Positions 1 through 64,000 of a stretch of 64,000 nucleotides of DNA are shown here, piece by piece. The first letter of the stretch is position 1. Each line of letters starts with the position of its first letter. The position numbers were made by a program, and so were the translations under genes. This stretch comes from Liolophura sinensis (Eukaryota > Mollusca > Polyplacophora > Chitonida > Chitonidae). Below the pieces are notes generated by a model. The model made no database searches. It had not been told where the DNA came from and saw nothing but the letters and a program-made list of their open reading frames with translations. The stretch covers positions 8,120,281 through 8,184,280 of the forward strand of contig NC_088301.1 in NCBI RefSeq assembly GCF_032854445.1, in the 5' to 3' direction.

Positions 1-110
1 AAGTCACTTCTTAGTCAGGTTATTCTATGACAAAATCAGAACTATTCAGGAAGATCTTGATCCAACAACATATCGCTAAATGCAACAACATTGCAATGGA
101 AGATCTTTAC

Positions 111-391
111 CTTGATATACTAATTCCCATGTAGCTACGAGAACACGGCGAATGCGTACAATGTCCTCGGTGTAAACATGTATATTCAGGAACACTGGAA
201 TCATGACATCATAGCGATGGAGAACTACTGATCTGTCCACACTGATGACGTCATACGATCCCCTAGCTCCTGTGACATTCATCTCAGCTAGTTTCGCTAC
301 AACTTTTGTGGCATTTATTGGGCTACAAACTGAGCTGTCCAAGTACGTAGTGTCGTTCCTTATGAACACTACCAACTTCCAGAGAGATTTC
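111..391 (-). CDS. Module 17, long exon 42 (short partner off window)
   Basis: Acceptor TTTTTTCAG, donor CAAG/GTAAAG; phase 2 to 1. It encodes LWKLVVFIRNDT, INATKVVAKL, TGARGSYDVI, YDVMIPVFLN and VATWELVYQG. Because it ends in phase 1 with an intact donor, at least a short partner exon must lie to the left of base 1. Confidence 0.85.
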
Positions 392-3300
392 CTGAAAAAA
401 AATGACAGCGCCATTTTGTAAAAAATTATCAGTTTTTGTGTATGGTTAGCACTTTCTTTATCAGCAACCGTGGACGAAGAAGGTAGAATGGTTTTGCAAA
501 AATGAAACCAAGTTTCAAGAAACATCACACGGACATGCATGTACCCCTCATCCAATCACAACATTTGTGCAACGGCCACGTGGAACAAAGTTACACGAAA
601 ATGACGTCCAACCCATAATGCACGTAGGCAAACCTGATGGGTAACTCGTGAAACTGCTTCCCGTCTGTATCAAAGCCGTGATTTCATTTGTTCTTTCCTT
701 TATTACATCACAATTACCGGTGTATCTGTGCTCACAGAACATATATGAAGTACACACGCAATGCAAAGTCACAGAAGAAAACGATGCCTTCTACTCTCAT
801 TTGGACCTTCTTTGTAGATCGTCCTCGAGTCTCCCCTTGGGGTAAATGACGTATACAACAAGAACATATATCACAGCACATCGTGTGTTGTTTTCGGTGA
901 CATCACTCTGGTAATATGGAGAAATATATATACATACCCATGCTTGTCAACAAATTCCTCTTGATTTGTTATTGTCACACTGTGTTCCTCTGCAAATATA
1001 ATTGTTATCAATAATTTGCATTATACATTCAACTAAAGCAGCAGTGAGAGTGTCTCTTATCACATTTAAGTCATATCTAATGAGGCATTTTCAGGATACT
1101 TAGTTTTCACGAGATTATTTGTTAGATTGATAGTTCGTCAACGTAATACGGAGGAATTTTTCACTGAGGCCTGAAGATGTTATGTTGATTATGATTCCTG
1201 TTAAAAAGGCCATGAAAATAAAGGCATTTTTTTCTAAACACACACCTATATAAATAGACGATGACCATACGGCTTCGACTGCTTCCTCAAAGTGTATGAA
1301 ATCAGTGACTTTGACCTCTCGTGACACGTAAAGTGGAAAGTGCCACCTGTACTCCACCAGCACGTCTGACGTCACTTCCTCCGCTTGATAGACGTCACCA
1401 GAGATTGACGTCATAGCACTAAATATCTGTTGCAGCATAGTATCATTGATAACATGGATGGTCTCGCGGTCAACTAACGTCTGGTCAACCAAAATGACAT
1501 ATTCTAGGCGCCAAACTGTAATCCTGTTTAGTATAGAAAATATTTAGCAAATATACATCTTGGTAAAGTACACTTCTCACAATGTACCAAATAATGCACA
1601 GTATTAAGATCTATTCTTCAATATATCGGCTATCTGCGGAGTCGAAAATGGGAGACCTATTCAAGCGCAATGGCGACTCAAGTCCAAGCAGAAGTGACAG
1701 GTGTTCTCTTATAATCGGCTACGTAAGTACTATGCCACCAATTTGCTAACAAATCGTAGCTGGCTTCCTCTGGCTGAGAAAGTCTGCCAGCAACCTGATG
1801 ACGACAGCGTGATTCCCCCGAGCTCTAGCGGGTTTCTTTTCACCATAATATTCTTGAGCACAGCGTAAAACACCAGTCAAATAAATAACTAGGAAATAAT
1901 TGTAAACAAATATGTCAGTGAATACATACCATAGTTGCACATGTATTATGTGTTTACCTACATGTACGTTCCATTTATGCAGATGTGCTTACCATTTCTC
2001 ATCTTTCAATACAAGGTACGATTGTTGCCTACTGAAATTGACATCCAAACAGCCACACGTGAACCACTCTGAAAAATGTTAATAATTACAAGGATTATGT
2101 AAACTACACGCAAAGAGAACAGCGTCCATTGGAAAAAACCTGACTGAATGTACAGAGCTGCCTAATAGTCGCAGCTAAAAACTACTAAGTTTCCTGATGT
2201 AGCTCTTTGATGACATATTAGATGACGAACACATAGCGTGTCAGTTTTGTTCCCATAGAACTAACAATGTAATTGTAAAAAATGTTCTCCATGTACTTCG
2301 TTGAACTACGCTATCTCACAAAGGCTACATTTTTATACAGTAAATCTGAACGAAAGTTGGTCAACACAGTTTCTTGGCAAAACGTAAGCCGACGTCACGC
2401 ACCCGTTCTCATCTGGGTCGGTTATTACTCTTGAAAAAGTCTTTGTGTTTGGGTTTTTTTTTACTGTACCTTCATAAACTGACTGCCAATAGGACTTGAT
2501 AGCAGACGACACTGTGTTGATGTCAAATAACCCCACTTCCGTTCTCAGGAAGATGGCTTGTGTAAACATGGACCTGATCACGGATTGTTCCTCCACCGTT
2601 ACGGTCTGGTAAGACTGGCCCGTTGGTCGAAGGATAGTCGAGACATGCTGAGTTAGTAGGGTCTGGTTGATATCTACGGATGTCAAGGATTCCACCAGGG
2701 TTTTGTTCACGTGTAGGTAATACACAAGCTTCCAATACGAAACGCTATGGTAAGTAAATAACGGAAAATACAGTAGATTTTTGATGCAACGTTTAAAGTT
2801 AGTAGAAAAGAATAAACCATGTGCATGTAATAGCAATGCATTTTTTGAAAGGAATAATCCGCAGGTAAATTTGTTACGACATTTTGCTTTACAAATATCA
2901 ATGTAATGTTGAGGTAAGAAGTCATATTCTGTGCATGAAGGAAAAACTTTGATGATAAACGCCATAAAGGGGGTGCAGGAATAAGCCGATGTAGTTTCAG
3001 AAGCATACATGGACAAGGTATCAAAACAAATGGTTTCCAAAGAGTAGTGATAATGAATTAAAGCAAACTGGAGTGAGTAGATTTCTCCAATTAAGTATCA
3101 TTTTAGTCCATTGCGTAACATAATACACGTATTTTAGTTTCCTTCAAGAGGTTAAGACACAGTAGACCTACCCTTTGGCGTCCACCACTTCTTCCTGGTT
3201 GACAATGTCCACACGCACACAACTGCAGTTCTTGTAATCTGGTGAAAGTCACACCATGTAAACACGATGAATTATGCTTAGAAAAAGAAGCCTGATTTTT

Positions 3301-6300
3301 TTTTGGATTTATATGGGTGGTGTTTAATGTCTTCCTCAAGAATTGTTCGTTTACGTCACTGTGGTCAGGTTAATGACTTTCCTGAGTAAACCACAATCAC
3401 AATTCGCTAAAGTCCCTGAGAAACCTATTGACTAAGCCGCGGCCCGACTGCCAATTTATAACATCTTATGCCAACGGATTTTAATCTAGAGACAGTTGTG
3501 CATAAACTTCACAAATATATGGTGCGAGAACATTTCAACATTATAGAATTGAAATACAACACCGAACAACTCTTCACTAAAATTGTCCATCATCTAATCC
3601 AAACGGAAACCTTTGCAACTGTTCACTATTCTTGCAAACAATATTTGATAAAGTAAGGATCCAACATATTTGTATGTGTCTGACTAAAGATGCAAAAGTA
3701 ACAAATATGAAATTAAACTATGTCTCGTATCCAACATTCCACTTTACCTTCTTTTGTTTCCTCCCACACCTGAACTAATGCGGTTTCGAACCGTGAATAC
3801 TGTTGTACGGATACTCGTGACGTCATATACACCGAAAAGTGATATCGATACTGAAGTAACGAGGTCCCGCTCACTACGGTGAAGAGCTGACCACGCGGGC
3901 CTCGTAGTGCGTCCAGTTTAATGCTGAGGTCAGTATAGTTCAGGACAGGCAGCGCAGATGCCGGTAAGTAATGGTTATCTTGTTTCGCGAAGCAAACCAC
4001 TTTCCAGACGGTTCGGCTTGAACAGAAATTACGAGCATCCAAAATAACAAAGTTTTTTTCTAAAAATTCGTTTAACTTGTGCCAAATGCACATTTATATC
4101 CAGACAGGCATACTCTCAAAGAAAATAATGGTTTACATAAAGCAATTGCCTACTGTGTCTTTTACAATCAACTGACGATTTAGCTGGTGAATGGAAAATA
4201 CCACTACCTTAAAGAGGACAGACCTGTACACAAGCCATTATGGCTGGTCTAGAACCTTTGTACCACTACCTTAAAGAGGACAGACCTGTAAACAAGCCAT
4301 TATGGCTGGTCTAGACCCTTTGCTATCAAAGGAATACAAACCTATAGTTCCTCTTGTCAGCTTAACTTAATAAGTGTTAATCCGAGAATCGAGAAAAAAC
4401 TAAAATTACTATTTTTGTGTATATGTCACAGGCTTTAGGGGGTGGTGAATTCAAATACACAATTATCTCTCGTCTGTTACAATGACATGATTAAGGCATA
4501 TAAAGCATGTATGTTGTTAATTTCAAAATACTTACCCGGTCGCATCCAGATATTCTTCCTGTCGTTCTATTGACACTGTGATGTTTGCTTCCATGGCTAA
4601 TTCAAGAAACAGTGAATGTCATAAACACTTGATGGACAAAGTAACGATACAAATCAGAAATGTGTTCAATACGAGTGTTCAACTTAACAGCAACGGCTTA
4701 AAAAATGACAATCCAAGTGTTTTCAAGCTATAAACACTGTCAATAAAATCTCCCTAATTTATCAGATGAATGTTTTAAAAAAACTAAAGCTTCAAATAAA
4801 GGCAAAAGTCATATTTGGATTTCAAGTGCTAAATATACACATCCGATACCGGTAGAAAACAGGTCGGTTTCCACCGAAGGCGATTACACCAAAATGTGTT
4901 AAGTACACATTTATTGCTTAGGTCATTTAGTTGAAGTCCCCCATGCCCCGTATGGTTTTGAAGCACTTACATCAGGAAAATACTTGTCTGTCAGCATCAA
5001 CTACAAACCCATATATTAAAGACAGCGGGAAAGTTGACATTTTACAGTAGCAAGCATACATACTAAAGCATTGTTGTGACAACAACACTAGCAGGTTTCA
5101 TAATCATTACATAAGTCGAAAACATCTGTTTGTTACCATGATGACAATAATAGCCAGTCAGTATATCTGCACCACAGGCGAACTGCAGAAAAACTACTAG
5201 CAGGCTAGTTGCACGCTATTATGGTGTCGCTAGGTGCCAGTCTACAGCTACGTGTAGTCTATTATATTACTGTTTTTCAGTTCACCAAAACTGACCGAGA
5301 TCTTACCTGATTGCTTTCCTGCTATCATCTGTGTTAGCTCTGTTTGGACCAAGGCGATGTTCTCTGCGTCTAACTTATTGGTCAGATGAAAAGCAAAACT
5401 GTAGCCATATCGCGTGTATGATAACTGCGTAATACTATCCATGGTGTAAAACTGGTACTGCTTTCTCGGACCTTCAAGGGCAAGGTGAGCTTTCAGAAAT
5501 CTCTCTGACAGATTGTCCACCATAGTTGCGTCTACAGTCGTTCCGTTCACTTTTAAGGTGTAAACCATTTTCCAGAAGGATTGCCTTAATAGAGAAAAAA
5601 GCAAAGTTCCATGTTATAATATGTATATTTGAGCCAAAGCCTTCTGCTGCGAGGCATTGTTGCGTTTTACAGACAGAAGAAAAAATACTTTGTGAACGCG
5701 AAAAAATTCTTAGGGAATGGGAACTATATCTCACCAGTTTAAATACACTGCAATTTGACAAGCTTCTTCAAAATCACTGAATACTGCAGATATATATGTA
5801 TTTTTTAATCCACTTCATTTGGCCTAGGATTTACGTAACTCGATGGAAAGCAGTGATTTCATATAAGTACTACTAATCGAATCCTTTGCAGATTTTACCT
5901 GTGTTCATTCGGAGTCAATGGAGTAAAAAGGAAAACGAAAAAATTCTAATTCAACATTCAGGAAAAAATTGCATTTCGAGAGGCTGCCCACAATTCCTTG
6001 GATATATCATACATCAAAACATTTAAGTTCTACGACAGTGACCTATGGGCAGACCAGGTCGCGGGTTGTGATGTATAAGTTATATATACATTTTACATTT
6101 CGTTAGCAGACAATTACATATATACGAATTTCATATCCTCATCACTCCGAATAAATATTCATTGAAGACAGCTTACCCTCTGTTATCTAGAACCTCCTCT
6201 TGGCGGATGTTGGCTATTTCCACACACGAACACGCTTTCCAAGCTGTAATCACAAAGTTAAAGGGACATTCGGATCTTAAGACCTAACGATCAAAATTTA

Positions 6301-9300
6301 ACTTTTGTGGCTTGGAATATTTGGTGAAACAGCCATCCTTAATCACAAGCCTACTTAAAGCCACAAGTCTAAGTAATTGTAACAAGTCTACTTATAGCCA
6401 CAAGTCTAAGTAATTGCAACAAGCCTACTTATAGTCACAACTCTACGTAATTGCAACAAGCCTACTTATAGCCACAACTCTACGTAATTGCAACAAGCCT
6501 ACTTATAGCCACAAGTCTAAGTAATTGCAACAAGCCTACTTATAGCCACAAGTCTAAGTAATTGCAACAAGTCTACTTATAGCCACAAGTCTAAGTAATT
6601 GCAACAGGCTTACTTAATGAAAATAAACTTATTTAATCACAACATACATGCACTTAATCAATCAAATAGAATAAATCCAAGACCCCTACTTAATAAGAAA
6701 GTAGTGCATTACTATAATAAGATTACTATTACCATAAATTGCTGCATCACACTAATCGGATTTCCATTCAAATTATGTTCACATAACTGTCACAAAATCA
6801 CCTGTTTTGCATTTTAAATGTTAGGTTGGTGAAACACCACGAACATACAGATTTGAGAGTACATATGCAAACCTTACCCTCGTTTTTCTCTTCCCAAGCT
6901 TCTATTAGTTGAGACTCCAATTCTGCGAAGCTCTCAGTGGCTACTTTTGTAGTAGCAAACAATGTAAATTGTTGTCTGTACTCAATGACCGATACGTCCT
7001 GACTGACGGCACTGAAGCCCTCTCCATTTGGTGTCTTCACACCGACAAGATTCTCGTGTAAAACTGTCACGTTTATTTTCTGCCAATCTCCAGAATGAAT
7101 AACTGTGTTGTTGTAGTTCAGGCTGTATTCGAACTTCCAACGGGGATTCCTGTAATGGGTTAAGATGGAACTTTCAAGATAGCAATTACATTCCTAGTAA
7201 GTTAATGAAGATTAACCGCCATACTGTCGTTACCACTCTGACACTACCCTCCATGCTGTAATCTTTTGCAATGCATTCTTTTAGTTCGGAGCGTAAAATT
7301 TGTTTAACTATATAAGGCCTTTAACTTCACGTTTATAAAATTATGTTTCACCTGTGAAATGGTCTTAAAAAGTTTTATGTGATTTTATAAAATAAATACA
7401 CTTCGACCGGCAATTGCTCCATAAAATAACACAAGATAGGGCGAGAGTTACGAGTGACGAAGAGATTGTGGACTCAAGAAAGCAGGTTTATAATAAAGTC
7501 ATACGTTTTGCTGAAAAACCTTGACACAAGACAAACATTACATCTCCACGATAACGCTAGGTGTATTAGTCCTCACATTTAACCTCGTCAGAATTTAGTT
7601 AAAATATTTCGACTGAGCGGAAAAAGAAAACACCCTAACTGTTAGAGAAGACTGGAAATAAATTTGGATTGCTTTTCGCGATGAACGTCAGAAACTTCGT
7701 CAAGACCTTGCAGGAACATGACAACGCATGACTTGACTTGATTGCATTGTTGTAAAAGAACACAAAATTTGAACTGAATTCTAATTAGACTCAGTTTTCC
7801 CGATCTTACCCTTCAGTATCCGTATACTCCTTCTGGCGAATAAATGTCACCTTCAGCTTGTCTATGTCCAATCCTGTAATGACAGTATACAAAATATTTT
7901 AACTTTACTTAATTTTAATATACAGCCAGGCCAACAAGCGTCGAGGTAAACGTACAACTTCAATCTTAGTATACAGAAATCAAGTGAAAGAGAAAGTTAA
8001 AGTAAAGCCGCGATCTCACCGTGAGGTTTGTGGTAGCGACTTGCCGAAGTCGACCAGTCGAATGAGAAACAACACAAAACGTTGTTTCATATAATTAGTA
8101 AAATTCGACACATCGCAGCGTGCATGCGTAGTTTGTGAAATAGCCTTTGTTTTAGTTTATGTAAATTCCTTTAAACTTTACCATTGAAAACTCTCTAAAA
8201 TACCATCAACTTTATTTCCAAAACACAATTTTTTAAACAAAATAAAACACATAATGTATTTCATTTATAAGGTGCGCTCTCTGTCATAATGATGGCGTAT
8301 CGATGAAGTCACACGATTTTTACGCTGTAAACATAACTGTATTTACTGTCAGGATATATCTTCCGGCAAGTGCACAAATTTCAAAATTCGCTCAATAAAC
8401 ATTACCTATTGATAAACATGCAGCTGGGAAAAGATCGCGAGACTCCAACGAGGCTCAGCAAAATAAACATAGCTCAGCCCCAAAATTCATGTATTTATAT
8501 ATTCATGCCCTTAAAAAACAGATATATTTATGTATAATTTTTAGTGATGATTCAGGGATTTCTGTTGGCTTTTCCTTCAAAGTGTAGAGTGGGTAAGTAA
8601 CAGGTAGGAGTTAGTCTGGATCTGTTTCTCAATAATTGGATTAAAGGTAAACTGAACCTCGTAAAATGGTTTTAATATTTGACAGGAGGCATTCACACCT
8701 CACACTAGAACGAGTCAGTGAGTGCACCAAACCGCGAAATACACTGACAAACCTCCATTGACGGTAGCCCATGTTTTCTTGATGGACATTCCCACGGCTT
8801 CCAAAGACTCCTGAGAGACGTAATGGTTTAGAAAAACAGAGAAAGCACTTTGGGCCATCATCGACTTCTTCACGTTAGCCGTAACCTTGTACTTGATGCC
8901 ATTCGGACCGGAAAACGTAAGCTTGTCTTGCAGATAATGGATGGCCGTCAGTGGAGTTGTTTCCGCATCCACAAGAACCCCATTGAGTTTGATTCTGTAA
9001 CCCACTCGCCATACCGACTCCCTAAAATAACAACATGGAAAGATTACGTGTATTTCAGAGACATCGCAGGCTCAGAGCTGGGAGTCGCCCCTTCCACTGT
9101 AGACGCTAGTCCCTTGACAAATGAGTTTGTCGGTCAGGAGAAGTCTAAAGTCCAGGGGGAGTCACGGTGGTTCCCAGCTCATCTACCCGAACGCCTCCAT
9201 GTATTAACGAGAAATATTTCTGAGCACAAGGCCAAATCCATATTAAATAAATAAACCAATAAATAAATAAATTGTGCGTAACCATAGGCAAATTACTTAA

Positions 9301-12300
9301 GAGCCTTCTCACGAGTGACATACGGTTTTGCACGGCATATTAGACGAAGTGGTCTTCAAAGAACGTCAGATTTATTTATTTACCTTATTTGTTTACTTGG
9401 TTTGTGCATTCTGCCGTACTCAAGAATATTTCACTTATACGACAGCTGCCAGCATTATGGTGGGAGGCAACCACACAGAGCCCAGGGGAAACACACGACT
9501 ATTCGCAGGTTGTTGCCAGACCCACGGACGGATGAAGAACGTATGACGGCGCAAACGACTCTACGAACGGGCAGCACGGGAGGCGAGTACGGCGTCAAGC
9601 TCTACTGAGGCGTCACTCCTCAATCAGAGTGAATATACACACATATTAACATAACATATTATCCCCACAGAATTGCTGCACAGGAGTTGTACAAGAGAAG
9701 TGTACTATCTACCCAGTCTCTGTAATGAGCTCATCTTGGTGTTTGGGGAACTCCACCTGGACACAGTCACAATCACGGAAATCTGCATCAGAAAGTCAAA
9801 AAAAAAAAGAATGGTATTTAAAAATCAAAATCCAAATAGAAATCCAAAACACAGTCATAAAATATATTTTTTTTCATCAGTCCATGTAATATTTAATACA
9901 AAATCCAAAATACAGTAATGGAATTTGGACCGATGTAGTTCTCCGTTTGGTTATCTATAGTTTATTATATATTCATAATTTCAGTTCCAGAATTATACAT
10001 GTTAATATTTTCTGTATATGGTAAATGCAATCACACACCTGGATACTGGGTGTAGTATGCCTGTAAGATGGAATGACGGAGTCTTCCCCATATGTCTGGA
10101 GCGATTGGATGGTTCAAGTAGAAGCGGAAGAACGATGTGGCCGGCCAGAGGTGTTTCACATTGCCGGAAAATAGCTTATACGATAGACCAGTCGGGGTTT
10201 TAAAACTGATCCTGGACGACAGGGACGAATAGCTGACGGACGGAATGTACTCAGTGTATACCAGTTTGTTCTTCACGTTCACGAAGTATACCAACTTCCA
10301 CACCAGCCGACTGTAGAAGGATGCATATTTATTTATTTATTTATATATTTATTTATTTATTCAACTGGGGTTCAAAAGCATAAAAAACACTAGCATGAAG
10401 TACATGTCAGATGAAAGACCATTAAATACTGTCCGGGACTATGGTTTGATTTATTAGAATATTTTACGATCTAGTAAAATGAATTTGAAACTGGATTTTA
10501 CGGTTTCCTTTTCTGACCATACTGGGACCAGCTTCACATCAGCTTTTTTCCCAATTAACACCCATAGATTGCTATATTTCATCACTCAAAATGCATCTTC
10601 ATTTAGAGCTATGAATGCATTCAACAAATGAACCTTGAAACTACCTTTTTTCAAGCCATAAATATTGTATGAGACGTCATTAATACCTTTTGGGTCCCAA
10701 CAGACGACCATAGAATCCTGTGTTTAAAATGCATTTTACTAGGTTGGAAAAATTCTAAAAAAGCTAAATCAAAACTATTTTCCTGGACAGTGTTTTTTTA
10801 TCTTCTAGATACTTCATTTTATTGTTTTCTTTGCCTTTAAGTACATTGTCAAGGGTATGCACTTATACGACAGCAATCTATTTAATGGTTAGAGGAAATG
10901 ATATTACTTTGACGCAGCGATATAAACATGTCGTACAGACATGTTACCTGGAGGCAAAACCGTGATATAATAGTAAAGGTGACATTAAACATTCGTCAAT
11001 CGAGTAGAGAATTTTAAATTTTCAACCAGATTGACAAAAGTCAGTTTAATGATCAGGGGGCACCGAAATGCCTGGCGGCAGTAAACATTACTAACGAGAC
11101 ACAAAGCCCTAAACAATCGGAACATGTGAAAACTCTGTTACTTGGTTCTTCATAAGCAGAGAAAGCATCCGCACATAAGTCAAATATATATATATATATA
11201 TTAGTCATTTGATGATCATATGATATAAATGAACAAAGGAGATTATTAGAAGTCATTTAGTACTTAATTACATAATTGATTGCTGTGCAAAGCCATATAG
11301 AAATATTCAAAAGTATACACAAATTTTTCATGTAACGGCTGTTAGGTTGGCAGGTGAAGGAAAGCGGGGTGACAGCAGTAAACCATAGTCCTCTGGCAAG
11401 TAACTGAATAACCTTTTGACGAAGCCACAGGCGATCGGTAGTTTAAGTTACATACCACCGAAGTTGAAAAAATTGTGCTGTTATTTTAAACGTCATCTAA
11501 AAAAAAAGACGTATTTGACTTTGAGTGTATGATCGAATACTTAGTTTTATACTTTCCCTTCGATCATCGAGTCGCGCTGTATTTAGAGAATCTGATTTTT
11601 TTTTTAGTAAGTTACCTCCCCTTATTCCCTAGAAAATGGGAGGTGTTCTGTGAACTTGAAATGTCAGACACGGCACTGTACGTATTGTAATCATTCGGCC
11701 CACCATGTAACTTCAGTTGTGACTTCAATACTTGATAAAACATTATCGATAGAAAGAAAGATCGTATTTGGTTTACTAGACATAAAATTCGCTTTCAATC
11801 TTCCGTATTGTTTATACATGTACGATCCACGAGCGAGAGTTGCATTGTGGGAATCTTTGCGCTGTCTCATTTGCATGTTACCTCGTTGGGTGCACAGTTT
11901 TGACCTTTATAATTCTCTAAATCGACATTTTTTCGGAACATACAGGCCCAGCAGGTTAATTTAGGAGTCAAATGCAGCTCATTTTTGTATTTTGCTGAAA
12001 GAATTTAAAAATTTTGAATTTCTTTCGGTGGTATGTCTCTTTAAAACGGTAATCAAGTTTGCAACATCAGTGGGATAGGGTCTATTCGGTGAGGTACACA
12101 ACGGTGAACAACGCAGACATCAAATGAGTGAACTGGTCGACATGATACATTTGGCATTTGATGGCTAAACTCAGAGTTCAGTGGTTCGAAAACTGATGGT
12201 ATCCATATCAATTTTCTGTGTATAAAAGCCTTTTCTACATCCATGAATTGTCAGCATAAATAATGATAGTACCTTTTGAATATTAACCATTGTGAAAAAT

Positions 12301-15300
12301 TAGAAATTGCATTTTGATACAGTACATAAGGAACTTACCCATCCGGTGTTGTAGTTTGGCGGATACCATTTACCGTCACATGGATATCCTCCTCCGTGTG
12401 GCTGCCTACAAAGCAAGGGAGATAACTTTCCTCATTGTACCCCTAATTATTCTGGGACTGCATAGAGCTTATTTTAAGTAGGAGTGTGCATATTTCGCAC
12501 TTTCACGGGTTAAATAAATATGTAACACTATACAATACTATGGATTGTGTTTATAAACTACATTTAAATCTCCTGTTTCTACACATTGCTTGGCAAGTTC
12601 GCATTTCCAGTTATTCATTAAGCAGGTTCAAAAATAAAAGTAGACCCGGTTATGGATTACTTTCTTTTACCTGACAAACGGGTTAAGTAATACTCCGTCA
12701 GAGTTTTCTCGAAGCGATGGTAGTCTTCCTTTGATACCCAAGTATGCAGATAGAGGGCGTTGGAATACCGAAAATCATAGGCCCGGAAGCTGTAGAAATT
12801 TTCTGGCACGATGACATATGCTCCTTGAGGGCCTGTGAACGTTACGTGTTGGTTTAACAGGCTCACGTTTAACGGCTGTGTGTCTCCGGGGGAAACGACT
12901 GTGCCGTTAACATTCATGTAGTAAACCAGCTTCCAGTATCGCTCCCTAGAGTAATTAAACATATGTGAGAAAAAACAACTGCAAATTCGCTATAGTTATG
13001 ACATCCATTTATTACACATGGGTCACAACCTCATTTATAACACTACTGCTCAAATACAACACATACCACGAGGTGGTCCCAAATACACACCACTCAAAAA
13101 GTTTTTTCAAGTGTCTTTGCCTCTTTAAAGGAAAATCGAAGAAAATATTGAAGATCACATTTTCAATTAACTTTAAAAACTCCTTCATCTGAACTTAATG
13201 CAACTTTTGTGTTTTAAACAGGATGTCAAAAATGTGGAGGACCTACAGACATATGGACAAAACTTAAGTTCAACACTTCGGAAGTATAGTATTGTGAAGC
13301 AAAACAATTTAAGAAGCTTCGTAAAACCTGGTCCTGCTTGTCGGATCTAAAAGCAAGCGGAAATCTGCTAAAAAGCTATATATAGCTGTCTCCAGTGCGC
13401 CTGGTTTGAAGAATTCTTTGCTAAGGGGCAAACACATTTGGGTGGCTATGCATTCAACTCATCAGCAAGGCGTCATCAAAGTCTGTAATGTTGTAACAGA
13501 CACGAATGACCATGTGTTTTTGTATGACTTGTTTCTGCTCATGCCTACTGGAAACTGCGACATCCAACAAAAATGGCTTCGACCTGCATTTAAGTACTTA
13601 GGTATGGATTTGCTCTGGTGTACTCAGACAGATTTAGGCCATATATGCCTGAATACAATGTGCGGGATTTTTTTTAGGATCCGTCTCTAGACTTCTATTT
13701 ATTCTACAGTCAGTATAACTTCTGAAATACCATACAGTTCTGTTTGATGTGTTCATTTAATAATTAAAGAGGGTTTAATACGGTATAAGCGAATCAATCT
13801 CCAGTCCATGTAGTCATGTTTGCTGACATCCATAGCCACAGTTAGGTAAAGACATTTTTACAAAAATTTTTGCATCATTGTTCTTTGCAGTTCAGAAAAT
13901 TAGTAAAACAGCATCCTCCAAATTCAGTGAGAACAAACGAATCACCCATATGTTGTGCAAGAGAAGCCACGTACCCTCCTTCAGACAACAGCTCTTCGGT
14001 ATTACTCACACTCACTTTGATACATCCACAACCTCTGTATTCTGTGGACGAAATTTTTAAACATTAAAGAACAAATTATCATATACAACTTTTTCACGGC
14101 ATGTTTTATAATCTTTGCGTAAGGAAGTTACATTTTTAAACATCAGCGTTGTACAAATTACAAATTATCATGCTTAGCTTTTTCAAGTAAAATGGTATAG
14201 TTTTTGCGGAATCTACATACAGGAAGAGGGCTTTAGCATTTGATTTTTCATCAGGGTTTTACGCCGTGCGCAAAAGTATTTTACTTATACGACGGCGGCT
14301 AGCAATGAAGTGGGAGGAAAACGGACAGAAGGTGACTTCGCAAGCAGTGAAATGACTACAAATTAGCCTACAACCAGTCACATATGACCTGCTGATCCTT
14401 CGATCAGAACAATGTCACTCGTTAGTGTTTACCAACCATGTTTCAGCGTTATAAAACATCCATAAATGTTCACAAAAATTGCATGATTGTTACTGAGTTA
14501 TCAGAATGTTTCAATTGATGACATTTCATGAGCCTAACCCTAGGTATATCATGTTGAAAATTTCAGTATTGTTTTACATTTGGGGACGGTGATAGTTACC
14601 GTGTATCGAAACGTCCTGCGCAATATACCCAAAAGCTGATATCCGTGAAAGTTATCATAAATATATATTAGTTGCATAATTCGAATGTACGTTACAGGTA
14701 TGTGAAAAAGGTATAATTCTTAAATGTGAATAATCAGCCAAGTTTTTCTGTAACAAGGTATTCGGTTTCCTCCCACCATAATGTCTTCCTGCTATGAACT
14801 ATTCTTGAGTACGGCTTAAAACATCTATCAAATAATTAACTGACTTACCGGAATGTGCGGAAAGCCACGTTTCCTTTATAGAAGATGCAAATTTTGTGAA
14901 ATCAGCATAGGCCACCTTGGTTTTCATGAAGAGGCTAAAGTGGTATCGATAGTCCAAACTCCCCGCTGGTAATGACGGGGTTATTACGTAACGCAGCCCG
15001 GATTCAGTTGTGAGATTCAGTTCATCCCGGACGTATTCTTGTAATGATGTTGTATTCAACTTTGGCCAAGATGCGGAATTGACAATTTTCCCTTTGTACC
15101 GTAAGTAATAATCCACTCGCGTTTCCCACCTGAAGTAAAAGTATCAATAATAAAAATTTTGGCTCCGTAGGATGGATTAATAAAATTGATTAATGAAATA
15201 CATAAAGATGTAATTAAATGTATCCAATGTAAAGCTATATTCTGTATTTGGCGTTCACATAATTGTTATTAGGGACTACACATCAGAAAAAACTGCTGTC

Positions 15301-18300
15301 AGGACGCTACCTTTTATTAAGAAATTGACCTTCTTGGCGGATGATGACCGGCGTAATATCCTCACACTTAGGTATAACTGTCAGACAAAAACAGATTCAT
15401 TAATAAAGCGAATAAAGTAGCTATTTAATTAGTCCTTAAGTATGTATCAAGTTCCGTACACGATATATATTCCAAATATATCACACTTTACTAGTTTTTG
15501 TTTTCATTGAGAACATGTTTATCGAGTTAACATTTTTCAGGTCCCTCGTGAAATGCGTTGGTTTTCCATAAACTTTCCCCGGATCCCTCCATAAAAACTT
15601 AACTGCCGTTACATGTGAAAAGTTATTAAGCATTGCTTATAATATACTAACAGAAAGTAAACAATTAGTTAATTAACAATTAACAAAATAAAAACATACA
15701 AGGACAGAACCATTATAGTTTAGATCAAAAAGGATAGCCACATTTTGTCATCATCGCATCATTCGATATCTAAAATTTATTTATTTGATTGTTGTTCACC
15801 GTCGAGACACATACCGACATAATTTATCAACTCAACAAACACATCTAGCATAGATAAATATTTATCTCGCGAGCAAGGTTGGTAATTCCCATCTGTTGTA
15901 AAGATATGAGAAAGTTAAGATTACGCCTAAGCTAGTCAAATGTTAAAGCCTGTTTAACATCTAAGTGAATTAACTGAGATGTTAATTAACTGCACCTGTT
16001 AATACAGGTCTTACATACAAAATTATAACTCACCTGTCACTTGACGACAAACAACCTCTCTAATGGCTGTTGTAAAATTCCCAGTGTTGATTTCAGAGAT
16101 TACATTGTTAGAGTAAAACGAAAACGCATAACTGGTACTGGTCATGACGTCAGCAGAGACGCTGGAAAGGTGGTAGTGAGCGTCAAAGACGTTGACGAAG
16201 GACAAGTCGACGCGGTTGACGTCCAGTGGTCTCATGTTAAAAGCAGGTAAAATTGACTCATAGCTGAATACAAAGCTTGTACTCTTCGACACAAAGTAGG
16301 TAACTTTCCACGCGGATTGCCTGTATCAGGGTATAAAATATAAAATCCAATGACTGTAATAGACAGGACATGGTTTCACGGTTATCCTATGATGTTCAAA
16401 TACGCTTTTGTCATTTACCTTTTTGACAGGATGCTGCCTTGGCAAAAAGACCCGAATATGGCCGAACCAATGTGTAGACAGCAACACATAAATCCTAGAA
16501 TGAAGGGCAATAATTATCACATTTTCAAAATCCCTAATGCTGTAGGACAGACACATGCCACTTATCTTACTTAAAACAACTATAGACAGTTATAAATTGA
16601 ACCACTGGACCATCGTGGGAACGGACGGTGGCATGGAGCTTGGATAAGGTGCATGCCTTTTAGACGCAATGATACACAAGGTGCGGGTTCAAACCCCCGT
16701 TGTGAACAGGAGAATCGTACCTTATTGACTTTCACTATTCGTGGGGATTTTGTGTCAGTAAGTGGACAACGACGCTTGTGAGAGCGACCACTTGTCCTTA
16801 ATCAATGTGATGTGTATGTTTGTACGTCACATTGTGAGAAAGGTAGTCAGTAACATCCCAAACATTGATGGTTTGTCCCGGACATCCGATTTCCTCAACC
16901 CATGAAACTGGTATATATCTGATAAATTCTTAAGTATGATTTAAACAACAATCAAGTAAATGAACTATCCCTTCAACAGACTTTATACAGGAGTTATATC
17001 AGGACGTGCATCACCGATAGATAACATTCGTTGTTTATTTTGAACAAATATTATATGGTCTAATATGAGTTAATATTTAACCAAGTGATGTATTTTTGTT
17101 AATCTTGTGCGGTCTGGCGGACTGCAGTTTAATGTCAGTGGGTTTGTAAGATACCTGGGAAGATGCAGTGGTTTCCTCCTGGTTTCTCCCGGGTATCTCC
17201 AACCACTTAGCTGATCATTTTGATTGAATGATATTTGATTGGTGTTTTACCCTGTACTCAAGAATATTTCACCTATGCCACGGCGGCCAGCATTATGGTG
17301 GGAGAAAACCGGACAGAGAGCAAGGGAAACCCACAACCATCCTCAGGTTGCTGGTAGACCTTCCCACGTACGACCGCATTGGTGAGAGACTCCTGGATCA
17401 TTTCTCTGCGCTAACTACGAGGCCAGGAAATATTATCATGGCGAAAAACTTACCTCGGAAGTAACTGAAATCTTTGGAGCTACTTACCCAGATACAGTAA
17501 CATACTCTTCTTGAGCAACAATCTTGACAGTAACATCTGAAATCGGACAAGCAAAAGGAGTCACACTGGTAGATTTTGTTTAGGCGAAATTGGATTGTTT
17601 TCTTCAACGTTTCGAGTTTAGTTAGAGCTTGTGAAAATACTAAAAATAAAATAGTTCAGTATAAACCCCTGTGTAATTTACGAACGGATACCGTGTTACT
17701 GCAGGATACAAAGTTGTATTTTAATCCGTCACGCTTGATGAACTCTATCACACTGCATAAACTATATACTCACTTCCGTGCCTCAGAGCCCAGGCAGCCT
17801 GAATTGTCTGTTCCAGTTTGACGTAATCCAATGTGGACACCTGCTTTTGAAAGTAGAGTGAAAAGTGGAAGGAGGCAGGTATCCAGCTGGCTGTGTCGAC
17901 CACTGACCCCGCGTAAAGCTTGTACGCGGACCCAGAGATACCCGCGACGCTCAAGCAGCCACAGGACACCCAGCGGTGGTGAGGAATTTGAGGTAGATGG
18001 AGGGGATACACAGCCTCACCTGACTGACGGACGAAATAGGCCAAACGATAAACAACGGACCTGCAATAAAGACAATTACAGGTAAGCAGACAAGAACTGG
18101 GTGTTCCTGTAAAGCCATTTCCAGGTATATGGTAGGGGAAACGAATTAGCGTTCCTATAAAGACAATTCGAGGTTAGCAGAAATCGGTTGTCATGCATGT
18201 AAAGGCAATCTCAGGTAAGCGGACAAGCATTGGTGCTCGATTCTGTAAAACATTTCGAGGTAAAGGCAAAAGTATTGGTAGTTCCTGTGAGAGAATTCGT

Positions 18301-21300
18301 TAAGCAAAGCAGGAGTGACGTTGGTGTAAAGACAATTCTAGAAAAAAAAGACTTAGTGTTCCAGTGAGGGGATTCGTTAAGCAGAACAGGATTGACGTTC
18401 GTGTAAAGACAATTCTAGTGAATAAAACATGCTTGGTACTCCTGAAAGTCAGTTCCAGGTATGCAGATGGGAATTTGACAAAATAATCGTTATTTTTTAC
18501 ATCTCTCTTTGATTAGTCATTAAATGTAACATTCCCGCAGGCGAAGAAAATGTTAAATATATCAGCAACACATGAACATTTTTTGAAAACATATGTATAT
18601 TACCAATAAATATGAGGTTAAAACCTTTGGGGCACTTAAAGAGATATTTATCTGCCTAACTCTTACATAATAAGTGTTTCTTACATTTCCTCTGTATAAA
18701 ACTGTTCCACACGAGCCACAAAGACTTTTACGCTGGTAACTTCTAAGAAATAAAAAGATGACATAAAAAACAAAATATATAAATCATACGTGAGTGGAAG
18801 TACAGTAGTACTTGGGCTCAAAAAATTGTTCAAGGTTTAAAGAAACAGATGTTTTTGTTTGAAACTCGATTATTATCATCTATGAAGTATTTAAGCCAAT
18901 GTTTACATTACAAAATCTCTGAGGAGGCTTTGATTTATGAGACATCAGGTCAAAGTTAGAACTGAAAACAGACTTGTTTACTTCTCTACATGACATAAAT
19001 ATGCAGAAACTATTATTCTGTGACTATAGGGAGTAATATTATTTTTTGGCGTTATGACTCAACAAACGATCAGACACTCCAATAAAAGAACGCCATTCGC
19101 CAACTATGTTGTCATGACATCTCATTACTTAGATGAAGCCATGCTCGCGAGGGCTGGATCTGAGCACGCGACTTCAATGATCAGGTCGATTGTCCGAGGC
19201 GAGACCAATGCTACTAACACATGGATCCGCAGTTGCCCCAACATATATTAATACTAGTACTAAAGTAAAAGCTAACACATCCTACCAGCATGCAGCGTTT
19301 TCCAGCCTTCCTCTAGCTTTACTGCTATTTGCGCGTAATCCAGTTCCGCGATTGTCTGTGCAAAGTACACACTCAGCTGATATCGGTATGATATCAAGGT
19401 GGTCAGGGTACCCATGTACACAGTGTAACGATAGGAAGAGGTCCGCAGTAAGATACTGAGGTGAGACGAGTTGAACACCTTGTCGTACTCCACCGAGGCA
19501 TCAACAATTCGCCCGTTCACCTTCAGTGTGTAGAATATCCCAGTCACTAGTTCCCTAAAGCACAACAGCGAATAGGTTAGAAACCGACATATTTAGCAAG
19601 TAAAAGAAAGTAAAAACAGAGAGAAAAACTGGAAAACAATCCAAAACCATGGATAGAATTTAATTTTGTTTTGGTGCAAGGGCCTGTACAGAATATAAAT
19701 CATAACAAATACACGAATTCATCTAATTTTGTCGCTGATAATCTATAGTTTCTAAATTTGAAAAATATAATTCTGGTCAATGTATACGTCGGAAATGAGT
19801 CAGAAAATATTTAAATATTAAGGTGGAATCCGCTCGGTGTTCGGAGTAAACCACCGATCTTTACCGAATACAAGTACCTGATACATGCATCCTAAAAAGC
19901 TTTAAGCGGCAGTCGAGCTAGCTAGATCTGGATTTGAACCTTGGATCTCAGTAGTCAGTGTTTTCCATTACAATTACGTACCTGTTGCTAGTCGCACAAA
20001 ACTCCTCCACAAATCCGATGGACACACTCACTGAAAATTAAACGCCGGAACAAATGTAAAGATGTCCTTGCCACAAGGTTACAAAAAGGAGAGTGCTAAT
20101 ACGCATCGAATAATCGGGCACATTAATACCAAGAAAAAAAACAAAAACAATCGAATGGCAATCGACATTTTCAAACATTCTGTCATTTAAATTACTGTAC
20201 AAGTTAAAAGGCGTTTTCCACGACGTGGCGGCATTATAGTTTTGGATTTTAAAAATCAAACGACCGTTAATTTATTACAAATTTGTAAAAATGGGAAAAA
20301 ATACTGAAAATGAATTTAACTTCTTAACCTCCTTTATTTCCCAATATTTATCCTCATATAACCTTGATATTCATTCGTCAAAAAGACCAAAACAATTCCA
20401 TCGCGGTAAAATGGTAATGAATGATGCATGCGAGTTGTCCATCTTACCAGCCGACTGATACACCGTGGACCAAGTTTTACTAATCAGCGTAGTGACGTCA
20501 GACATTTCTTCGATGACGACATGTCCATTCAGATGTATGACGTGGTGTTGTTCCCTGGTGTAAATTTCTTCTTTCGTTACTGTGTAAGCTTGGTACACAT
20601 GTCCACTGGTACTCGTGACATTCAGGACGTATTTGATGATTTCCGTCTGCTGAACAGGTTTGTTCCAGTGTGGATTTATTATCTCCCCTTTGTACAGCAG
20701 ATAGTAGTCCAGACGTGAAACTTCCTGCCCAACGACCCACTGCGATCCCGAGCTAAGATCACAGAAATAGATCAGCATATTACCATAAATAGAAACATTA
20801 TAAAGAACGTGATATTTATACTACTTGTGATAGCAGAACATTTCATTTGAAAGGCCATAATCGCACACCGCACCTCATATATCATTATATCCCCAAAGTA
20901 TACCCATTACAAGCCATGTTAATAGCTTTCTACAGACAAACCACTAGCGACATACTAGCTTGCCAGAGGTTTGCACGTGGTCCACTGACAGAATATGGAA
21001 CATTGAGAGAGGGAAGAACATATAGTATAAACATGTGAAATCTATGCGTCGAAACAGACATTCGTATATCAACCAATAAGAACGTTCCAGGTCAACAATG
21101 ACAATAACAATTCCGAAAACGACGTATAACACAAACCATCAAAGAATTGGGAAAGTATATAAAATACGAAAATAGGACGGAATCATGCAAAGAGAAGCCG
21201 TCAGAAACTGACAGAATCTAGAACAACGGAAGAATACGGAGCATTGACAGCGACAATTTTAATTATAGAATTACATCTGTTGTAATTCTGATAGAACGTT

Positions 21301-24300
21301 ATCTAGTTAACTTACTCTGTTTTGCCGATGCATCCCGTCACTCTGGGGACGACAACACTGATTTCCTCGTTCACTAAACAGTGATGAAAGTAAACAACAT
21401 TTGCTTTGAGCGATTCATTTAAAACTGAATATTTAAATCAATAAACACTAGAATGATGTTTCTTGGCTTCTTTATACTTTTTGTTCTCCATTATTTATAC
21501 TTTTGTTCTCAAAAATGATTTGTATTATCAAATTTGTTTTATTCTGTTTGTATCACATTATGCTATGGAATGGTAATGCAAAATGGCCTATGCATTCTGC
21601 TTCTACTTCATTGGAAATCCCATAAAGGGCGCAGACAATGACGTAGTTTTGATAGGTCTCTTTATACGCAGCTTTTCTTTATACTGATATATCACGACTC
21701 CAGGTGATCATTGACAAAATGTTGAAAGCGTAAATAGCGCACTGGTCTTTTTATTAAACACTGGAAAGGTAAAACTCGCCGAAGGTCGGGAATTCCTACA
21801 GCGATAAAATGACCACTATCGTATAAGTGTTTATAACATGTTTGAGTATGGCGACAACAACGACAACAACAACTCAATCAATCTAAAACCTAACACCGCG
21901 AATACTATCAAGAATACTGTACCGTTAAGTTGAGTCCGCCAAGCAACTTGAAGCCTTTGGACGAACGTCGTAATGGCGCTGGTGTCAACCACGTCTTTGA
22001 CGTAGAACGCTAACTTCTGTTCGTATTTGTACAGGGTTAATGACGACGTTTTCAGGAGTACGTACAACGTCTTTGTCTTTGGATTACGGATTTTGACGCC
22101 AGTGGCCAATGCCTCGTGGGTAGGGCCAGTGTGGAGCAACGGTGATTGGAGTTTACCACTGATGGTTGTGAAGTAAATAATCTTAGTCACTTGCTTTCTG
22201 AAACAATAATGGTGAATACATGTATTTTCTGTAAAGGTATATAAACGTATTACTTAAGGAAAATGTGACAAATATCATAAAAGAAAGATATTTTTAGAGA
22301 ATTACGTGACTTTCCGCGGCGCTGACAACTGTTTCAGCGCGAGATATTTAGCATACACGAGTTTACATTGTCGCCTTATACGGTCATGTAGGTAACTCAT
22401 TGGAGCGTAATCAAACTGTCAGTATGCCGAAATAGCCAGTCTTGGCTAAGCCAATGTCCACGTAACAAAACCCGATTAGTGAATGGTCTAGCACCAGCAC
22501 GTAGATTTATTTCCGTTGCAAACACAAAACCGTGGAGTTGTGTATTGTAGTAGAACGTAGAGGATGGGGCTGGTTTTACCCGATAAGGCATCATACATAA
22601 ACTTTAGACAGAAGACAGTCTGAAAGACGGATTAAAACTGTTTGGAGATAATATCTAATGGCCCCTTTATTATCCTCTCGCTATGTTACAAACATCAACT
22701 TTGCTCTTAAAAGTTGTGTCAAATGTGAGCTTCACATATTTCAATCAAAATCTGTAATTATAAAATTTGGGCAGTATTAATTCCTATTTTATTCAACTTG
22801 TGCATCACCAATTTGTGATTTCATCAATGCATAATTTGCGCACGCAACAAGAATATTTGGGTCACTGGTCACTGCACTTCTTCAGGTCCTCAGCAATATG
22901 CTCGACTATGGTGAAGTCAGTCGGATGAAAGGTTGTGGAGAAAATCGAAGCACATTTCTGCATATACCATTGTTAAGCTGGTGAACCTACCTTACCCGAG
23001 AGCTTTATTTCAATGTTGTTATAGAACAAATGTGATGACAACATATAACTGCATTTTTATTACCGGTACCAAATTTTGCTTAAGCCATGGCGTTAGAGGG
23101 CGTATAAGTTGCTACAATTCAAGCATTTATATTAATGGTCAGAATAAAATCCCATCTGGAATAAACTGACAAATGACCGTATTTCACCGGTTATACGTGT
23201 GACCATTTGCCAACTATCACACTGTCTTCGTTGCTCTGGTTTTTCTCTCTGTGCTGTTCGCCTTTTATACTATTCGATACTGGTGTGTCAACAAGGTTTA
23301 AGAGGAACTAGTTGGTGATTTCTCTCAATGTGTAAAGATAAAAAATGTTATAATGTTACATCATGTTGTAAAGACGGCTTACTTGTTGACTTCAAAGCAA
23401 TGGTGTAAACGGACCATTCATTTTTCCAGTCATACGTTTACCTAATCAAGTACTTACCCGGTGCTTGTAATGCACTGATCTCCTCTAACTACAGTCACGT
23501 TCAAACAATTACAGGATGCCAAATCTAAGAACAAACAAGACACAGTTTTCATTTGGTTTATGTGACAGATAATTTACAGTTGTCAACGCAAAAAGATATG
23601 AATAAATGGCATATTATTATGAAATTGTTTAAAGTCACAATACTTCTGCAATTACTTTGCAATTCCAGTAGAAATATCCAAGTATATTTAGATAAGACAA
23701 TCCTGCAATTCGTCTTCAGCCTGCTATTGTCGATGTTATTGAGGTAAATCTTTTCTTAGTCTGCCTTTGTCGTTATTGTTAATTTATATATAAATATAAA
23801 TAATTGTTACAATATATTTTCAGTATTTAGCATGGTTTATTGCAGAGACAAGATTATTATGTTTATTTCAGTTTTGGGACACACCTAGGCTTTCGTTCAT
23901 CCATGTTTGTTGAATTTGTGATGCAATTTCGAAAAAGCTCTCCTGGTAGACATAGCTCTCAAAAGCTAGGCTGTACATGTAGTGGTGTCGGTAGTTGGGC
24001 AGAACTTTGTCTTGATAAACCCTCAGCGTCAGGTTGTACTCCTGGAAAACTTCCTGTATACCTGTCAATTCAGCCGACCATCCGCCCTCCCCGGGCGTTT
24101 GTACCATGCCGTTGTAATGTATGAAGTAATACACTTTTGAAACAGCGATCCTGTCATAAAATGAACAGTTTAGAAAGATGTAACAGTGAAAAATGTACAG
24201 GCATGGCGGATTCCTTCAGCAATCAACACGACCGAGGTCGTATGACTGAAAAATTCTTGATTTAACGACGTTAAAAACAAATCAAATAAATAAATAAATA

Positions 24301-27300
24301 AGAAACAAGTTATGGTTTCATAAAACTTATTTCCGCGCTGACCGTGTTGTTACTGCTAAGCACGTACAGCATACCATTTCAATATTTACAAAATGATTCT
24401 GACTTGCTGTTTCCGGAAAACGAAAATGCAGCTCACCCGAAGTTTATGTTTACAGACGCAATGGACCACAAAGTTTAACAACCAGAAACCTGCTTTCAAA
24501 TTTATCTGTTTACTTGGTATTTACATAATTTGGTTTTTGTCATGACGATGTCTTCCTATTTGTTTGTTGTCTTACTTTCGTTTACTGACTACGTGAACAA
24601 GTGTGTTTACATTCGGAAACTTTAATCTGCTTTCAAGTTTGTTTTCTGTAATGTACGTTTGTTTGATTTCCTTGCTATCGCTTAGATTTCAGTATTTACT
24701 TCGAGATTTACATCGTCCGTTTCATTTTTAGTTCGTTCACATGGCAACAGCCTGTCATGAATGTTGTGACCTGCTTTGATTTGAGTTAAATGCCATTTTC
24801 ATGGCCTTATTGACCTTATCACCCAGGCGCCTCATGAATTTATTAATTGCTTTGATTTATGTTTATCCGTGATTTTTTATACTGGCCTTATCATGATATT
24901 CTCTCATAACTGTTTGTTGGTTGGTTTGGCTTGTGTTTAACGCCACTTTTATCAACAGACAGCCACGACGGTGACTCTTGCAGACAAGAGGGCTCACCCA
25001 ATCACAGTATACTCGCTACTGGTTGATCAATACATTGCTTATCATAGCTTGTATGCCAAACATCCAACTGAAAGACTGCTTGCATATACTGAAGTCTTAG
25101 GCTTGACACCAGCCAAATAAAAGTCTGTTGCTGAAACGACTAACTCGACCCCCACTCTGTGGTATCTTGTATACATGTACACATATAGCCAGTTTCGGTT
25201 TTAACACGAATGATGTTTTGTCTAAGTGTTATTCTCCATGTTTGTTATACTACAAGTTTTTTTGTTTCATCTGGACACAAGAGTTACTCAGAGTATAAAT
25301 GGCAGAAGTGCGGACATTATTACGAAATAACCAATGTACACTAGTACATTTACAACAATGATGTACACTAGTACATTTACAACAATGATAATATGTACAT
25401 AATACATTCTCACCCGTCAGCACCAACGACTTCTTCGATGGTCGGAATGGTAACTGTAATATTACAAGGGTTGCAAACTGAGCCTACAACAGAGTTAATT
25501 AAGATGATAATAGAAATTCAGCATATCACAGTACAGTTGAGATGTTTGAAAGAAAGACAGATGCTGATAAAAAGTATTTTTTTTACAGACTTAGTGGCAT
25601 TTGTGAAATATTGAAATTCTTTTTCGTATATGATTCTTAATCTGAATTTGAGCAAGGTGTCAAATTGGGTGACAGTATTTCCATGATCTATTAAATACAA
25701 CAACTTAAATACAAGGTTGTCCTTGAGAACTGTTTGATTTATTTTAAAACTTGGTGCAGATATTTCTTAAATTTATAAAAGAAGAAATAATGCAAACAGA
25801 GCAAACTTCACAGAATCAAGAGGAGCTTTTCCTGTACACTTTAACTTACTTCTATTCCTCTTCCATGCGAACTCCAGGACGGATTCTATCGAGGAATACT
25901 GGAAGACGGATGGCGGGGTTCCCGTAAGAAGAACCTGGAAGTGATTCTGGAGGTAAAACAGAACCTTCATTTCGTACAGGCCTGGAGTGTACACTTGTAA
26001 AATGTGACGACGAAGAATTTCCATGGAGGGTTTGTAGAAGACGGTTGAGAAGGTAATACTCAACGTGTAGGTGAACTCCACCACAAAGGCCCTTCGTAAT
26101 GAGAAATAAAATAATAATACGTACCAGGCCAGATGGAGAGGAAAGAAGAAAAACAAAATTAACAAATATCAAGTGCGTCTGAATTTATATTTAGTAATAA
26201 GAATCATGATTATGGATCAAGCTGGCTTTGATGCACATTTTCCGTATCACTTTTCTAAATTTGGAGTTAATTGCTGTTTTACGTCGTTCTGTCGACAACG
26301 AAAAGTTAAGCCAGAAGATAAGGTATAATTTAAAAAAAAGCAACTTCGACAATTTGAGGAAGATTCTAGTGTATATTCTAGCGTTATGACGGCTACGATT
26401 TGTAGTCATGCAATGTTTTACTTTTTACACCGAACTAACCTGTCTTCACCGATCCCCTCTCTTACACTGAAGGTCATGTTAATGTCCGATCTGGTCAAAT
26501 CTGCAAGAAACGAAGTGCCACAATGATATCCAGATCACGGTATTTCTATAATCTTAAACTTGAATAACTCTACCCGACCCCTTCTAATCTTAACGTCTTT
26601 TATCATCGGCGAAAAATAGATCTTGACTGAATGAATTCGATCCATTTAGTTCTACACTTCGGACCTGGCTGTACTATTTGTCAAGTTCAAGGTCATGACT
26701 CCAGCTTCAAATAGATCTGTTGTGGCCATACAACAGGGAATTTGTCAAATACCTGCACGGTCATTTATTGTCGAATAAACTCCCTTTTTTGGCATCATTG
26801 AATCTAACCACTATGGTATAGGTCACATATTCTCAAAACTAGCGTAAAACGCCAATATTTAAAGCAGGCACGTCAGAAGAACACCATTTTATATCTACGA
26901 ATCGGAAATATGTTACATTTGACCAAATGTTCACTTACTGGGGTTCATAGCCTCGTATGCATCGGCGATGGCGTGCGTGATACTTGTCTCGTTTACATCG
27001 TCCTGGACCCCAGGAAGCACAATGCTGTAGGTCATGTTGACATCGTGGACTATCGGCTGCACTGGCGTCGTTGGCGTCGTTGACACTGGGGCGGTCTCAG
27101 GCGGTGTCGTCAGACGTCCAGCAGTAGTTGATGCTGGAGTCTCAGCTTCGGTTGATGTAAGCGGGTTTTCTGTGGTGGACGTTTCCTGTTCGATAGTAGA
27201 CGATTTAGTTAGTTCTTCTGTTGTTGTTTCTTGCAGAAAAGTAGTTGTTGCCTCTGACAGAGCATTCGATGTAGTCTCTAGTTCTTCACTTGTCGTCTCT

Positions 27301-30300
27301 TCTGGCATCCCAGTAGATGTGGCCTCTGGCATTGGATTAGTTGTCGTCTTTGGATTTTGGTTGCTTGTCGTCGTTTCTCGTATAGCGGTTGTTGATGACA
27401 GCGGCATTTGATTGGTCGTTGTGTGTGACTCTGCCTCTGTAGACGATTGTAAGTCATTAACGGTTGACAACATTTCTGATGTGGTTGTGGACTGGACTGG
27501 TTGCGTGGTTTGTATCGTGGATGATTCAGACACTGGAGCTGTCGTTTGCTGGGACTCAAACGTTGTGTTCTCAGCCTCAATAGTAGCGTTCAAGAAAACC
27601 GTACTACCTGTAGTTGAAGGTGTTGAAACTGGCGACGTAGCAGGTTCAGTACTTGAGAATGCCTCCATGGTACTACTCTCAGGGAGGGTTGTGAAGACTG
27701 TTGTCTGATTCGTGGGATTGGTATATGCCTCTGTAGATGTTACCATGGATGTAGATGATACTCTTCGTGAAGACGTCTCTGAAAGCGTTGTAGTGGTTGA
27801 GCGTGTCGTTGGGACCGCAATCCTTATTTCGCATTTATCTCCCTTGAATCCTGTAACGTGTGTGTTAAAGTTAGCGAGAAATAGTAGACAGAAATAAAGG
27901 TAAATTAGGCAGAAGATGCAGATATTTACATACCAGTAATAAATATTACATATAAATTAACAATGGATAGCTTTTTTGTCCTTTCAACACTAAATCACAA
28001 GGTAATTAATAATTGTGCGGCAATAATCAATAGAGACAAAAATCTCTTCTGATACATCAGGCAATGCGTGGGTATGCCTACTGAAGTCTAAAAAACACAG
28101 CATTAAAGTAATGGTGGTAAGACGTATAAAACATGCACAACAATGTCTTACGCAAAGTTTGAATTATTCATTTTAAAAATATGTACAAGATACATGGTCT
28201 CAAGAATAGAAATTCGTCCATTACCTGGTGCACAACAGCAGATATTTGCCCCGCTGGCGTCATCTCGGATGCACGTGGCTCCATTCTGACACCGGGAAAT
28301 GCCAACTGTGATGGAAGAAAGTGAAAGTGAAACAGATCATAGGTTAAAGACAATGGGACGTTCAATGGGAGGGTTGCAAAGCTACATCTTACAGCAATAT
28401 TATCCGTACCGGACACTGTGCTGAAATGTACAATTGGTGATGGTAAGTTCAGATATGTTCTCAAGTTGTATTAATACATCCAATCTCTGATTCAAGTAAT
28501 AAGGGGTTATGGTTTGCTTTAATCATGGCTATTAATCACTTTCACTCATCTCAAATTTTTAAATTCTAATTTTATTCATTTATTTATTCTTCCAAACAAT
28601 AACTGTTAAACGCAATAATGAAGAAAACATATACAATGCCAGGTGAAGTTGAAAATTTAATACGATATGGTAAAGATTTAATTTGAAATGCAACACGCCC
28701 TACTCTGATAGAGGATGCTGGTGGATACCATCAGAGTTCGCCGAATAAACCACTGCCATGTAGTTTTATCTGACAAATCCCTGAGTAACGGTTGCAGTCA
28801 ATCCAACCAGAAGGCTAATCAGACTTAAGTCAAAATTTAAAACACGACGTTGTACCTTATTTCTGGGTTATGAAGGTTCGAATTTTGCGTCACTGATAAA
28901 TCCCGACAAACGTTCCAAAATTTCTAGCACCAAATATTAATTATTTTAAGGAGGTTTTAACTTTTTGTGTATAGGGTGTGTGGTGAGTGAGCCAAGGGCA
29001 TGCCGCTGGGGATGCTTAGCACTTAGTGTGGTTTTTACTGTAAACGTTTCACGAAGCCACAAACCTGAAGTCTGGGTTAAACTGATGTGTCCACATGGTT
29101 GAGGTGTTTCAAACACCTGACCAGTGAAAGAGGTTCCTACGTGGTTTATGTTGAACGACATCTTCGATATATCCCGAGGGCTTTGTGTTACCCATGGACC
29201 TGACGCAGGGAGCAGTAATAACGATGATCCTAACCACGTTCCTACTACATCATACGCGCCGTCTTCGAGTTTAACTGTGCCAGAGACCGAAGACGTGTTG
29301 CTCACGGACTTTATCGAAATTTCAACGCTCTCGTTCAGAGTATTGCAGCTTAGAGATCCGGACCATCTACCAGGATACTGACCTGTGAATACAAAGATTA
29401 CACCGTTAGTACATGAGGTAACTGCCCTTAATAAGCCTTAGTACAGAGGACCAGGTATCTGATATACAGCTACCGTGTTTTAAATTTATTTCTTGTTTAT
29501 ATGGGGGAGATGGGGTGTTTGGGGATTGGGTGTTTTGGGAGGAGGGGGGACACAGGTACTTCTGGTACACAGGGACAAGCAGGTGTTGACCTGCCATGCT
29601 GTACAGGCAAGCGCTGACCTTCCATGTTTTCTCACAACTAAGCTGAATTCTCTCTATTCTCGAATTCTGATTGAAAGGCCAACTTGACTCTGAGAGCGTA
29701 CCTGTCATGCAGGCTAACCAATCGATACTTTTATATTCTTTTTTATGAGCTAAAGTCGAACTCACAACGATCGCATTGGTGAAATGCTCAATTTCTGTGC
29801 TGCGCTAGCACGTGTATGCCTGCCCGTCGATTTTCTCCACAGCAAGTAACCCTAACCGCTTCGCACTTGCCGGCTGTGTTAGAATCAGCCTATCATTTTT
29901 AGTGTACAGGTGCATGGTTGATATCAAAATGATGGAAATTGTCTAAACTTTGGGCAGGTATGTTTTAATGATGAAAGTTTGAAATTCTGGGCGAGAGACT
30001 ACAAGGAGACAGGTGGTGATGAGGCCGCGAGTGACGTCCCCTTGGCGTTGCTAGGCACCCTTCCCAGCTGGCGGCATAGGAAGGCCCAGATTTTGACGGT
30101 CAATCTATGTAAAGATTTTTATGGCTTCTTTCTCACATACTGGGCCAGGTATGCACCAAAGTCTACTGGCCACGGAATGTTTGGGACTGAGAAGGCCCAG
30201 ATTTTGACGGTCAATCTATGTAAAGATTTTTATGGCTTCTTTCTCACATACTGGGCCAGGAATGCACCAAAGTCTACTGGCCACGGAATGTTTGGGACTG

Positions 30301-33300
30301 AGCTACAGCGATAAACGTAAACATTGTCGCTTATGGAAAATTAATGAGGGTCTGTGGCCTGTTGGCGAAGTCTCAAACAAGCATCTTGAATATTGTACAA
30401 TGCGCATGCAAACTGGCCAATGACGACGTCATAAACCTTTCTCTTCCACCAGAATACTTTTCTTGACTGCGGAAGGGATACGATACGAAGCAGAGGTATT
30501 CTGTATTTACATCGCGTGGCAGATATCATTCATTTCCAACGGGCACATCACAAGTTACTATTAAATGAACACGCTTTGCCTGATGACGTAAAGGTTTGGG
30601 ACTTACTTTTGCCGTAACCGCAGTCCGCCACTCCCCCGGGTATCGCCGAGTTGCAGTCATCACCTTTCCATCCGGGGAGACAAGATTTGTGACCGTCAGA
30701 GCCACATGTGTAGTGACCTCTGCAGCTATCCTCTCCCAAACAGAACACCGAGCAGTTCGCACCGTAGTAATTAACATCACAGAACGCAGTCACCCTCAGT
30801 TCTAGCCTGAAAAATGGACATACAGCAGCATAACAGGTGTTAAGAAGGTCGCCTTTAGAGAAAGAGTCCCTACTTTCAATAGCTAGCTCCCCTGGAAATG
30901 TGGTGCTTTATGGACGTAGATCATATTTTCGTACCTTTTCTACGTTCCATTTCCTAGAGCTGAAAATACCAGGCGACACACACATTTGTTATTCAAGAAC
31001 TGAACAATTAAGCGATTTGTGGTCACACGCTGGGACGCATGCACAGATTAAAATGTGCAACCTTCACCCTGCACGATCAAAGACATGAACTTGAAGAAGA
31101 AGTGCAACAACAACGTGCAATAGGGCTGCTCGACACAGTTAAAATACCTTTCTGCGTCCAACAAAATAAAGTGTTGTGAAAATCATAAACTATATTCGAG
31201 TTAAAGCAAACCATCTTCGACAATGTGACAACTGCCATTCTAATCACGAATAACCGTCACGTGACACTATTACGTTTGTAAGATTCTATTTCTAACTGTT
31301 CACGATGACGTTTAAGCTGTGGCACTGTGTACGTCCTTAGCACAGTGGCATAAGCACGGACTGGTAAACACTTGACGGTTTCCGTTATTCCATGATGTTA
31401 CACAAGATTTCACTGCCACACAGTGTTCGTAGGTGAGAGGCAAGGTGGCTACACCAATACATACAAGCAAGACAGAAGGACCACAGCGCTATGAATTTAC
31501 ATGTAAAAAGAACCACTAGCTTCAAACGATACAATTTTATAAAGAACACATCTAAATTTGTGGATCAGCCCATTTTAGAATTTCGAGGGAAAATAAGTAT
31601 GAGAAAGTGAAATATACTTACAAAGTAGCGTTCAAAGATCTGCGTCCTGAGATTTGACGAAGTGGAGCTTGCAACAGAGCGACGCTACGGTTATAGGCGA
31701 CGTCAACGTTTGTTAGGTTGAGGACGTAGGTGTCGACGTTTTGCTCCATTCCTGAGTCGATGTCAGTGACGTTAACTCGAATCTCGAACGTGCTCTGAAG
31801 CAATGACATAATCTTTAATATTGCCATATTTCTTTCCTTTAAATTAATGTGCGGTATACCATTTATCAAGCAAATTTCTGAGATGAAACATAGTTTAAAT
31901 GTCAGTTTTAATAACCACGTGACTTGTATTCCCACTCTAAAATGTTATATACATTGTTAAATTTTCCCGTAAACCTTTACTGAAGAAGGTGCAGTGGGGT
32001 GCATCAGATTCAGTAAGTATACGTTTACTTTTGTAAGATTTATCTTGACAAAGTTTTACAGGTCATGTGTAAACTTTTACTGAAATATTTACTCAAAATA
32101 TGCAATGTGCAATATTACTTTTGCACGTGACAGTGCCTTAGTTCATCTTATAAGTGTGAAATGTTTACTATAAAAGGTAAACATTTACACAACGTGTGTA
32201 AAATATACACAGTAACGGCTGAACGGTTACTGGAAATTCTAACAATGTACAATGGACGTGATCGCTCAATATTTCACTGTTTATACAAGTTAGGTTCAAA
32301 CTGTCAAACTGTCGGGCGTAACCATACAGAACAGTGACGTACGGAGGAAAAGAGTCCATCCCTTTGACCAACTTTTTGTTTGGCAGGCAATACTTCCCAT
32401 TTTATCATTACAGCTCCGACTATAAACATTACGCCACTGATTACGTCCGGGACCTTAACAATGCGGTACCTTGATTTATTTATTAATTTATTTGCCTGTC
32501 TTTTGCCGCCACACATATAAGACTTTTTAACGATCTAATGCAACTATCCATTAATCTGCGAACCTGGAAGTTTGGAGTTGTTAACTCAAAATAGACCGTC
32601 TTTTAGTGCTATGGTCGTGGAAATAAAATATATATTTTATAGTCAATGAGCATGACAAGCTGCAATTTGAACTCGGCTTGCGAATATCCATTTCTTGTGC
32701 TTTGTGGTATTGGTTTAATCTCTAACCTTCCAAACGTTGAACTCAAATGAAACTTGACTTTCAGGAAAACTGTCTATCACATCAGAGTTCAGTGGTCCGT
32801 CGATCACATTCTGTTTTAAGAAACACTCGCTGAAAATACAATCAAAAGGCAGAAATAGTTATCTGACAAGCTAGTTATCTCCCAGGAAAGTTCCATTTTT
32901 GAAATGTATAAAATGTATTTTAGTTTGTGAACCAAATGATGGCATATAAATGGAATACTGAAAAGTGCCCTATCCCGTCCTGTGAAAGAGATAACTTTAA
33001 GCAGTTTAAGAATGGATCCTAGAACGGTTCCAACAGTTTTATTCTGAAAGATTTTGGCTGGCCTGGCTCACCAGAATTTGTCTCGCTTTTCCCCCTCACA
33101 ATTGGGCCTGAGCGTCGTAATAAAAGTGAAATTTATCTAACTGAGTATGGTATTAAACCTTATCAAATATTCATTTGATTGGTATATTACGCCGCACTCA
33201 AGAATATTTCATTTATGTGACGTCGACCAGCATTATAGTGGGAGGAATTCAGCAACGCCAGGGGAAACACGAGCTGGATTTGAACTCACAGCGACCGAAC

Positions 33301-36300
33301 TGGTGAGAAGCTTCTGAGTCATTGTTCGCTGGCGGTGGCGCTGATTCAACCGGCCAATTTAATAACGTCTAAGTCGTACATCAGAAAAACAGATGTTTAC
33401 ATATGGATATGGGTCAGGTAACAAACCAAGCCTATCTCTAGTGACAAATGGTCACAGTTTGGATCAGTGACTGCTTCGTCATAAAATATTCGAGCAAACA
33501 GAACTATGTAAGTGTATGGTGTATTAAAATACGAAAGCAAAGAGTAGTAAATATCACTATGTTAATATCTTACACGCCCAAGGTAATGTATATGTGTACA
33601 TCTTGAAGGGCGTTCCGCTATCATATAACATTGGGCGTTGTCTTGCAAATAAGCCAGCCAATATTCCCCTTCAACAACTCACGCCCCCTATTGACATAAG
33701 ATGGCAATGTCTAGAAATCGCGGTTGTCAAGTTTATCTGCTTGCATAAGCAAGGTGGTTTCACAGTGGCTACACCAGTGGAATGAGTCCTAGAGCTGGAT
33801 ACTATGGCAGAGTCTCATAGTCACATTTTCACCGCTATATATGATCTAAAGCTGTCAATTTATATCACATTAATATTTATCGCCATTAAATGTGAAGGAA
33901 AACTGCCGATTTCTATCATACTAAAATTTACCACCATTAAATATGGCTTAGAAATGCCCATAAATAATGTCTTAGCCTGTTAAACCTATTTGTATGCATG
34001 TGTATTATTGAACAAAAATACATTTACACGTTAGGAAAATGTGAGTGAGTGAGTGCTTGGGGTTTAACGTCGTACTCAACAATTTTTCAGTCATATGACG
34101 ACGAAGGAATCCTTAGGTTGCATGTACGTGTAATGTGCCTCCTTGTTGCAGGACGGATTTCCAATGCTCTTTTATTTAGTGCTGCTTCACTGAGACGACT
34201 TACCGAAGGCAAGTAAGCCGCCCCGCCCGAGCCATTATACTGATACGGGTCAACCAGTCGTTGCACTATCCCCTTCATGCTGAACGCCAAGAGAGGAAGT
34301 TACAACTTCCTCTTTTAAAGTCTTAGGTGTGACTCGATCAAGGATTGATCCTGGATCTACCGGTCCCGAAAAAAATGTGAACAGATTTGTTGGATATGTA
34401 AAGATTTACACAACAAAAGAAATGAGTAAATGAGTCAGTGCTTCGTGTTAATCAAAAGAAATGAGCTACTGGGTACAGATGTTTGCATTGATTCACCACA
34501 CTGAATTCTGGATACGCTTACCTGTTTTTTTCTGTTAGACAGAGCCGGAATCTGTGGTCGCATTGTCCCGTGCAGATGGAAGGATATCCATCACAACAAT
34601 GACCATCGTCCAATTTACTTGTCGGATTTGAAAAACGGATCAAATCCATCTCTATTGTTCCTGTTCCTTCTACACGGAATATCTGAAGATAAGATAGTTA
34701 ACATACCAGAAAATAACAATTAATTACAAAAACGTCTTATTTTCGAAGCTAGACATTAAATACAAGAGCAGACATGAAGCCTAGCTATATACGAAAGTGA
34801 TGATCAAGAATTGCCAAGTCATGCATCGTTAAGGCATATGGTTTACCAATAAATCAATGCGCGAATCAATTGACTAAACTAGTATGTCCAATACTCGGCC
34901 TACTGGATTATTATGTAAATGCATATTTCATGTCGCATGCAGTTGTAAAGTCCACCTGGGTCCTCCGTGCCTCAGTTGGTTAGCGCGCTAGCGCACCGCA
35001 ATGACCCAGGAGTCTCTCACCAATGCTGTCGCTGTGAGTTCAAGCCCAGTTCATGCTGGCTTCCTCTCCGGCCGTACGTGAGAAGGTCTTTCAGCAACCT
35101 GCGGATGGTCGTGGGTTTCCCCCTGGCTGTGCCCGGTTTCCACCCACCATAATGCTGGCCGCCGTCGTATAAGTGAAATATTCTTGAGGCGTAAAACACC
35201 AATCAAAAAAAAAAATAAATGTTAAGTCCACTCCCACCAAGTCACTGTTAATTATGCGATCTGGCGACCTTGAGAGTTGTTATTTCAAAATTAAGAGTTG
35301 CCTCAGACATTTATGGCAAAAACTGAAGTTTTGGAACAACACCACAGGCTGATTTTAGTTTAAAGCAGATTATAGTAATCCTGAGAGCAGATCTTAGCCA
35401 ATTTAGCTTGAATTTTGATACAAGGTTCAAAACTGCTCTCGTTAAAAGAACATACGTGCGTATGTATGTATGCATGTATATTTTGACGTCGTACAGTCAT
35501 TAGGTCTGTGTACATATACGGTGTCTCCTTATGGCAAGGCGTCTCCGTTCCGCCAAAGTGCTTCCTCCACTGAAGTATAATGGCGAAGACACCAGACATG
35601 ACACCCTACCCAATCACAATGACTGACACCGGGACAACCAATCCTAATTTCCATGCTCTAACTTCTAAGAACTAAGCACAAAGCGAGGCAACAACAAGTA
35701 ACATGTTTAAAGTCTTTAGTATGACGCGACTCAGGTTTGACCAAAGGTGTCCCGGTGTTAAGTCAGCTCAGGAAGTCCATAATGCAGTGACACAGTACTT
35801 TAGGGAATGGCTACCTACAAGGAAACGTTGTCGTGATACGACCACTGCAAAAATTTCCAGCAAGCCATGTTAAATCTTGCGCAAACAATTAGAGCAGGAT
35901 TGCGCAACGTTTAAATAAATAGGAAGTTTGTTGCGATGAATCATACACAGGAGATGCAGTGAAGCAAGATGTAAAGGTTTCTGTCTTCATGGCTCTGCTG
36001 GGTTGAGTTTAATGTCGTCTCAAGAGTGTTTTACCTTTATGAATAAATGGAAGTGTTCGGAGTAAACCACTAACCTCTGGCAAGTAACTTAACGAACTTT
36101 CCATATGTGACATTTGACACATTTGACACATTTCACTCGTATGCACTCAAAAAATTAATCTGTTCATTTTAACAGAAAGTCTGTTATCTCAGTGATGCTA
36201 GAATGTATTCTGTTATTGCAGCAGATTAATTCTCCTAAATATGACGCACATATTCTATTTAATTCAACATAAAGATTGCACTACACTAACAGGATGTTAT

Positions 36301-39300
36301 GTTGAATCTGACAGAATATTGTGTTGTAATAATTAAATACATTCTAGCTTCACTCACACAACATACTTTCTGTTAAGTTTAATAGATTAATTATTTGAGT
36401 GTGGCAAGCTTAAAGCGTAAGCCACATTGGTGGAAGGCTAGTCGACGAATTTCATGGAAGATTATATCTAAGTAGTTGTTGATACAAGCAACGTTGCTCC
36501 CTTATTACCATCGATGTCATTAGAACGTGGAAAGGTGTGGACAGGAATGTAAAAAAAAAAACAGGCTGGGACTGAATGCGTTTGGCAAGAACGAATATTA
36601 AATATAATATTCTTAGACAGAATCATATGCTGACAAAAGCTATCTCTGTCTCAAAAAAGAGAAAAAAGACAAGAAGCAGAGATGAAAGTCTACTTGTGAA
36701 TTTGTGTCATGACGGAAAAACGTTTGTTGCAAATTGTATCCAGGCATTTTGAGGTTTTCATTGTTTAACATCGTTAAAATGATAGCGTATTTAATTAGTT
36801 ATAGTACTTTGAATGAAAGCAGATTGATCCTGTGAAGATTCCTATTTTTGGCACTCTGCGTTATCATGTTTCGAAATCATAAAACTCTGAGAATAATCCA
36901 AAAAACAAAGACCAAAATGCTACACCTATGAATGGTAACTTAAACATATCTGTCCAGGGTAGGGATGCCAGGACTCATAAGCGTATGTTTTGGGTTGTTC
37001 GTGGTATTTTTCTGTTATTTCAAGTCATTTTTTTATGAGTCAAGACATGTGGTCAACAAGTAATGAGTAGTGTGGGAACTCTATACCCGGCTGACTAGAT
37101 GAAGAGCGGTGGAAATCCGTTCTACAACAAGGAGGCACATTAGATGCACTCAAAGGACTCCTTCGTCGTGACATGACTGAAACATTGTTCGACATTAAAC
37201 CCCAGCACTCACTATAATCGACTGTGTAGTATAAATCATTGTTAACTTTTGTGGACAGCGATTGCAATACTTACTTAATACAGATATTCATGGTTCTGGG
37301 CATTGCATACGACATTTACACTTCATGAAGGCGGTCTAAAGTTAATAATGGGTTTTGGACAAAAAGCAATATGGCCTCATGGCTGATGGCACCTAGCTAT
37401 AAACAACAGATACATGTAGCTGCAGACGTGGCCATAATATCTGTGATTTTCATTCTCATGTCGAAGTGCTCGTGGCAACACCTCGAAGATTAGCAGTAAT
37501 AAAGGATAATCCAAACACTTTCTTAGCGTTAAGGTGTTATCACTTATTCATTCAAACATTTTCAATAGAAATTCATGCCTGAATGGCTTTAGCCCATATC
37601 AATTATGTTTTGGTATGAACTCAAGGTAAAAGTAGAGTTTCAGAAAACGCAATCCTATGTACGGTTTTTTTTCTCCTTCAGGGTAATTTCCTGCTGATCT
37701 AAGTACACAACATTCAAACAAGGCATAATTATCATTATTGTTTCTGGCTATTTATCCGATGGTAACTAATTTTCGCTCACAATAGCTTTTGGCTTCACAG
37801 GGTATACTCTTTTTGATTTTCACACCAACTAATCCACGCGATACTCAACTATCCCAGCACTCATGGTAATACACAATGTCTACATGTATAGTATTGTACA
37901 GTCATCACGTAGTCTCTGGAAATTTACATTAAAAGGAAGGTAAACTTCAGCAAGAACCTAGAAGCAGCACAGAGGTTAGTCCATTTCACACTTCACAATT
38001 TGATCCTTGGTCATTTTTCGTCGTATTACATTTTCATGGGTTGAATCCCATTCTGGGACAAGGAATTTTCAAGATCACCATTCTTCCATCTCCAGGCCTT
38101 GGTTTGTGTAAGCAGTCGATTGTGTTCTCTTGTGTGGTGTTACATGAAATTCAATGGAGACCATTTACCTCTCACCTATATAGCATAGCTCACAGATGGA
38201 GAGTTTGTCGATAACTCTCCAAATGTCGGTGACCTCCTCCGGGGCACCCTTTCCTCCACCCATAAAACTGGCCGACATGGTGGGAGTGAAAATCCTTGAC
38301 TATGGCGTTAAATAGCCAGGGGATATATAAGTAAATCGCACACCGATTACCTCGGAAAGTTGGTTATAACCACTCACAGACATTTTATATCACCTGATAC
38401 GATTTTTCACACGTAGTGATAAAGCCCATTTGTGCTGTGACGGCAAAGCATAATAGCTTTGAACTTTTATTGTGGCTTATGAGCTGAGATGGTGCGGGGT
38501 GGGCTGCGGAGATTGCCAATAACCAGTATTAATATGTTGGTGAACATTTAAGGCTTTTAAATTAATCGCCTCAGTTAGGAACCGTACCGTGCTTATTTTT
38601 AGACAGAGGGACAAATGACAGTATTTACAGCTTTATTTTGATTGGTTGAAATCTAATTGCTGAGATCAAGGCTCCTTTCAAGTCTAATGAAAACACAACG
38701 AGGAACGTGACTTGAGACCGGAGATCGGCGAAAAATTACCGCTATGCAAACAGGTCTCCGTACGATTTGATCAAGAATGATTTTACCTGGTGACAAGCTT
38801 CATGGCTGATAACGGTAGCTTTGCTGGCTTTATCTAAAGACGCTATTTATTTCAATGTTGCTTAATGTCAGGCTCAAGAATTTTCCATTTTTATGATAGC
38901 AGTCCCTTTATGGGTGAAGGAACTAAACTGGAAGACACGGGAAAAACCACCGACGTTTGATAAGCTGGTATCCACGTGGTATGCGCATGGTCAACGAGCG
39001 TTATACTACACCAACGACCACGTGCGAGCGCCGTCTACCGCTTATTGTCACAACGGCTTCACAGTCTTCCAGCAACCTACGGATGGTCCTGAGTTTCCTC
39101 CCACCATAATGCTGGCCGCCGTAGTATAAGTTAAATATTCATGAGTATGGCGTAAAACACCAATCAAATAAATAAATAACAAACAACAGTGAAAGCAAAA
39201 AATTTTCCTGTTTGAATTTTTATTTCGTGTACTCAATGGATTGAATGGCATGCCCCTGTAACCACTAAATCATAGCCTGTTAAACACGTTATTGCATCAT

Positions 39301-41054
39301 AGTTAAAAAAGCCAGCGTGTTATTCAGTGTGTACCATGCCCATGTCTGTGGGCCGTTCACAACATACTCCTTACATACATCAATGCTACCGATGAAATCT
39401 TTTTGATAACGCCATATAACATGATCCTAACGGACAACTGAAGCAATTTTATCAATGAATACTGATTGCAGGTCATCAGTGCACATCAAGTCTAAACTTG
39501 CCTATACATGTGTTGAACAGGCTCCAGTGGGCAAGCTTGTCTAGTGGTGGCATGGATGTAAAGGGAGAGTAGAGACGCATTGTGTGGGCTTGTTTATTTA
39601 TTTATTTATTTGATTGGTGTTTTATGCCGTACTCGAGAATATTTCACTTATACGACGGCGGCCAGCATTATGGTGGGAGGAAACCGGACAGAGCCCGGGG
39701 GTAACCCACGATCATCCGCAGGTTGTTGGGGAGGCCTTCCCACTTACGGCTGAACGTTGTGTGGAGAACAGAGCGCAAATCTGGCTGTCTCATTTGTAAA
39801 GACCCTATCACTATTTCCGACCGGGTCAATTGGGCTGCAGTTAAGCCCCGTGTTGAGATTGTTTACATCGCTGAGTCTTTACGTCAGGAGGTTTGGCCGA
39901 TGGTGATGACTCTTTCCTGGTTTCGCTCGTTTCCTTTCACCCGTTAACCTATAGCCACATTCGTACAAATGTACATATTTATGTGAAAACGGCACTAAAC
40001 CCTAGCTGTAATAATGCAGTAAGGTTTGTGGGTCGGTGGATTACTTAATGCCAGTCAGGTACTCTTCGCCTATAAACCCGGCGACCGTCATTCAGGTGAA
40101 GCTTGTATAAGAAATTAACAAAAAAGGTGTCTACCTGCACAGCTAGTTTCCCATGTATGCTAAAGAGCTGATCTATGCACGCTTCATTCACAGTTATCAA
40201 CAAATGGATAAGATGTGGAGCGAATAGGCGCATGTCGAAATGTAATGCAAAAACCATGTCTTTGGCGATTATCACACTAATCAAAACATGAAGTGGTTTG
40301 CCGACTGACAAAACAAGCGCGAGGAAAGCTGGTATCGATCTGTTCGATTTCTGATTATTATAACCACTATCGCTAATATAATCACATCAGATGTCTGTTC
40401 TATAGGCTCGGTGAATTAGCTATACACATGAACAGTGCCTGGGAATCATTTACCTATTAAAATTTCTGCATGTTTTCGCCAAGTTATAGTACTAAAATGT
40501 TGCCGAGGGGCGTTAAGTTATAACCATCAATCACTCATTCATAAATGTTAAAACAGAGGTCGTACATGAAGTAGTCGTCCGGATGACCTACTTCGTTTTG
40601 CACCTAGCAATTATGCTTTTTGTAAAATCAGTTTTCAGGCTGATCGCCGCTGGACGTCTCCATATATACATGGTGATTATCAGTAGTATAGCCATGGCCA
40701 TACAAGGTCGGCTTTCATGTGCACGAAAACTAAGGTCAAATATGTTATCTCCTAAAACATCTGTATGATAATGATAATAAAAAGACGCACTATACGTTAA
40801 CACCACTTTACCACATGATTTGATTTCATTGCCAGTGTATTCTTCTAGTAGCCAATTCATATGTGTGTCAATATAAGCTACACAGTAGCTGTTGTGATTT
40901 GTTGTTGTTGTTCCAGTTTATACTATAAACGTGTGATGTTTGATAAAAATGAAAATAACAGTTAACATATTAACAACATACAGAACACGGAATTTGTAAT
41001 ACAACTCACCTGATACCAAACCAGTAGTAATCCAATTAACATGGGCAACTCCAT
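111..41054 (-). CDS. Notch-ligand-like (MNNL-DSL-EGF) giant protein with mucin stalk and 17+ tandem modules; 42 exons, 3' end off window
   Basis: I joined 42 exons by hand; every junction is GT-AG and every phase matches, giving 7744 nt (at least 2581 residues). Domain order: signal peptide (1-15), MNNL (about 16-160), DSL (about 161-227), unassigned beta-rich domain (about 228-333), EGF-like (about 334-370), Ser/Thr/Pro-rich mucin stalk (about 370-635), then a tandem array of roughly 110-residue modules to the window edge. MNNL and DSL together define the receptor-binding head of Delta/Jagged Notch ligands, so a cell-surface or secreted Notch-pathway role is plausible. The usual EGF array is replaced by the stalk and module array. 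No membrane segment occurs inside the window; the C-terminus lies beyond base 1. The model is inferred from splice signals and phase, without transcript data. Modules 1-17 are listed separately with their exon limits. Confidence 0.85.
938..1523 (-). CDS. Module 16 (exons 40 and 41)
   Basis: Long exon 1246-1523: VWRLEYVILVDQT, SGDVYQAEEV, YRWHFPLYV, FEEAVEAVWSSSIYI. Short exon 938-989: EHSVTITNQEEFVDKHG, no cysteine. Donors are GTGTGT and GTATGT. Confidence 0.84.
1750..1893 (+). repeat. tRNA-derived SINE (family A), 5'-truncated
   Basis: Degraded body (GCTGGCTTCCTC, TCTGCCAGCAACCTG, CACCATAATATTCTTGAG) ending CGTAAAACACCAGTCAAATAAATAAC. In the intron between exons 40 and 39. Confidence 0.75.
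1993..2744 (-). CDS. Module 15 (exons 38 and 39)
   Basis: Long exon 2470-2744: YWKLVYYLHVNKT, INQTLLTQHV helix, RPTGQSYQTV, FTQAIFLRT, KSYWQSVYEG. Short exon 1993-2068 (76 nt, the longest short exon) encodes TCGCLDVNFSRQQSY with CxC and a longer tail (LVLKDEK). Confidence 0.86.
3172..4016 (-). CDS. Module 14 (exons 36 and 37)
   Basis: Long exon 3748-4016: VWKVVCFAKQDN, LRGPRGQLFTVV, YRYHFSVYM, FETALVQVWEETKEG. Short exon 3172-3238: NCSCVRVDIVNQEEV, the clearest form of the CxC strand. Confidence 0.88.
4198..4322. repeat. Two-copy tandem repeat, ~62 bp unit
   Basis: The sequence from TACCACTACCTTAAAGAGG through GGCTGGTCTAGA occurs twice in direct succession with very few differences, in the intron between exons 36 and 35. 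Confidence 0.9.
4536..5584 (-). CDS. Module 13 (exons 34 and 35)
   Basis: Long exon 5307-5584: FWKMVYTLKVNGT, ALEGPRKQYQF, RYGYSFAFHL, ending TQMIAGKQSG without the usual Trp. Short exon 4536-4596: EANITVSIERQEEY with a sequon and no CxC. Consensus GTAAG donors follow both exons. Confidence 0.87.
6177..7149 (-). CDS. Module 12 (exons 32 and 33)
   Basis: Long exon 6878-7149: RWKFEYSLNYNNT, INVTVLHENL helix, TPNGEGF, YRQQFTLFA, EAWEEKNEG. Short exon 6177-6243: ACSCVEIANIRQEEV with CxC. The 37-bp minisatellite at 6347-6616 lies in the intron between the two. Confidence 0.87.
6347..6616. repeat. 37-bp minisatellite, ~7 copies
   Basis: The unit begins AAGCCTACTTATAGCCACAA and ends GTAATTGCAAC. 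Seven consecutive copies at exact 37-bp spacing with few substitutions, then a partial copy. Intronic, between the two exons of module 12. Confidence 0.92.
7810..9021 (-). CDS. Module 11 (exons 30 and 31)
   Basis: Long exon 8753-9021: VWRVGYRIKLNGV, LTFSGPNGIKYKV, SAFSVFLNHYV, KKTWATVNGG. Short exon 7810-7873: DKLKVTFIRQKEYTDTEG, no cysteine. The GTTTGT donor of the long exon is weak but in phase. Confidence 0.85.
9155..9272 (+). repeat. Degenerate SINE family A fragment
   Basis: Weak similarity to the SINE body, then AATATTTCTGAGCACAAGGC and an AAATAAATAAA tail. In the intron upstream of exon 30. Confidence 0.45.
9366..9545 (-). repeat. SINE family A, 5'-truncated
   Basis: Starts with TTTATTTATT (reverse tail), then CCGTACTCAAGAATATTTCACTTATACGAC, CCAGCATTATGGTGGGAGG and CGCAGGTTGTTGCCAGACC. 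The tRNA-like head is missing. Confidence 0.85.
9713..10310 (-). CDS. Module 10 (exons 28 and 29)
   Basis: Long exon 10039-10310: VWKLVYFVNVKNK, TPTGLSYKLF, FFRFYLNH, QAYYTQYPG. Short exon 9713-9782: DCDCVQVEFPKHQDEL with CxC. The GTAGAT donor is weaker than most. A TTTA-rich tract (10321-10359) lies just upstream of the long-exon acceptor. Confidence 0.83.
10376..10836. mobile_element. MITE-like element 2, copy A (inverted terminal repeats)
   Basis: The left end reads CATGAAGTACATGTCAGATGAAAG...CTGTCCGGGA. The right end, reverse-complemented, reads AATGAAGTATCTAGAAGAT...CACTGTCCAGGAAAATAG. The ends are therefore imperfect inverted repeats of about 50-60 bp. No transposase reading frame lies between them. 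Related sequence recurs near 54.88-55.26 kb and 61.31-61.41 kb. Confidence 0.6.
12339..12945 (-). CDS. Module 9 (exons 26 and 27)
   Basis: Long exon 12671-12945: YWKLVYYMNVNGT opening, LNVSLLNQHV helix, FTGPQGAYVIV, FRYSNALYL, and an EYYLTRLSG end with Tyr in place of Trp. Short exon 12339-12405: EEDIHVTVNGIRQTT, no cysteine. Confidence 0.87.
13975..15129 (-). CDS. Module 8 (exons 24 and 25)
   Basis: Long exon 14849-15129: DYYLRYKGK opening, LNTTSLQEYV helix, GLRYVITP, YRYHFSLFM, KETWLSAHSG. Short exon 13975-14041: GCGCIKVSVSNTEEL with the CxC motif. A SINE tail ends about 8 bp from the donor of the long exon. Confidence 0.85.
14258..14345 (-). repeat. SINE family A fragment
   Basis: GTTTTACGCCGTGCGCAAAAGTATTTTACTTATACGACGGCGG and GTGGGAGGAAAACGGACAG match the 3' half of the element. 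Confidence 0.7.
14760..14841 (+). repeat. SINE family A 3' fragment abutting a splice donor
   Basis: CGGTTTCCTCCCACCATAATG then TTCTTGAGTACGGCTTAAAAC and AAATAATTAAC. It ends about 7 bp from the GT of the exon 24 donor (minus strand). Confidence 0.75.
15311..16320 (-). CDS. Module 7 (exons 22 and 23)
   Basis: Long exon 16034-16320: first copy with the Trp opening (AWKVTYFVSKS), then YHLSSVSADV and YAFSFYSN strands. The terminal Trp is replaced (REVVCRQVTG). Short exon 15311-15377: PKCEDITPVIIRQEG, one Cys only, followed by donor GTAGCG. Confidence 0.78.
16605..16960 (+). repeat. tRNA-derived SINE, second family
   Basis: A tRNA-like head has an A-box-like GGTGGCATGGAGCTTGG and a B box GGTGCGGGTTCAAACCCCC. 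A non-tRNA body follows, ending ATTTCCTCAACCCATGAAAC and TAAATTCTTAAGTATGA. Intronic, between exons 22 and 21. Confidence 0.6.
17230..17440 (-). repeat. SINE family A with partial head
   Basis: GATTGGTGTTTTACCCTGTACTCAAGAATATTTC, then GCCAGCATTATGGTGGGAG and ACCGCATTGGTGAGAGACTCCTGGATCATTTC. The element lies just beyond the donor of exon 21. Confidence 0.85.
17488..18060 (-). CDS. Module 6 (exons 20 and 21)
   Basis: Long exon 17774-18060: LAYFVRQSGE opening, an internal SCGC, GISGSAYKLY, FHFSLYFQK, AAWALRHG end. Short exon 17488-17536 encodes VTVKIVAQEEYVTVSG, with a sequon (NVT) created across the splice junction. A SINE lies 45-50 bp beyond the short-exon donor. Confidence 0.8.
18061..18475. 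repeat. Degenerate ~50-60 bp tandem array with splice-site-like units
   Basis: Diverged units around TTCCTGTAAAGACAATTCCAGGTAAGCAGACAAG recur about seven times, directly upstream (minus strand) of exon 20. The first unit overlaps the pyrimidine tract of the real acceptor. Confidence 0.6.
18685..19554 (-). CDS. Module 5 (exons 18 and 19)
   Basis: Long exon 19286-19554: GIFYTLKVNGR opening, YRYTVY and YRYQLSVYF strands, EEGWKTLHAG end. Short exon 18685-18742: VTSVKVFVARVEQFY, no cysteine. Phases fit the array. Confidence 0.8.
19825..19985. repeat. Fragment of another dispersed repeat
   Basis: GTTCGGAGTAAACCACCGATCTTTACC and TGGATTTGAACCTTGGATCTCAGT (B-box-like) resemble fragments near 11.37-11.45 kb, 28.74 kb and 36.0-36.1 kb that share AGTAAACCAC...CTCTGGCAAGTAACT. 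This is likely an old SINE family. Confidence 0.4.
19982..20752 (-). CDS. Module 4 (exons 16 and 17)
   Basis: Long exon 20448-20752 (305 nt, the longest of the array) has an N-terminal extension with Trp (SQWVVGQE) before DYYLLYKGEI. It continues with LNVTSTSG and KTWSTVYQSAG. Short exon 19982-20030 (49 nt) encodes VSVSIGFVEEFC. Confidence 0.75.
21316..22197 (-). CDS. Module 3 (exons 14 and 15)
   Basis: Long exon 21923-22197 opens KIIYFTTISGK, has YEQKLAFYVKD as central strand, and ends QVAWRTQLNG. Short exon 21316-21373 encodes NEEISVVVPRVTGC; the CxC pair is absent and one Cys lies after the strand. Confidence 0.78.
23078..23262. repeat. Dispersed repeat, copy 1
   Basis: Shares CCATGG(C/T)G(T/C)TAGAGGGCGT, ACCGTATTTCACCGGTTA and the following GTGTGAC...CAACTATCACACTGTC stretch with 46712-46895. 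Unknown family. Confidence 0.6.
23458..24150 (-). CDS. Module 2 (exons 12 and 13)
   Basis: Long exon 23885-24150 (VYYFIHYNG opening, YNLTL strand, HHYMYSLAFES strand, QQTWMNES helix end) with donor GTGTGT. Short exon 23458-23524 encodes SCNCLNVTVVRG, with the CxC motif and an NVT sequon, and has a GTAAGT donor. Confidence 0.8.
24220..24302 (+). repeat. SINE tail fragment
   Basis: GGTCGTATGACTGAAAAATTCTTGATTTAACGACGTTAAA, then CAAATCAAATAAATAAATAAATAAG. A different family from A, on the acceptor side of exon 12. Confidence 0.5.
24925..25065. repeat. SINE-like fragment
   Basis: TGTTTAACGCCACTTTTATCAACA...CCACGACGGTGACTC followed by GGGCTCACCCAATCACAGTATAC resembles the 3' portion of another molluscan-type SINE. 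Confidence 0.35.
25414..26091 (-). CDS. Module 1 (exons 10 and 11)
   Basis: Long exon 25850-26091 and short exon 25414-25483. This is the most divergent copy: it opens RAFVVEFTYTLSITF, lacks the opening Trp, and ends EFAWKRNR. The exon 10 acceptor (ATTACGAAG) has a poor pyrimidine tract. The short exon has two in-frame acceptors six bases apart (start at 25483 or 25477) and encodes CNPCNITVTIPTIEEV, a CxxC variant with a sequon. Confidence 0.7.
26440..26500 (-). CDS. Exon 9: short exon closing rudimentary module 0
   Basis: Acceptor TTGCAG, donor GTTAGT; phase 1 to 2, as for all later short exons. It encodes LTRSDINMTFSVREGIGED, the terminal beta strand of a module, without the CxC motif of many later copies. 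Confidence 0.7.
26939..27850 (-). CDS. Exon 8: end of EGF, mucin-like Ser/Thr stalk, start of rudimentary module 0
   Basis: A 912-nt exon, by far the longest in the gene, phase 1 to 1. It completes the EGF domain (FKGDKCEI). About 270 residues dominated by Thr and Ser with Glu, Pro and Ala follow, with repeated TTT, STT and ETT clusters: a likely heavily O-glycosylated stalk. The last 40 residues change character (HDVNMTYSIVLPGVQD, then an amphipathic helix-like stretch ending AYEAMNP) and look like a shortened first copy of the downstream module. The opposite strand is also open here, an effect of composition. Confidence 0.85.
28225..28305 (-). CDS. Exon 7: first part of EGF-like domain
   Basis: Acceptor CATCACAG, donor GTAATG; phase 1 to 1. 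It encodes GISRCQNGATCIRDD and ends ICCCAPG. With exon 8 (FKGDKCEI) this forms one EGF-like unit with the usual CxNGxTC and GFxGxxC landmarks. There is one extra Cys in the CCC run and no earlier EGF repeat. Confidence 0.85.
29065..29382 (-). CDS. Exon 6: unassigned ~105-residue beta-rich domain
   Basis: Acceptor CACAG at 29383, phase 1 (a second AG five bases on breaks the frame). The donor CAG/GTTTGT at 29064 is weak but gives the right phase to exon 7. The peptide has the pattern YPGRWSGSLSC, then alternating strands (VEISIKSV, SGTVKLEDGAYDVVGTWLG, SLLLLPASGPWV), then KMSFNINHVGTSFTGQVF, then CGHISLTQ. Paired terminal cysteines and repeated G-x-W/F motifs suggest a small lipocalin- or avidin-like barrel; this is inference. 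It occupies the position where Notch ligands normally begin their EGF repeats. Confidence 0.75.
30081..30302. repeat. Two-copy 111-bp tandem duplication
   Basis: The block beginning AAGGCCCAGATTTTGACGG and ending TTTGGGACTGAG occurs twice in direct succession with one visible difference. Intronic, between exons 6 and 5; both copies keep one reading frame open because 111 is a multiple of three. Confidence 0.95.
30607..30806 (-). CDS. Exon 5: DSL domain
   Basis: Acceptor TTTTTCAG, donor GTAAGT; phase 2 to 1. It encodes a complete DSL domain: LELRVTAFCDVNYYGANC, SVFC, GHYTC, DGHKSCLPGWKGDDC. The six canonical cysteines and the NYYG, GHY and CLPGW landmarks are present, closest in pattern to Delta-type ligands. 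An additional Cys sits in the EDSCRG loop, and another follows the domain (ADCGYG), so an extra disulfide is possible. The domain is the core Notch-binding module of the ligand family. Confidence 0.93.
31622..31794 (-). CDS. Exon 4: end of MNNL domain and linker to DSL
   Basis: Acceptor CTTCAG, donor GTAAGT; phase 0 to 2. It begins STFEIRVNVTDID, the equivalent of the GTFSLIIEAWH strand that closes MNNL domains. It continues through a hydrophilic linker with sequons NLT, NRS and NAT. A potential alternative acceptor (CAGAG) lies two bases on but breaks the frame. Confidence 0.8.
32727..32829 (-). CDS. Exon 3: middle part of MNNL domain
   Basis: Acceptor TTTTCAG, donor GTTAGA; phase 2 to 0. 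It encodes a Cys (ECFLKQNVI), a loop with NSDVIDSF, and the strand VSFEFNVWK. The strand aligns with the FPF.FTWPGTF segment of Notch ligands, which continues into exon 4. Confidence 0.8.
33170..33358 (-). repeat. SINE family A, nearly full length
   Basis: GATTGGTATATTACGCCGCACTCAAGAATATTTC, CCAGCATTATAGTGGGAGG, then the head GAGCTGGATTTGAACTCACAGCGACC. Intronic, between exons 3 and 2. Confidence 0.85.
34032..34376 (-). repeat. tRNA-derived SINE, third family
   Basis: GTGAGTGAGTGAGTGCTTGGGGTTTAACGTCGTACTCAAC, then ATATGACGACGAAGGAATCCTTAGG, a long body, and a head ending CAAGGATTGATCCTGGATCTACCGG (B box on the minus strand). A related fragment lies at 37072-37213 in the other orientation. 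Confidence 0.75.
34522..34682 (-). CDS. Exon 2: first part of MNNL (Notch ligand N-terminal) domain
   Basis: Acceptor TTCAG at 34687-34683, donor GTAAGC at 34521; phase 0 to 2. The peptide carries the MNNL signature: a beta strand (GTIEMDLIRFSNPTSKL), then GHCCDGYP, then a Cys cluster, then CDHRFRLCLTEKN. This matches the SFSNPNG...CCDG...CDTFFRVCLK pattern of Delta and Jagged. In those ligands this C2-like domain contacts Notch and lipids. Confidence 0.85.
34962..35220 (+). repeat. SINE family A, full-length reference copy
   Basis: A complete element. The tRNA-like head TCCGTGCCTCAGTTGGTTAGCGCGC (A box) leads to GTGAGTTCAAGCCCAG (B box). The body follows (GGCTTCCTCTCCGGCCGTACG, CAACCTGCGGATGGTCGTGGG, CACCATAATGCTGGCCGCCG), then TAAGTGAAATATTCTTGAGG and CACCAATCAAAAAA. 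It looks like a pseudo-tRNA but lacks a proper cloverleaf, so I do not call a tRNA gene. Confidence 0.93.
36144..36401. mobile_element. Palindromic MITE-like element 1, copy A (258 bp)
   Basis: The left end CACTCAAAAAATTAATCTG...AACAGAAAGTCTGTTATCTCAGTGATGCTAGAATGTATT is mirrored at the right end; its reverse complement begins CACTCAAATAATTAATCTATTAAACTTAACAG. Inverted arms are at least 65 bp and there is no coding capacity. A second copy lies at 50888-51144. Confidence 0.85.
37072..37213 (+). repeat. Third-family SINE fragment
   Basis: The reverse complement reads GTGAGTGCTGGGGTTTAATGTCGAACAA...GACGAAGGAGTCCTTTGAG...GTGCCTCCTTGTTG, matching the element at 34032-34376. Confidence 0.7.
39050..39181 (+). 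repeat. SINE family A, 5'-truncated
   Basis: CAGTCTTCCAGCAACCTACGGATGG, CCTCCCACCATAATGCTGGCCGCCG, GGCGTAAAACACCAATCAAATAAATAAATAAC. Confidence 0.88.
39592..39775 (-). repeat. SINE family A, head-truncated
   Basis: Starts with TTTATTTATTTATTTATTTGATTGG, then the complete body through CGCAGGTTGTTGGGGAGGCCTTCCCACTTACGG. Confidence 0.88.
41006..41054 (-). CDS. Exon 1: start codon and signal peptide
   Basis: Coding exon 41010-41054. The start is ATG at 41054-41052, encoding MELPMLIGLLLVWYQ, a short hydrophobic secretory leader. The donor CAG/GTGAGT follows at 41009 in phase 0, which matches the phase-0 start of exon 2. A second in-frame Met lies at codon 5. The long intron 1 (about 6.3 kb) follows. 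Confidence 0.75.
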
Positions 41055-41195
41055 CTCGCTGAAGTAGGCTAATAACGATGTGCTTTGGCGATTCTGGAAT
41101 AAAGCACCGTTTCTTACAAGTGCACCATGATTGCCAAGTTCAGGAGCACGTGGCTGAGTTACTGTAAATTTGATGTAGGACGCGCGTGCGTTAAC

Positions 41196-41212
41196 AACGG
41201 TATATATACTTT
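41196..41212 (-). promoter_or_regulatory. Possible TATA box for the giant DSL gene
   Basis: TATATATA at 41201-41208 lies about 150 bp upstream of the start codon on the minus strand, in otherwise mixed-composition sequence. Initiation about 30 bp downstream would give a 5' UTR of roughly 115 nt. This is only a motif match. Confidence 0.3.
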
Positions 41213-41954
41213 CGCAAAGGCCCGTTACCTATCAAATGAATTGAAGTCCGCCTGTAAGTGCTGGTATCTTGATATTTATCAGCATGTAAACCAGCCCCAC
41301 CCGATCGTATAGCCAAATACCATTCGATCTACAGAACACTACGCGCCGAATTCTTGGTTGGTGGTGAGGTAGGGTACCGGCACCATGTTGACAGGTAAAC
41401 TATGTCGACACACACACGTACGACATCCTGATAAAACGCCTGACCCTATTTAATGTTTCACCCCGCCCTTCTAAATCCTGACAAGGTGCACCACTTATAT
41501 GAAATATGGTCGCTCCTTGTCTCCGAATCAACACTGCAAACCCACTGTACAAGGTATTGTATGTTGAACCATCCTTATGAATGGACCTGTGTTCCTTAAT
41601 GGAAGGTGAATCTTTTTGAAAAAAAAAAATAAAGAAAAAAAAATCGAAGCAAGTAACAACTCAACACTAAAATAATAATGTTGTGATTTGCAACACATCA
41701 ATGTTGGTATATTAAGCTACACGGCCAGTTTTTGGAAATCATGGACAAAATTAACTAGACAGTTAAAGAGGAAATGTCTACTTACCGTCTAAGTCTGTGT
41801 TAAATGAACATACATAAACATGTTAAATTTCTATTATAAGGTGATGTCATTTAAACACTTGTAGTGATAAAACTCTCAGTGTTAGCGTAAAATGGTTGTA
41901 AGAAAAAAAAATGAAAAGAAAATGTATTTCATAAATGTGCGTGTATGTAAATGT

Positions 41955-42062
41955 AAACGCCTGGCTTCTAGCAATCTAGAGATGGTCGTGGGTTTCTTTC
42001 CAGCATAATGCTGGAGTATTCTTGAGTACTACGAAAAATAAATAATAAATAAATAAATAATT
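41955..42062 (+). repeat. SINE family A, degraded 3' part
   Basis: TGGCTTCTAGCAATCTAGAGATGGTCGTGGG, ATAATGCTGGAGTATTCTTGAGTAC and an AAATAAATAAT tail. Internally deleted. Confidence 0.7.
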
Positions 42063-42605
42063 TATGATTTATATCATTTAAACGTATCTCCTCTGGTATT
42101 TGTTGTTATAGGTTATGACAATGTCCTCTCTATTCAGTAGTATAACTGAAAGAGCGATGACCCACATTGTTTGGCATACCAAGTGTGCTAAGTGATCAAG
42201 GCATGAGAAGATAGAACTATGTCAACATAAGGTCGAGGTATTGGGCAAAGCGGAGTTTTCGTGTGGCAGTATCTGTATATAGTGACAATCGTACGTAAAG
42301 CTTGTATTAAAACACTTGCAGAGGGGAGGGTTGGTGGGTGGCGGGACGAGGGATTGTTGAGCATGAGCTACCTACTCTATATGCCGTAATACAGGCCGGG
42401 TTGACCAGGGGTGGGGCGATAGGGTTATACCAGACGATGAGTAAATACTGGAAGGGACTGAGGTCTATTCAGAAACACGGGCGTTCAAAGATAATACTGT
42501 ATCCGGTTATATTAAGCTATTTTAAGGAAAATATGTCGACATACACCGGAAACTTTAAAACCAAGTCAATCAAGTACAATTCCTTCCTAACAAAGACATA
42601 TTTGG

Positions 42606-42792
42606 AGGTCTCTGTCGCAATGGCCCAGGAGCCTCTCACCAATGCGTAGCTATGAATTCAAGTCCGGCTCATGCTGGCTTCCTATCCGGCCTTACACAGG
42701 AATATCTGTCAGCAACCTGCGGTTGGTTGTGGGTGTTCCTCCGGGTTTTGTACGGTTTCCTCTCACCATAACAATTGACGCCGTCAATAAAT
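42606..42792 (+). repeat. SINE family A, 3'-truncated
   Basis: Part of the head (GTCGCAATGGCCCAGGAGCCTCTCACCAATGCG, GAATTCAAGTCCGGCTCATGC) and the body to CTCTCACCATAACAATTGACGCCGTC. No tail. Confidence 0.8.
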
Positions 42793-43355
42793 GGCTATTT
42801 TGCTTTCCTGCATCATTTCCTGTCTAATTAAGTTCGTTCAAAACCGATAAACCCCTTGAACTGCCTTAGGTATCCGTTTTTTTTATTTTCTTAAAATTTA
42901 TTTATTTATTGTCATACTGCTTTTATAATTTTTGCTGTCATAACTATATCTGAATTTTACAACAGCAGTCAATTAGCTACATATACAGTAACTGGAGGAA
43001 ATCGGTCAGACAAGAGAGCATGAACACGACTGGCCAGATGTCTGTCTATCTTACCAATATAAAGTTCACGTGATTCAACCGCAAAGTAGCTGGATTGTAG
43101 CACGTGATTTCATTGCATAAGACCTGATCAACAAAATGGTGGCCATTGCGGACTTGTTTTCATGTTTGCTTAAGAAATACGACGGCAAGACAGCATTCTG
43201 ACGAATCATAGACCAATGAAATCTAATAAATTGCAATTAACACCATTCCAGTTTTACGCCATGGTGTGTGGGGTATCCGTTGGTGGAAGGCATGTGGCCT
43301 GCAATGAACGTTTGACTGCGCAATTACACACTAATTGCCAACTATCACACTGTCG

Positions 43356-43500
43356 TATTTATTTATTTATTTATTTGATTGGTGTTTTACGTACTCAAGA
43401 ATATTTCACTTATACGATGGCGGTCAGCATTATGGTGGGAGGAAACCGGGCAGTGTCAGAGGGAAACCCATGACCATCCGCAGGTTGATGACAGACCCAA
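43356..43500 (-). repeat. SINE family A, head-truncated
   Basis: ATTTATTTATTTATTTATTTGATTGG, ACGTACTCAAGAATATTTCACTTATACG, GTCAGCATTATGGTGGGAGGAAACCGGGC. Confidence 0.86.
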
Positions 43501-43659
43501 TAATATCAATTAACCAAAGAGCCAATATCATTATAACAAATGAATACGAAGTATGGTGTAAAACACCAAATAAACGAACCAGCGATTACGTTTTGTGAAA
43601 ACATGGAAATCGTAATCACATTTTGTTCAAATATCAAATAGATCCGAGATGCCATCGCC

Positions 43660-43664
<5 letters not shown>

Positions 43665-43734
<70 letters not shown>
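43665..43734. repeat. (TA)n microsatellite
   Basis: About 34 uninterrupted TA dinucleotides. Confidence 0.98.
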
Positions 43735-43741
<7 letters not shown>

Positions 43742-44284
43742 GTAACCCGTTGAAATTGTATCTGTGTATACAGTAGTAAACTGGATCGGGTGTCAACTTT
43801 ACAAACTTTACATAGAAGGGGTCCATGACCACGACTGTCAAGCTCCTCTTTTGTGTTCTTTCATCTCTTTCTAGAACATACATTAGTATACCACGAAGCC
43901 TTTGGTCTCAGTTTTGCAACAGACAATTAAACATGTTGTCGCTGATAATCAAAAAGTATAATTATAAATAACAGGATGAATACTAGGACACAAAGTTGAA
44001 AAATAAAGGCAGTAACTGTATACGCAAGCGATTGGACAAATTTTTAACGGCAAAACAAATGCATTTGAGGCACCAGGCAGCAGCAAAGCTGTGATTATTT
44101 CAAATCAAATTGAGTCAAAGGTTTTTACAACATAAATATCAGCTATGGAAAGTTAAAGCGACGTGACATCAAGAAGGTACATTTGTAACTGCGTAGTACA
44201 TGTTAGACGTTTTTGTATTGAAAGATGAAAGATGAGAGAGGACAATGCATAGACCATTTCATTAGCTGTGGAATGGCATTGTCG

Positions 44285-45195
44285 TACAAAGCAACAACAT
44301 CGCCTCTAGTCCTGAACCCTTTGGCCGGAGTGCTTATCTCAGCTGACGGTTTTTTTTATAAACTTTGTTACAATGAGGCCATTCATGGGAATTTTCAATG
44401 TTTTGGCGGCAAAACTGACTGTCTTACAAGTCTGAAGAGCGCGGTATAAGTTTGTTCTTCAGTTCCCCTCAGTATAAGGCCATTACGCTATGTACAGAGA
44501 TATGTTTGTCCACAACGTAGGGAATGGTATTAAAATACCATGGATTGCCTGTTATTGATAGTAGGTGAAAACTAATACATATAATGATTAGATTAAAACA
44601 ATGACATTGACCATGTCAGCTTTATGACAGCATGTGCCATTTTAGTCATTATTGAAAACTTTCGACAGCTACTCTTCATGAGAATTTGCCAACATTGCGT
44701 ACTTTTTTTTAGTTCTTTAGGTGGTTTATGTTTAGTGTGTTTTTTTGGCGTATATGTTGGCCTTGCAATTACTGACACGGACATCCTGTTTGGTTGCCTA
44801 AATTCCTGGAGAAATTACTACATACATACAATGGTGAATTTTAGTACTGTGTACAGCCACGCTGGACTGATATAGAAGTTATCTCCCTTGAAATGAAATG
44901 ACAACACACCTGTACTCAAACATAAGCGTGTGGCAGTATATAGGCCTATGTGTCATATCCAGCACTGCCTTACAGAGCAACGAAATGACCTCCAGTACTA
45001 AATCCATTGACCGAAGTGCTTGTCTAAGCTGACAGTTTTATTTTGAAAACCTTGATGCCACGAAACCATTCATGGGAATTTCCAAAGCCTTGACGGCAAA
45101 ACTGAGAGCCTTCAACGTCAGTGCACCATGTACGGAAACATATTTGTCCAAGACGAAAGGAACGGTATTAAAACATTTCCGTACATGTGATTGAA
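44285..45195. repeat. Diverged local duplication (44285-44545 and 44960-45195)
   Basis: Both segments share, in the same order, GGAGTGCTT/GAAGTGCTTGTCT...AGCTGACAGTTTT, CCATTCATGGGAATTT, GGCAAAACTGA, ATATTTGTCCA and GGAACGGTATTAAAA. They look like an old direct duplication or two copies of one repeat. No coding signal. Confidence 0.6.
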
Positions 45196-45402
45196 GAGAT
45201 AAACACAGACGCTTCTACACCTGTTGCCTTTGCTTCTTTTTCTTCGAGCTTTTCTACAGAGCTCCTACAATAACCTCATCAGATTAGACAGTGACCGCCT
45301 TAAACCCTGAAGCCATTATCTATAGTTACATTGTTACCTGTTTTTGACACCACTCACTCTCTTACTGTATATATGTTGTCTTGTATCTCTGTATGTTCAT
45401 AA

Positions 45403-45445
45403 GGTTTGATAACGGTGTAAGAACCCACATCGAAACGTCGCCAAC
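45403..45445. repeat. Possible remnant of a hammerhead-like or Penelope-type terminal sequence
   Basis: TTTGATAACGGTGTAAGAACCCACATCGAAACGTCG resembles the CTGATGA-hairpin-CGAAACGTC layout seen in ribozyme-bearing retroelement ends. The first conserved box is mutated and no reverse transcriptase is nearby. Confidence 0.3.
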
Positions 45446-45968
45446 ACAATAAATCCAGGAGTTGTTATCCATAAGTAATGCCTCTGTCACTCTATACCAC
45501 CCCAGCTCCTAAATGCCTCTGAAAGAAGTCGGGGAACATTTAATTTGATTTATTCAAAATTATATGACATACAAAAATGATTGAAGGTAAAAACAACAAA
45601 AATACAATAAGATCACGAAAAAGCATGAAATAATGACGGAATAAAGCTCTTAAAGAGCTTGTACTACCTCATTACAGGAGATTTAATTACATGGCAGGAC
45701 AGTGGACGTGATATAACATATTAGTCAGACAGTTATCCTTTTCTTAAAATAGTGCGCCTTAGTAAATAGAACATCGTGTGTGGAAAATACCAGCCTAACT
45801 GTAAGATAAGTTATTAATCTGTATTTGTTAAATGATACATGAAAAGGTACTGTGAAACGGAGATTATGGTTTTAAGGAAAATTAAAGAGATAACAAAAAA
45901 GGAAATTTCTTTCAATTTTTGTGCCTTTTTTATATTTCTTGATAACTCCTCTATTTTATGCATATTGG

Positions 45969-46615
45969 CTTCCCCGAGGCCTGGTCCCTGCTGGTGGACT
46001 AAACATCCTCGAGGCCTGGTCCCCGCTGGTGGACTAAGCCTTCCCAAGGCCTGATCCCTGCTGGTGGACTAAGCATCCCCGAGGCCTGATCCCTGCTGGT
46101 GGACTAAGCATCCCCGAGGTCTGGTCCCTCTGGTGGACAACGTCCTCGAATCTTGGTCCCTGATAATGGGTTAAGCGTCCTCGAGTCCTGGTCCCTGCTG
46201 GTGGACTATGCGTCCTCTAGGCCTGACGGTAGACTATGCGTCCTGGAGTCCTGATCCCTGCTGGTGGACTAGGTGTCCCCGATGCCTGGTCCCTGCTGAT
46301 GGAGTAAGCGTCATCGAGTCCTGGTCCCTGGTAATGGACTAAGAATCCCCGAGTCTTGGTCCACGCTGGTGGACTAAACATCCCGGAGGCCTGGTCCCTG
46401 TGGATGGACTAAGCATGCCCGAGGCTTGGTCCCTGCTATAGGACTAAGCATCTCTAAGGCCTTTTCCCTGCTACTGAACTAAACCTCATCGAGCCCTGCT
46501 CGCTGCTGGTGGACTAAGCATCCCCGAGGCCTGGTCTCTGCTTGTGGGTTAAGCCACAAGTATGCCCCAGGCCCCTGCTGTTGGACTAAGCATCCTCGAG
46601 ACCTGGTCCCTTCGC
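45969..46615. repeat. 35-bp minisatellite, ~18 copies
   Basis: The unit is close to CATCCCCGAGGCCTGGTCCC followed by TGCTGGTGGACTAAG. Copies diverge progressively towards the right; some units are shortened. Confidence 0.92.
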
Positions 46616-46711
46616 ATTGATTTAATGGCATTGTATGTAAGGTGGGATGACCAGTGACGTCTCATTTATTGCAATTATCCTCAGGATATTCATTTTTCTT
46701 ACCTAATTCTG

Positions 46712-46895
46712 CGTATGCCATGGTGCTAGAGGGCGTGAATTTAGCTAATTTGCAAGCATTTACATGAACAGTTAGATTAAAATCCTAAGTAATGTAAACT
46801 GAGAAGAGGCCGTATTTCACCGGTTAGGTGTGACAATTTAATACCAACTTTCATCCTGGCATCGCTGGTTTGGTTTTTACTCTTTGGTTTGTGCT
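46712..46895. repeat. Dispersed repeat, copy 2
   Basis: Matches 23078-23262 in order: CCATGGTGCTAGAGGGCGTG, CCGTATTTCACCGGTTAGG, then GGTTTGGTTTTTACTC. Confidence 0.6.
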
Positions 46896-49010
46896 GTAAA
46901 GTAGAATTCTGCTGCTTAACTCAGTATGCCCCAGGCCCGTTCTGATTTTAATACACTGGCGTCAAACATTCCTTGCACCTTTAAATCATGGAAAACTGTT
47001 GACTGCTTCTCTTTGGATGAATCCGTCTAAATTTCTTAAGTTATATGCTTTTTTTTTTATTTATATGCATGTTTAAGATAACACTGATAAAGGTGTATAT
47101 CATAATATATATACATATATACTTGACAAATTTTAAATGACCCACTACTTGTTAAGTGATTGTTCACATCTTTTACTGGCAGGATTGGCATTCGTCTGTG
47201 ATATTGTCGGACTGCATAGAAACAACATGTATTTTTTCACTCCTGACAGAAACATTTATTTACAAAAAAAACCTTTCACATTAAAATTCTTTGTCAATTG
47301 TAAAGTTATTTATTTTTTGTACGCCATAAACATGCTCATGCGAAATTCCCATATTCTGAAATATTCAGAGAAATGAAGAAAACCGGAGAGAACTGGATTT
47401 GAATAGACAAACGTTTTAGGTGTGATTTTCCAGCCAATTTGTCTGCCCAGTGAACCCATTAGACGACATGGATATTCAGTCAAGACATTTTGACGAATGT
47501 AAAGTCACAATGACTTTTAACTAAAAGTCATAACTTTTAACTTTTTATTGGTTATATTTCTTTCCTTAACTTTTTGTTTGCGCCGTAAAGGTAATGTTTG
47601 TGCAGGGTGATATATGAACGATTTTGCACGTAAATCCTTGTAGATTACAATGTGATTGTACTACGTGCAATACAATTTTTGGCCACAAAGTCAGATCTAT
47701 GGGTTTGTTTCATTTTGCAAGTAAGCTGAGGTCAAATTATATGATATCAGCACTGCTTGTTAGAAAATCTAAAAAAAATTATTTTACTCAATAAAACCTT
47801 GGTCTAATTTTGGAAAAACAGCTTAATTTACTTTAGAGTTGCTTTCTTTAATGGTTTCACCATGTCAACAATTCGCTTGTTACCATGGTTGGCTTGTAAA
47901 AATACTTCTATGTACGACATCTATTTCGAAAATCTCGCTTTTACCGATAATTTAAAAGGGTGGTGGGAGCTCTTATATACCGAGAGTGGACACGGATATA
48001 CGGTCTAACCGCGCATGTCACGTGATAACTATTTCTATCACAAGACATCGAGCTTATACGGTTATGAAAGCTTTTAACTTGTTAATGTCAGGTAGAAACG
48101 TTAGTTAGTTTGAAATATATATACGGGGGTACTATGTATACCGGGGGAAATGTGGGTCATGGCATGTGATTGTGGCAATCGGAGTGGAATAAGCATGCAG
48201 GGATTTGCCAATGAGCTACAGGCTACGGCATGGAGAGTAAAACCAGACAGTCGACGCAGTGATGACGTTGTGACGACAAATGGTCACACGAAATCGCAGA
48301 AATCTGCCTTCTTAAACCTCCGCTTTAACGTCAGAATTTCACTTTAGCTGTTCAAGTAAATCCTTACATAGTAGAAATTTATACACTCTCTTCACCATAT
48401 ATTTAGTAGAATTAGGTAAAACAAAATGCAGTGATATTTAATACAACATGCATGTTAGACGACACTGGTCTAAAATTACTCAAATGCTGTGTTGTCATTA
48501 GTTTTCATAAACAATAACATGGGAACAATGCAAAGGATAAGGACCCGGTTACGCACTGTAATGTTATCTGCCAATCGCGCTGTTTGTTTTGAAATATAAA
48601 CCGTCATTGGTTATAAAAACCAAATGAAATGTTTGGGCATCATTACTTTTATAATTGTCTTCACGTCTTTCATACATGAACAAATTTGCCATCTCTACTC
48701 TTTATCATCTACACGATTCTCCTGAGACCTGCTTCGTGCAGTCATTGGCAAACCCATGCCAGGTTCATTTTTCTAGAACTCTACCGAAGCATCGGTAAAA
48801 CCCATCACATAGTGTCGCCTCATTGTGACAAATTGCCCGACGTGTGGAGCGCAAATGAAACCAGGGCAACCTCTCTGACCATATGGCGGAGTTATATCCG
48901 CCAAAGTACACAATTAAATAAATAACACTGTCCCCTGCGTTTTTGACGTTAGTGGCAAGTTAAACAAAATCGGAAATGTCACAAAGCAACAATGCTTAGT
49001 GCATGTATAC

Positions 49011-49013
49011 AAA

Positions 49014-49076
<63 letters not shown>
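49011..49076. repeat. (AAAT)n microsatellite
   Basis: About 16 perfect AAAT units; possibly an expanded SINE tail, though no SINE body is next to it. Confidence 0.97.
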
Positions 49077-50081
49077 CAAGCGAATGGATTGTGAGCTTGA
49101 TATCAACACTATGCGTAGTCCAAATATAAATAAATCCAATCCAGAAAATGTGCATTACTTCAATGTGAAAAAAAAGGAATGCGTCCTGAGTTGCGCTCAC
49201 AGCTAATCTTGATTAATAAAGAATAATACTCTATTTGTTCAAGATAAGTAGGAAGTACTTACTTAGTAATGCTGATGTTTTCTGAGATGCAAACAATCAA
49301 TTGCATGGGAAGATGTTTGATACCACTTATATTATCTGTTTCATTATTTCTACTGGGTGTTGGCGAATCTTTTGACAGTCATGTATTACGAGAGAGCAAT
49401 GGTCATTCCGACAAAGCTGAACTGTAATCGTGTAGTGCCCAAAGCAACTAACCATTACGCTGGTGGACAAATTAAACGGACTTCGACATGAGTGCATTAT
49501 TAGCTGGAAGGTACATTGTCCTAGTCAGAGAAGAAATGGGTAATTATCCAATAGGACCAATAGTCGCTTTTACACAAAGAGCATTCAGACTGTAATAAGC
49601 CATATCCACAGGTACCATTACATGGTATTTTCGTCGGCCTGTGTATAATTACAACTAAATCACAATCGCCTATATAACGGTAAAAACACCATAGATATTT
49701 CAGCAAATTTATACTTCTTTTTCTGCACAAAATAATCTGTGCGAAATAACAGCAGGGATTGCAAAAAAAAAAAAAAAAGGAAAAGCAAAAAGAAAGGAGA
49801 AAAAGAAAAGCACCACCAAATACTGTGGCTACCCAAGAAACGCGTGAAAGAAGTGGTGTCACGCAGTGAAAGATCTTTGAAAACCTGTATAAGCCAAGTG
49901 ATGCCAAGGTCAGTGCTCTTTGCCAGTTTTAACTCATTAATGTAAGTACCAATGCACTGCGATCAGCCGAGAAAGCAGACAATTTAATCTACCAGCCTTC
50001 TACCTTGTTCTCTTCACAACTCATTGCTTTCGTCAGTGTGAAGCTGAGCAGAACGTGTCTTCATCTCTACTGCATGCATGG

Positions 50082-50082
<1 letters not shown>

Positions 50083-50131
<49 letters not shown>

Positions 50132-50240
50132 ATGAGCTTATGTGTGTATGTATGTATGTATGTATGTATGTATGTATGAGTTTATGTATGTATGTATGTA
50201 GGTATGTATGTATGAGTTTATGTGTGTATGTATGTATGCT
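50083..50240. repeat. (GT)n and (GTAT)n compound microsatellite
   Basis: About 14 GT units followed by many GTAT units interrupted by GAGTTTATGT. The Cys/Val/Met-rich open frame across it is an artefact. Confidence 0.97.
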
Positions 50241-50887
50241 TTGGGTTTACCGACGAGGAGTCATTATATGACTAAATCTATAGGAGCCTGCGCTGGGGAT
50301 GTCAACCATGACATCTCTGCGGGCGCCACTGAGAGTAACTAAGACTTACAAAAATGCCTCAAAAATGGGAACAAAAAGCTTTCTTTTTTGGCCTCATTTT
50401 CTTCATGTCCCCTAAATCCATAGTCTTCAGAGTTCCTTTTCTTGTATTTTTACATCAGAAATGGCTCCGTGAATTGGGCGACAGTGTTGTTTTTCGACCA
50501 CGATCACGAAGAAGAAGGAGACAAAGCGATATCTTTCATGGAAGATGTATTAATAATTTTCAAGATAATAATGGTGAAAAACACACACGGAAACCAACGA
50601 TACATTCTCGAAAGCTTTGACCATGTTCTTTATCCCCCTGATTGATATTTTTGAACAATTATGGTATACTACAAGGTTGAAAAATACTTGTATTTATTTA
50701 ACTGTTTTGGATTATATAGTGTACAAAAAGCGATTAAAAAGTGACATGTTTCAGGGCATACATATCATAATCCATATGATAAATTTTAGTTTATGTAACG
50801 TTGTGCAGAAAAACGCATTGTGTAGTGGAAATAAGCTAATAATTGCCACCTGTGATGGAACTTTGATGCATGTACGAAAGGATATTT

Positions 50888-51144
50888 CACTCAAAAAATT
50901 AATGTGTTAAATTTGACAGAAAGTCAGTTATCTGAGTGATGCTATAATGTATTTTGCTATTGCAGCGGATTGTTCCGTTAAATATAACACACATATTCTC
51001 TTAATTCAACATAACAATGTTATTAGAGTAACGGGATATTATGTTGAATGTGACACAATGTTGTGTTATAATGTAACAGAATACATTCTAACATCACTCA
51101 GACAACAGATTTTCTGTTAAATTTAACAGACTAATATTTTGTGT
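50888..51144. mobile_element. Palindromic MITE-like element 1, copy B
   Basis: Same element as 36144-36401. It begins CACTCAAAAAATTAATGTG and has the internal CTATTGCAGC and TTAATTCAACATAA stretches. The inverted right arm has the reverse complement TACACAAAATATTAGTCTGTTAAATTTAACAG. Confidence 0.85.
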
Positions 51145-52293
51145 ACTGTTGTCGGGAATTTCACAAATGTACTAATTGTTTTCAGTTAAGCTTTAAATCC
51201 CGTTTAATCAAACTAAAATGCTGAGCGGTCTAAACTAGAATATCCTCTGTTTGCTTTTGTACTGTCGTCTATCAGAAAGTTTGTCCTATACTTGATAAGC
51301 TGTACACAGCATATATCTATGTACGGTCACCACAATGACTACAGGTTGCCACATAGTACCGTGCAGTCTTAAAACTTATTTACACGCCAGTACTGATTAG
51401 TGAACGCACCATAATGCACGAATACTACACAGTACTGTGTGGTTCACAATTTCTGTGTGCTCTTTGAAACATCCCTCGTTTTCTAGTTGAATATTTTTTG
51501 TTGAGTTGCCATTACATGTGAAATTTTGAACAGCTTTTGCACAGTACTGGCCAGTTTTTAGATTTTTGTGATCGATTTTTGTGATCGACATTGAGAAAGA
51601 CAACAGCAATATTTCTGAAACAAAAGCCGTAAAACTGTAAATACATAGATAAATATAAAGCGCCGTAAGTAAATATGCATGGATTAGGTATAGAATGACG
51701 TTTTTATAAGGGAACAGTTTTCGAAACTGATCATTTTATGGTAAATAAATGTATCATTAGTTTGATATATTGGCCAGACAATGGTATCATTTTTGTTAAT
51801 TATCCCCTTCTGAGATTAGATGAAGGTTTTAATTGTCCTAAATAGAACAAATGAAAGAATGTCCCAGCATGGGAAAGTTAGATATATCCGTAAACACTCT
51901 CAGAAGCCATGACGATGAAAGCATTGCTCTGTTGTATTGGTTACGCACCCCTGTGGACGGACAGCCATATATGTTCTACACCGGAACCATCTCCAACATG
52001 TCCAAAGAAAAAAATATCCGGAGAGTCGTCAGGGATCACGAAACCATTGTCTACATCAGGAATATCCCACAACCCTGGAGCAGAAAACAAAACAACATCA
52101 ATGACCGGGCAATAAACGATTAGCTCTTATTTACAAAATCAATTCCGATTTGCCCGTCGGCAATTATAAATTTAGCGATGGTTGGTTTGACGGGGACTTG
52201 GCGGTTTTCCTTTGACTTCGTTCGCTCGTGTAATTGGATTTTTTGAAGTTCCGGTAGACTGTAGAGATAATGAATCCGGCCAAAAATGGCACG

Positions 52294-52493
52294 NNNNNNN
52301 NNNNNNNNNNNNNNNNNNNNNNNNNNNNNNNNNNNNNNNNNNNNNNNNNNNNNNNNNNNNNNNNNNNNNNNNNNNNNNNNNNNNNNNNNNNNNNNNNNNN
52401 NNNNNNNNNNNNNNNNNNNNNNNNNNNNNNNNNNNNNNNNNNNNNNNNNNNNNNNNNNNNNNNNNNNNNNNNNNNNNNNNNNNNNNNNNNNNN
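52294..52493. other. Assembly gap (200 N)
   Basis: Exactly 200 N, a placeholder length. The bases on each side are nearly identical (GGCCAAAAATGGCACG before, GGCCAAAAATGGCGCG after), so the gap probably closes on a repeat or an unmerged overlap. Confidence 0.98.
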
Positions 52494-53639
52494 GGCCAAA
52501 AATGGCGCGTTGGTGTCAGGCTCAATCGATAAAACCACTGAATTATTCCATTTCATCACCTTTAGTAATAAACCGAAGTCAGCAGGTGCGTGGTACTGTC
52601 ACAGCGTCATTAATGTACCGTTACTCTAACTGTTTGACCTTTTAATTAACTTTAATCAGTACTTCACGACAGCGTTTTTATTCTCACTTTCGATTTAGTG
52701 AAGACCTTAAGGGAAAGTACATATCTGAGGTGACAATCCAGACGAAAAAATCATAACGTGACTTTGTTTTTACTGTGTGAATTCAGTGAGTCAGTGAGTC
52801 AAAGCAAGGCACTGTATGATGCAACGATTTGCTGCAGTTTGTTACTCTTAGTTCATATCATTTAACAAAGTGCATGAAACACCTTGAACTTAAGTTTGCT
52901 TTAAAGGAAAGTCCCAGATAAAAATATTGTAAAACCGACAAGCACTACACAAGGATATCTGATGCACAAATAATAAATTTGTAAATTGGTATAAGGAAAA
53001 TAGACTAACGGCCATGACTAAATGCCTTAGTGTAAAGAATTCGGCCTGTGGCCAAACGCTTGAGGTGTAGTAAAAAGATTTTTCTGCAGGAAAAAAACGA
53101 CTTCTTTGAAAAAAGATCCACGTATTCACCCTTCTTCTAAGATATATAGGCCTTCTTACATATGGTCTCAAAACGAAAGACTTTGTAGTGGCTGTCAGTA
53201 AGATATATCCGAATTTTGCTCTGTATGGTGAACACCAGAGTAAAAAGCAGACTTTTAACATTTAAAATATAAATCACTAAGTATTTTACCAATGTAAGTC
53301 ATCACTACTCCCAATGGATCGACATTTATTGTGATGTCAGGTGACGAAGGCTAAATATTGTTTCATATATATATTGATTTTCTGACGTAATCAATCTGTC
53401 TGCACTTAGCAAGTGTAATCATTCATACAGTCTGGGCTTTGTGTTCAATACAACAAATCACTCAGGCATATACAATTCAGTATATTAGCCCTCATCAAGA
53501 AGTGAGATGTGACTATAAGACTTTTATGAAAAATGAATTCAGAATTATAATTGGCAGACTAAAGTTCCACATTCTTTATATTCCCTTTATTACTATGCGA
53601 TAGGCTGACTGCTTGTTTTTCGCGACTTTACCTGGGTCA

Positions 53640-53896
53640 GTCCGTTAACGGCGCGTCGTTTGATCTTAGCTCCTATCAACCACTCCCTCTCTCCCCACCA
53701 GGCCCACTCCACAGGCTTGGGTCGATACATTCCGGATACACCATACTTATTCAATTGATGTCGTTAACCTCCTCGGTGACAAGTTGCCATTATTCCATAC
53801 ACTTAATGAGACTGTCTATGCGAACACACTAGTGTCTCTTCGCTCCCAGCATCCACTCGAGAACATTCACCTGGGAGTCTTTAACAAAGAAAACAG
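53640..53896 (+). other. Possible 5' UTR exon of the GPCR gene
   Basis: A comparatively GC-rich, non-repetitive stretch ends in GAAAACAG/GTAGGG, a good donor context. The first coding exon of the GPCR is preceded by an acceptor, so an upstream non-coding exon is expected; this is the best candidate I see. No initiation signal is recognisable. Confidence 0.25.
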
Positions 53897-54230
53897 GTAG
53901 GGTTTAACATTTTCTTATAGTTTATGAGTTTATCTTCGTTAGATGTTGTGTTTCTTTTTGCACTCTAAAAAGACAGTAGCACTTAACGCTTTCAAACAGA
54001 GTGGTCAGTTGTTTTCGACATGATAGTTAAAATATAAATACTTATCAAACTTATATGCGATGCATGTACAGCAGCATTGAACTGATATTATATGTAACAA
54101 GTCCTTTTTCGATTTTCGTATAAGACAAAACCTAGTATGCATGTTTAATTTTACAATGGGAACATCATTTCTCTCCTGGCTTCCATCCTCGTTGCAAGCA
54201 AAATAATTTTGCGTGTGTAGAAGCGTTAAC

Positions 54231-54290
54231 ATTTATTTATTTACTTATTTGTTTGATTGGTGTTTTACGTGCCGTACTCAAGAATACGTT
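54231..54290 (-). repeat. SINE family A 3' end
   Basis: TTTATTTATTTACTTATTTGTTTGATTGGTGTTTTACGTGCCGTACTCAAGAATA only; the rest of the element is absent. Confidence 0.8.
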
Positions 54291-54878
54291 CACACTGTGC
54301 AAGTTGTTAATGTATTAAACAGTACATAACATAAAACATTATAATAGCCCAAAGAGAAAGGTAGCAAAGAGCTGTGTTCAGAAACTCTTTAAATTGCGTG
54401 TTTTTTTCTTTCCCTTTTTCTAAAAACACGAAATTCCACAAAGGCAGTTATTTTCTGAGATGGACTTTTGAGATAATTTGTTTTACAGTGGTTTTTGACA
54501 TTATTCTGAACGTCTACAAATTCATTGAAACTCACTGCAATGATTCTAAGGTAAGGTTCATAAAAGATAATGTCATAGAAAATGGCTATTTTCAAGACGC
54601 TCCTGTATAGACAGGGAAGGGGAAATGGTGGGACCTCACATCATTACTTGTATACGCAAAGCCCTAACCTAGCAAAAATTCTAATAAAATAAGTGAAATT
54701 AATTTTGGCCAAAGTTTTCCCCGGCGCTTTGAATGCCGATGGGTTCGTCAAATCGTTTATGTTCATTTAATGATTTATTGATGTCAATTGATGTTTCACG
54801 CTGCTTATGGTGAAGAATATTTCATTTATGAGACGAAAGTTAGACTACTGAATGAATGGACGCAAAAATCGACTAAAA

Positions 54879-55262
54879 TGACACTTATGTCAGATGAAAG
54901 ACCATTAAACAATTTCCGGGAAATTAGTTCAGCTTCTCCCTACTTTTTTTGAATTCCTTCGGAGCTCATTTGGTACCAGTAAAGTTACATTCGTATCTCT
55001 TTTCTTGAAATGGTACTCATCAAGTCCACTAGACAAAATGCAATCATATAGCTCCAGTTGTAGACACAAAAGTCAAGCAGTCTGTGTGTATTAACTTTCT
55101 AAAACCTGAAGTCACAGGTCACAATATTCTGTTTATTGTTTTACATGAAGTTTACTCTGATGAAAATATTCTAAAAAATAAATCGATCTATTTTCCTGGA
55201 GAGTGGTCTTCAGTGGCCTTGCATCTGATATAGACTTCATGCTAGCGTTTTGTTTGGTTTAA
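54879..55262. mobile_element. MITE-like element 2, copy B
   Basis: The left end TATGTCAGATGAAAGACCATTAAACAATTTCCGGG pairs with a right end TTCCTGGAGAGTGG...GCATCTGATATAGACTTCATGCTAG in inverted order, as in the copy at 10376-10836. Confidence 0.55.
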
Positions 55263-55882
55263 GCGAACCCACTGCTTAAACACACTAAGAAAACCACTGC
55301 ACCTCAAAAGATGCTTGGCAAATCTGCTGACGTACGACTGCAGTCAAAGCACCGGGAGTCGGAAGGAAAAACTATATCGTCTTCAAAAATATGAATCGTA
55401 CAGAAACAGCTTTCTTCCTTTTGAACTATAAATGATTTACATAGTTTGCTTGGTATATAGTTGACAATAGACTCAGTTAACAGCTCACATATTTGAAAGT
55501 CACATGCAAAACCCAAAGCATACACACACAAAAACATGTAAACATTACCATTTCTCAGAAGTTCTTATCATCGTCACATCTAATAAAATGAACATACCAT
55601 TAAGAACAAATAGAACAATTGTTTCTGATTTAGTGGTATGAATGTTACCATTAGAGAGTATTAAAAGATAATTTAAGCAGTGTTTTTCTTTAAATGTATT
55701 TATAGAACTTCTTGGCTGAGGTGGTTTCACACATAAACATCCAAGAATAAATTAGTTATGACACACAGTTGAATGTAAGGAGGCAAACTATATGAACCGA
55801 TCTAAACATTAATTAAAACGTTTGATTGTTCCTCTAGGTTTTCAGAGCTAGGTACGTTCGCGATCTTGGCAGAGCGGGAAAA

Positions 55883-56003
55883 ATGAATACCAGACATTCT
55901 ATCATTATACTGATGTCATGTGTATTGTCAGTAACCACAGTCACCGGTATGAAAGCTTCCACCGAAAGGCCCATGGTCATGGACGATGTCATCGACGAAA
56001 TAG
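55883..56003 (+). CDS. GPCR exon 1: signal peptide
   Basis: ATG at 55883 opens a hydrophobic leader followed by MKASTERPMVMDDVIDEI; donor GTATGG, phase 1. A strong acceptor-like tract (ttgttcctctag, then ttttcag) lies 30-45 bp upstream of the ATG. The 5' end of this exon is therefore probably spliced to an upstream non-coding exon. Confidence 0.75.
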
Positions 56004-59000
56004 GTATGGAGGCGTTTTTAGCCCATATGTTGGTGTTGTTCAGCTGAATCAACAATTTGATGAGGTTTTAGATGTTAGAAGTATTTAGGAAACAGTGGGC
56101 ATTTGAAAGTAAAGTCAGGAATTTCTCACTGATGAGTGTTGTTCTAAATATTTCCTGATCTTAAAATGACGTAAATGTGTCAGGGTTACATGCAGGCCAG
56201 ACTTCGCCTTGACTAACTAATAAAAGTTCAGAAATAAATAATTAAATCTCACATAAGTCTAATACATTTTCGTAATAATAGGGGCCTGTCGAAAATAGCG
56301 GCCAATTAGTTATCAGCAATAAGATAACCGTCTTTCGTAGCACTGCATGGTTTATTAATTTTCTTTCTCAGGGACTCTAGTTGACATGGTGATGGTTCAG
56401 AATGGTTTAAATTCTACCGATGATCCCAATGACGACGTTGACGTCGAAGAGTTCTTTCTTGGCACGAATGGAACCGTTTTCGCTAACGAAACGGCTTTCA
56501 ACGCAACGGACAGAAATTCCACGTCGCCTAACGCAACAATAATTTTCAGCCCCGATTTTGCGACCAGTCCGGCGTGTTTAAAATATCGCAAAAACCCTTT
56601 TTGGAGGCTGACGGCCACTCAAAAAATGGTGATAGACTACGTGTGTGTGTGCTACGGAATGTGCTACAAACCAAAAGACTTAGAGGCTTGGCACAAGCTT
56701 TCCAACACCAACAGGACTGAAAAGAATGTGTTCCAGAGAAATCCCTTCTTTATGTTCTACTTGACGTTTGTTTTATATTTAGTGACGGCACTCTTTGGCA
56801 CCACAGGTAAGTACAATGAATTTATTTATTTATTTATTTGATTGGTGTTTTACGCCGTACTCAAAAATATTTCACTTATACGACGGCGGCCAGCATTATG
56901 GTGGGTGGTAGTGGGACCCACGACCATTCGCAGGTTGCTCGGAGACCTTCCCACGTTCGGCCGGAGAGGAAGCCTGCATGAGCTGGACTTGAACTCACAG
57001 CGACCGCTTTGGTGAGAGACTCCTGATTCAGTACGCTGCGCTAGCACGCTAACCAACTGAGCCACGGAGGCCCCTAAGTACAATGAAGGGCCCACAAACC
57101 GTGAAATATGGTTTCATCCCATCGGTGAACCCCACGCTCACCGTGAAATTTGGTTTCATCTCATCAAGGAACCGCACCCTAAACGTGAAATTTGGTTTTA
57201 TACAATCAATGAACCGGACGCTAACCGTGAAAAATGGTTTCCTCCCATCAGTGAACCGCACGCTGAACGTGAAGGTTTATAGTTGAACAAGGTATAGAAG
57301 ACAAAGCCGCATGCTTCGATACCAACATCGGAATACCCCATTGCATCTCTATTTCTAGTTTGGTTCGGGTATGCGAGTAAAGCACCTGTGAGGCTGTAAT
57401 CCTTGTCTTCGTATGCGTAATTATGTTGTCTTGATAACCCTGAATTTTAATCACTCTTATCGGATTGTTACGTGTGTTTTTTTTTCATTCCTCTTACCAA
57501 CGTGTCCATTACTGCCTATGGCGGTTCTTATTGAAACGTTCCAAAATGGAGAAAAGGAATCATTGCTAAATAATTGGCTGCTTTCATATGGGCTGCTGAA
57601 CAGTTTCTAACTGCTTTAGTCCATGTTTAGACTTTCGGTTGTTTTACCACGTATGTTTCACCCACGCTTTGTGGGATTGTTTAGCTCACGCGGTTCATTT
57701 ACACTTGTAAATTTTATCTACCTTTGGGTCAAATTTTTTTCCGCATATGTTTTATGTACCTGTGTGTCAAATTATTTCCAGCGTGCGTTTTACAGTGGCT
57801 TCTGTCGGGTTGTTTAACTGTCTTTGTTTTACACAGTGTTCTTTATGATTGTTAACCCTGTATATTTTGGACACAATTTCGAAGTGTTATTACCACTTTT
57901 TTTTTTATCACTTTTTTTATCAATTTTTACCACTAATTATACCACACCTCCCACTTATCCATGATTTCGGTGTTTTACTACCAGTGAACTGTGTTACTCG
58001 CAATTTCAGCGGGTTGTCACCGCTGTAATGCTTTATTCGCGCTTTTGCCCAATTGTTTCACTGCGTTTTACCCAGTCTTTTATCGAATTATTTTCTTTTA
58101 TATTTATTCACAGATTCATGAGATTTAGGGCTTCCCCGTCTTTACCCAGCCTTCTGTCTAATTATTGTGCCTGTAAGTTTTACCCATTTTTACCTGTGTT
58201 GTTCAATAAAATTCTAGACCAGTGGCGTCTGATTAAATACAATTAATATCACTGCATTTTTTTACCTAGTACTACTGAAGCAATGGTGCTATCGGACGAG
58301 TAATATGCCACTATTAGAGTTGTCACTCGTGTAATGTTTTACCCACATTTACGCCGTGTTGTTACTCGTGTAATGTTTTACCCACATTTACGCCGTGTTG
58401 TTACTCGTGTAATGTTTTACCCACATTTACGCCGTGTTGTTACTCGTGTAATGTTTTACCCACATTTACGCCGTGTTGTTACTCGTGTAATGTTTTACCC
58501 ACATTTACGCCGTGTTGTTACTCGTGTAATGTTTTGCCCATATTTACGCCGTGTTGTTACTCGTGTAATGTTTTACCCACATTTAGGCCGCGTTGTTACT
58601 CGTGTAATGTTTTACCCACATTTACGCCGTGTTGTTACTCGTGTAATGTTTTGTCCATATTTACGCCGTATTGTTACTCGTGTAATGTTTTACCCACATT
58701 TACGCCGTGTTGTAACTCGTGTAATGTTTTACCCACATTTACGCCGTGTTGTTACTCGTGTAATGTTTTACCCACATTTACGCCGTATTGTTACTCGTGT
58801 AATGTGTTACCCGCATTTACGCCGTGTTGTTACTCATGTAATGTTTTACCCACATTTACGCCGTGTTGTAACTCGTGTAATGTTTTACCCACACAGACGG
58901 CGGGCTGTTACCAGTGTAATGTTTTACCCACAATTTCCCGGGGGTGTTACCCGTGAAACATTTTACCCACACAGGCGGCTGGTTGTTACCAGTGTAATGT

Positions 59001-62000
59001 TTTACCCACAATTTCCCGGGGGTTTTACCTGTGAAGCGTTTCACACACAGGCGGCTGGTTGTTACCGGTGTAATGCTTTACCCACAATTTTCCGGGGGTT
59101 TTACCCGTGAAACGCTTTACCCACACAGGCGGCTGGTTGTTACCAGGGTAATGTTTTACCCACAATTTCCCGGGGGTGTTACCCGTGAAACGTTTTACCC
59201 ACACAGGCGGCTGGTTGTTACAAGAGTAATGTTTTACCCACACAGGCGGCAGGTTTTACCAGTGTAATGTTTTGCCCACAATTTCAGCGGGCTGTTACCC
59301 CTGTAATGTTGTACCCACAGCCCTTCAAGGATTGTCCCCGTTTTTTATACACAGCTAACATATTGGTCATCGTCGGTTTGCTGTGGATAATGAAGGACAA
59401 GTCTGTGGTCAATCGGTTTGTGGTCAGTCTGGCCGCGGCTGATCTCTTCCTGTCCGTGATTATCACACCTGTCAAGGTATTGTTCCTCTCATCAACCACT
59501 AATTATATCGCACTTCTCACGTATAGTTGTTTCAGTCACTTATTATTATATCACATCTTTCAACCACCGTTATTTTCAATAAGTCACTAATTATGACACA
59601 CCTCTCACCTTTTGCTTCTTTTATTGTGTCACTAATTATGTCACACCTCTTACATGTACCTACCATTATTTTCAGTCATTAATTATGTCACACCTCTCTT
59701 CTACTGTTCTGTTCAATGAGTCACTAATTATGTCACAGCTCTCATCTACTGTTCTGTTCTATGGGTCACTAATTATGCCACACCTCTCATCTAGTGTTCT
59801 GTTCTATGGGTCACTAAGTATGTCACTCCTCTCACCTACTGTTCTGTTCTATGGGTCACTAGGTATGTCACTCCTCTCATCTACTGTTCTGTTCTATGGG
59901 TCACTAAGTATGTCACACCACTCACCTACTGTTCTGTTCTATGGGTCACTAGGTATGTCACTCCTCTCATCTACTGTTCTCTTCTATGGGTCACTAAGTA
60001 TGTCACACCACTCACCTACTGTTCTGTTCTATGGGTCACTAAGTATGTCACACCACTCATCTACTGTTCTGTTCAATGAGTCACTAATTATGTCACAGCT
60101 CTCATCTACTGTTCTGTTCTATGAGTCACTAATTATGTCACTCCTCTCATCTACAGTTCTGTTCTATGGGTCACTAAGTGTGTCACACCTCTCACCTATT
60201 GTTCTCTTCAGTGAGTCACTGATTATATCACACCATTCACTTACCGTTTCTTCAGAGAGTCACAAGTTATGTCATACGTATCGAATGTCATTCCTTTTCA
60301 TAGTCAGAATATATATTTATATCACAGCATTACTAGATTCCTAAAATTTACAAATCCTATGCAAAGTTCAATTTCTTTCTTTGCAATCTAAACGCCACTG
60401 ACATACATATATTTGTATTCGACCTGAAAGTTATTCACGAACTAAGCTAAATAGGAATTTTTGTTTATTTATTAATTGGTGTTTTACGCCGTACTCAAGA
60501 ATATTTCACTTATACAACAGTATAAGTAGGAAACAAGACCGAACCCGGGGGTGGGTGGGGGGGGGGGGGGAACCACGACCAGCCGCAGGTTGTTGATAGA
60601 CCTTCCGACGTACAGCCGGAGAGGAAGCCAGCATGAGCTGGACTTGTACTCATAGCAGCCGCATTGGTGAGAGGCTCCTGGGTCATTGCGGCACGCTGGC
60701 GTGCTAACCACCCCGGCCACAGAGACCCCTGAATAGGATTAGATTAGAATCATGTCTTGAATGTGTACTATCTTCCCTTTGTCATTGAGCAGCTTCTCTT
60801 TTACATTTCATCACCAGCCACGACGTTAAACCCTAAGCACGCACTCGCTCATTCTTGCATGCCATCAACTTTAGCCACTGCAATTCCCTTGTACGCTTAC
60901 CACTAGTCCACAGGGACCTGTAGATAACACATGTAATGCACAGCAATATGGACAATATAATGTGGATATTATAATGGGAATAATGAAGTGTAGGCAGTGT
61001 ATAATGTTGCTAGTGCCATTTATACGTGTATAGTGTCATGTGAATAATGTGGATATTTTCTGTTTACAGTTACTTTACTTGATGGAGGTGATGAAATACA
61101 TGAGGATAACCTGGCTCTGTAAAATCTTGTTGCACCTGCGCCAGATGGCTCAGGCGGAAGCCATTGTCATTCTTACCATTATAGCATTCGAGAGGTACGT
61201 GCATTTGAGTCTGTTTCATAATTCGCAAACTTATTGATGTAGGACAATATCTAGGTGGTGTTTCCCGAATACGAAACTACCCCGTAATTAACCGTACCAA
61301 GGCCGCCGTAGAACCCAGATTTTCAAATGCATTCTAATAAATCCAACTTTTTTCGTTGACAGTGTTTACTAGTCTTTCATCTGACATATACTTCACGTTA
61401 GTGTTTTCATTGCATTTCTTTGTTTTAAATGTATGTTGCCCAAGATACATAAACTATTGCATCACATGCACATTGTTACTTCAAAATCCTTATACACAGC
61501 ACATACAATTGGTATGTTCAAAGCGCTATGTCAAATATCTTCTGTAAGTTTTGTACAACATCTTATCTGGAACTTCAGACTCTTGGCGTCACACACATTA
61601 TGTAACAAAAGTCTTATGGTCGTTACTGGGAGAAATTTTTACTGTCTATGAAAAGGTATGAAGGTAACTGGTACACTAAAAGTGTGTTTCGTTTAATTCC
61701 CATGCGATTGTTTATCAAACAATGTTTGAGTTAATTATTCCCAAATGTACACAAGGGTCATCGGTTTAGGTGTGCTTTTCCCTGTCTGTGATATTCCCGC
61801 TATCTAACCTATCACACACCGCAGTACGCTACAAATATATTAATACTTCATAAATTCTCATCATATAATTCTTAGTTTTAAATCTTTTTTTTATTATACT
61901 TGTGTAGAAGATCCCGTTTTATGTTTCAGATACTACGCTATCTGCCACCCTCTGAAGGCCAAGTTTCGTTGCTCAATGAGGCGATGTCACATCTTGATAT

Positions 62001-63296
62001 TGATCTCATGGGTTGCCTCCCTTATCATGACCTTGCCAACTGTCCTGGCAGCGGTAGGTGTCTCTAGTGTCCATGTCACATTGTTGGGTTTAACCTCGAT
62101 GTTAACAGTCAACATTAAATTAAATAAATTCATTACAAAACACTAATTTGCAGAATGATAAATATCTATATAGCAATATCAGGACTAAATTGATGCATTA
62201 TTTCATTTATTTATTTGATTGGTATTTTAAGCCCGTAGTCAAGAATATTTTACTTATTTCACTGGTGGGAAAAAAAACGGACAGAGGATTGTTGTGGGTA
62301 ATAATTTTCATCCAACTCTAATGAAAAAATTAGGAATAGATTCATTGTGTATAAGCACTGTGATGATTGTTGTATCCACAGCACAGCCTCTTAGTGTAAA
62401 CTGGCTGTTTCGTCAGCCTCCCATTCTTGGCATTGAAAGCGAAATCTGTGTGTTAGTGTACATTGGCTGTTTGGTTGGTCTCCGATGCCAGGAGCCAAAT
62501 TAGTGTCTCTTGTTCCGTAATGGCGACTTTGTCGGCTTCCGACCCTAAAACATTAAAAGCCAATTTCTGACTTTATCGAGGCGGTTTTGTCAAATGGTGT
62601 AGGGCTGCGTCGGTGACCTGATGGTTAAAGAGTTCACCGCGAAGTTATAGGGCCTTTGTCGCGTCATACCCAGAAATGGTACTTCTTGCTGCAACATACC
62701 TCTTGGTGCTCACCATTGAGAGGTTAGAGCAAGGAAAGAGGATTGGTTGGGCCCGTGTCAGTGTAATCTGACTGGGTAGGGTGTCATGTCTAGTGTCTTC
62801 GGCATGATCCTTTGGCGCATGGACTGCCCTATCAAAAAAGACACAGTATATAAAAAGACACCTAATGACTCGTCGTCATATGACTGAAAGTTGTGAAGTT
62901 CGACACTGAACCCAAGGACACATACATATCTCTATACATATTCAAACTGAGTAGTGTGTCTGATGCTATTTAATGAAGAAATAAATAAAAGCAGCCAAAT
63001 AAACAAAAAAGTCAAGCTAATACCTAGCCGTTAATTAATTTTTTTCTTCACGTTTTTTTCTCTTTTAACAGTGTCAGAACCGTTATCTATTTTCAGGAGT
63101 ACCAAGCCGACCGTGCGTTAGGTGCTATCTGCACTCTGCATTATGAAAACCCCTTGTGGCTACAGGTACACTACCTGTACTATTTGTTCCTGCTGCTGGT
63201 GGTACCCACAGTCATTATGACCTTTGCTTACAGCCGAATTTGTTTCGTTTTGTGGAAGAGTACAAAAAAGGCGGCCGAACTCACCAACCAAGACGG
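55883..63296 (+). CDS. Rhodopsin-class (class A) peptide-type GPCR, exons 1-6, 3' end off window
   Basis: Six exons join in phase: 55883-56003, 56372-56806, 59355-59476, 61070-61194, 61930-62053, 63097-63296 (1127 nt, about 375 residues). Visible parts: signal peptide (MNTRHSIIILMSCVLSVTTV); an ectodomain of roughly 130 residues with six or more N-glycosylation sequons and a CVCYGMC cluster; TM1; TM2 with SLAAADL; the TM3 Cys (WLCK) and ERYYAICHPL; TM4 (ISWVASLIMTLP); the ECL2 Cys (AICTLHY); TM5 with FLLLVVPTVIMTFAYSRI. The usual GN of TM1 is AN, and DRY is ERY. TM6, TM7 and the tail lie beyond the right edge. ECL2 and ERYYAICHPL resemble neuropeptide receptors of the beta group; the ligand cannot be named. 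Confidence 0.88.
56372..56806 (+). CDS. GPCR exon 2: glycosylated ectodomain and first half of TM1
   Basis: Acceptor tttctttctcag, donor GTAAGT, phase 1 to 1. It carries sequons NST, NGT, NET, NAT, NST, NAT and NRT, an acidic stretch (DDPNDDVDVEEFF), four cysteines (one at ACLKY, three in CVCYGMC) and then FFMFYLTFVLYLVTALFGTT as the start of TM1. Confidence 0.88.
56818..57075 (-). repeat. SINE family A, full length, inside GPCR intron 2
   Basis: Tail TTTATTTATTTATTTATTTG, body, B box (GGACTTGAACTCACAGC, minus strand) and A box (GCTAACCAACTGAGCCACGGAGGCCCC). It inserted 12 bp after the exon 2 donor. A short deletion removes the GGAAACCGGGCAGAGCC part of the body. Confidence 0.93.
57101..57274. 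repeat. 42-bp minisatellite, ~4 copies
   Basis: Units begin GTGAAATTTGGTTTCATC and end AACCGCACGCT(A/C)AC(C/C), with substitutions only and no length change. It directly follows the SINE in GPCR intron 2. Confidence 0.92.
57600..58317. repeat. Decayed edge of the 39-bp minisatellite
   Basis: Recurrent GTTTTAC...GTTGTT / TTTACCCA fragments at roughly 39-bp spacing, heavily mutated (GGGTTGTCACCGCTGTAATGCTTTATTCGC is one of the clearer ones). This looks like an older part of the array that follows. Confidence 0.5.
58318..59325. repeat. 39-bp minisatellite, ~25 copies, with a 78-bp higher-order part
   Basis: Left part: near-identical units GTTGTTACTCGTGTAATG plus TTTTACCCACATTTACGCCGT. Right part (from about 58890): two alternating 39-bp types, one with CACAGGCGGCTGGTTG and one with CAATTTCCCGGGGGTG, giving a 78-bp dimer. 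The frame stays open because 39 is a multiple of three. The array ends about 30 bp before the acceptor of GPCR exon 3. Confidence 0.95.
59355..59476 (+). CDS. GPCR exon 3: end of TM1, ICL1 and TM2
   Basis: Acceptor tttttatacacag, donor GTATTG; phase 1 to 0. It encodes ANILVIVGLLWIM, a KDKSVVNRF loop and VVSLAAADLFLSVIITPVK with the conserved Asp of TM2 and the following Pro. The exon is flanked closely on both sides by minisatellites. Confidence 0.88.
59490..60270. repeat. 45-bp minisatellite, ~16 copies
   Basis: The unit is close to TCTACTGTTCTGTTCTATGG plus GTCACTAAGTATGTCACACCTCTCA. The array starts within about 15-80 bp of the GPCR exon 3 donor with decayed copies and is most regular at 59690-60200. 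The open frame is kept by the unit length (multiple of three). Confidence 0.93.
60464..60730 (-). repeat. SINE family A, full length, in GPCR intron 3
   Basis: Tail TTTATTTATTAATTGG, body with a G-run of about a dozen bases replacing the CCCGGGGG segment, then the head AGCATGAGCTGGACTTGTACTC and GCTAACCACCCCGGCCACAGAG. Confidence 0.9.
61070..61194 (+). CDS. GPCR exon 4: ECL1 and TM3 to the ER(Y) motif
   Basis: Acceptor tctgtttacag, donor GTACGT; phase 0 to 2. It encodes LLYLMEVMKYMRITWLCK with the disulfide Cys at the top of TM3, and ends IVILTIIAFER. The next intron splits the Arg codon of the E-R-Y motif, a recurrent intron site in rhodopsin-class receptors. Confidence 0.87.
61309..61412. 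mobile_element. MITE-like element 2, half copy
   Basis: TTTCGTTGACAGTGTTTACTAGTCTTTCATCTGACATATACTTCACGTTAGTG matches only the right arm of the elements at 10.4 kb and 54.9 kb. Confidence 0.5.
61930..62053 (+). CDS. GPCR exon 5: ICL2 and TM4
   Basis: Acceptor tttatgtttcag, donor GTAGGT; phase 2 to 0. It encodes YYAICHPLKAKFRCSMRR and the TM4 segment CHILILISWVASLIMTLP with the conserved Trp and Pro. A donor four bases further on would break the frame into exon 6. Confidence 0.88.
62204..62300 (-). repeat. SINE family A, truncated and internally deleted
   Basis: TTTATTTATTTGATTGGTATTTTAAGCCCGTAGTCAAGAATATTTTAC, then CTGGTGGGAAAAAAAACGGACAGAGG. Confidence 0.75.
62605..62930 (+). repeat. tRNA-derived SINE, fourth family, in GPCR intron 5
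   Basis: Degenerate head (TCGGTGACCTGATGGTTAAAGAGTTC), then CGTCATACCCAGAAATGGTACTTCTTGCTGC, GCTCACCATTGAGAGG, GTGTCAGTGTAATCTGACTGGGT and TGTCTTCGGCATGATCC. Confidence 0.7.
63097..63296 (+). CDS. GPCR exon 6: ECL2, TM5 and start of ICL3
   Basis: The acceptor at ctattttcag (63087-63096) gives phase 0; an AG 25 bases upstream (ttttaacag) leads to stops in the required frame. It encodes EYQADRALGAICTLHY (ECL2 with the disulfide Cys), TM5 with the conserved Pro, and a basic ICL3 start (WKSTKKAAEL). Donor GG/GTATTA, phase 2. Confidence 0.82.
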
Positions 63297-63384
63297 GTAT
63301 TATAGTGTTTTACATTCTTTTTGCGACTTTGTAACCCAATTTACGCTTTTGGAATGATTTGTTCTAAGTTTTCTGTCGGGACAG

Positions 63385-63720
63385 GGACATGTATATGGCT
63401 CAGAGGTAAAGTGATAGACTCCAGTTCTGGGTTCAATACCGGCCCCGGACACATTTGTATATTCTGTAGCTCTCATTTTTCGAGAAATCTTTGTGACAAT
63501 AAGTTGCCAGTGCCCCTGGGGCTGTTTGGCACGACATGAAGTTCGTAAATCACTTGATTTCCACTTGTATATTAAAAAAAATCACCTTTGTCAGTCCAGC
63601 CTGCCAGATGTCGATGGTTTGCCCCGAGCACTCAGGATTCCTCCACCAATAAAAATTACCGCCGTGGTATAAGGCAAAAATTCTTGATTATGGCGTTTAA
63701 CTGTAGCCAGTCAATTAATC
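63385..63720 (+). repeat. tRNA-derived SINE, fifth family, after GPCR exon 6
   Basis: Head ATATGGCTCAGAGGTAAAG (A box) and CTGGGTTCAATACCGGCCCC (B box). The body has GATTCCTCCACCAATAAAAATTACCGCCGTGG and ends AAATTCTTGATTATGGCGTTTAAC. It shares the 3' region layout of family A. Confidence 0.65.
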
Positions 63721-64000
63721 AATTTGGAGGATCTGTGTGCTGCAGAAAATACGATATGATAAATCCTGAGAACACTATACGTTTGGCCAAAAGCATGGGC
63801 ATAGCTCTTTTCATTGCCCCACTTTGCTAATCATAGTCCTTAGCTGGACAGGACTACAAATGAGCTTTATCCGCCCATTTATGTTTTCTTTTAGTTTTCA
63901 TATAGTTAAAGTAACCAACATTGTGGGAGAGTTATATTTGGGGATGATTTTATGATGGCTTCGTGAGAAATTTGTAGTGTTGTATACGGTTGACATATAG

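Follow-up and report, generated by a model that had tools for sequence, protein, structure and literature searches.

Notch ligands are among the best conserved signalling proteins of animals, and endocytosis of the ligand is needed for Notch activation. Delta and Jagged/Serrate carry an N-terminal MNNL domain, followed by a DSL domain, a run of EGF units, a single membrane span and a short tail. A different kind of surface protein is represented by MUC16, a membrane mucin with tandem SEA domains. DSL domains outside the Delta/Jagged plan are already known because of genes from bivalves and Nematostella; in the accessible parts of the respective reports, a screen of 138 lophotrochozoan DSL genes gave DSL-only or DSL-repeat genes without EGF in bivalves (PMC8166818), and Nematostella possesses DSL-only genes together with one gene combining MNLL with three DSL domains (PMC2770060). 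Amnionless has two FxNPxF motifs in its tail, which promote ligand-independent internalisation according to the available portion of the source (PMC8710305).

The locus described here lies in a window of 64,000 nucleotides of the chiton Liolophura sinensis (C7:8120281-8184280, where C7 is contig NC_088301.1) and holds most of a minus-strand gene (gene 1), whose tandem paralogue (gene 2) lies beyond the left edge. Like Delta and Jagged/Serrate, gene 1 has an N-terminal MNNL, then DSL, a single membrane span and a short tail; unlike them, it has one interrupted EGF-like unit in place of the EGF run, with a Ser/Thr stalk and about 26 modules added. It also differs from them in having Arg, not Phe, at the position equivalent to Jagged1 F207, and in the extra cysteines of DSL and EGF. 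Genes 1 and 2 resemble the non-canonical bivalve and Nematostella genes (DSL outside the Delta/Jagged plan, lineage-specific duplication, and in gene 2 also three DSL domains), but no Ser/Thr stalk, module array or membrane span is described for the latter in the accessible text of those reports (PMC8166818; PMC2770060). With MUC16-type mucins gene 1 shares a Ser/Thr-rich region outside a tandem module array, followed by a membrane span and a short tail, but it has a DSL head and its modules gave no SEA match in Pfam scans. With Amnionless it shares an FxNPxF-type tail adjoining the membrane span and a weak, sub-cut-off Pfam match, whereas Amnionless has an ectodomain of SEA, cysteine-rich and beta-helix parts and two tail motifs against one, as far as the available part of the source goes (PMC8710305). 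No protein with an MNNL-DSL head, Ser/Thr stalk, module array and membrane span was present among the matches listed from open-licence papers, a result that says little about absence. Gene 1 is read as a variant of the DSL family, with a repeat that has no convincing match in Pfam or PDB sequences.

For the exon model, the minus strand of the window and its flanks (60 kb to the left, 10 kb to the right) was parsed by splice-aware dynamic programming, and reading frames were used to fix the boundaries. In this model, built on genomic DNA, gene 1 comprises 64 exons and 11,112 coding bases, i.e. 3,704 codons without an internal stop, followed by TGA. The original prediction had 42 exons joining in phase; our own model likewise gives 42 exons in the window (7,744 bases, joined without a stop), from the ATG at 41054 to the end of the last of these exons at 111. 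The parts read earlier from the letters, namely a signal-peptide-like exon, MNNL, DSL, a beta-rich domain, one EGF, a Ser/Thr stalk and modules, were all recovered on the minus strand at the positions where they had been placed (Table 1). At least 17 modules had been anticipated; 17 two-exon units are present in the window and 27, the last truncated, in the whole gene. The sequence to the left, proposed earlier as the place to check, holds the remaining 22 exons as far as C7:8101286: the array continues and is followed by one membrane segment, of the C-terminal kind that had been suggested, and by a tail. AG and GT are present at every internal splice boundary of the final model; compared with the AG and GT sites of the region, these sites have a mean percentile of 96 for acceptors and 97 for donors.

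Table 1. Features of gene 1 (positions are those of the window unless a contig is named; B and A, small and large exon of a module)
Feature	Position	Strand	Description
exon 1	41010..41054	-	ATG and signal-peptide-like MELPMLIGLLLVWYQ; phase 0 at end; in-frame join; judged by eye
exon 2	34522..34682	-	first part of MNNL, the C2-like domain of Notch ligands; PF07657, exon alone 33.7 bits
exon 3	32727..32829	-	MNNL, second part; in-frame join; within PF07657 match
exon 4	31622..31794	-	MNNL, third part, and DIDSG loop; exon start within PF07657 match
exon 5	30607..30806	-	DSL (PF01414) with Arg at Jagged1 F207 column and one extra cysteine; first cysteine of EGF-like unit at exon end
exon 6	29065..29382	-	beta-rich domain, about 106 aa, phase 1 to 1, inside EGF-like unit
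exon 7	28225..28305	-	middle of EGF-like unit; cysteine pattern
exon 8	26939..27850	-	end of EGF-like unit, 255-aa Ser/Thr stalk and half module
module 1	25850..26500	-	B1 26500-26440, A1 26091-25850
module 2	23885..25483	-	B2 25483-25414, A2 24150-23885
module 3	21923..23524	-	B3 23524-23458, A3 22197-21923
module 4	20448..21373	-	B4 21373-21316, A4 20752-20448
module 5	19286..20030	-	B5 20030-19982, A5 19554-19286
module 6	17774..18742	-	B6 18742-18685, A6 18060-17774
module 7	16034..17536	-	B7 17536-17488, A7 16320-16034
module 8	14849..15377	-	B8 15377-15311, A8 15129-14849
module 9	12671..14041	-	B9 14041-13975, A9 12945-12671
module 10	10039..12405	-	B10 12405-12339, A10 10310-10039
module 11	8753..9782	-	B11 9782-9713, A11 9021-8753
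module 12	6878..7873	-	B12 7873-7810, A12 7149-6878
module 13	5307..6243	-	B13 6243-6177, A13 5584-5307
module 14	3748..4596	-	B14 4596-4536, A14 4016-3748
module 15	2470..3238	-	B15 3238-3172, A15 2744-2470
module 16	1246..2068	-	B16 2068-1993, A16 1523-1246
module 17	111..989	-	B17 989-938, A17 391-111
modules 18-27, membrane exon, tail exon	left of window to C7:8101286	-	

A chance control for the gene-finder was run over the array, between window position 27000 and a point 17.6 kb beyond the left edge. The minus strand gave 52 exons, 26 of them strong and 24 of the strong ones in phase 2 to 1; the plus strand gave 28 exons (2 strong, 0 in phase 2 to 1), the codon table having been trained on 20 stretches of the gene 1 locus, which favours the minus strand in this control. 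Five first-order Markov sequences yielded 0 strong exons each. The large exons A (157-305 bases) are in phase 2 to 1 in 26 of 27 cases, the last one, before the membrane exon, being 2 to 0. The small exons B (49-97 bases) run from phase 1 to 2 in 27/27, a count that is not fully independent because four of them (B2, B6, B8 and B26) were chosen with the expected phase as a condition. Each two-exon unit is therefore a symmetrical 1-1 module, of the kind that duplicates without breaking the frame. The model, drawn from genomic sequence, supports reading gene 1 as one gene that would extend from the head to the membrane tail.

A Pfam check for the two head domains, proposed with the original prediction, placed both above cut-off in the joined head (residues 1-408): MNNL (PF07657) at E 1.6e-9 and 37.9 bits against a cut-off of 22.5 (residues 22-125), and DSL (PF01414) at E 1.3e-13 and 51.4 bits against 24.2. 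No EGF model exceeded the Pfam cut-off in the same residues, where one EGF-like unit is recognised by its cysteine pattern, and no VWC domain was matched in the scanned stretches of gene 1 (stalk residues 409-623 lay outside the scan). The putative signal peptide of exon 1 is hydrophobic by eye, yet none of its 19-residue windows passes a hydropathy of 1.6. The stalk is 45% Ser+Thr over 255 residues and, to judge from this composition, may be rigid; the half module that shares its exon matched the module profile at E 0.0019 when three sequences were searched. A 111-base tandem duplication (30080-30302), 99% identical and apparently recent, lies in the intron that separates the DSL exon from the beta-rich exon. 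Elsewhere in the window, minisatellites occur at 58319-59319 (39-base unit, 25.7 copies) and 59583-60234 (45-base unit, 14.4 copies), both overlapping the longest plus-strand open frames in their stretch.

DSL was found at 12 places in the genome: one in gene 1, three in gene 2 and eight elsewhere, of which three are ordinary ligand-like (C6:37.66, C8:21.59 and C6:1.85 Mb) and five divergent. In the alignment of these 12 domains, the column just before GHY is presumably that of Jagged1 F207, as counted along the Jagged1 numbering. It is occupied by Arg in gene 1 and by Leu, Ser and Glu in gene 2; the ordinary domains have Phe, Phe and Ile, and the divergent ones Met, Glu, Phe and two gaps. Phe thus stands in 3 of the 12 chiton domains, and the residue is not a clean marker because one ordinary-looking DSL has Ile and one divergent DSL has Phe. 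In gene 1 the Arg is adjoined by the extra cysteine, and the DIDSG loop of exon 4 lies, by eye, where Jagged1 has its calcium-loop aspartates. According to the accessible portion of the relevant study, the F207A substitution of Jagged1 reduced Notch1 binding to background while liposome binding was kept, D140A/D144A had the reverse effect (liposome binding affected, Notch1 binding kept), and both strongly impaired activation (PMC3888931). The comparison with Jagged1 made here covers the F207 column and, by eye, the C2 loop. On these residues, the head of gene 1 may have retained a lipid function while canonical binding to Notch was lost, and activation of Notch by gene 1 appears doubtful. Gene 1 is probably a recognition or adhesion protein and not an ordinary Notch signal, because its head lacks the residue that a human Notch ligand needs for receptor binding. 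The original prediction had named a ligand, a decoy or an adhesion protein; its MNNL-DSL head is present, but the term ligand has to be qualified in view of the Arg at the F207 column beside an extra cysteine.

The DSL of gene 1 and all three in the paralogue have seven cysteines, the usual six and one extra at one shared column, where the other eight of the 12 aligned domains have none. The EGF next to a seven-cysteine DSL also has seven cysteines, with a CCC run, in 4/4 pairs of genes 1 and 2; the seven further EGFs that the pattern picks out in the paralogue's large open stretch have six each. An extra disulphide between DSL and EGF, conserved across the gene pair, would be the natural guess from these counts. 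Pairing of the extra DSL cysteine with the one 10-13 residues further on was considered and rejected: the latter is more plausibly cysteine one of the EGF that follows, whose surplus cysteine is the one in CCC. By pattern, the beta-rich exon 6 sits between the first and second cysteines of the EGF-like unit, whereas in the paralogue the DSL exon ends in phase 1 and the EGF exon starts in phase 1 with no insert between them. The beta-rich domain therefore appears to have been inserted into an EGF at an intron, as the EGF cysteines flank a phase 1 to 1 exon and gene 2 runs straight on. This exon gave no match over cut-off in Pfam or NCBIfam and none in PDB sequences; its one weak relative in the genome is at C1:82744558-82744749 (E 0.27).

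A profile built from 26 units of about 110 residues finds 26 strong copies in the gene 1 protein and a half copy in the stalk exon. The array has 50 N-glycosylation sequons and 29 cysteines. Pfam returned nothing convincing for the modules in 17 or 32 single exons or in 20/26 joined units; no family listed in these scans hit more than one member, and no E was better than 0.015. Against PDB sequences, the single-exon profile had 0 matches and the joined profile one, at E 0.48. When the large exon A was modelled on its own, the prediction showed two short strands and a helix, followed by a middle part without resolved structure and a long C-terminal helix; no fold match to it was found in PDB. 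SEA membership was suspected because of where the array sits and how its helices and strands follow one another; Pfam gave no SEA match in 32 single exons or 20/26 joined units, and a genome-wide SEA search found nothing, as did its control. A SEA-like fold may span exons A and B. Kinship with KIAA1549 proved unsupported (profile comparison probability 7.6 over 17 columns), and no literature on KIAA1549 with SEA was found. A chiton exon near a weak KIAA1549 match (18.5 bits, below cut-off) starts, after a short lead, with VHVDFYVTVDGEEL, which is reminiscent of module starts. Of two whole-genome single-exon module searches, one gave nine matches (eight at the gene 1 locus including the query, and a weak one with stops on C9) and the second gave two (the query and the paralogue), each missing most known copies. 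Open-frame matches in these insensitive searches were at this locus only. The modules may serve as a spacer or be adhesive.

Hydropathy over 1.6 (19-residue windows) is reached in gene 1 at residues 3624-3652 only. The tail beyond is about 53 residues long, lysine-bearing and ends in FDKEHFSEPVNFNNPSFDNNRHPLDPFSTRSV, with TGA after residue 3704; it contains FNNPSF, a motif of the FxNPxF type, through which the protein may be endocytosed by analogy with Amnionless. The last exon of the paralogue has FENPAF in another frame, and a tail stretch with FDKEHFSE is common to both genes (46.9% over 32 aa, E 0.002). The Pfam Amnionless model matched residues 337-456 of a 468-residue C-terminal piece at E 2.2e-4, below cut-off. 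A genome search with the gene 1 tail returned itself only, missing the known tail of the paralogue.

Gene 2 starts about 5.6 kb past the stop of gene 1, head-to-tail, at C7:8.074-8.096 Mb. Its order is a first-exon candidate (hydrophobic, with the same phase-0 boundary as exon 1 of gene 1, Q followed by GT), MNNL, DSL, an EGF exon, an open stretch of 842 codons, module exons, a run of N near the 3' end and a last exon. The open stretch holds two more DSL domains, a Ser/Thr stalk and EGFs (seven by Pfam, nine by cysteine pattern). Below the EGFs and stalk are at least six large module exons, six of them above the profile inclusion threshold. The gene may hold an assembly error or break, because its last exon reads in two frames. 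Modules had been proposed to replace the EGF array; gene 1 does have few EGFs and many modules, but gene 2 keeps many EGFs, the stalk and at least six modules. The modules therefore did not simply replace EGFs, since gene 2 has the same plan with more EGFs and three DSL domains. In a tree of 32 large module exons, the six gene 2 modules group with A1, A3, A4, A22 and A24-A26 of gene 1, apart from its other 19 (A2, A5-A21 and A23), with weak split support (63/90) and long branches; label tests on the tree gave no significance, equally low values being reached in 369 and 378 of 500 shuffles. There is only a hint here that the middle of the gene 1 array was enlarged after duplication.

Scanning 10-40 kb around the five divergent and one of the ordinary DSL places with the module profile gave five matches at E 0.24 to 1, none convincing. 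The gene-finder, applied to three divergent loci, gave two with numerous EGFs or Ser/Thr-rich exons and one with few EGFs. At C1:87038001-87068000, divergent MNNL/DSL-like exons are accompanied by an EGF-rich exon (about 460 codons). Another exon further along, possibly of the same gene, by eye resembles a chitin-binding (peritrophin-type) domain. A non-canonical gene-like series at C6:43962001-43982000 has MNNL, DSL with Glu at the F207 column, many EGFs and then Ser/Thr-rich exons.

Our preferred reading, to which a probability of roughly 0.55 is given, is that the product of gene 1 is a very long, endocytosed recognition or adhesion receptor, a type I membrane glycoprotein with a predicted length of 3,704 residues. 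From the tip inwards, it would consist of the signal peptide, the C2-like MNNL, DSL, the EGF-like unit with its beta-rich insert and the 255-residue Ser/Thr stalk, followed by about 26 tandem modules, each some 110 residues long; a single membrane span and an FxNPxF-bearing tail of some 53 residues would complete it. The array and stalk would lift the C2-DSL head past the glycocalyx, at a great distance from the membrane. Binding of calcium and lipid by the C2 loop may persist. DSL, with a probable extra disulphide to the following EGF, would bind a partner or site other than the canonical one on Notch, or Notch in another way, and the tail would drive internalisation. Against this stand the Amnionless match, which is below cut-off, the single FxNPxF-like string, which may arise by chance, and gene 2, which with its more numerous EGFs might still bind Notch.

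The same head and tail could belong to a Notch decoy or cis-inhibitor, contacting Notch weakly or in cis and lowering signalling, with endocytosis through the tail removing receptor from the surface. MNNL and DSL are indeed kept over the Pfam cut-off while the Notch-binding residue of Jagged1 is changed, the tail motif suggests internalisation, and mammalian DLL3, a DSL protein acting only in cis according to the accessible part of the source, provides a precedent (PMC4391858). Nevertheless, apart from the identity of the domains nothing points to a Notch contact that was kept, cis binding too could have been abolished by the extra cysteine and the altered loop, and a decoy is considered rather unlikely. 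A true trans-activating ligand, with the array as a long spacer between head and membrane for signalling across a wide gap or glycocalyx, would suit the order of MNNL, DSL and span and the lysine-bearing tail with its endocytosis-type motif. It fits poorly, and is judged quite improbable, with Arg at the F207 column in gene 1, an extra cysteine beside that column in each of the four DSL domains of genes 1 and 2, a single and interrupted EGF following the gene 1 DSL, and ordinary ligand-like MNNL and DSL places elsewhere in the genome. The remaining alternative, two genes or a mis-joined model in which the MNNL-DSL exons form a short gene and the array another, draws on the 6.3 kb between exons 1 and 2 and on the genomic origin of the gene 1 model; however, phases match throughout gene 1. 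Separate head and array genes would need exon 8 to be spliced differently, because that exon spans the EGF end, the stalk and a half module; furthermore, the paralogue repeats the order of head, stalk, modules and tail, and this alternative was rejected as very improbable.

On the most far-reaching reading, which we hold at about even odds, chitons, and perhaps molluscs more widely, possess a new class of giant cell-surface receptor that is endocytosed. Its C2-DSL head would have been freed from Notch by losing the key contact and have gained a DSL-EGF disulphide, and it would be carried by a mucin-like stalk together with a growing array built from a novel domain family; the pair would then show the passage from a signalling ligand to a recognition or adhesion molecule. 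The tandem pair offers a natural test of what a C2-DSL head can do once canonical binding to Notch is gone, and of the amount of spacer that a ligand can accommodate.
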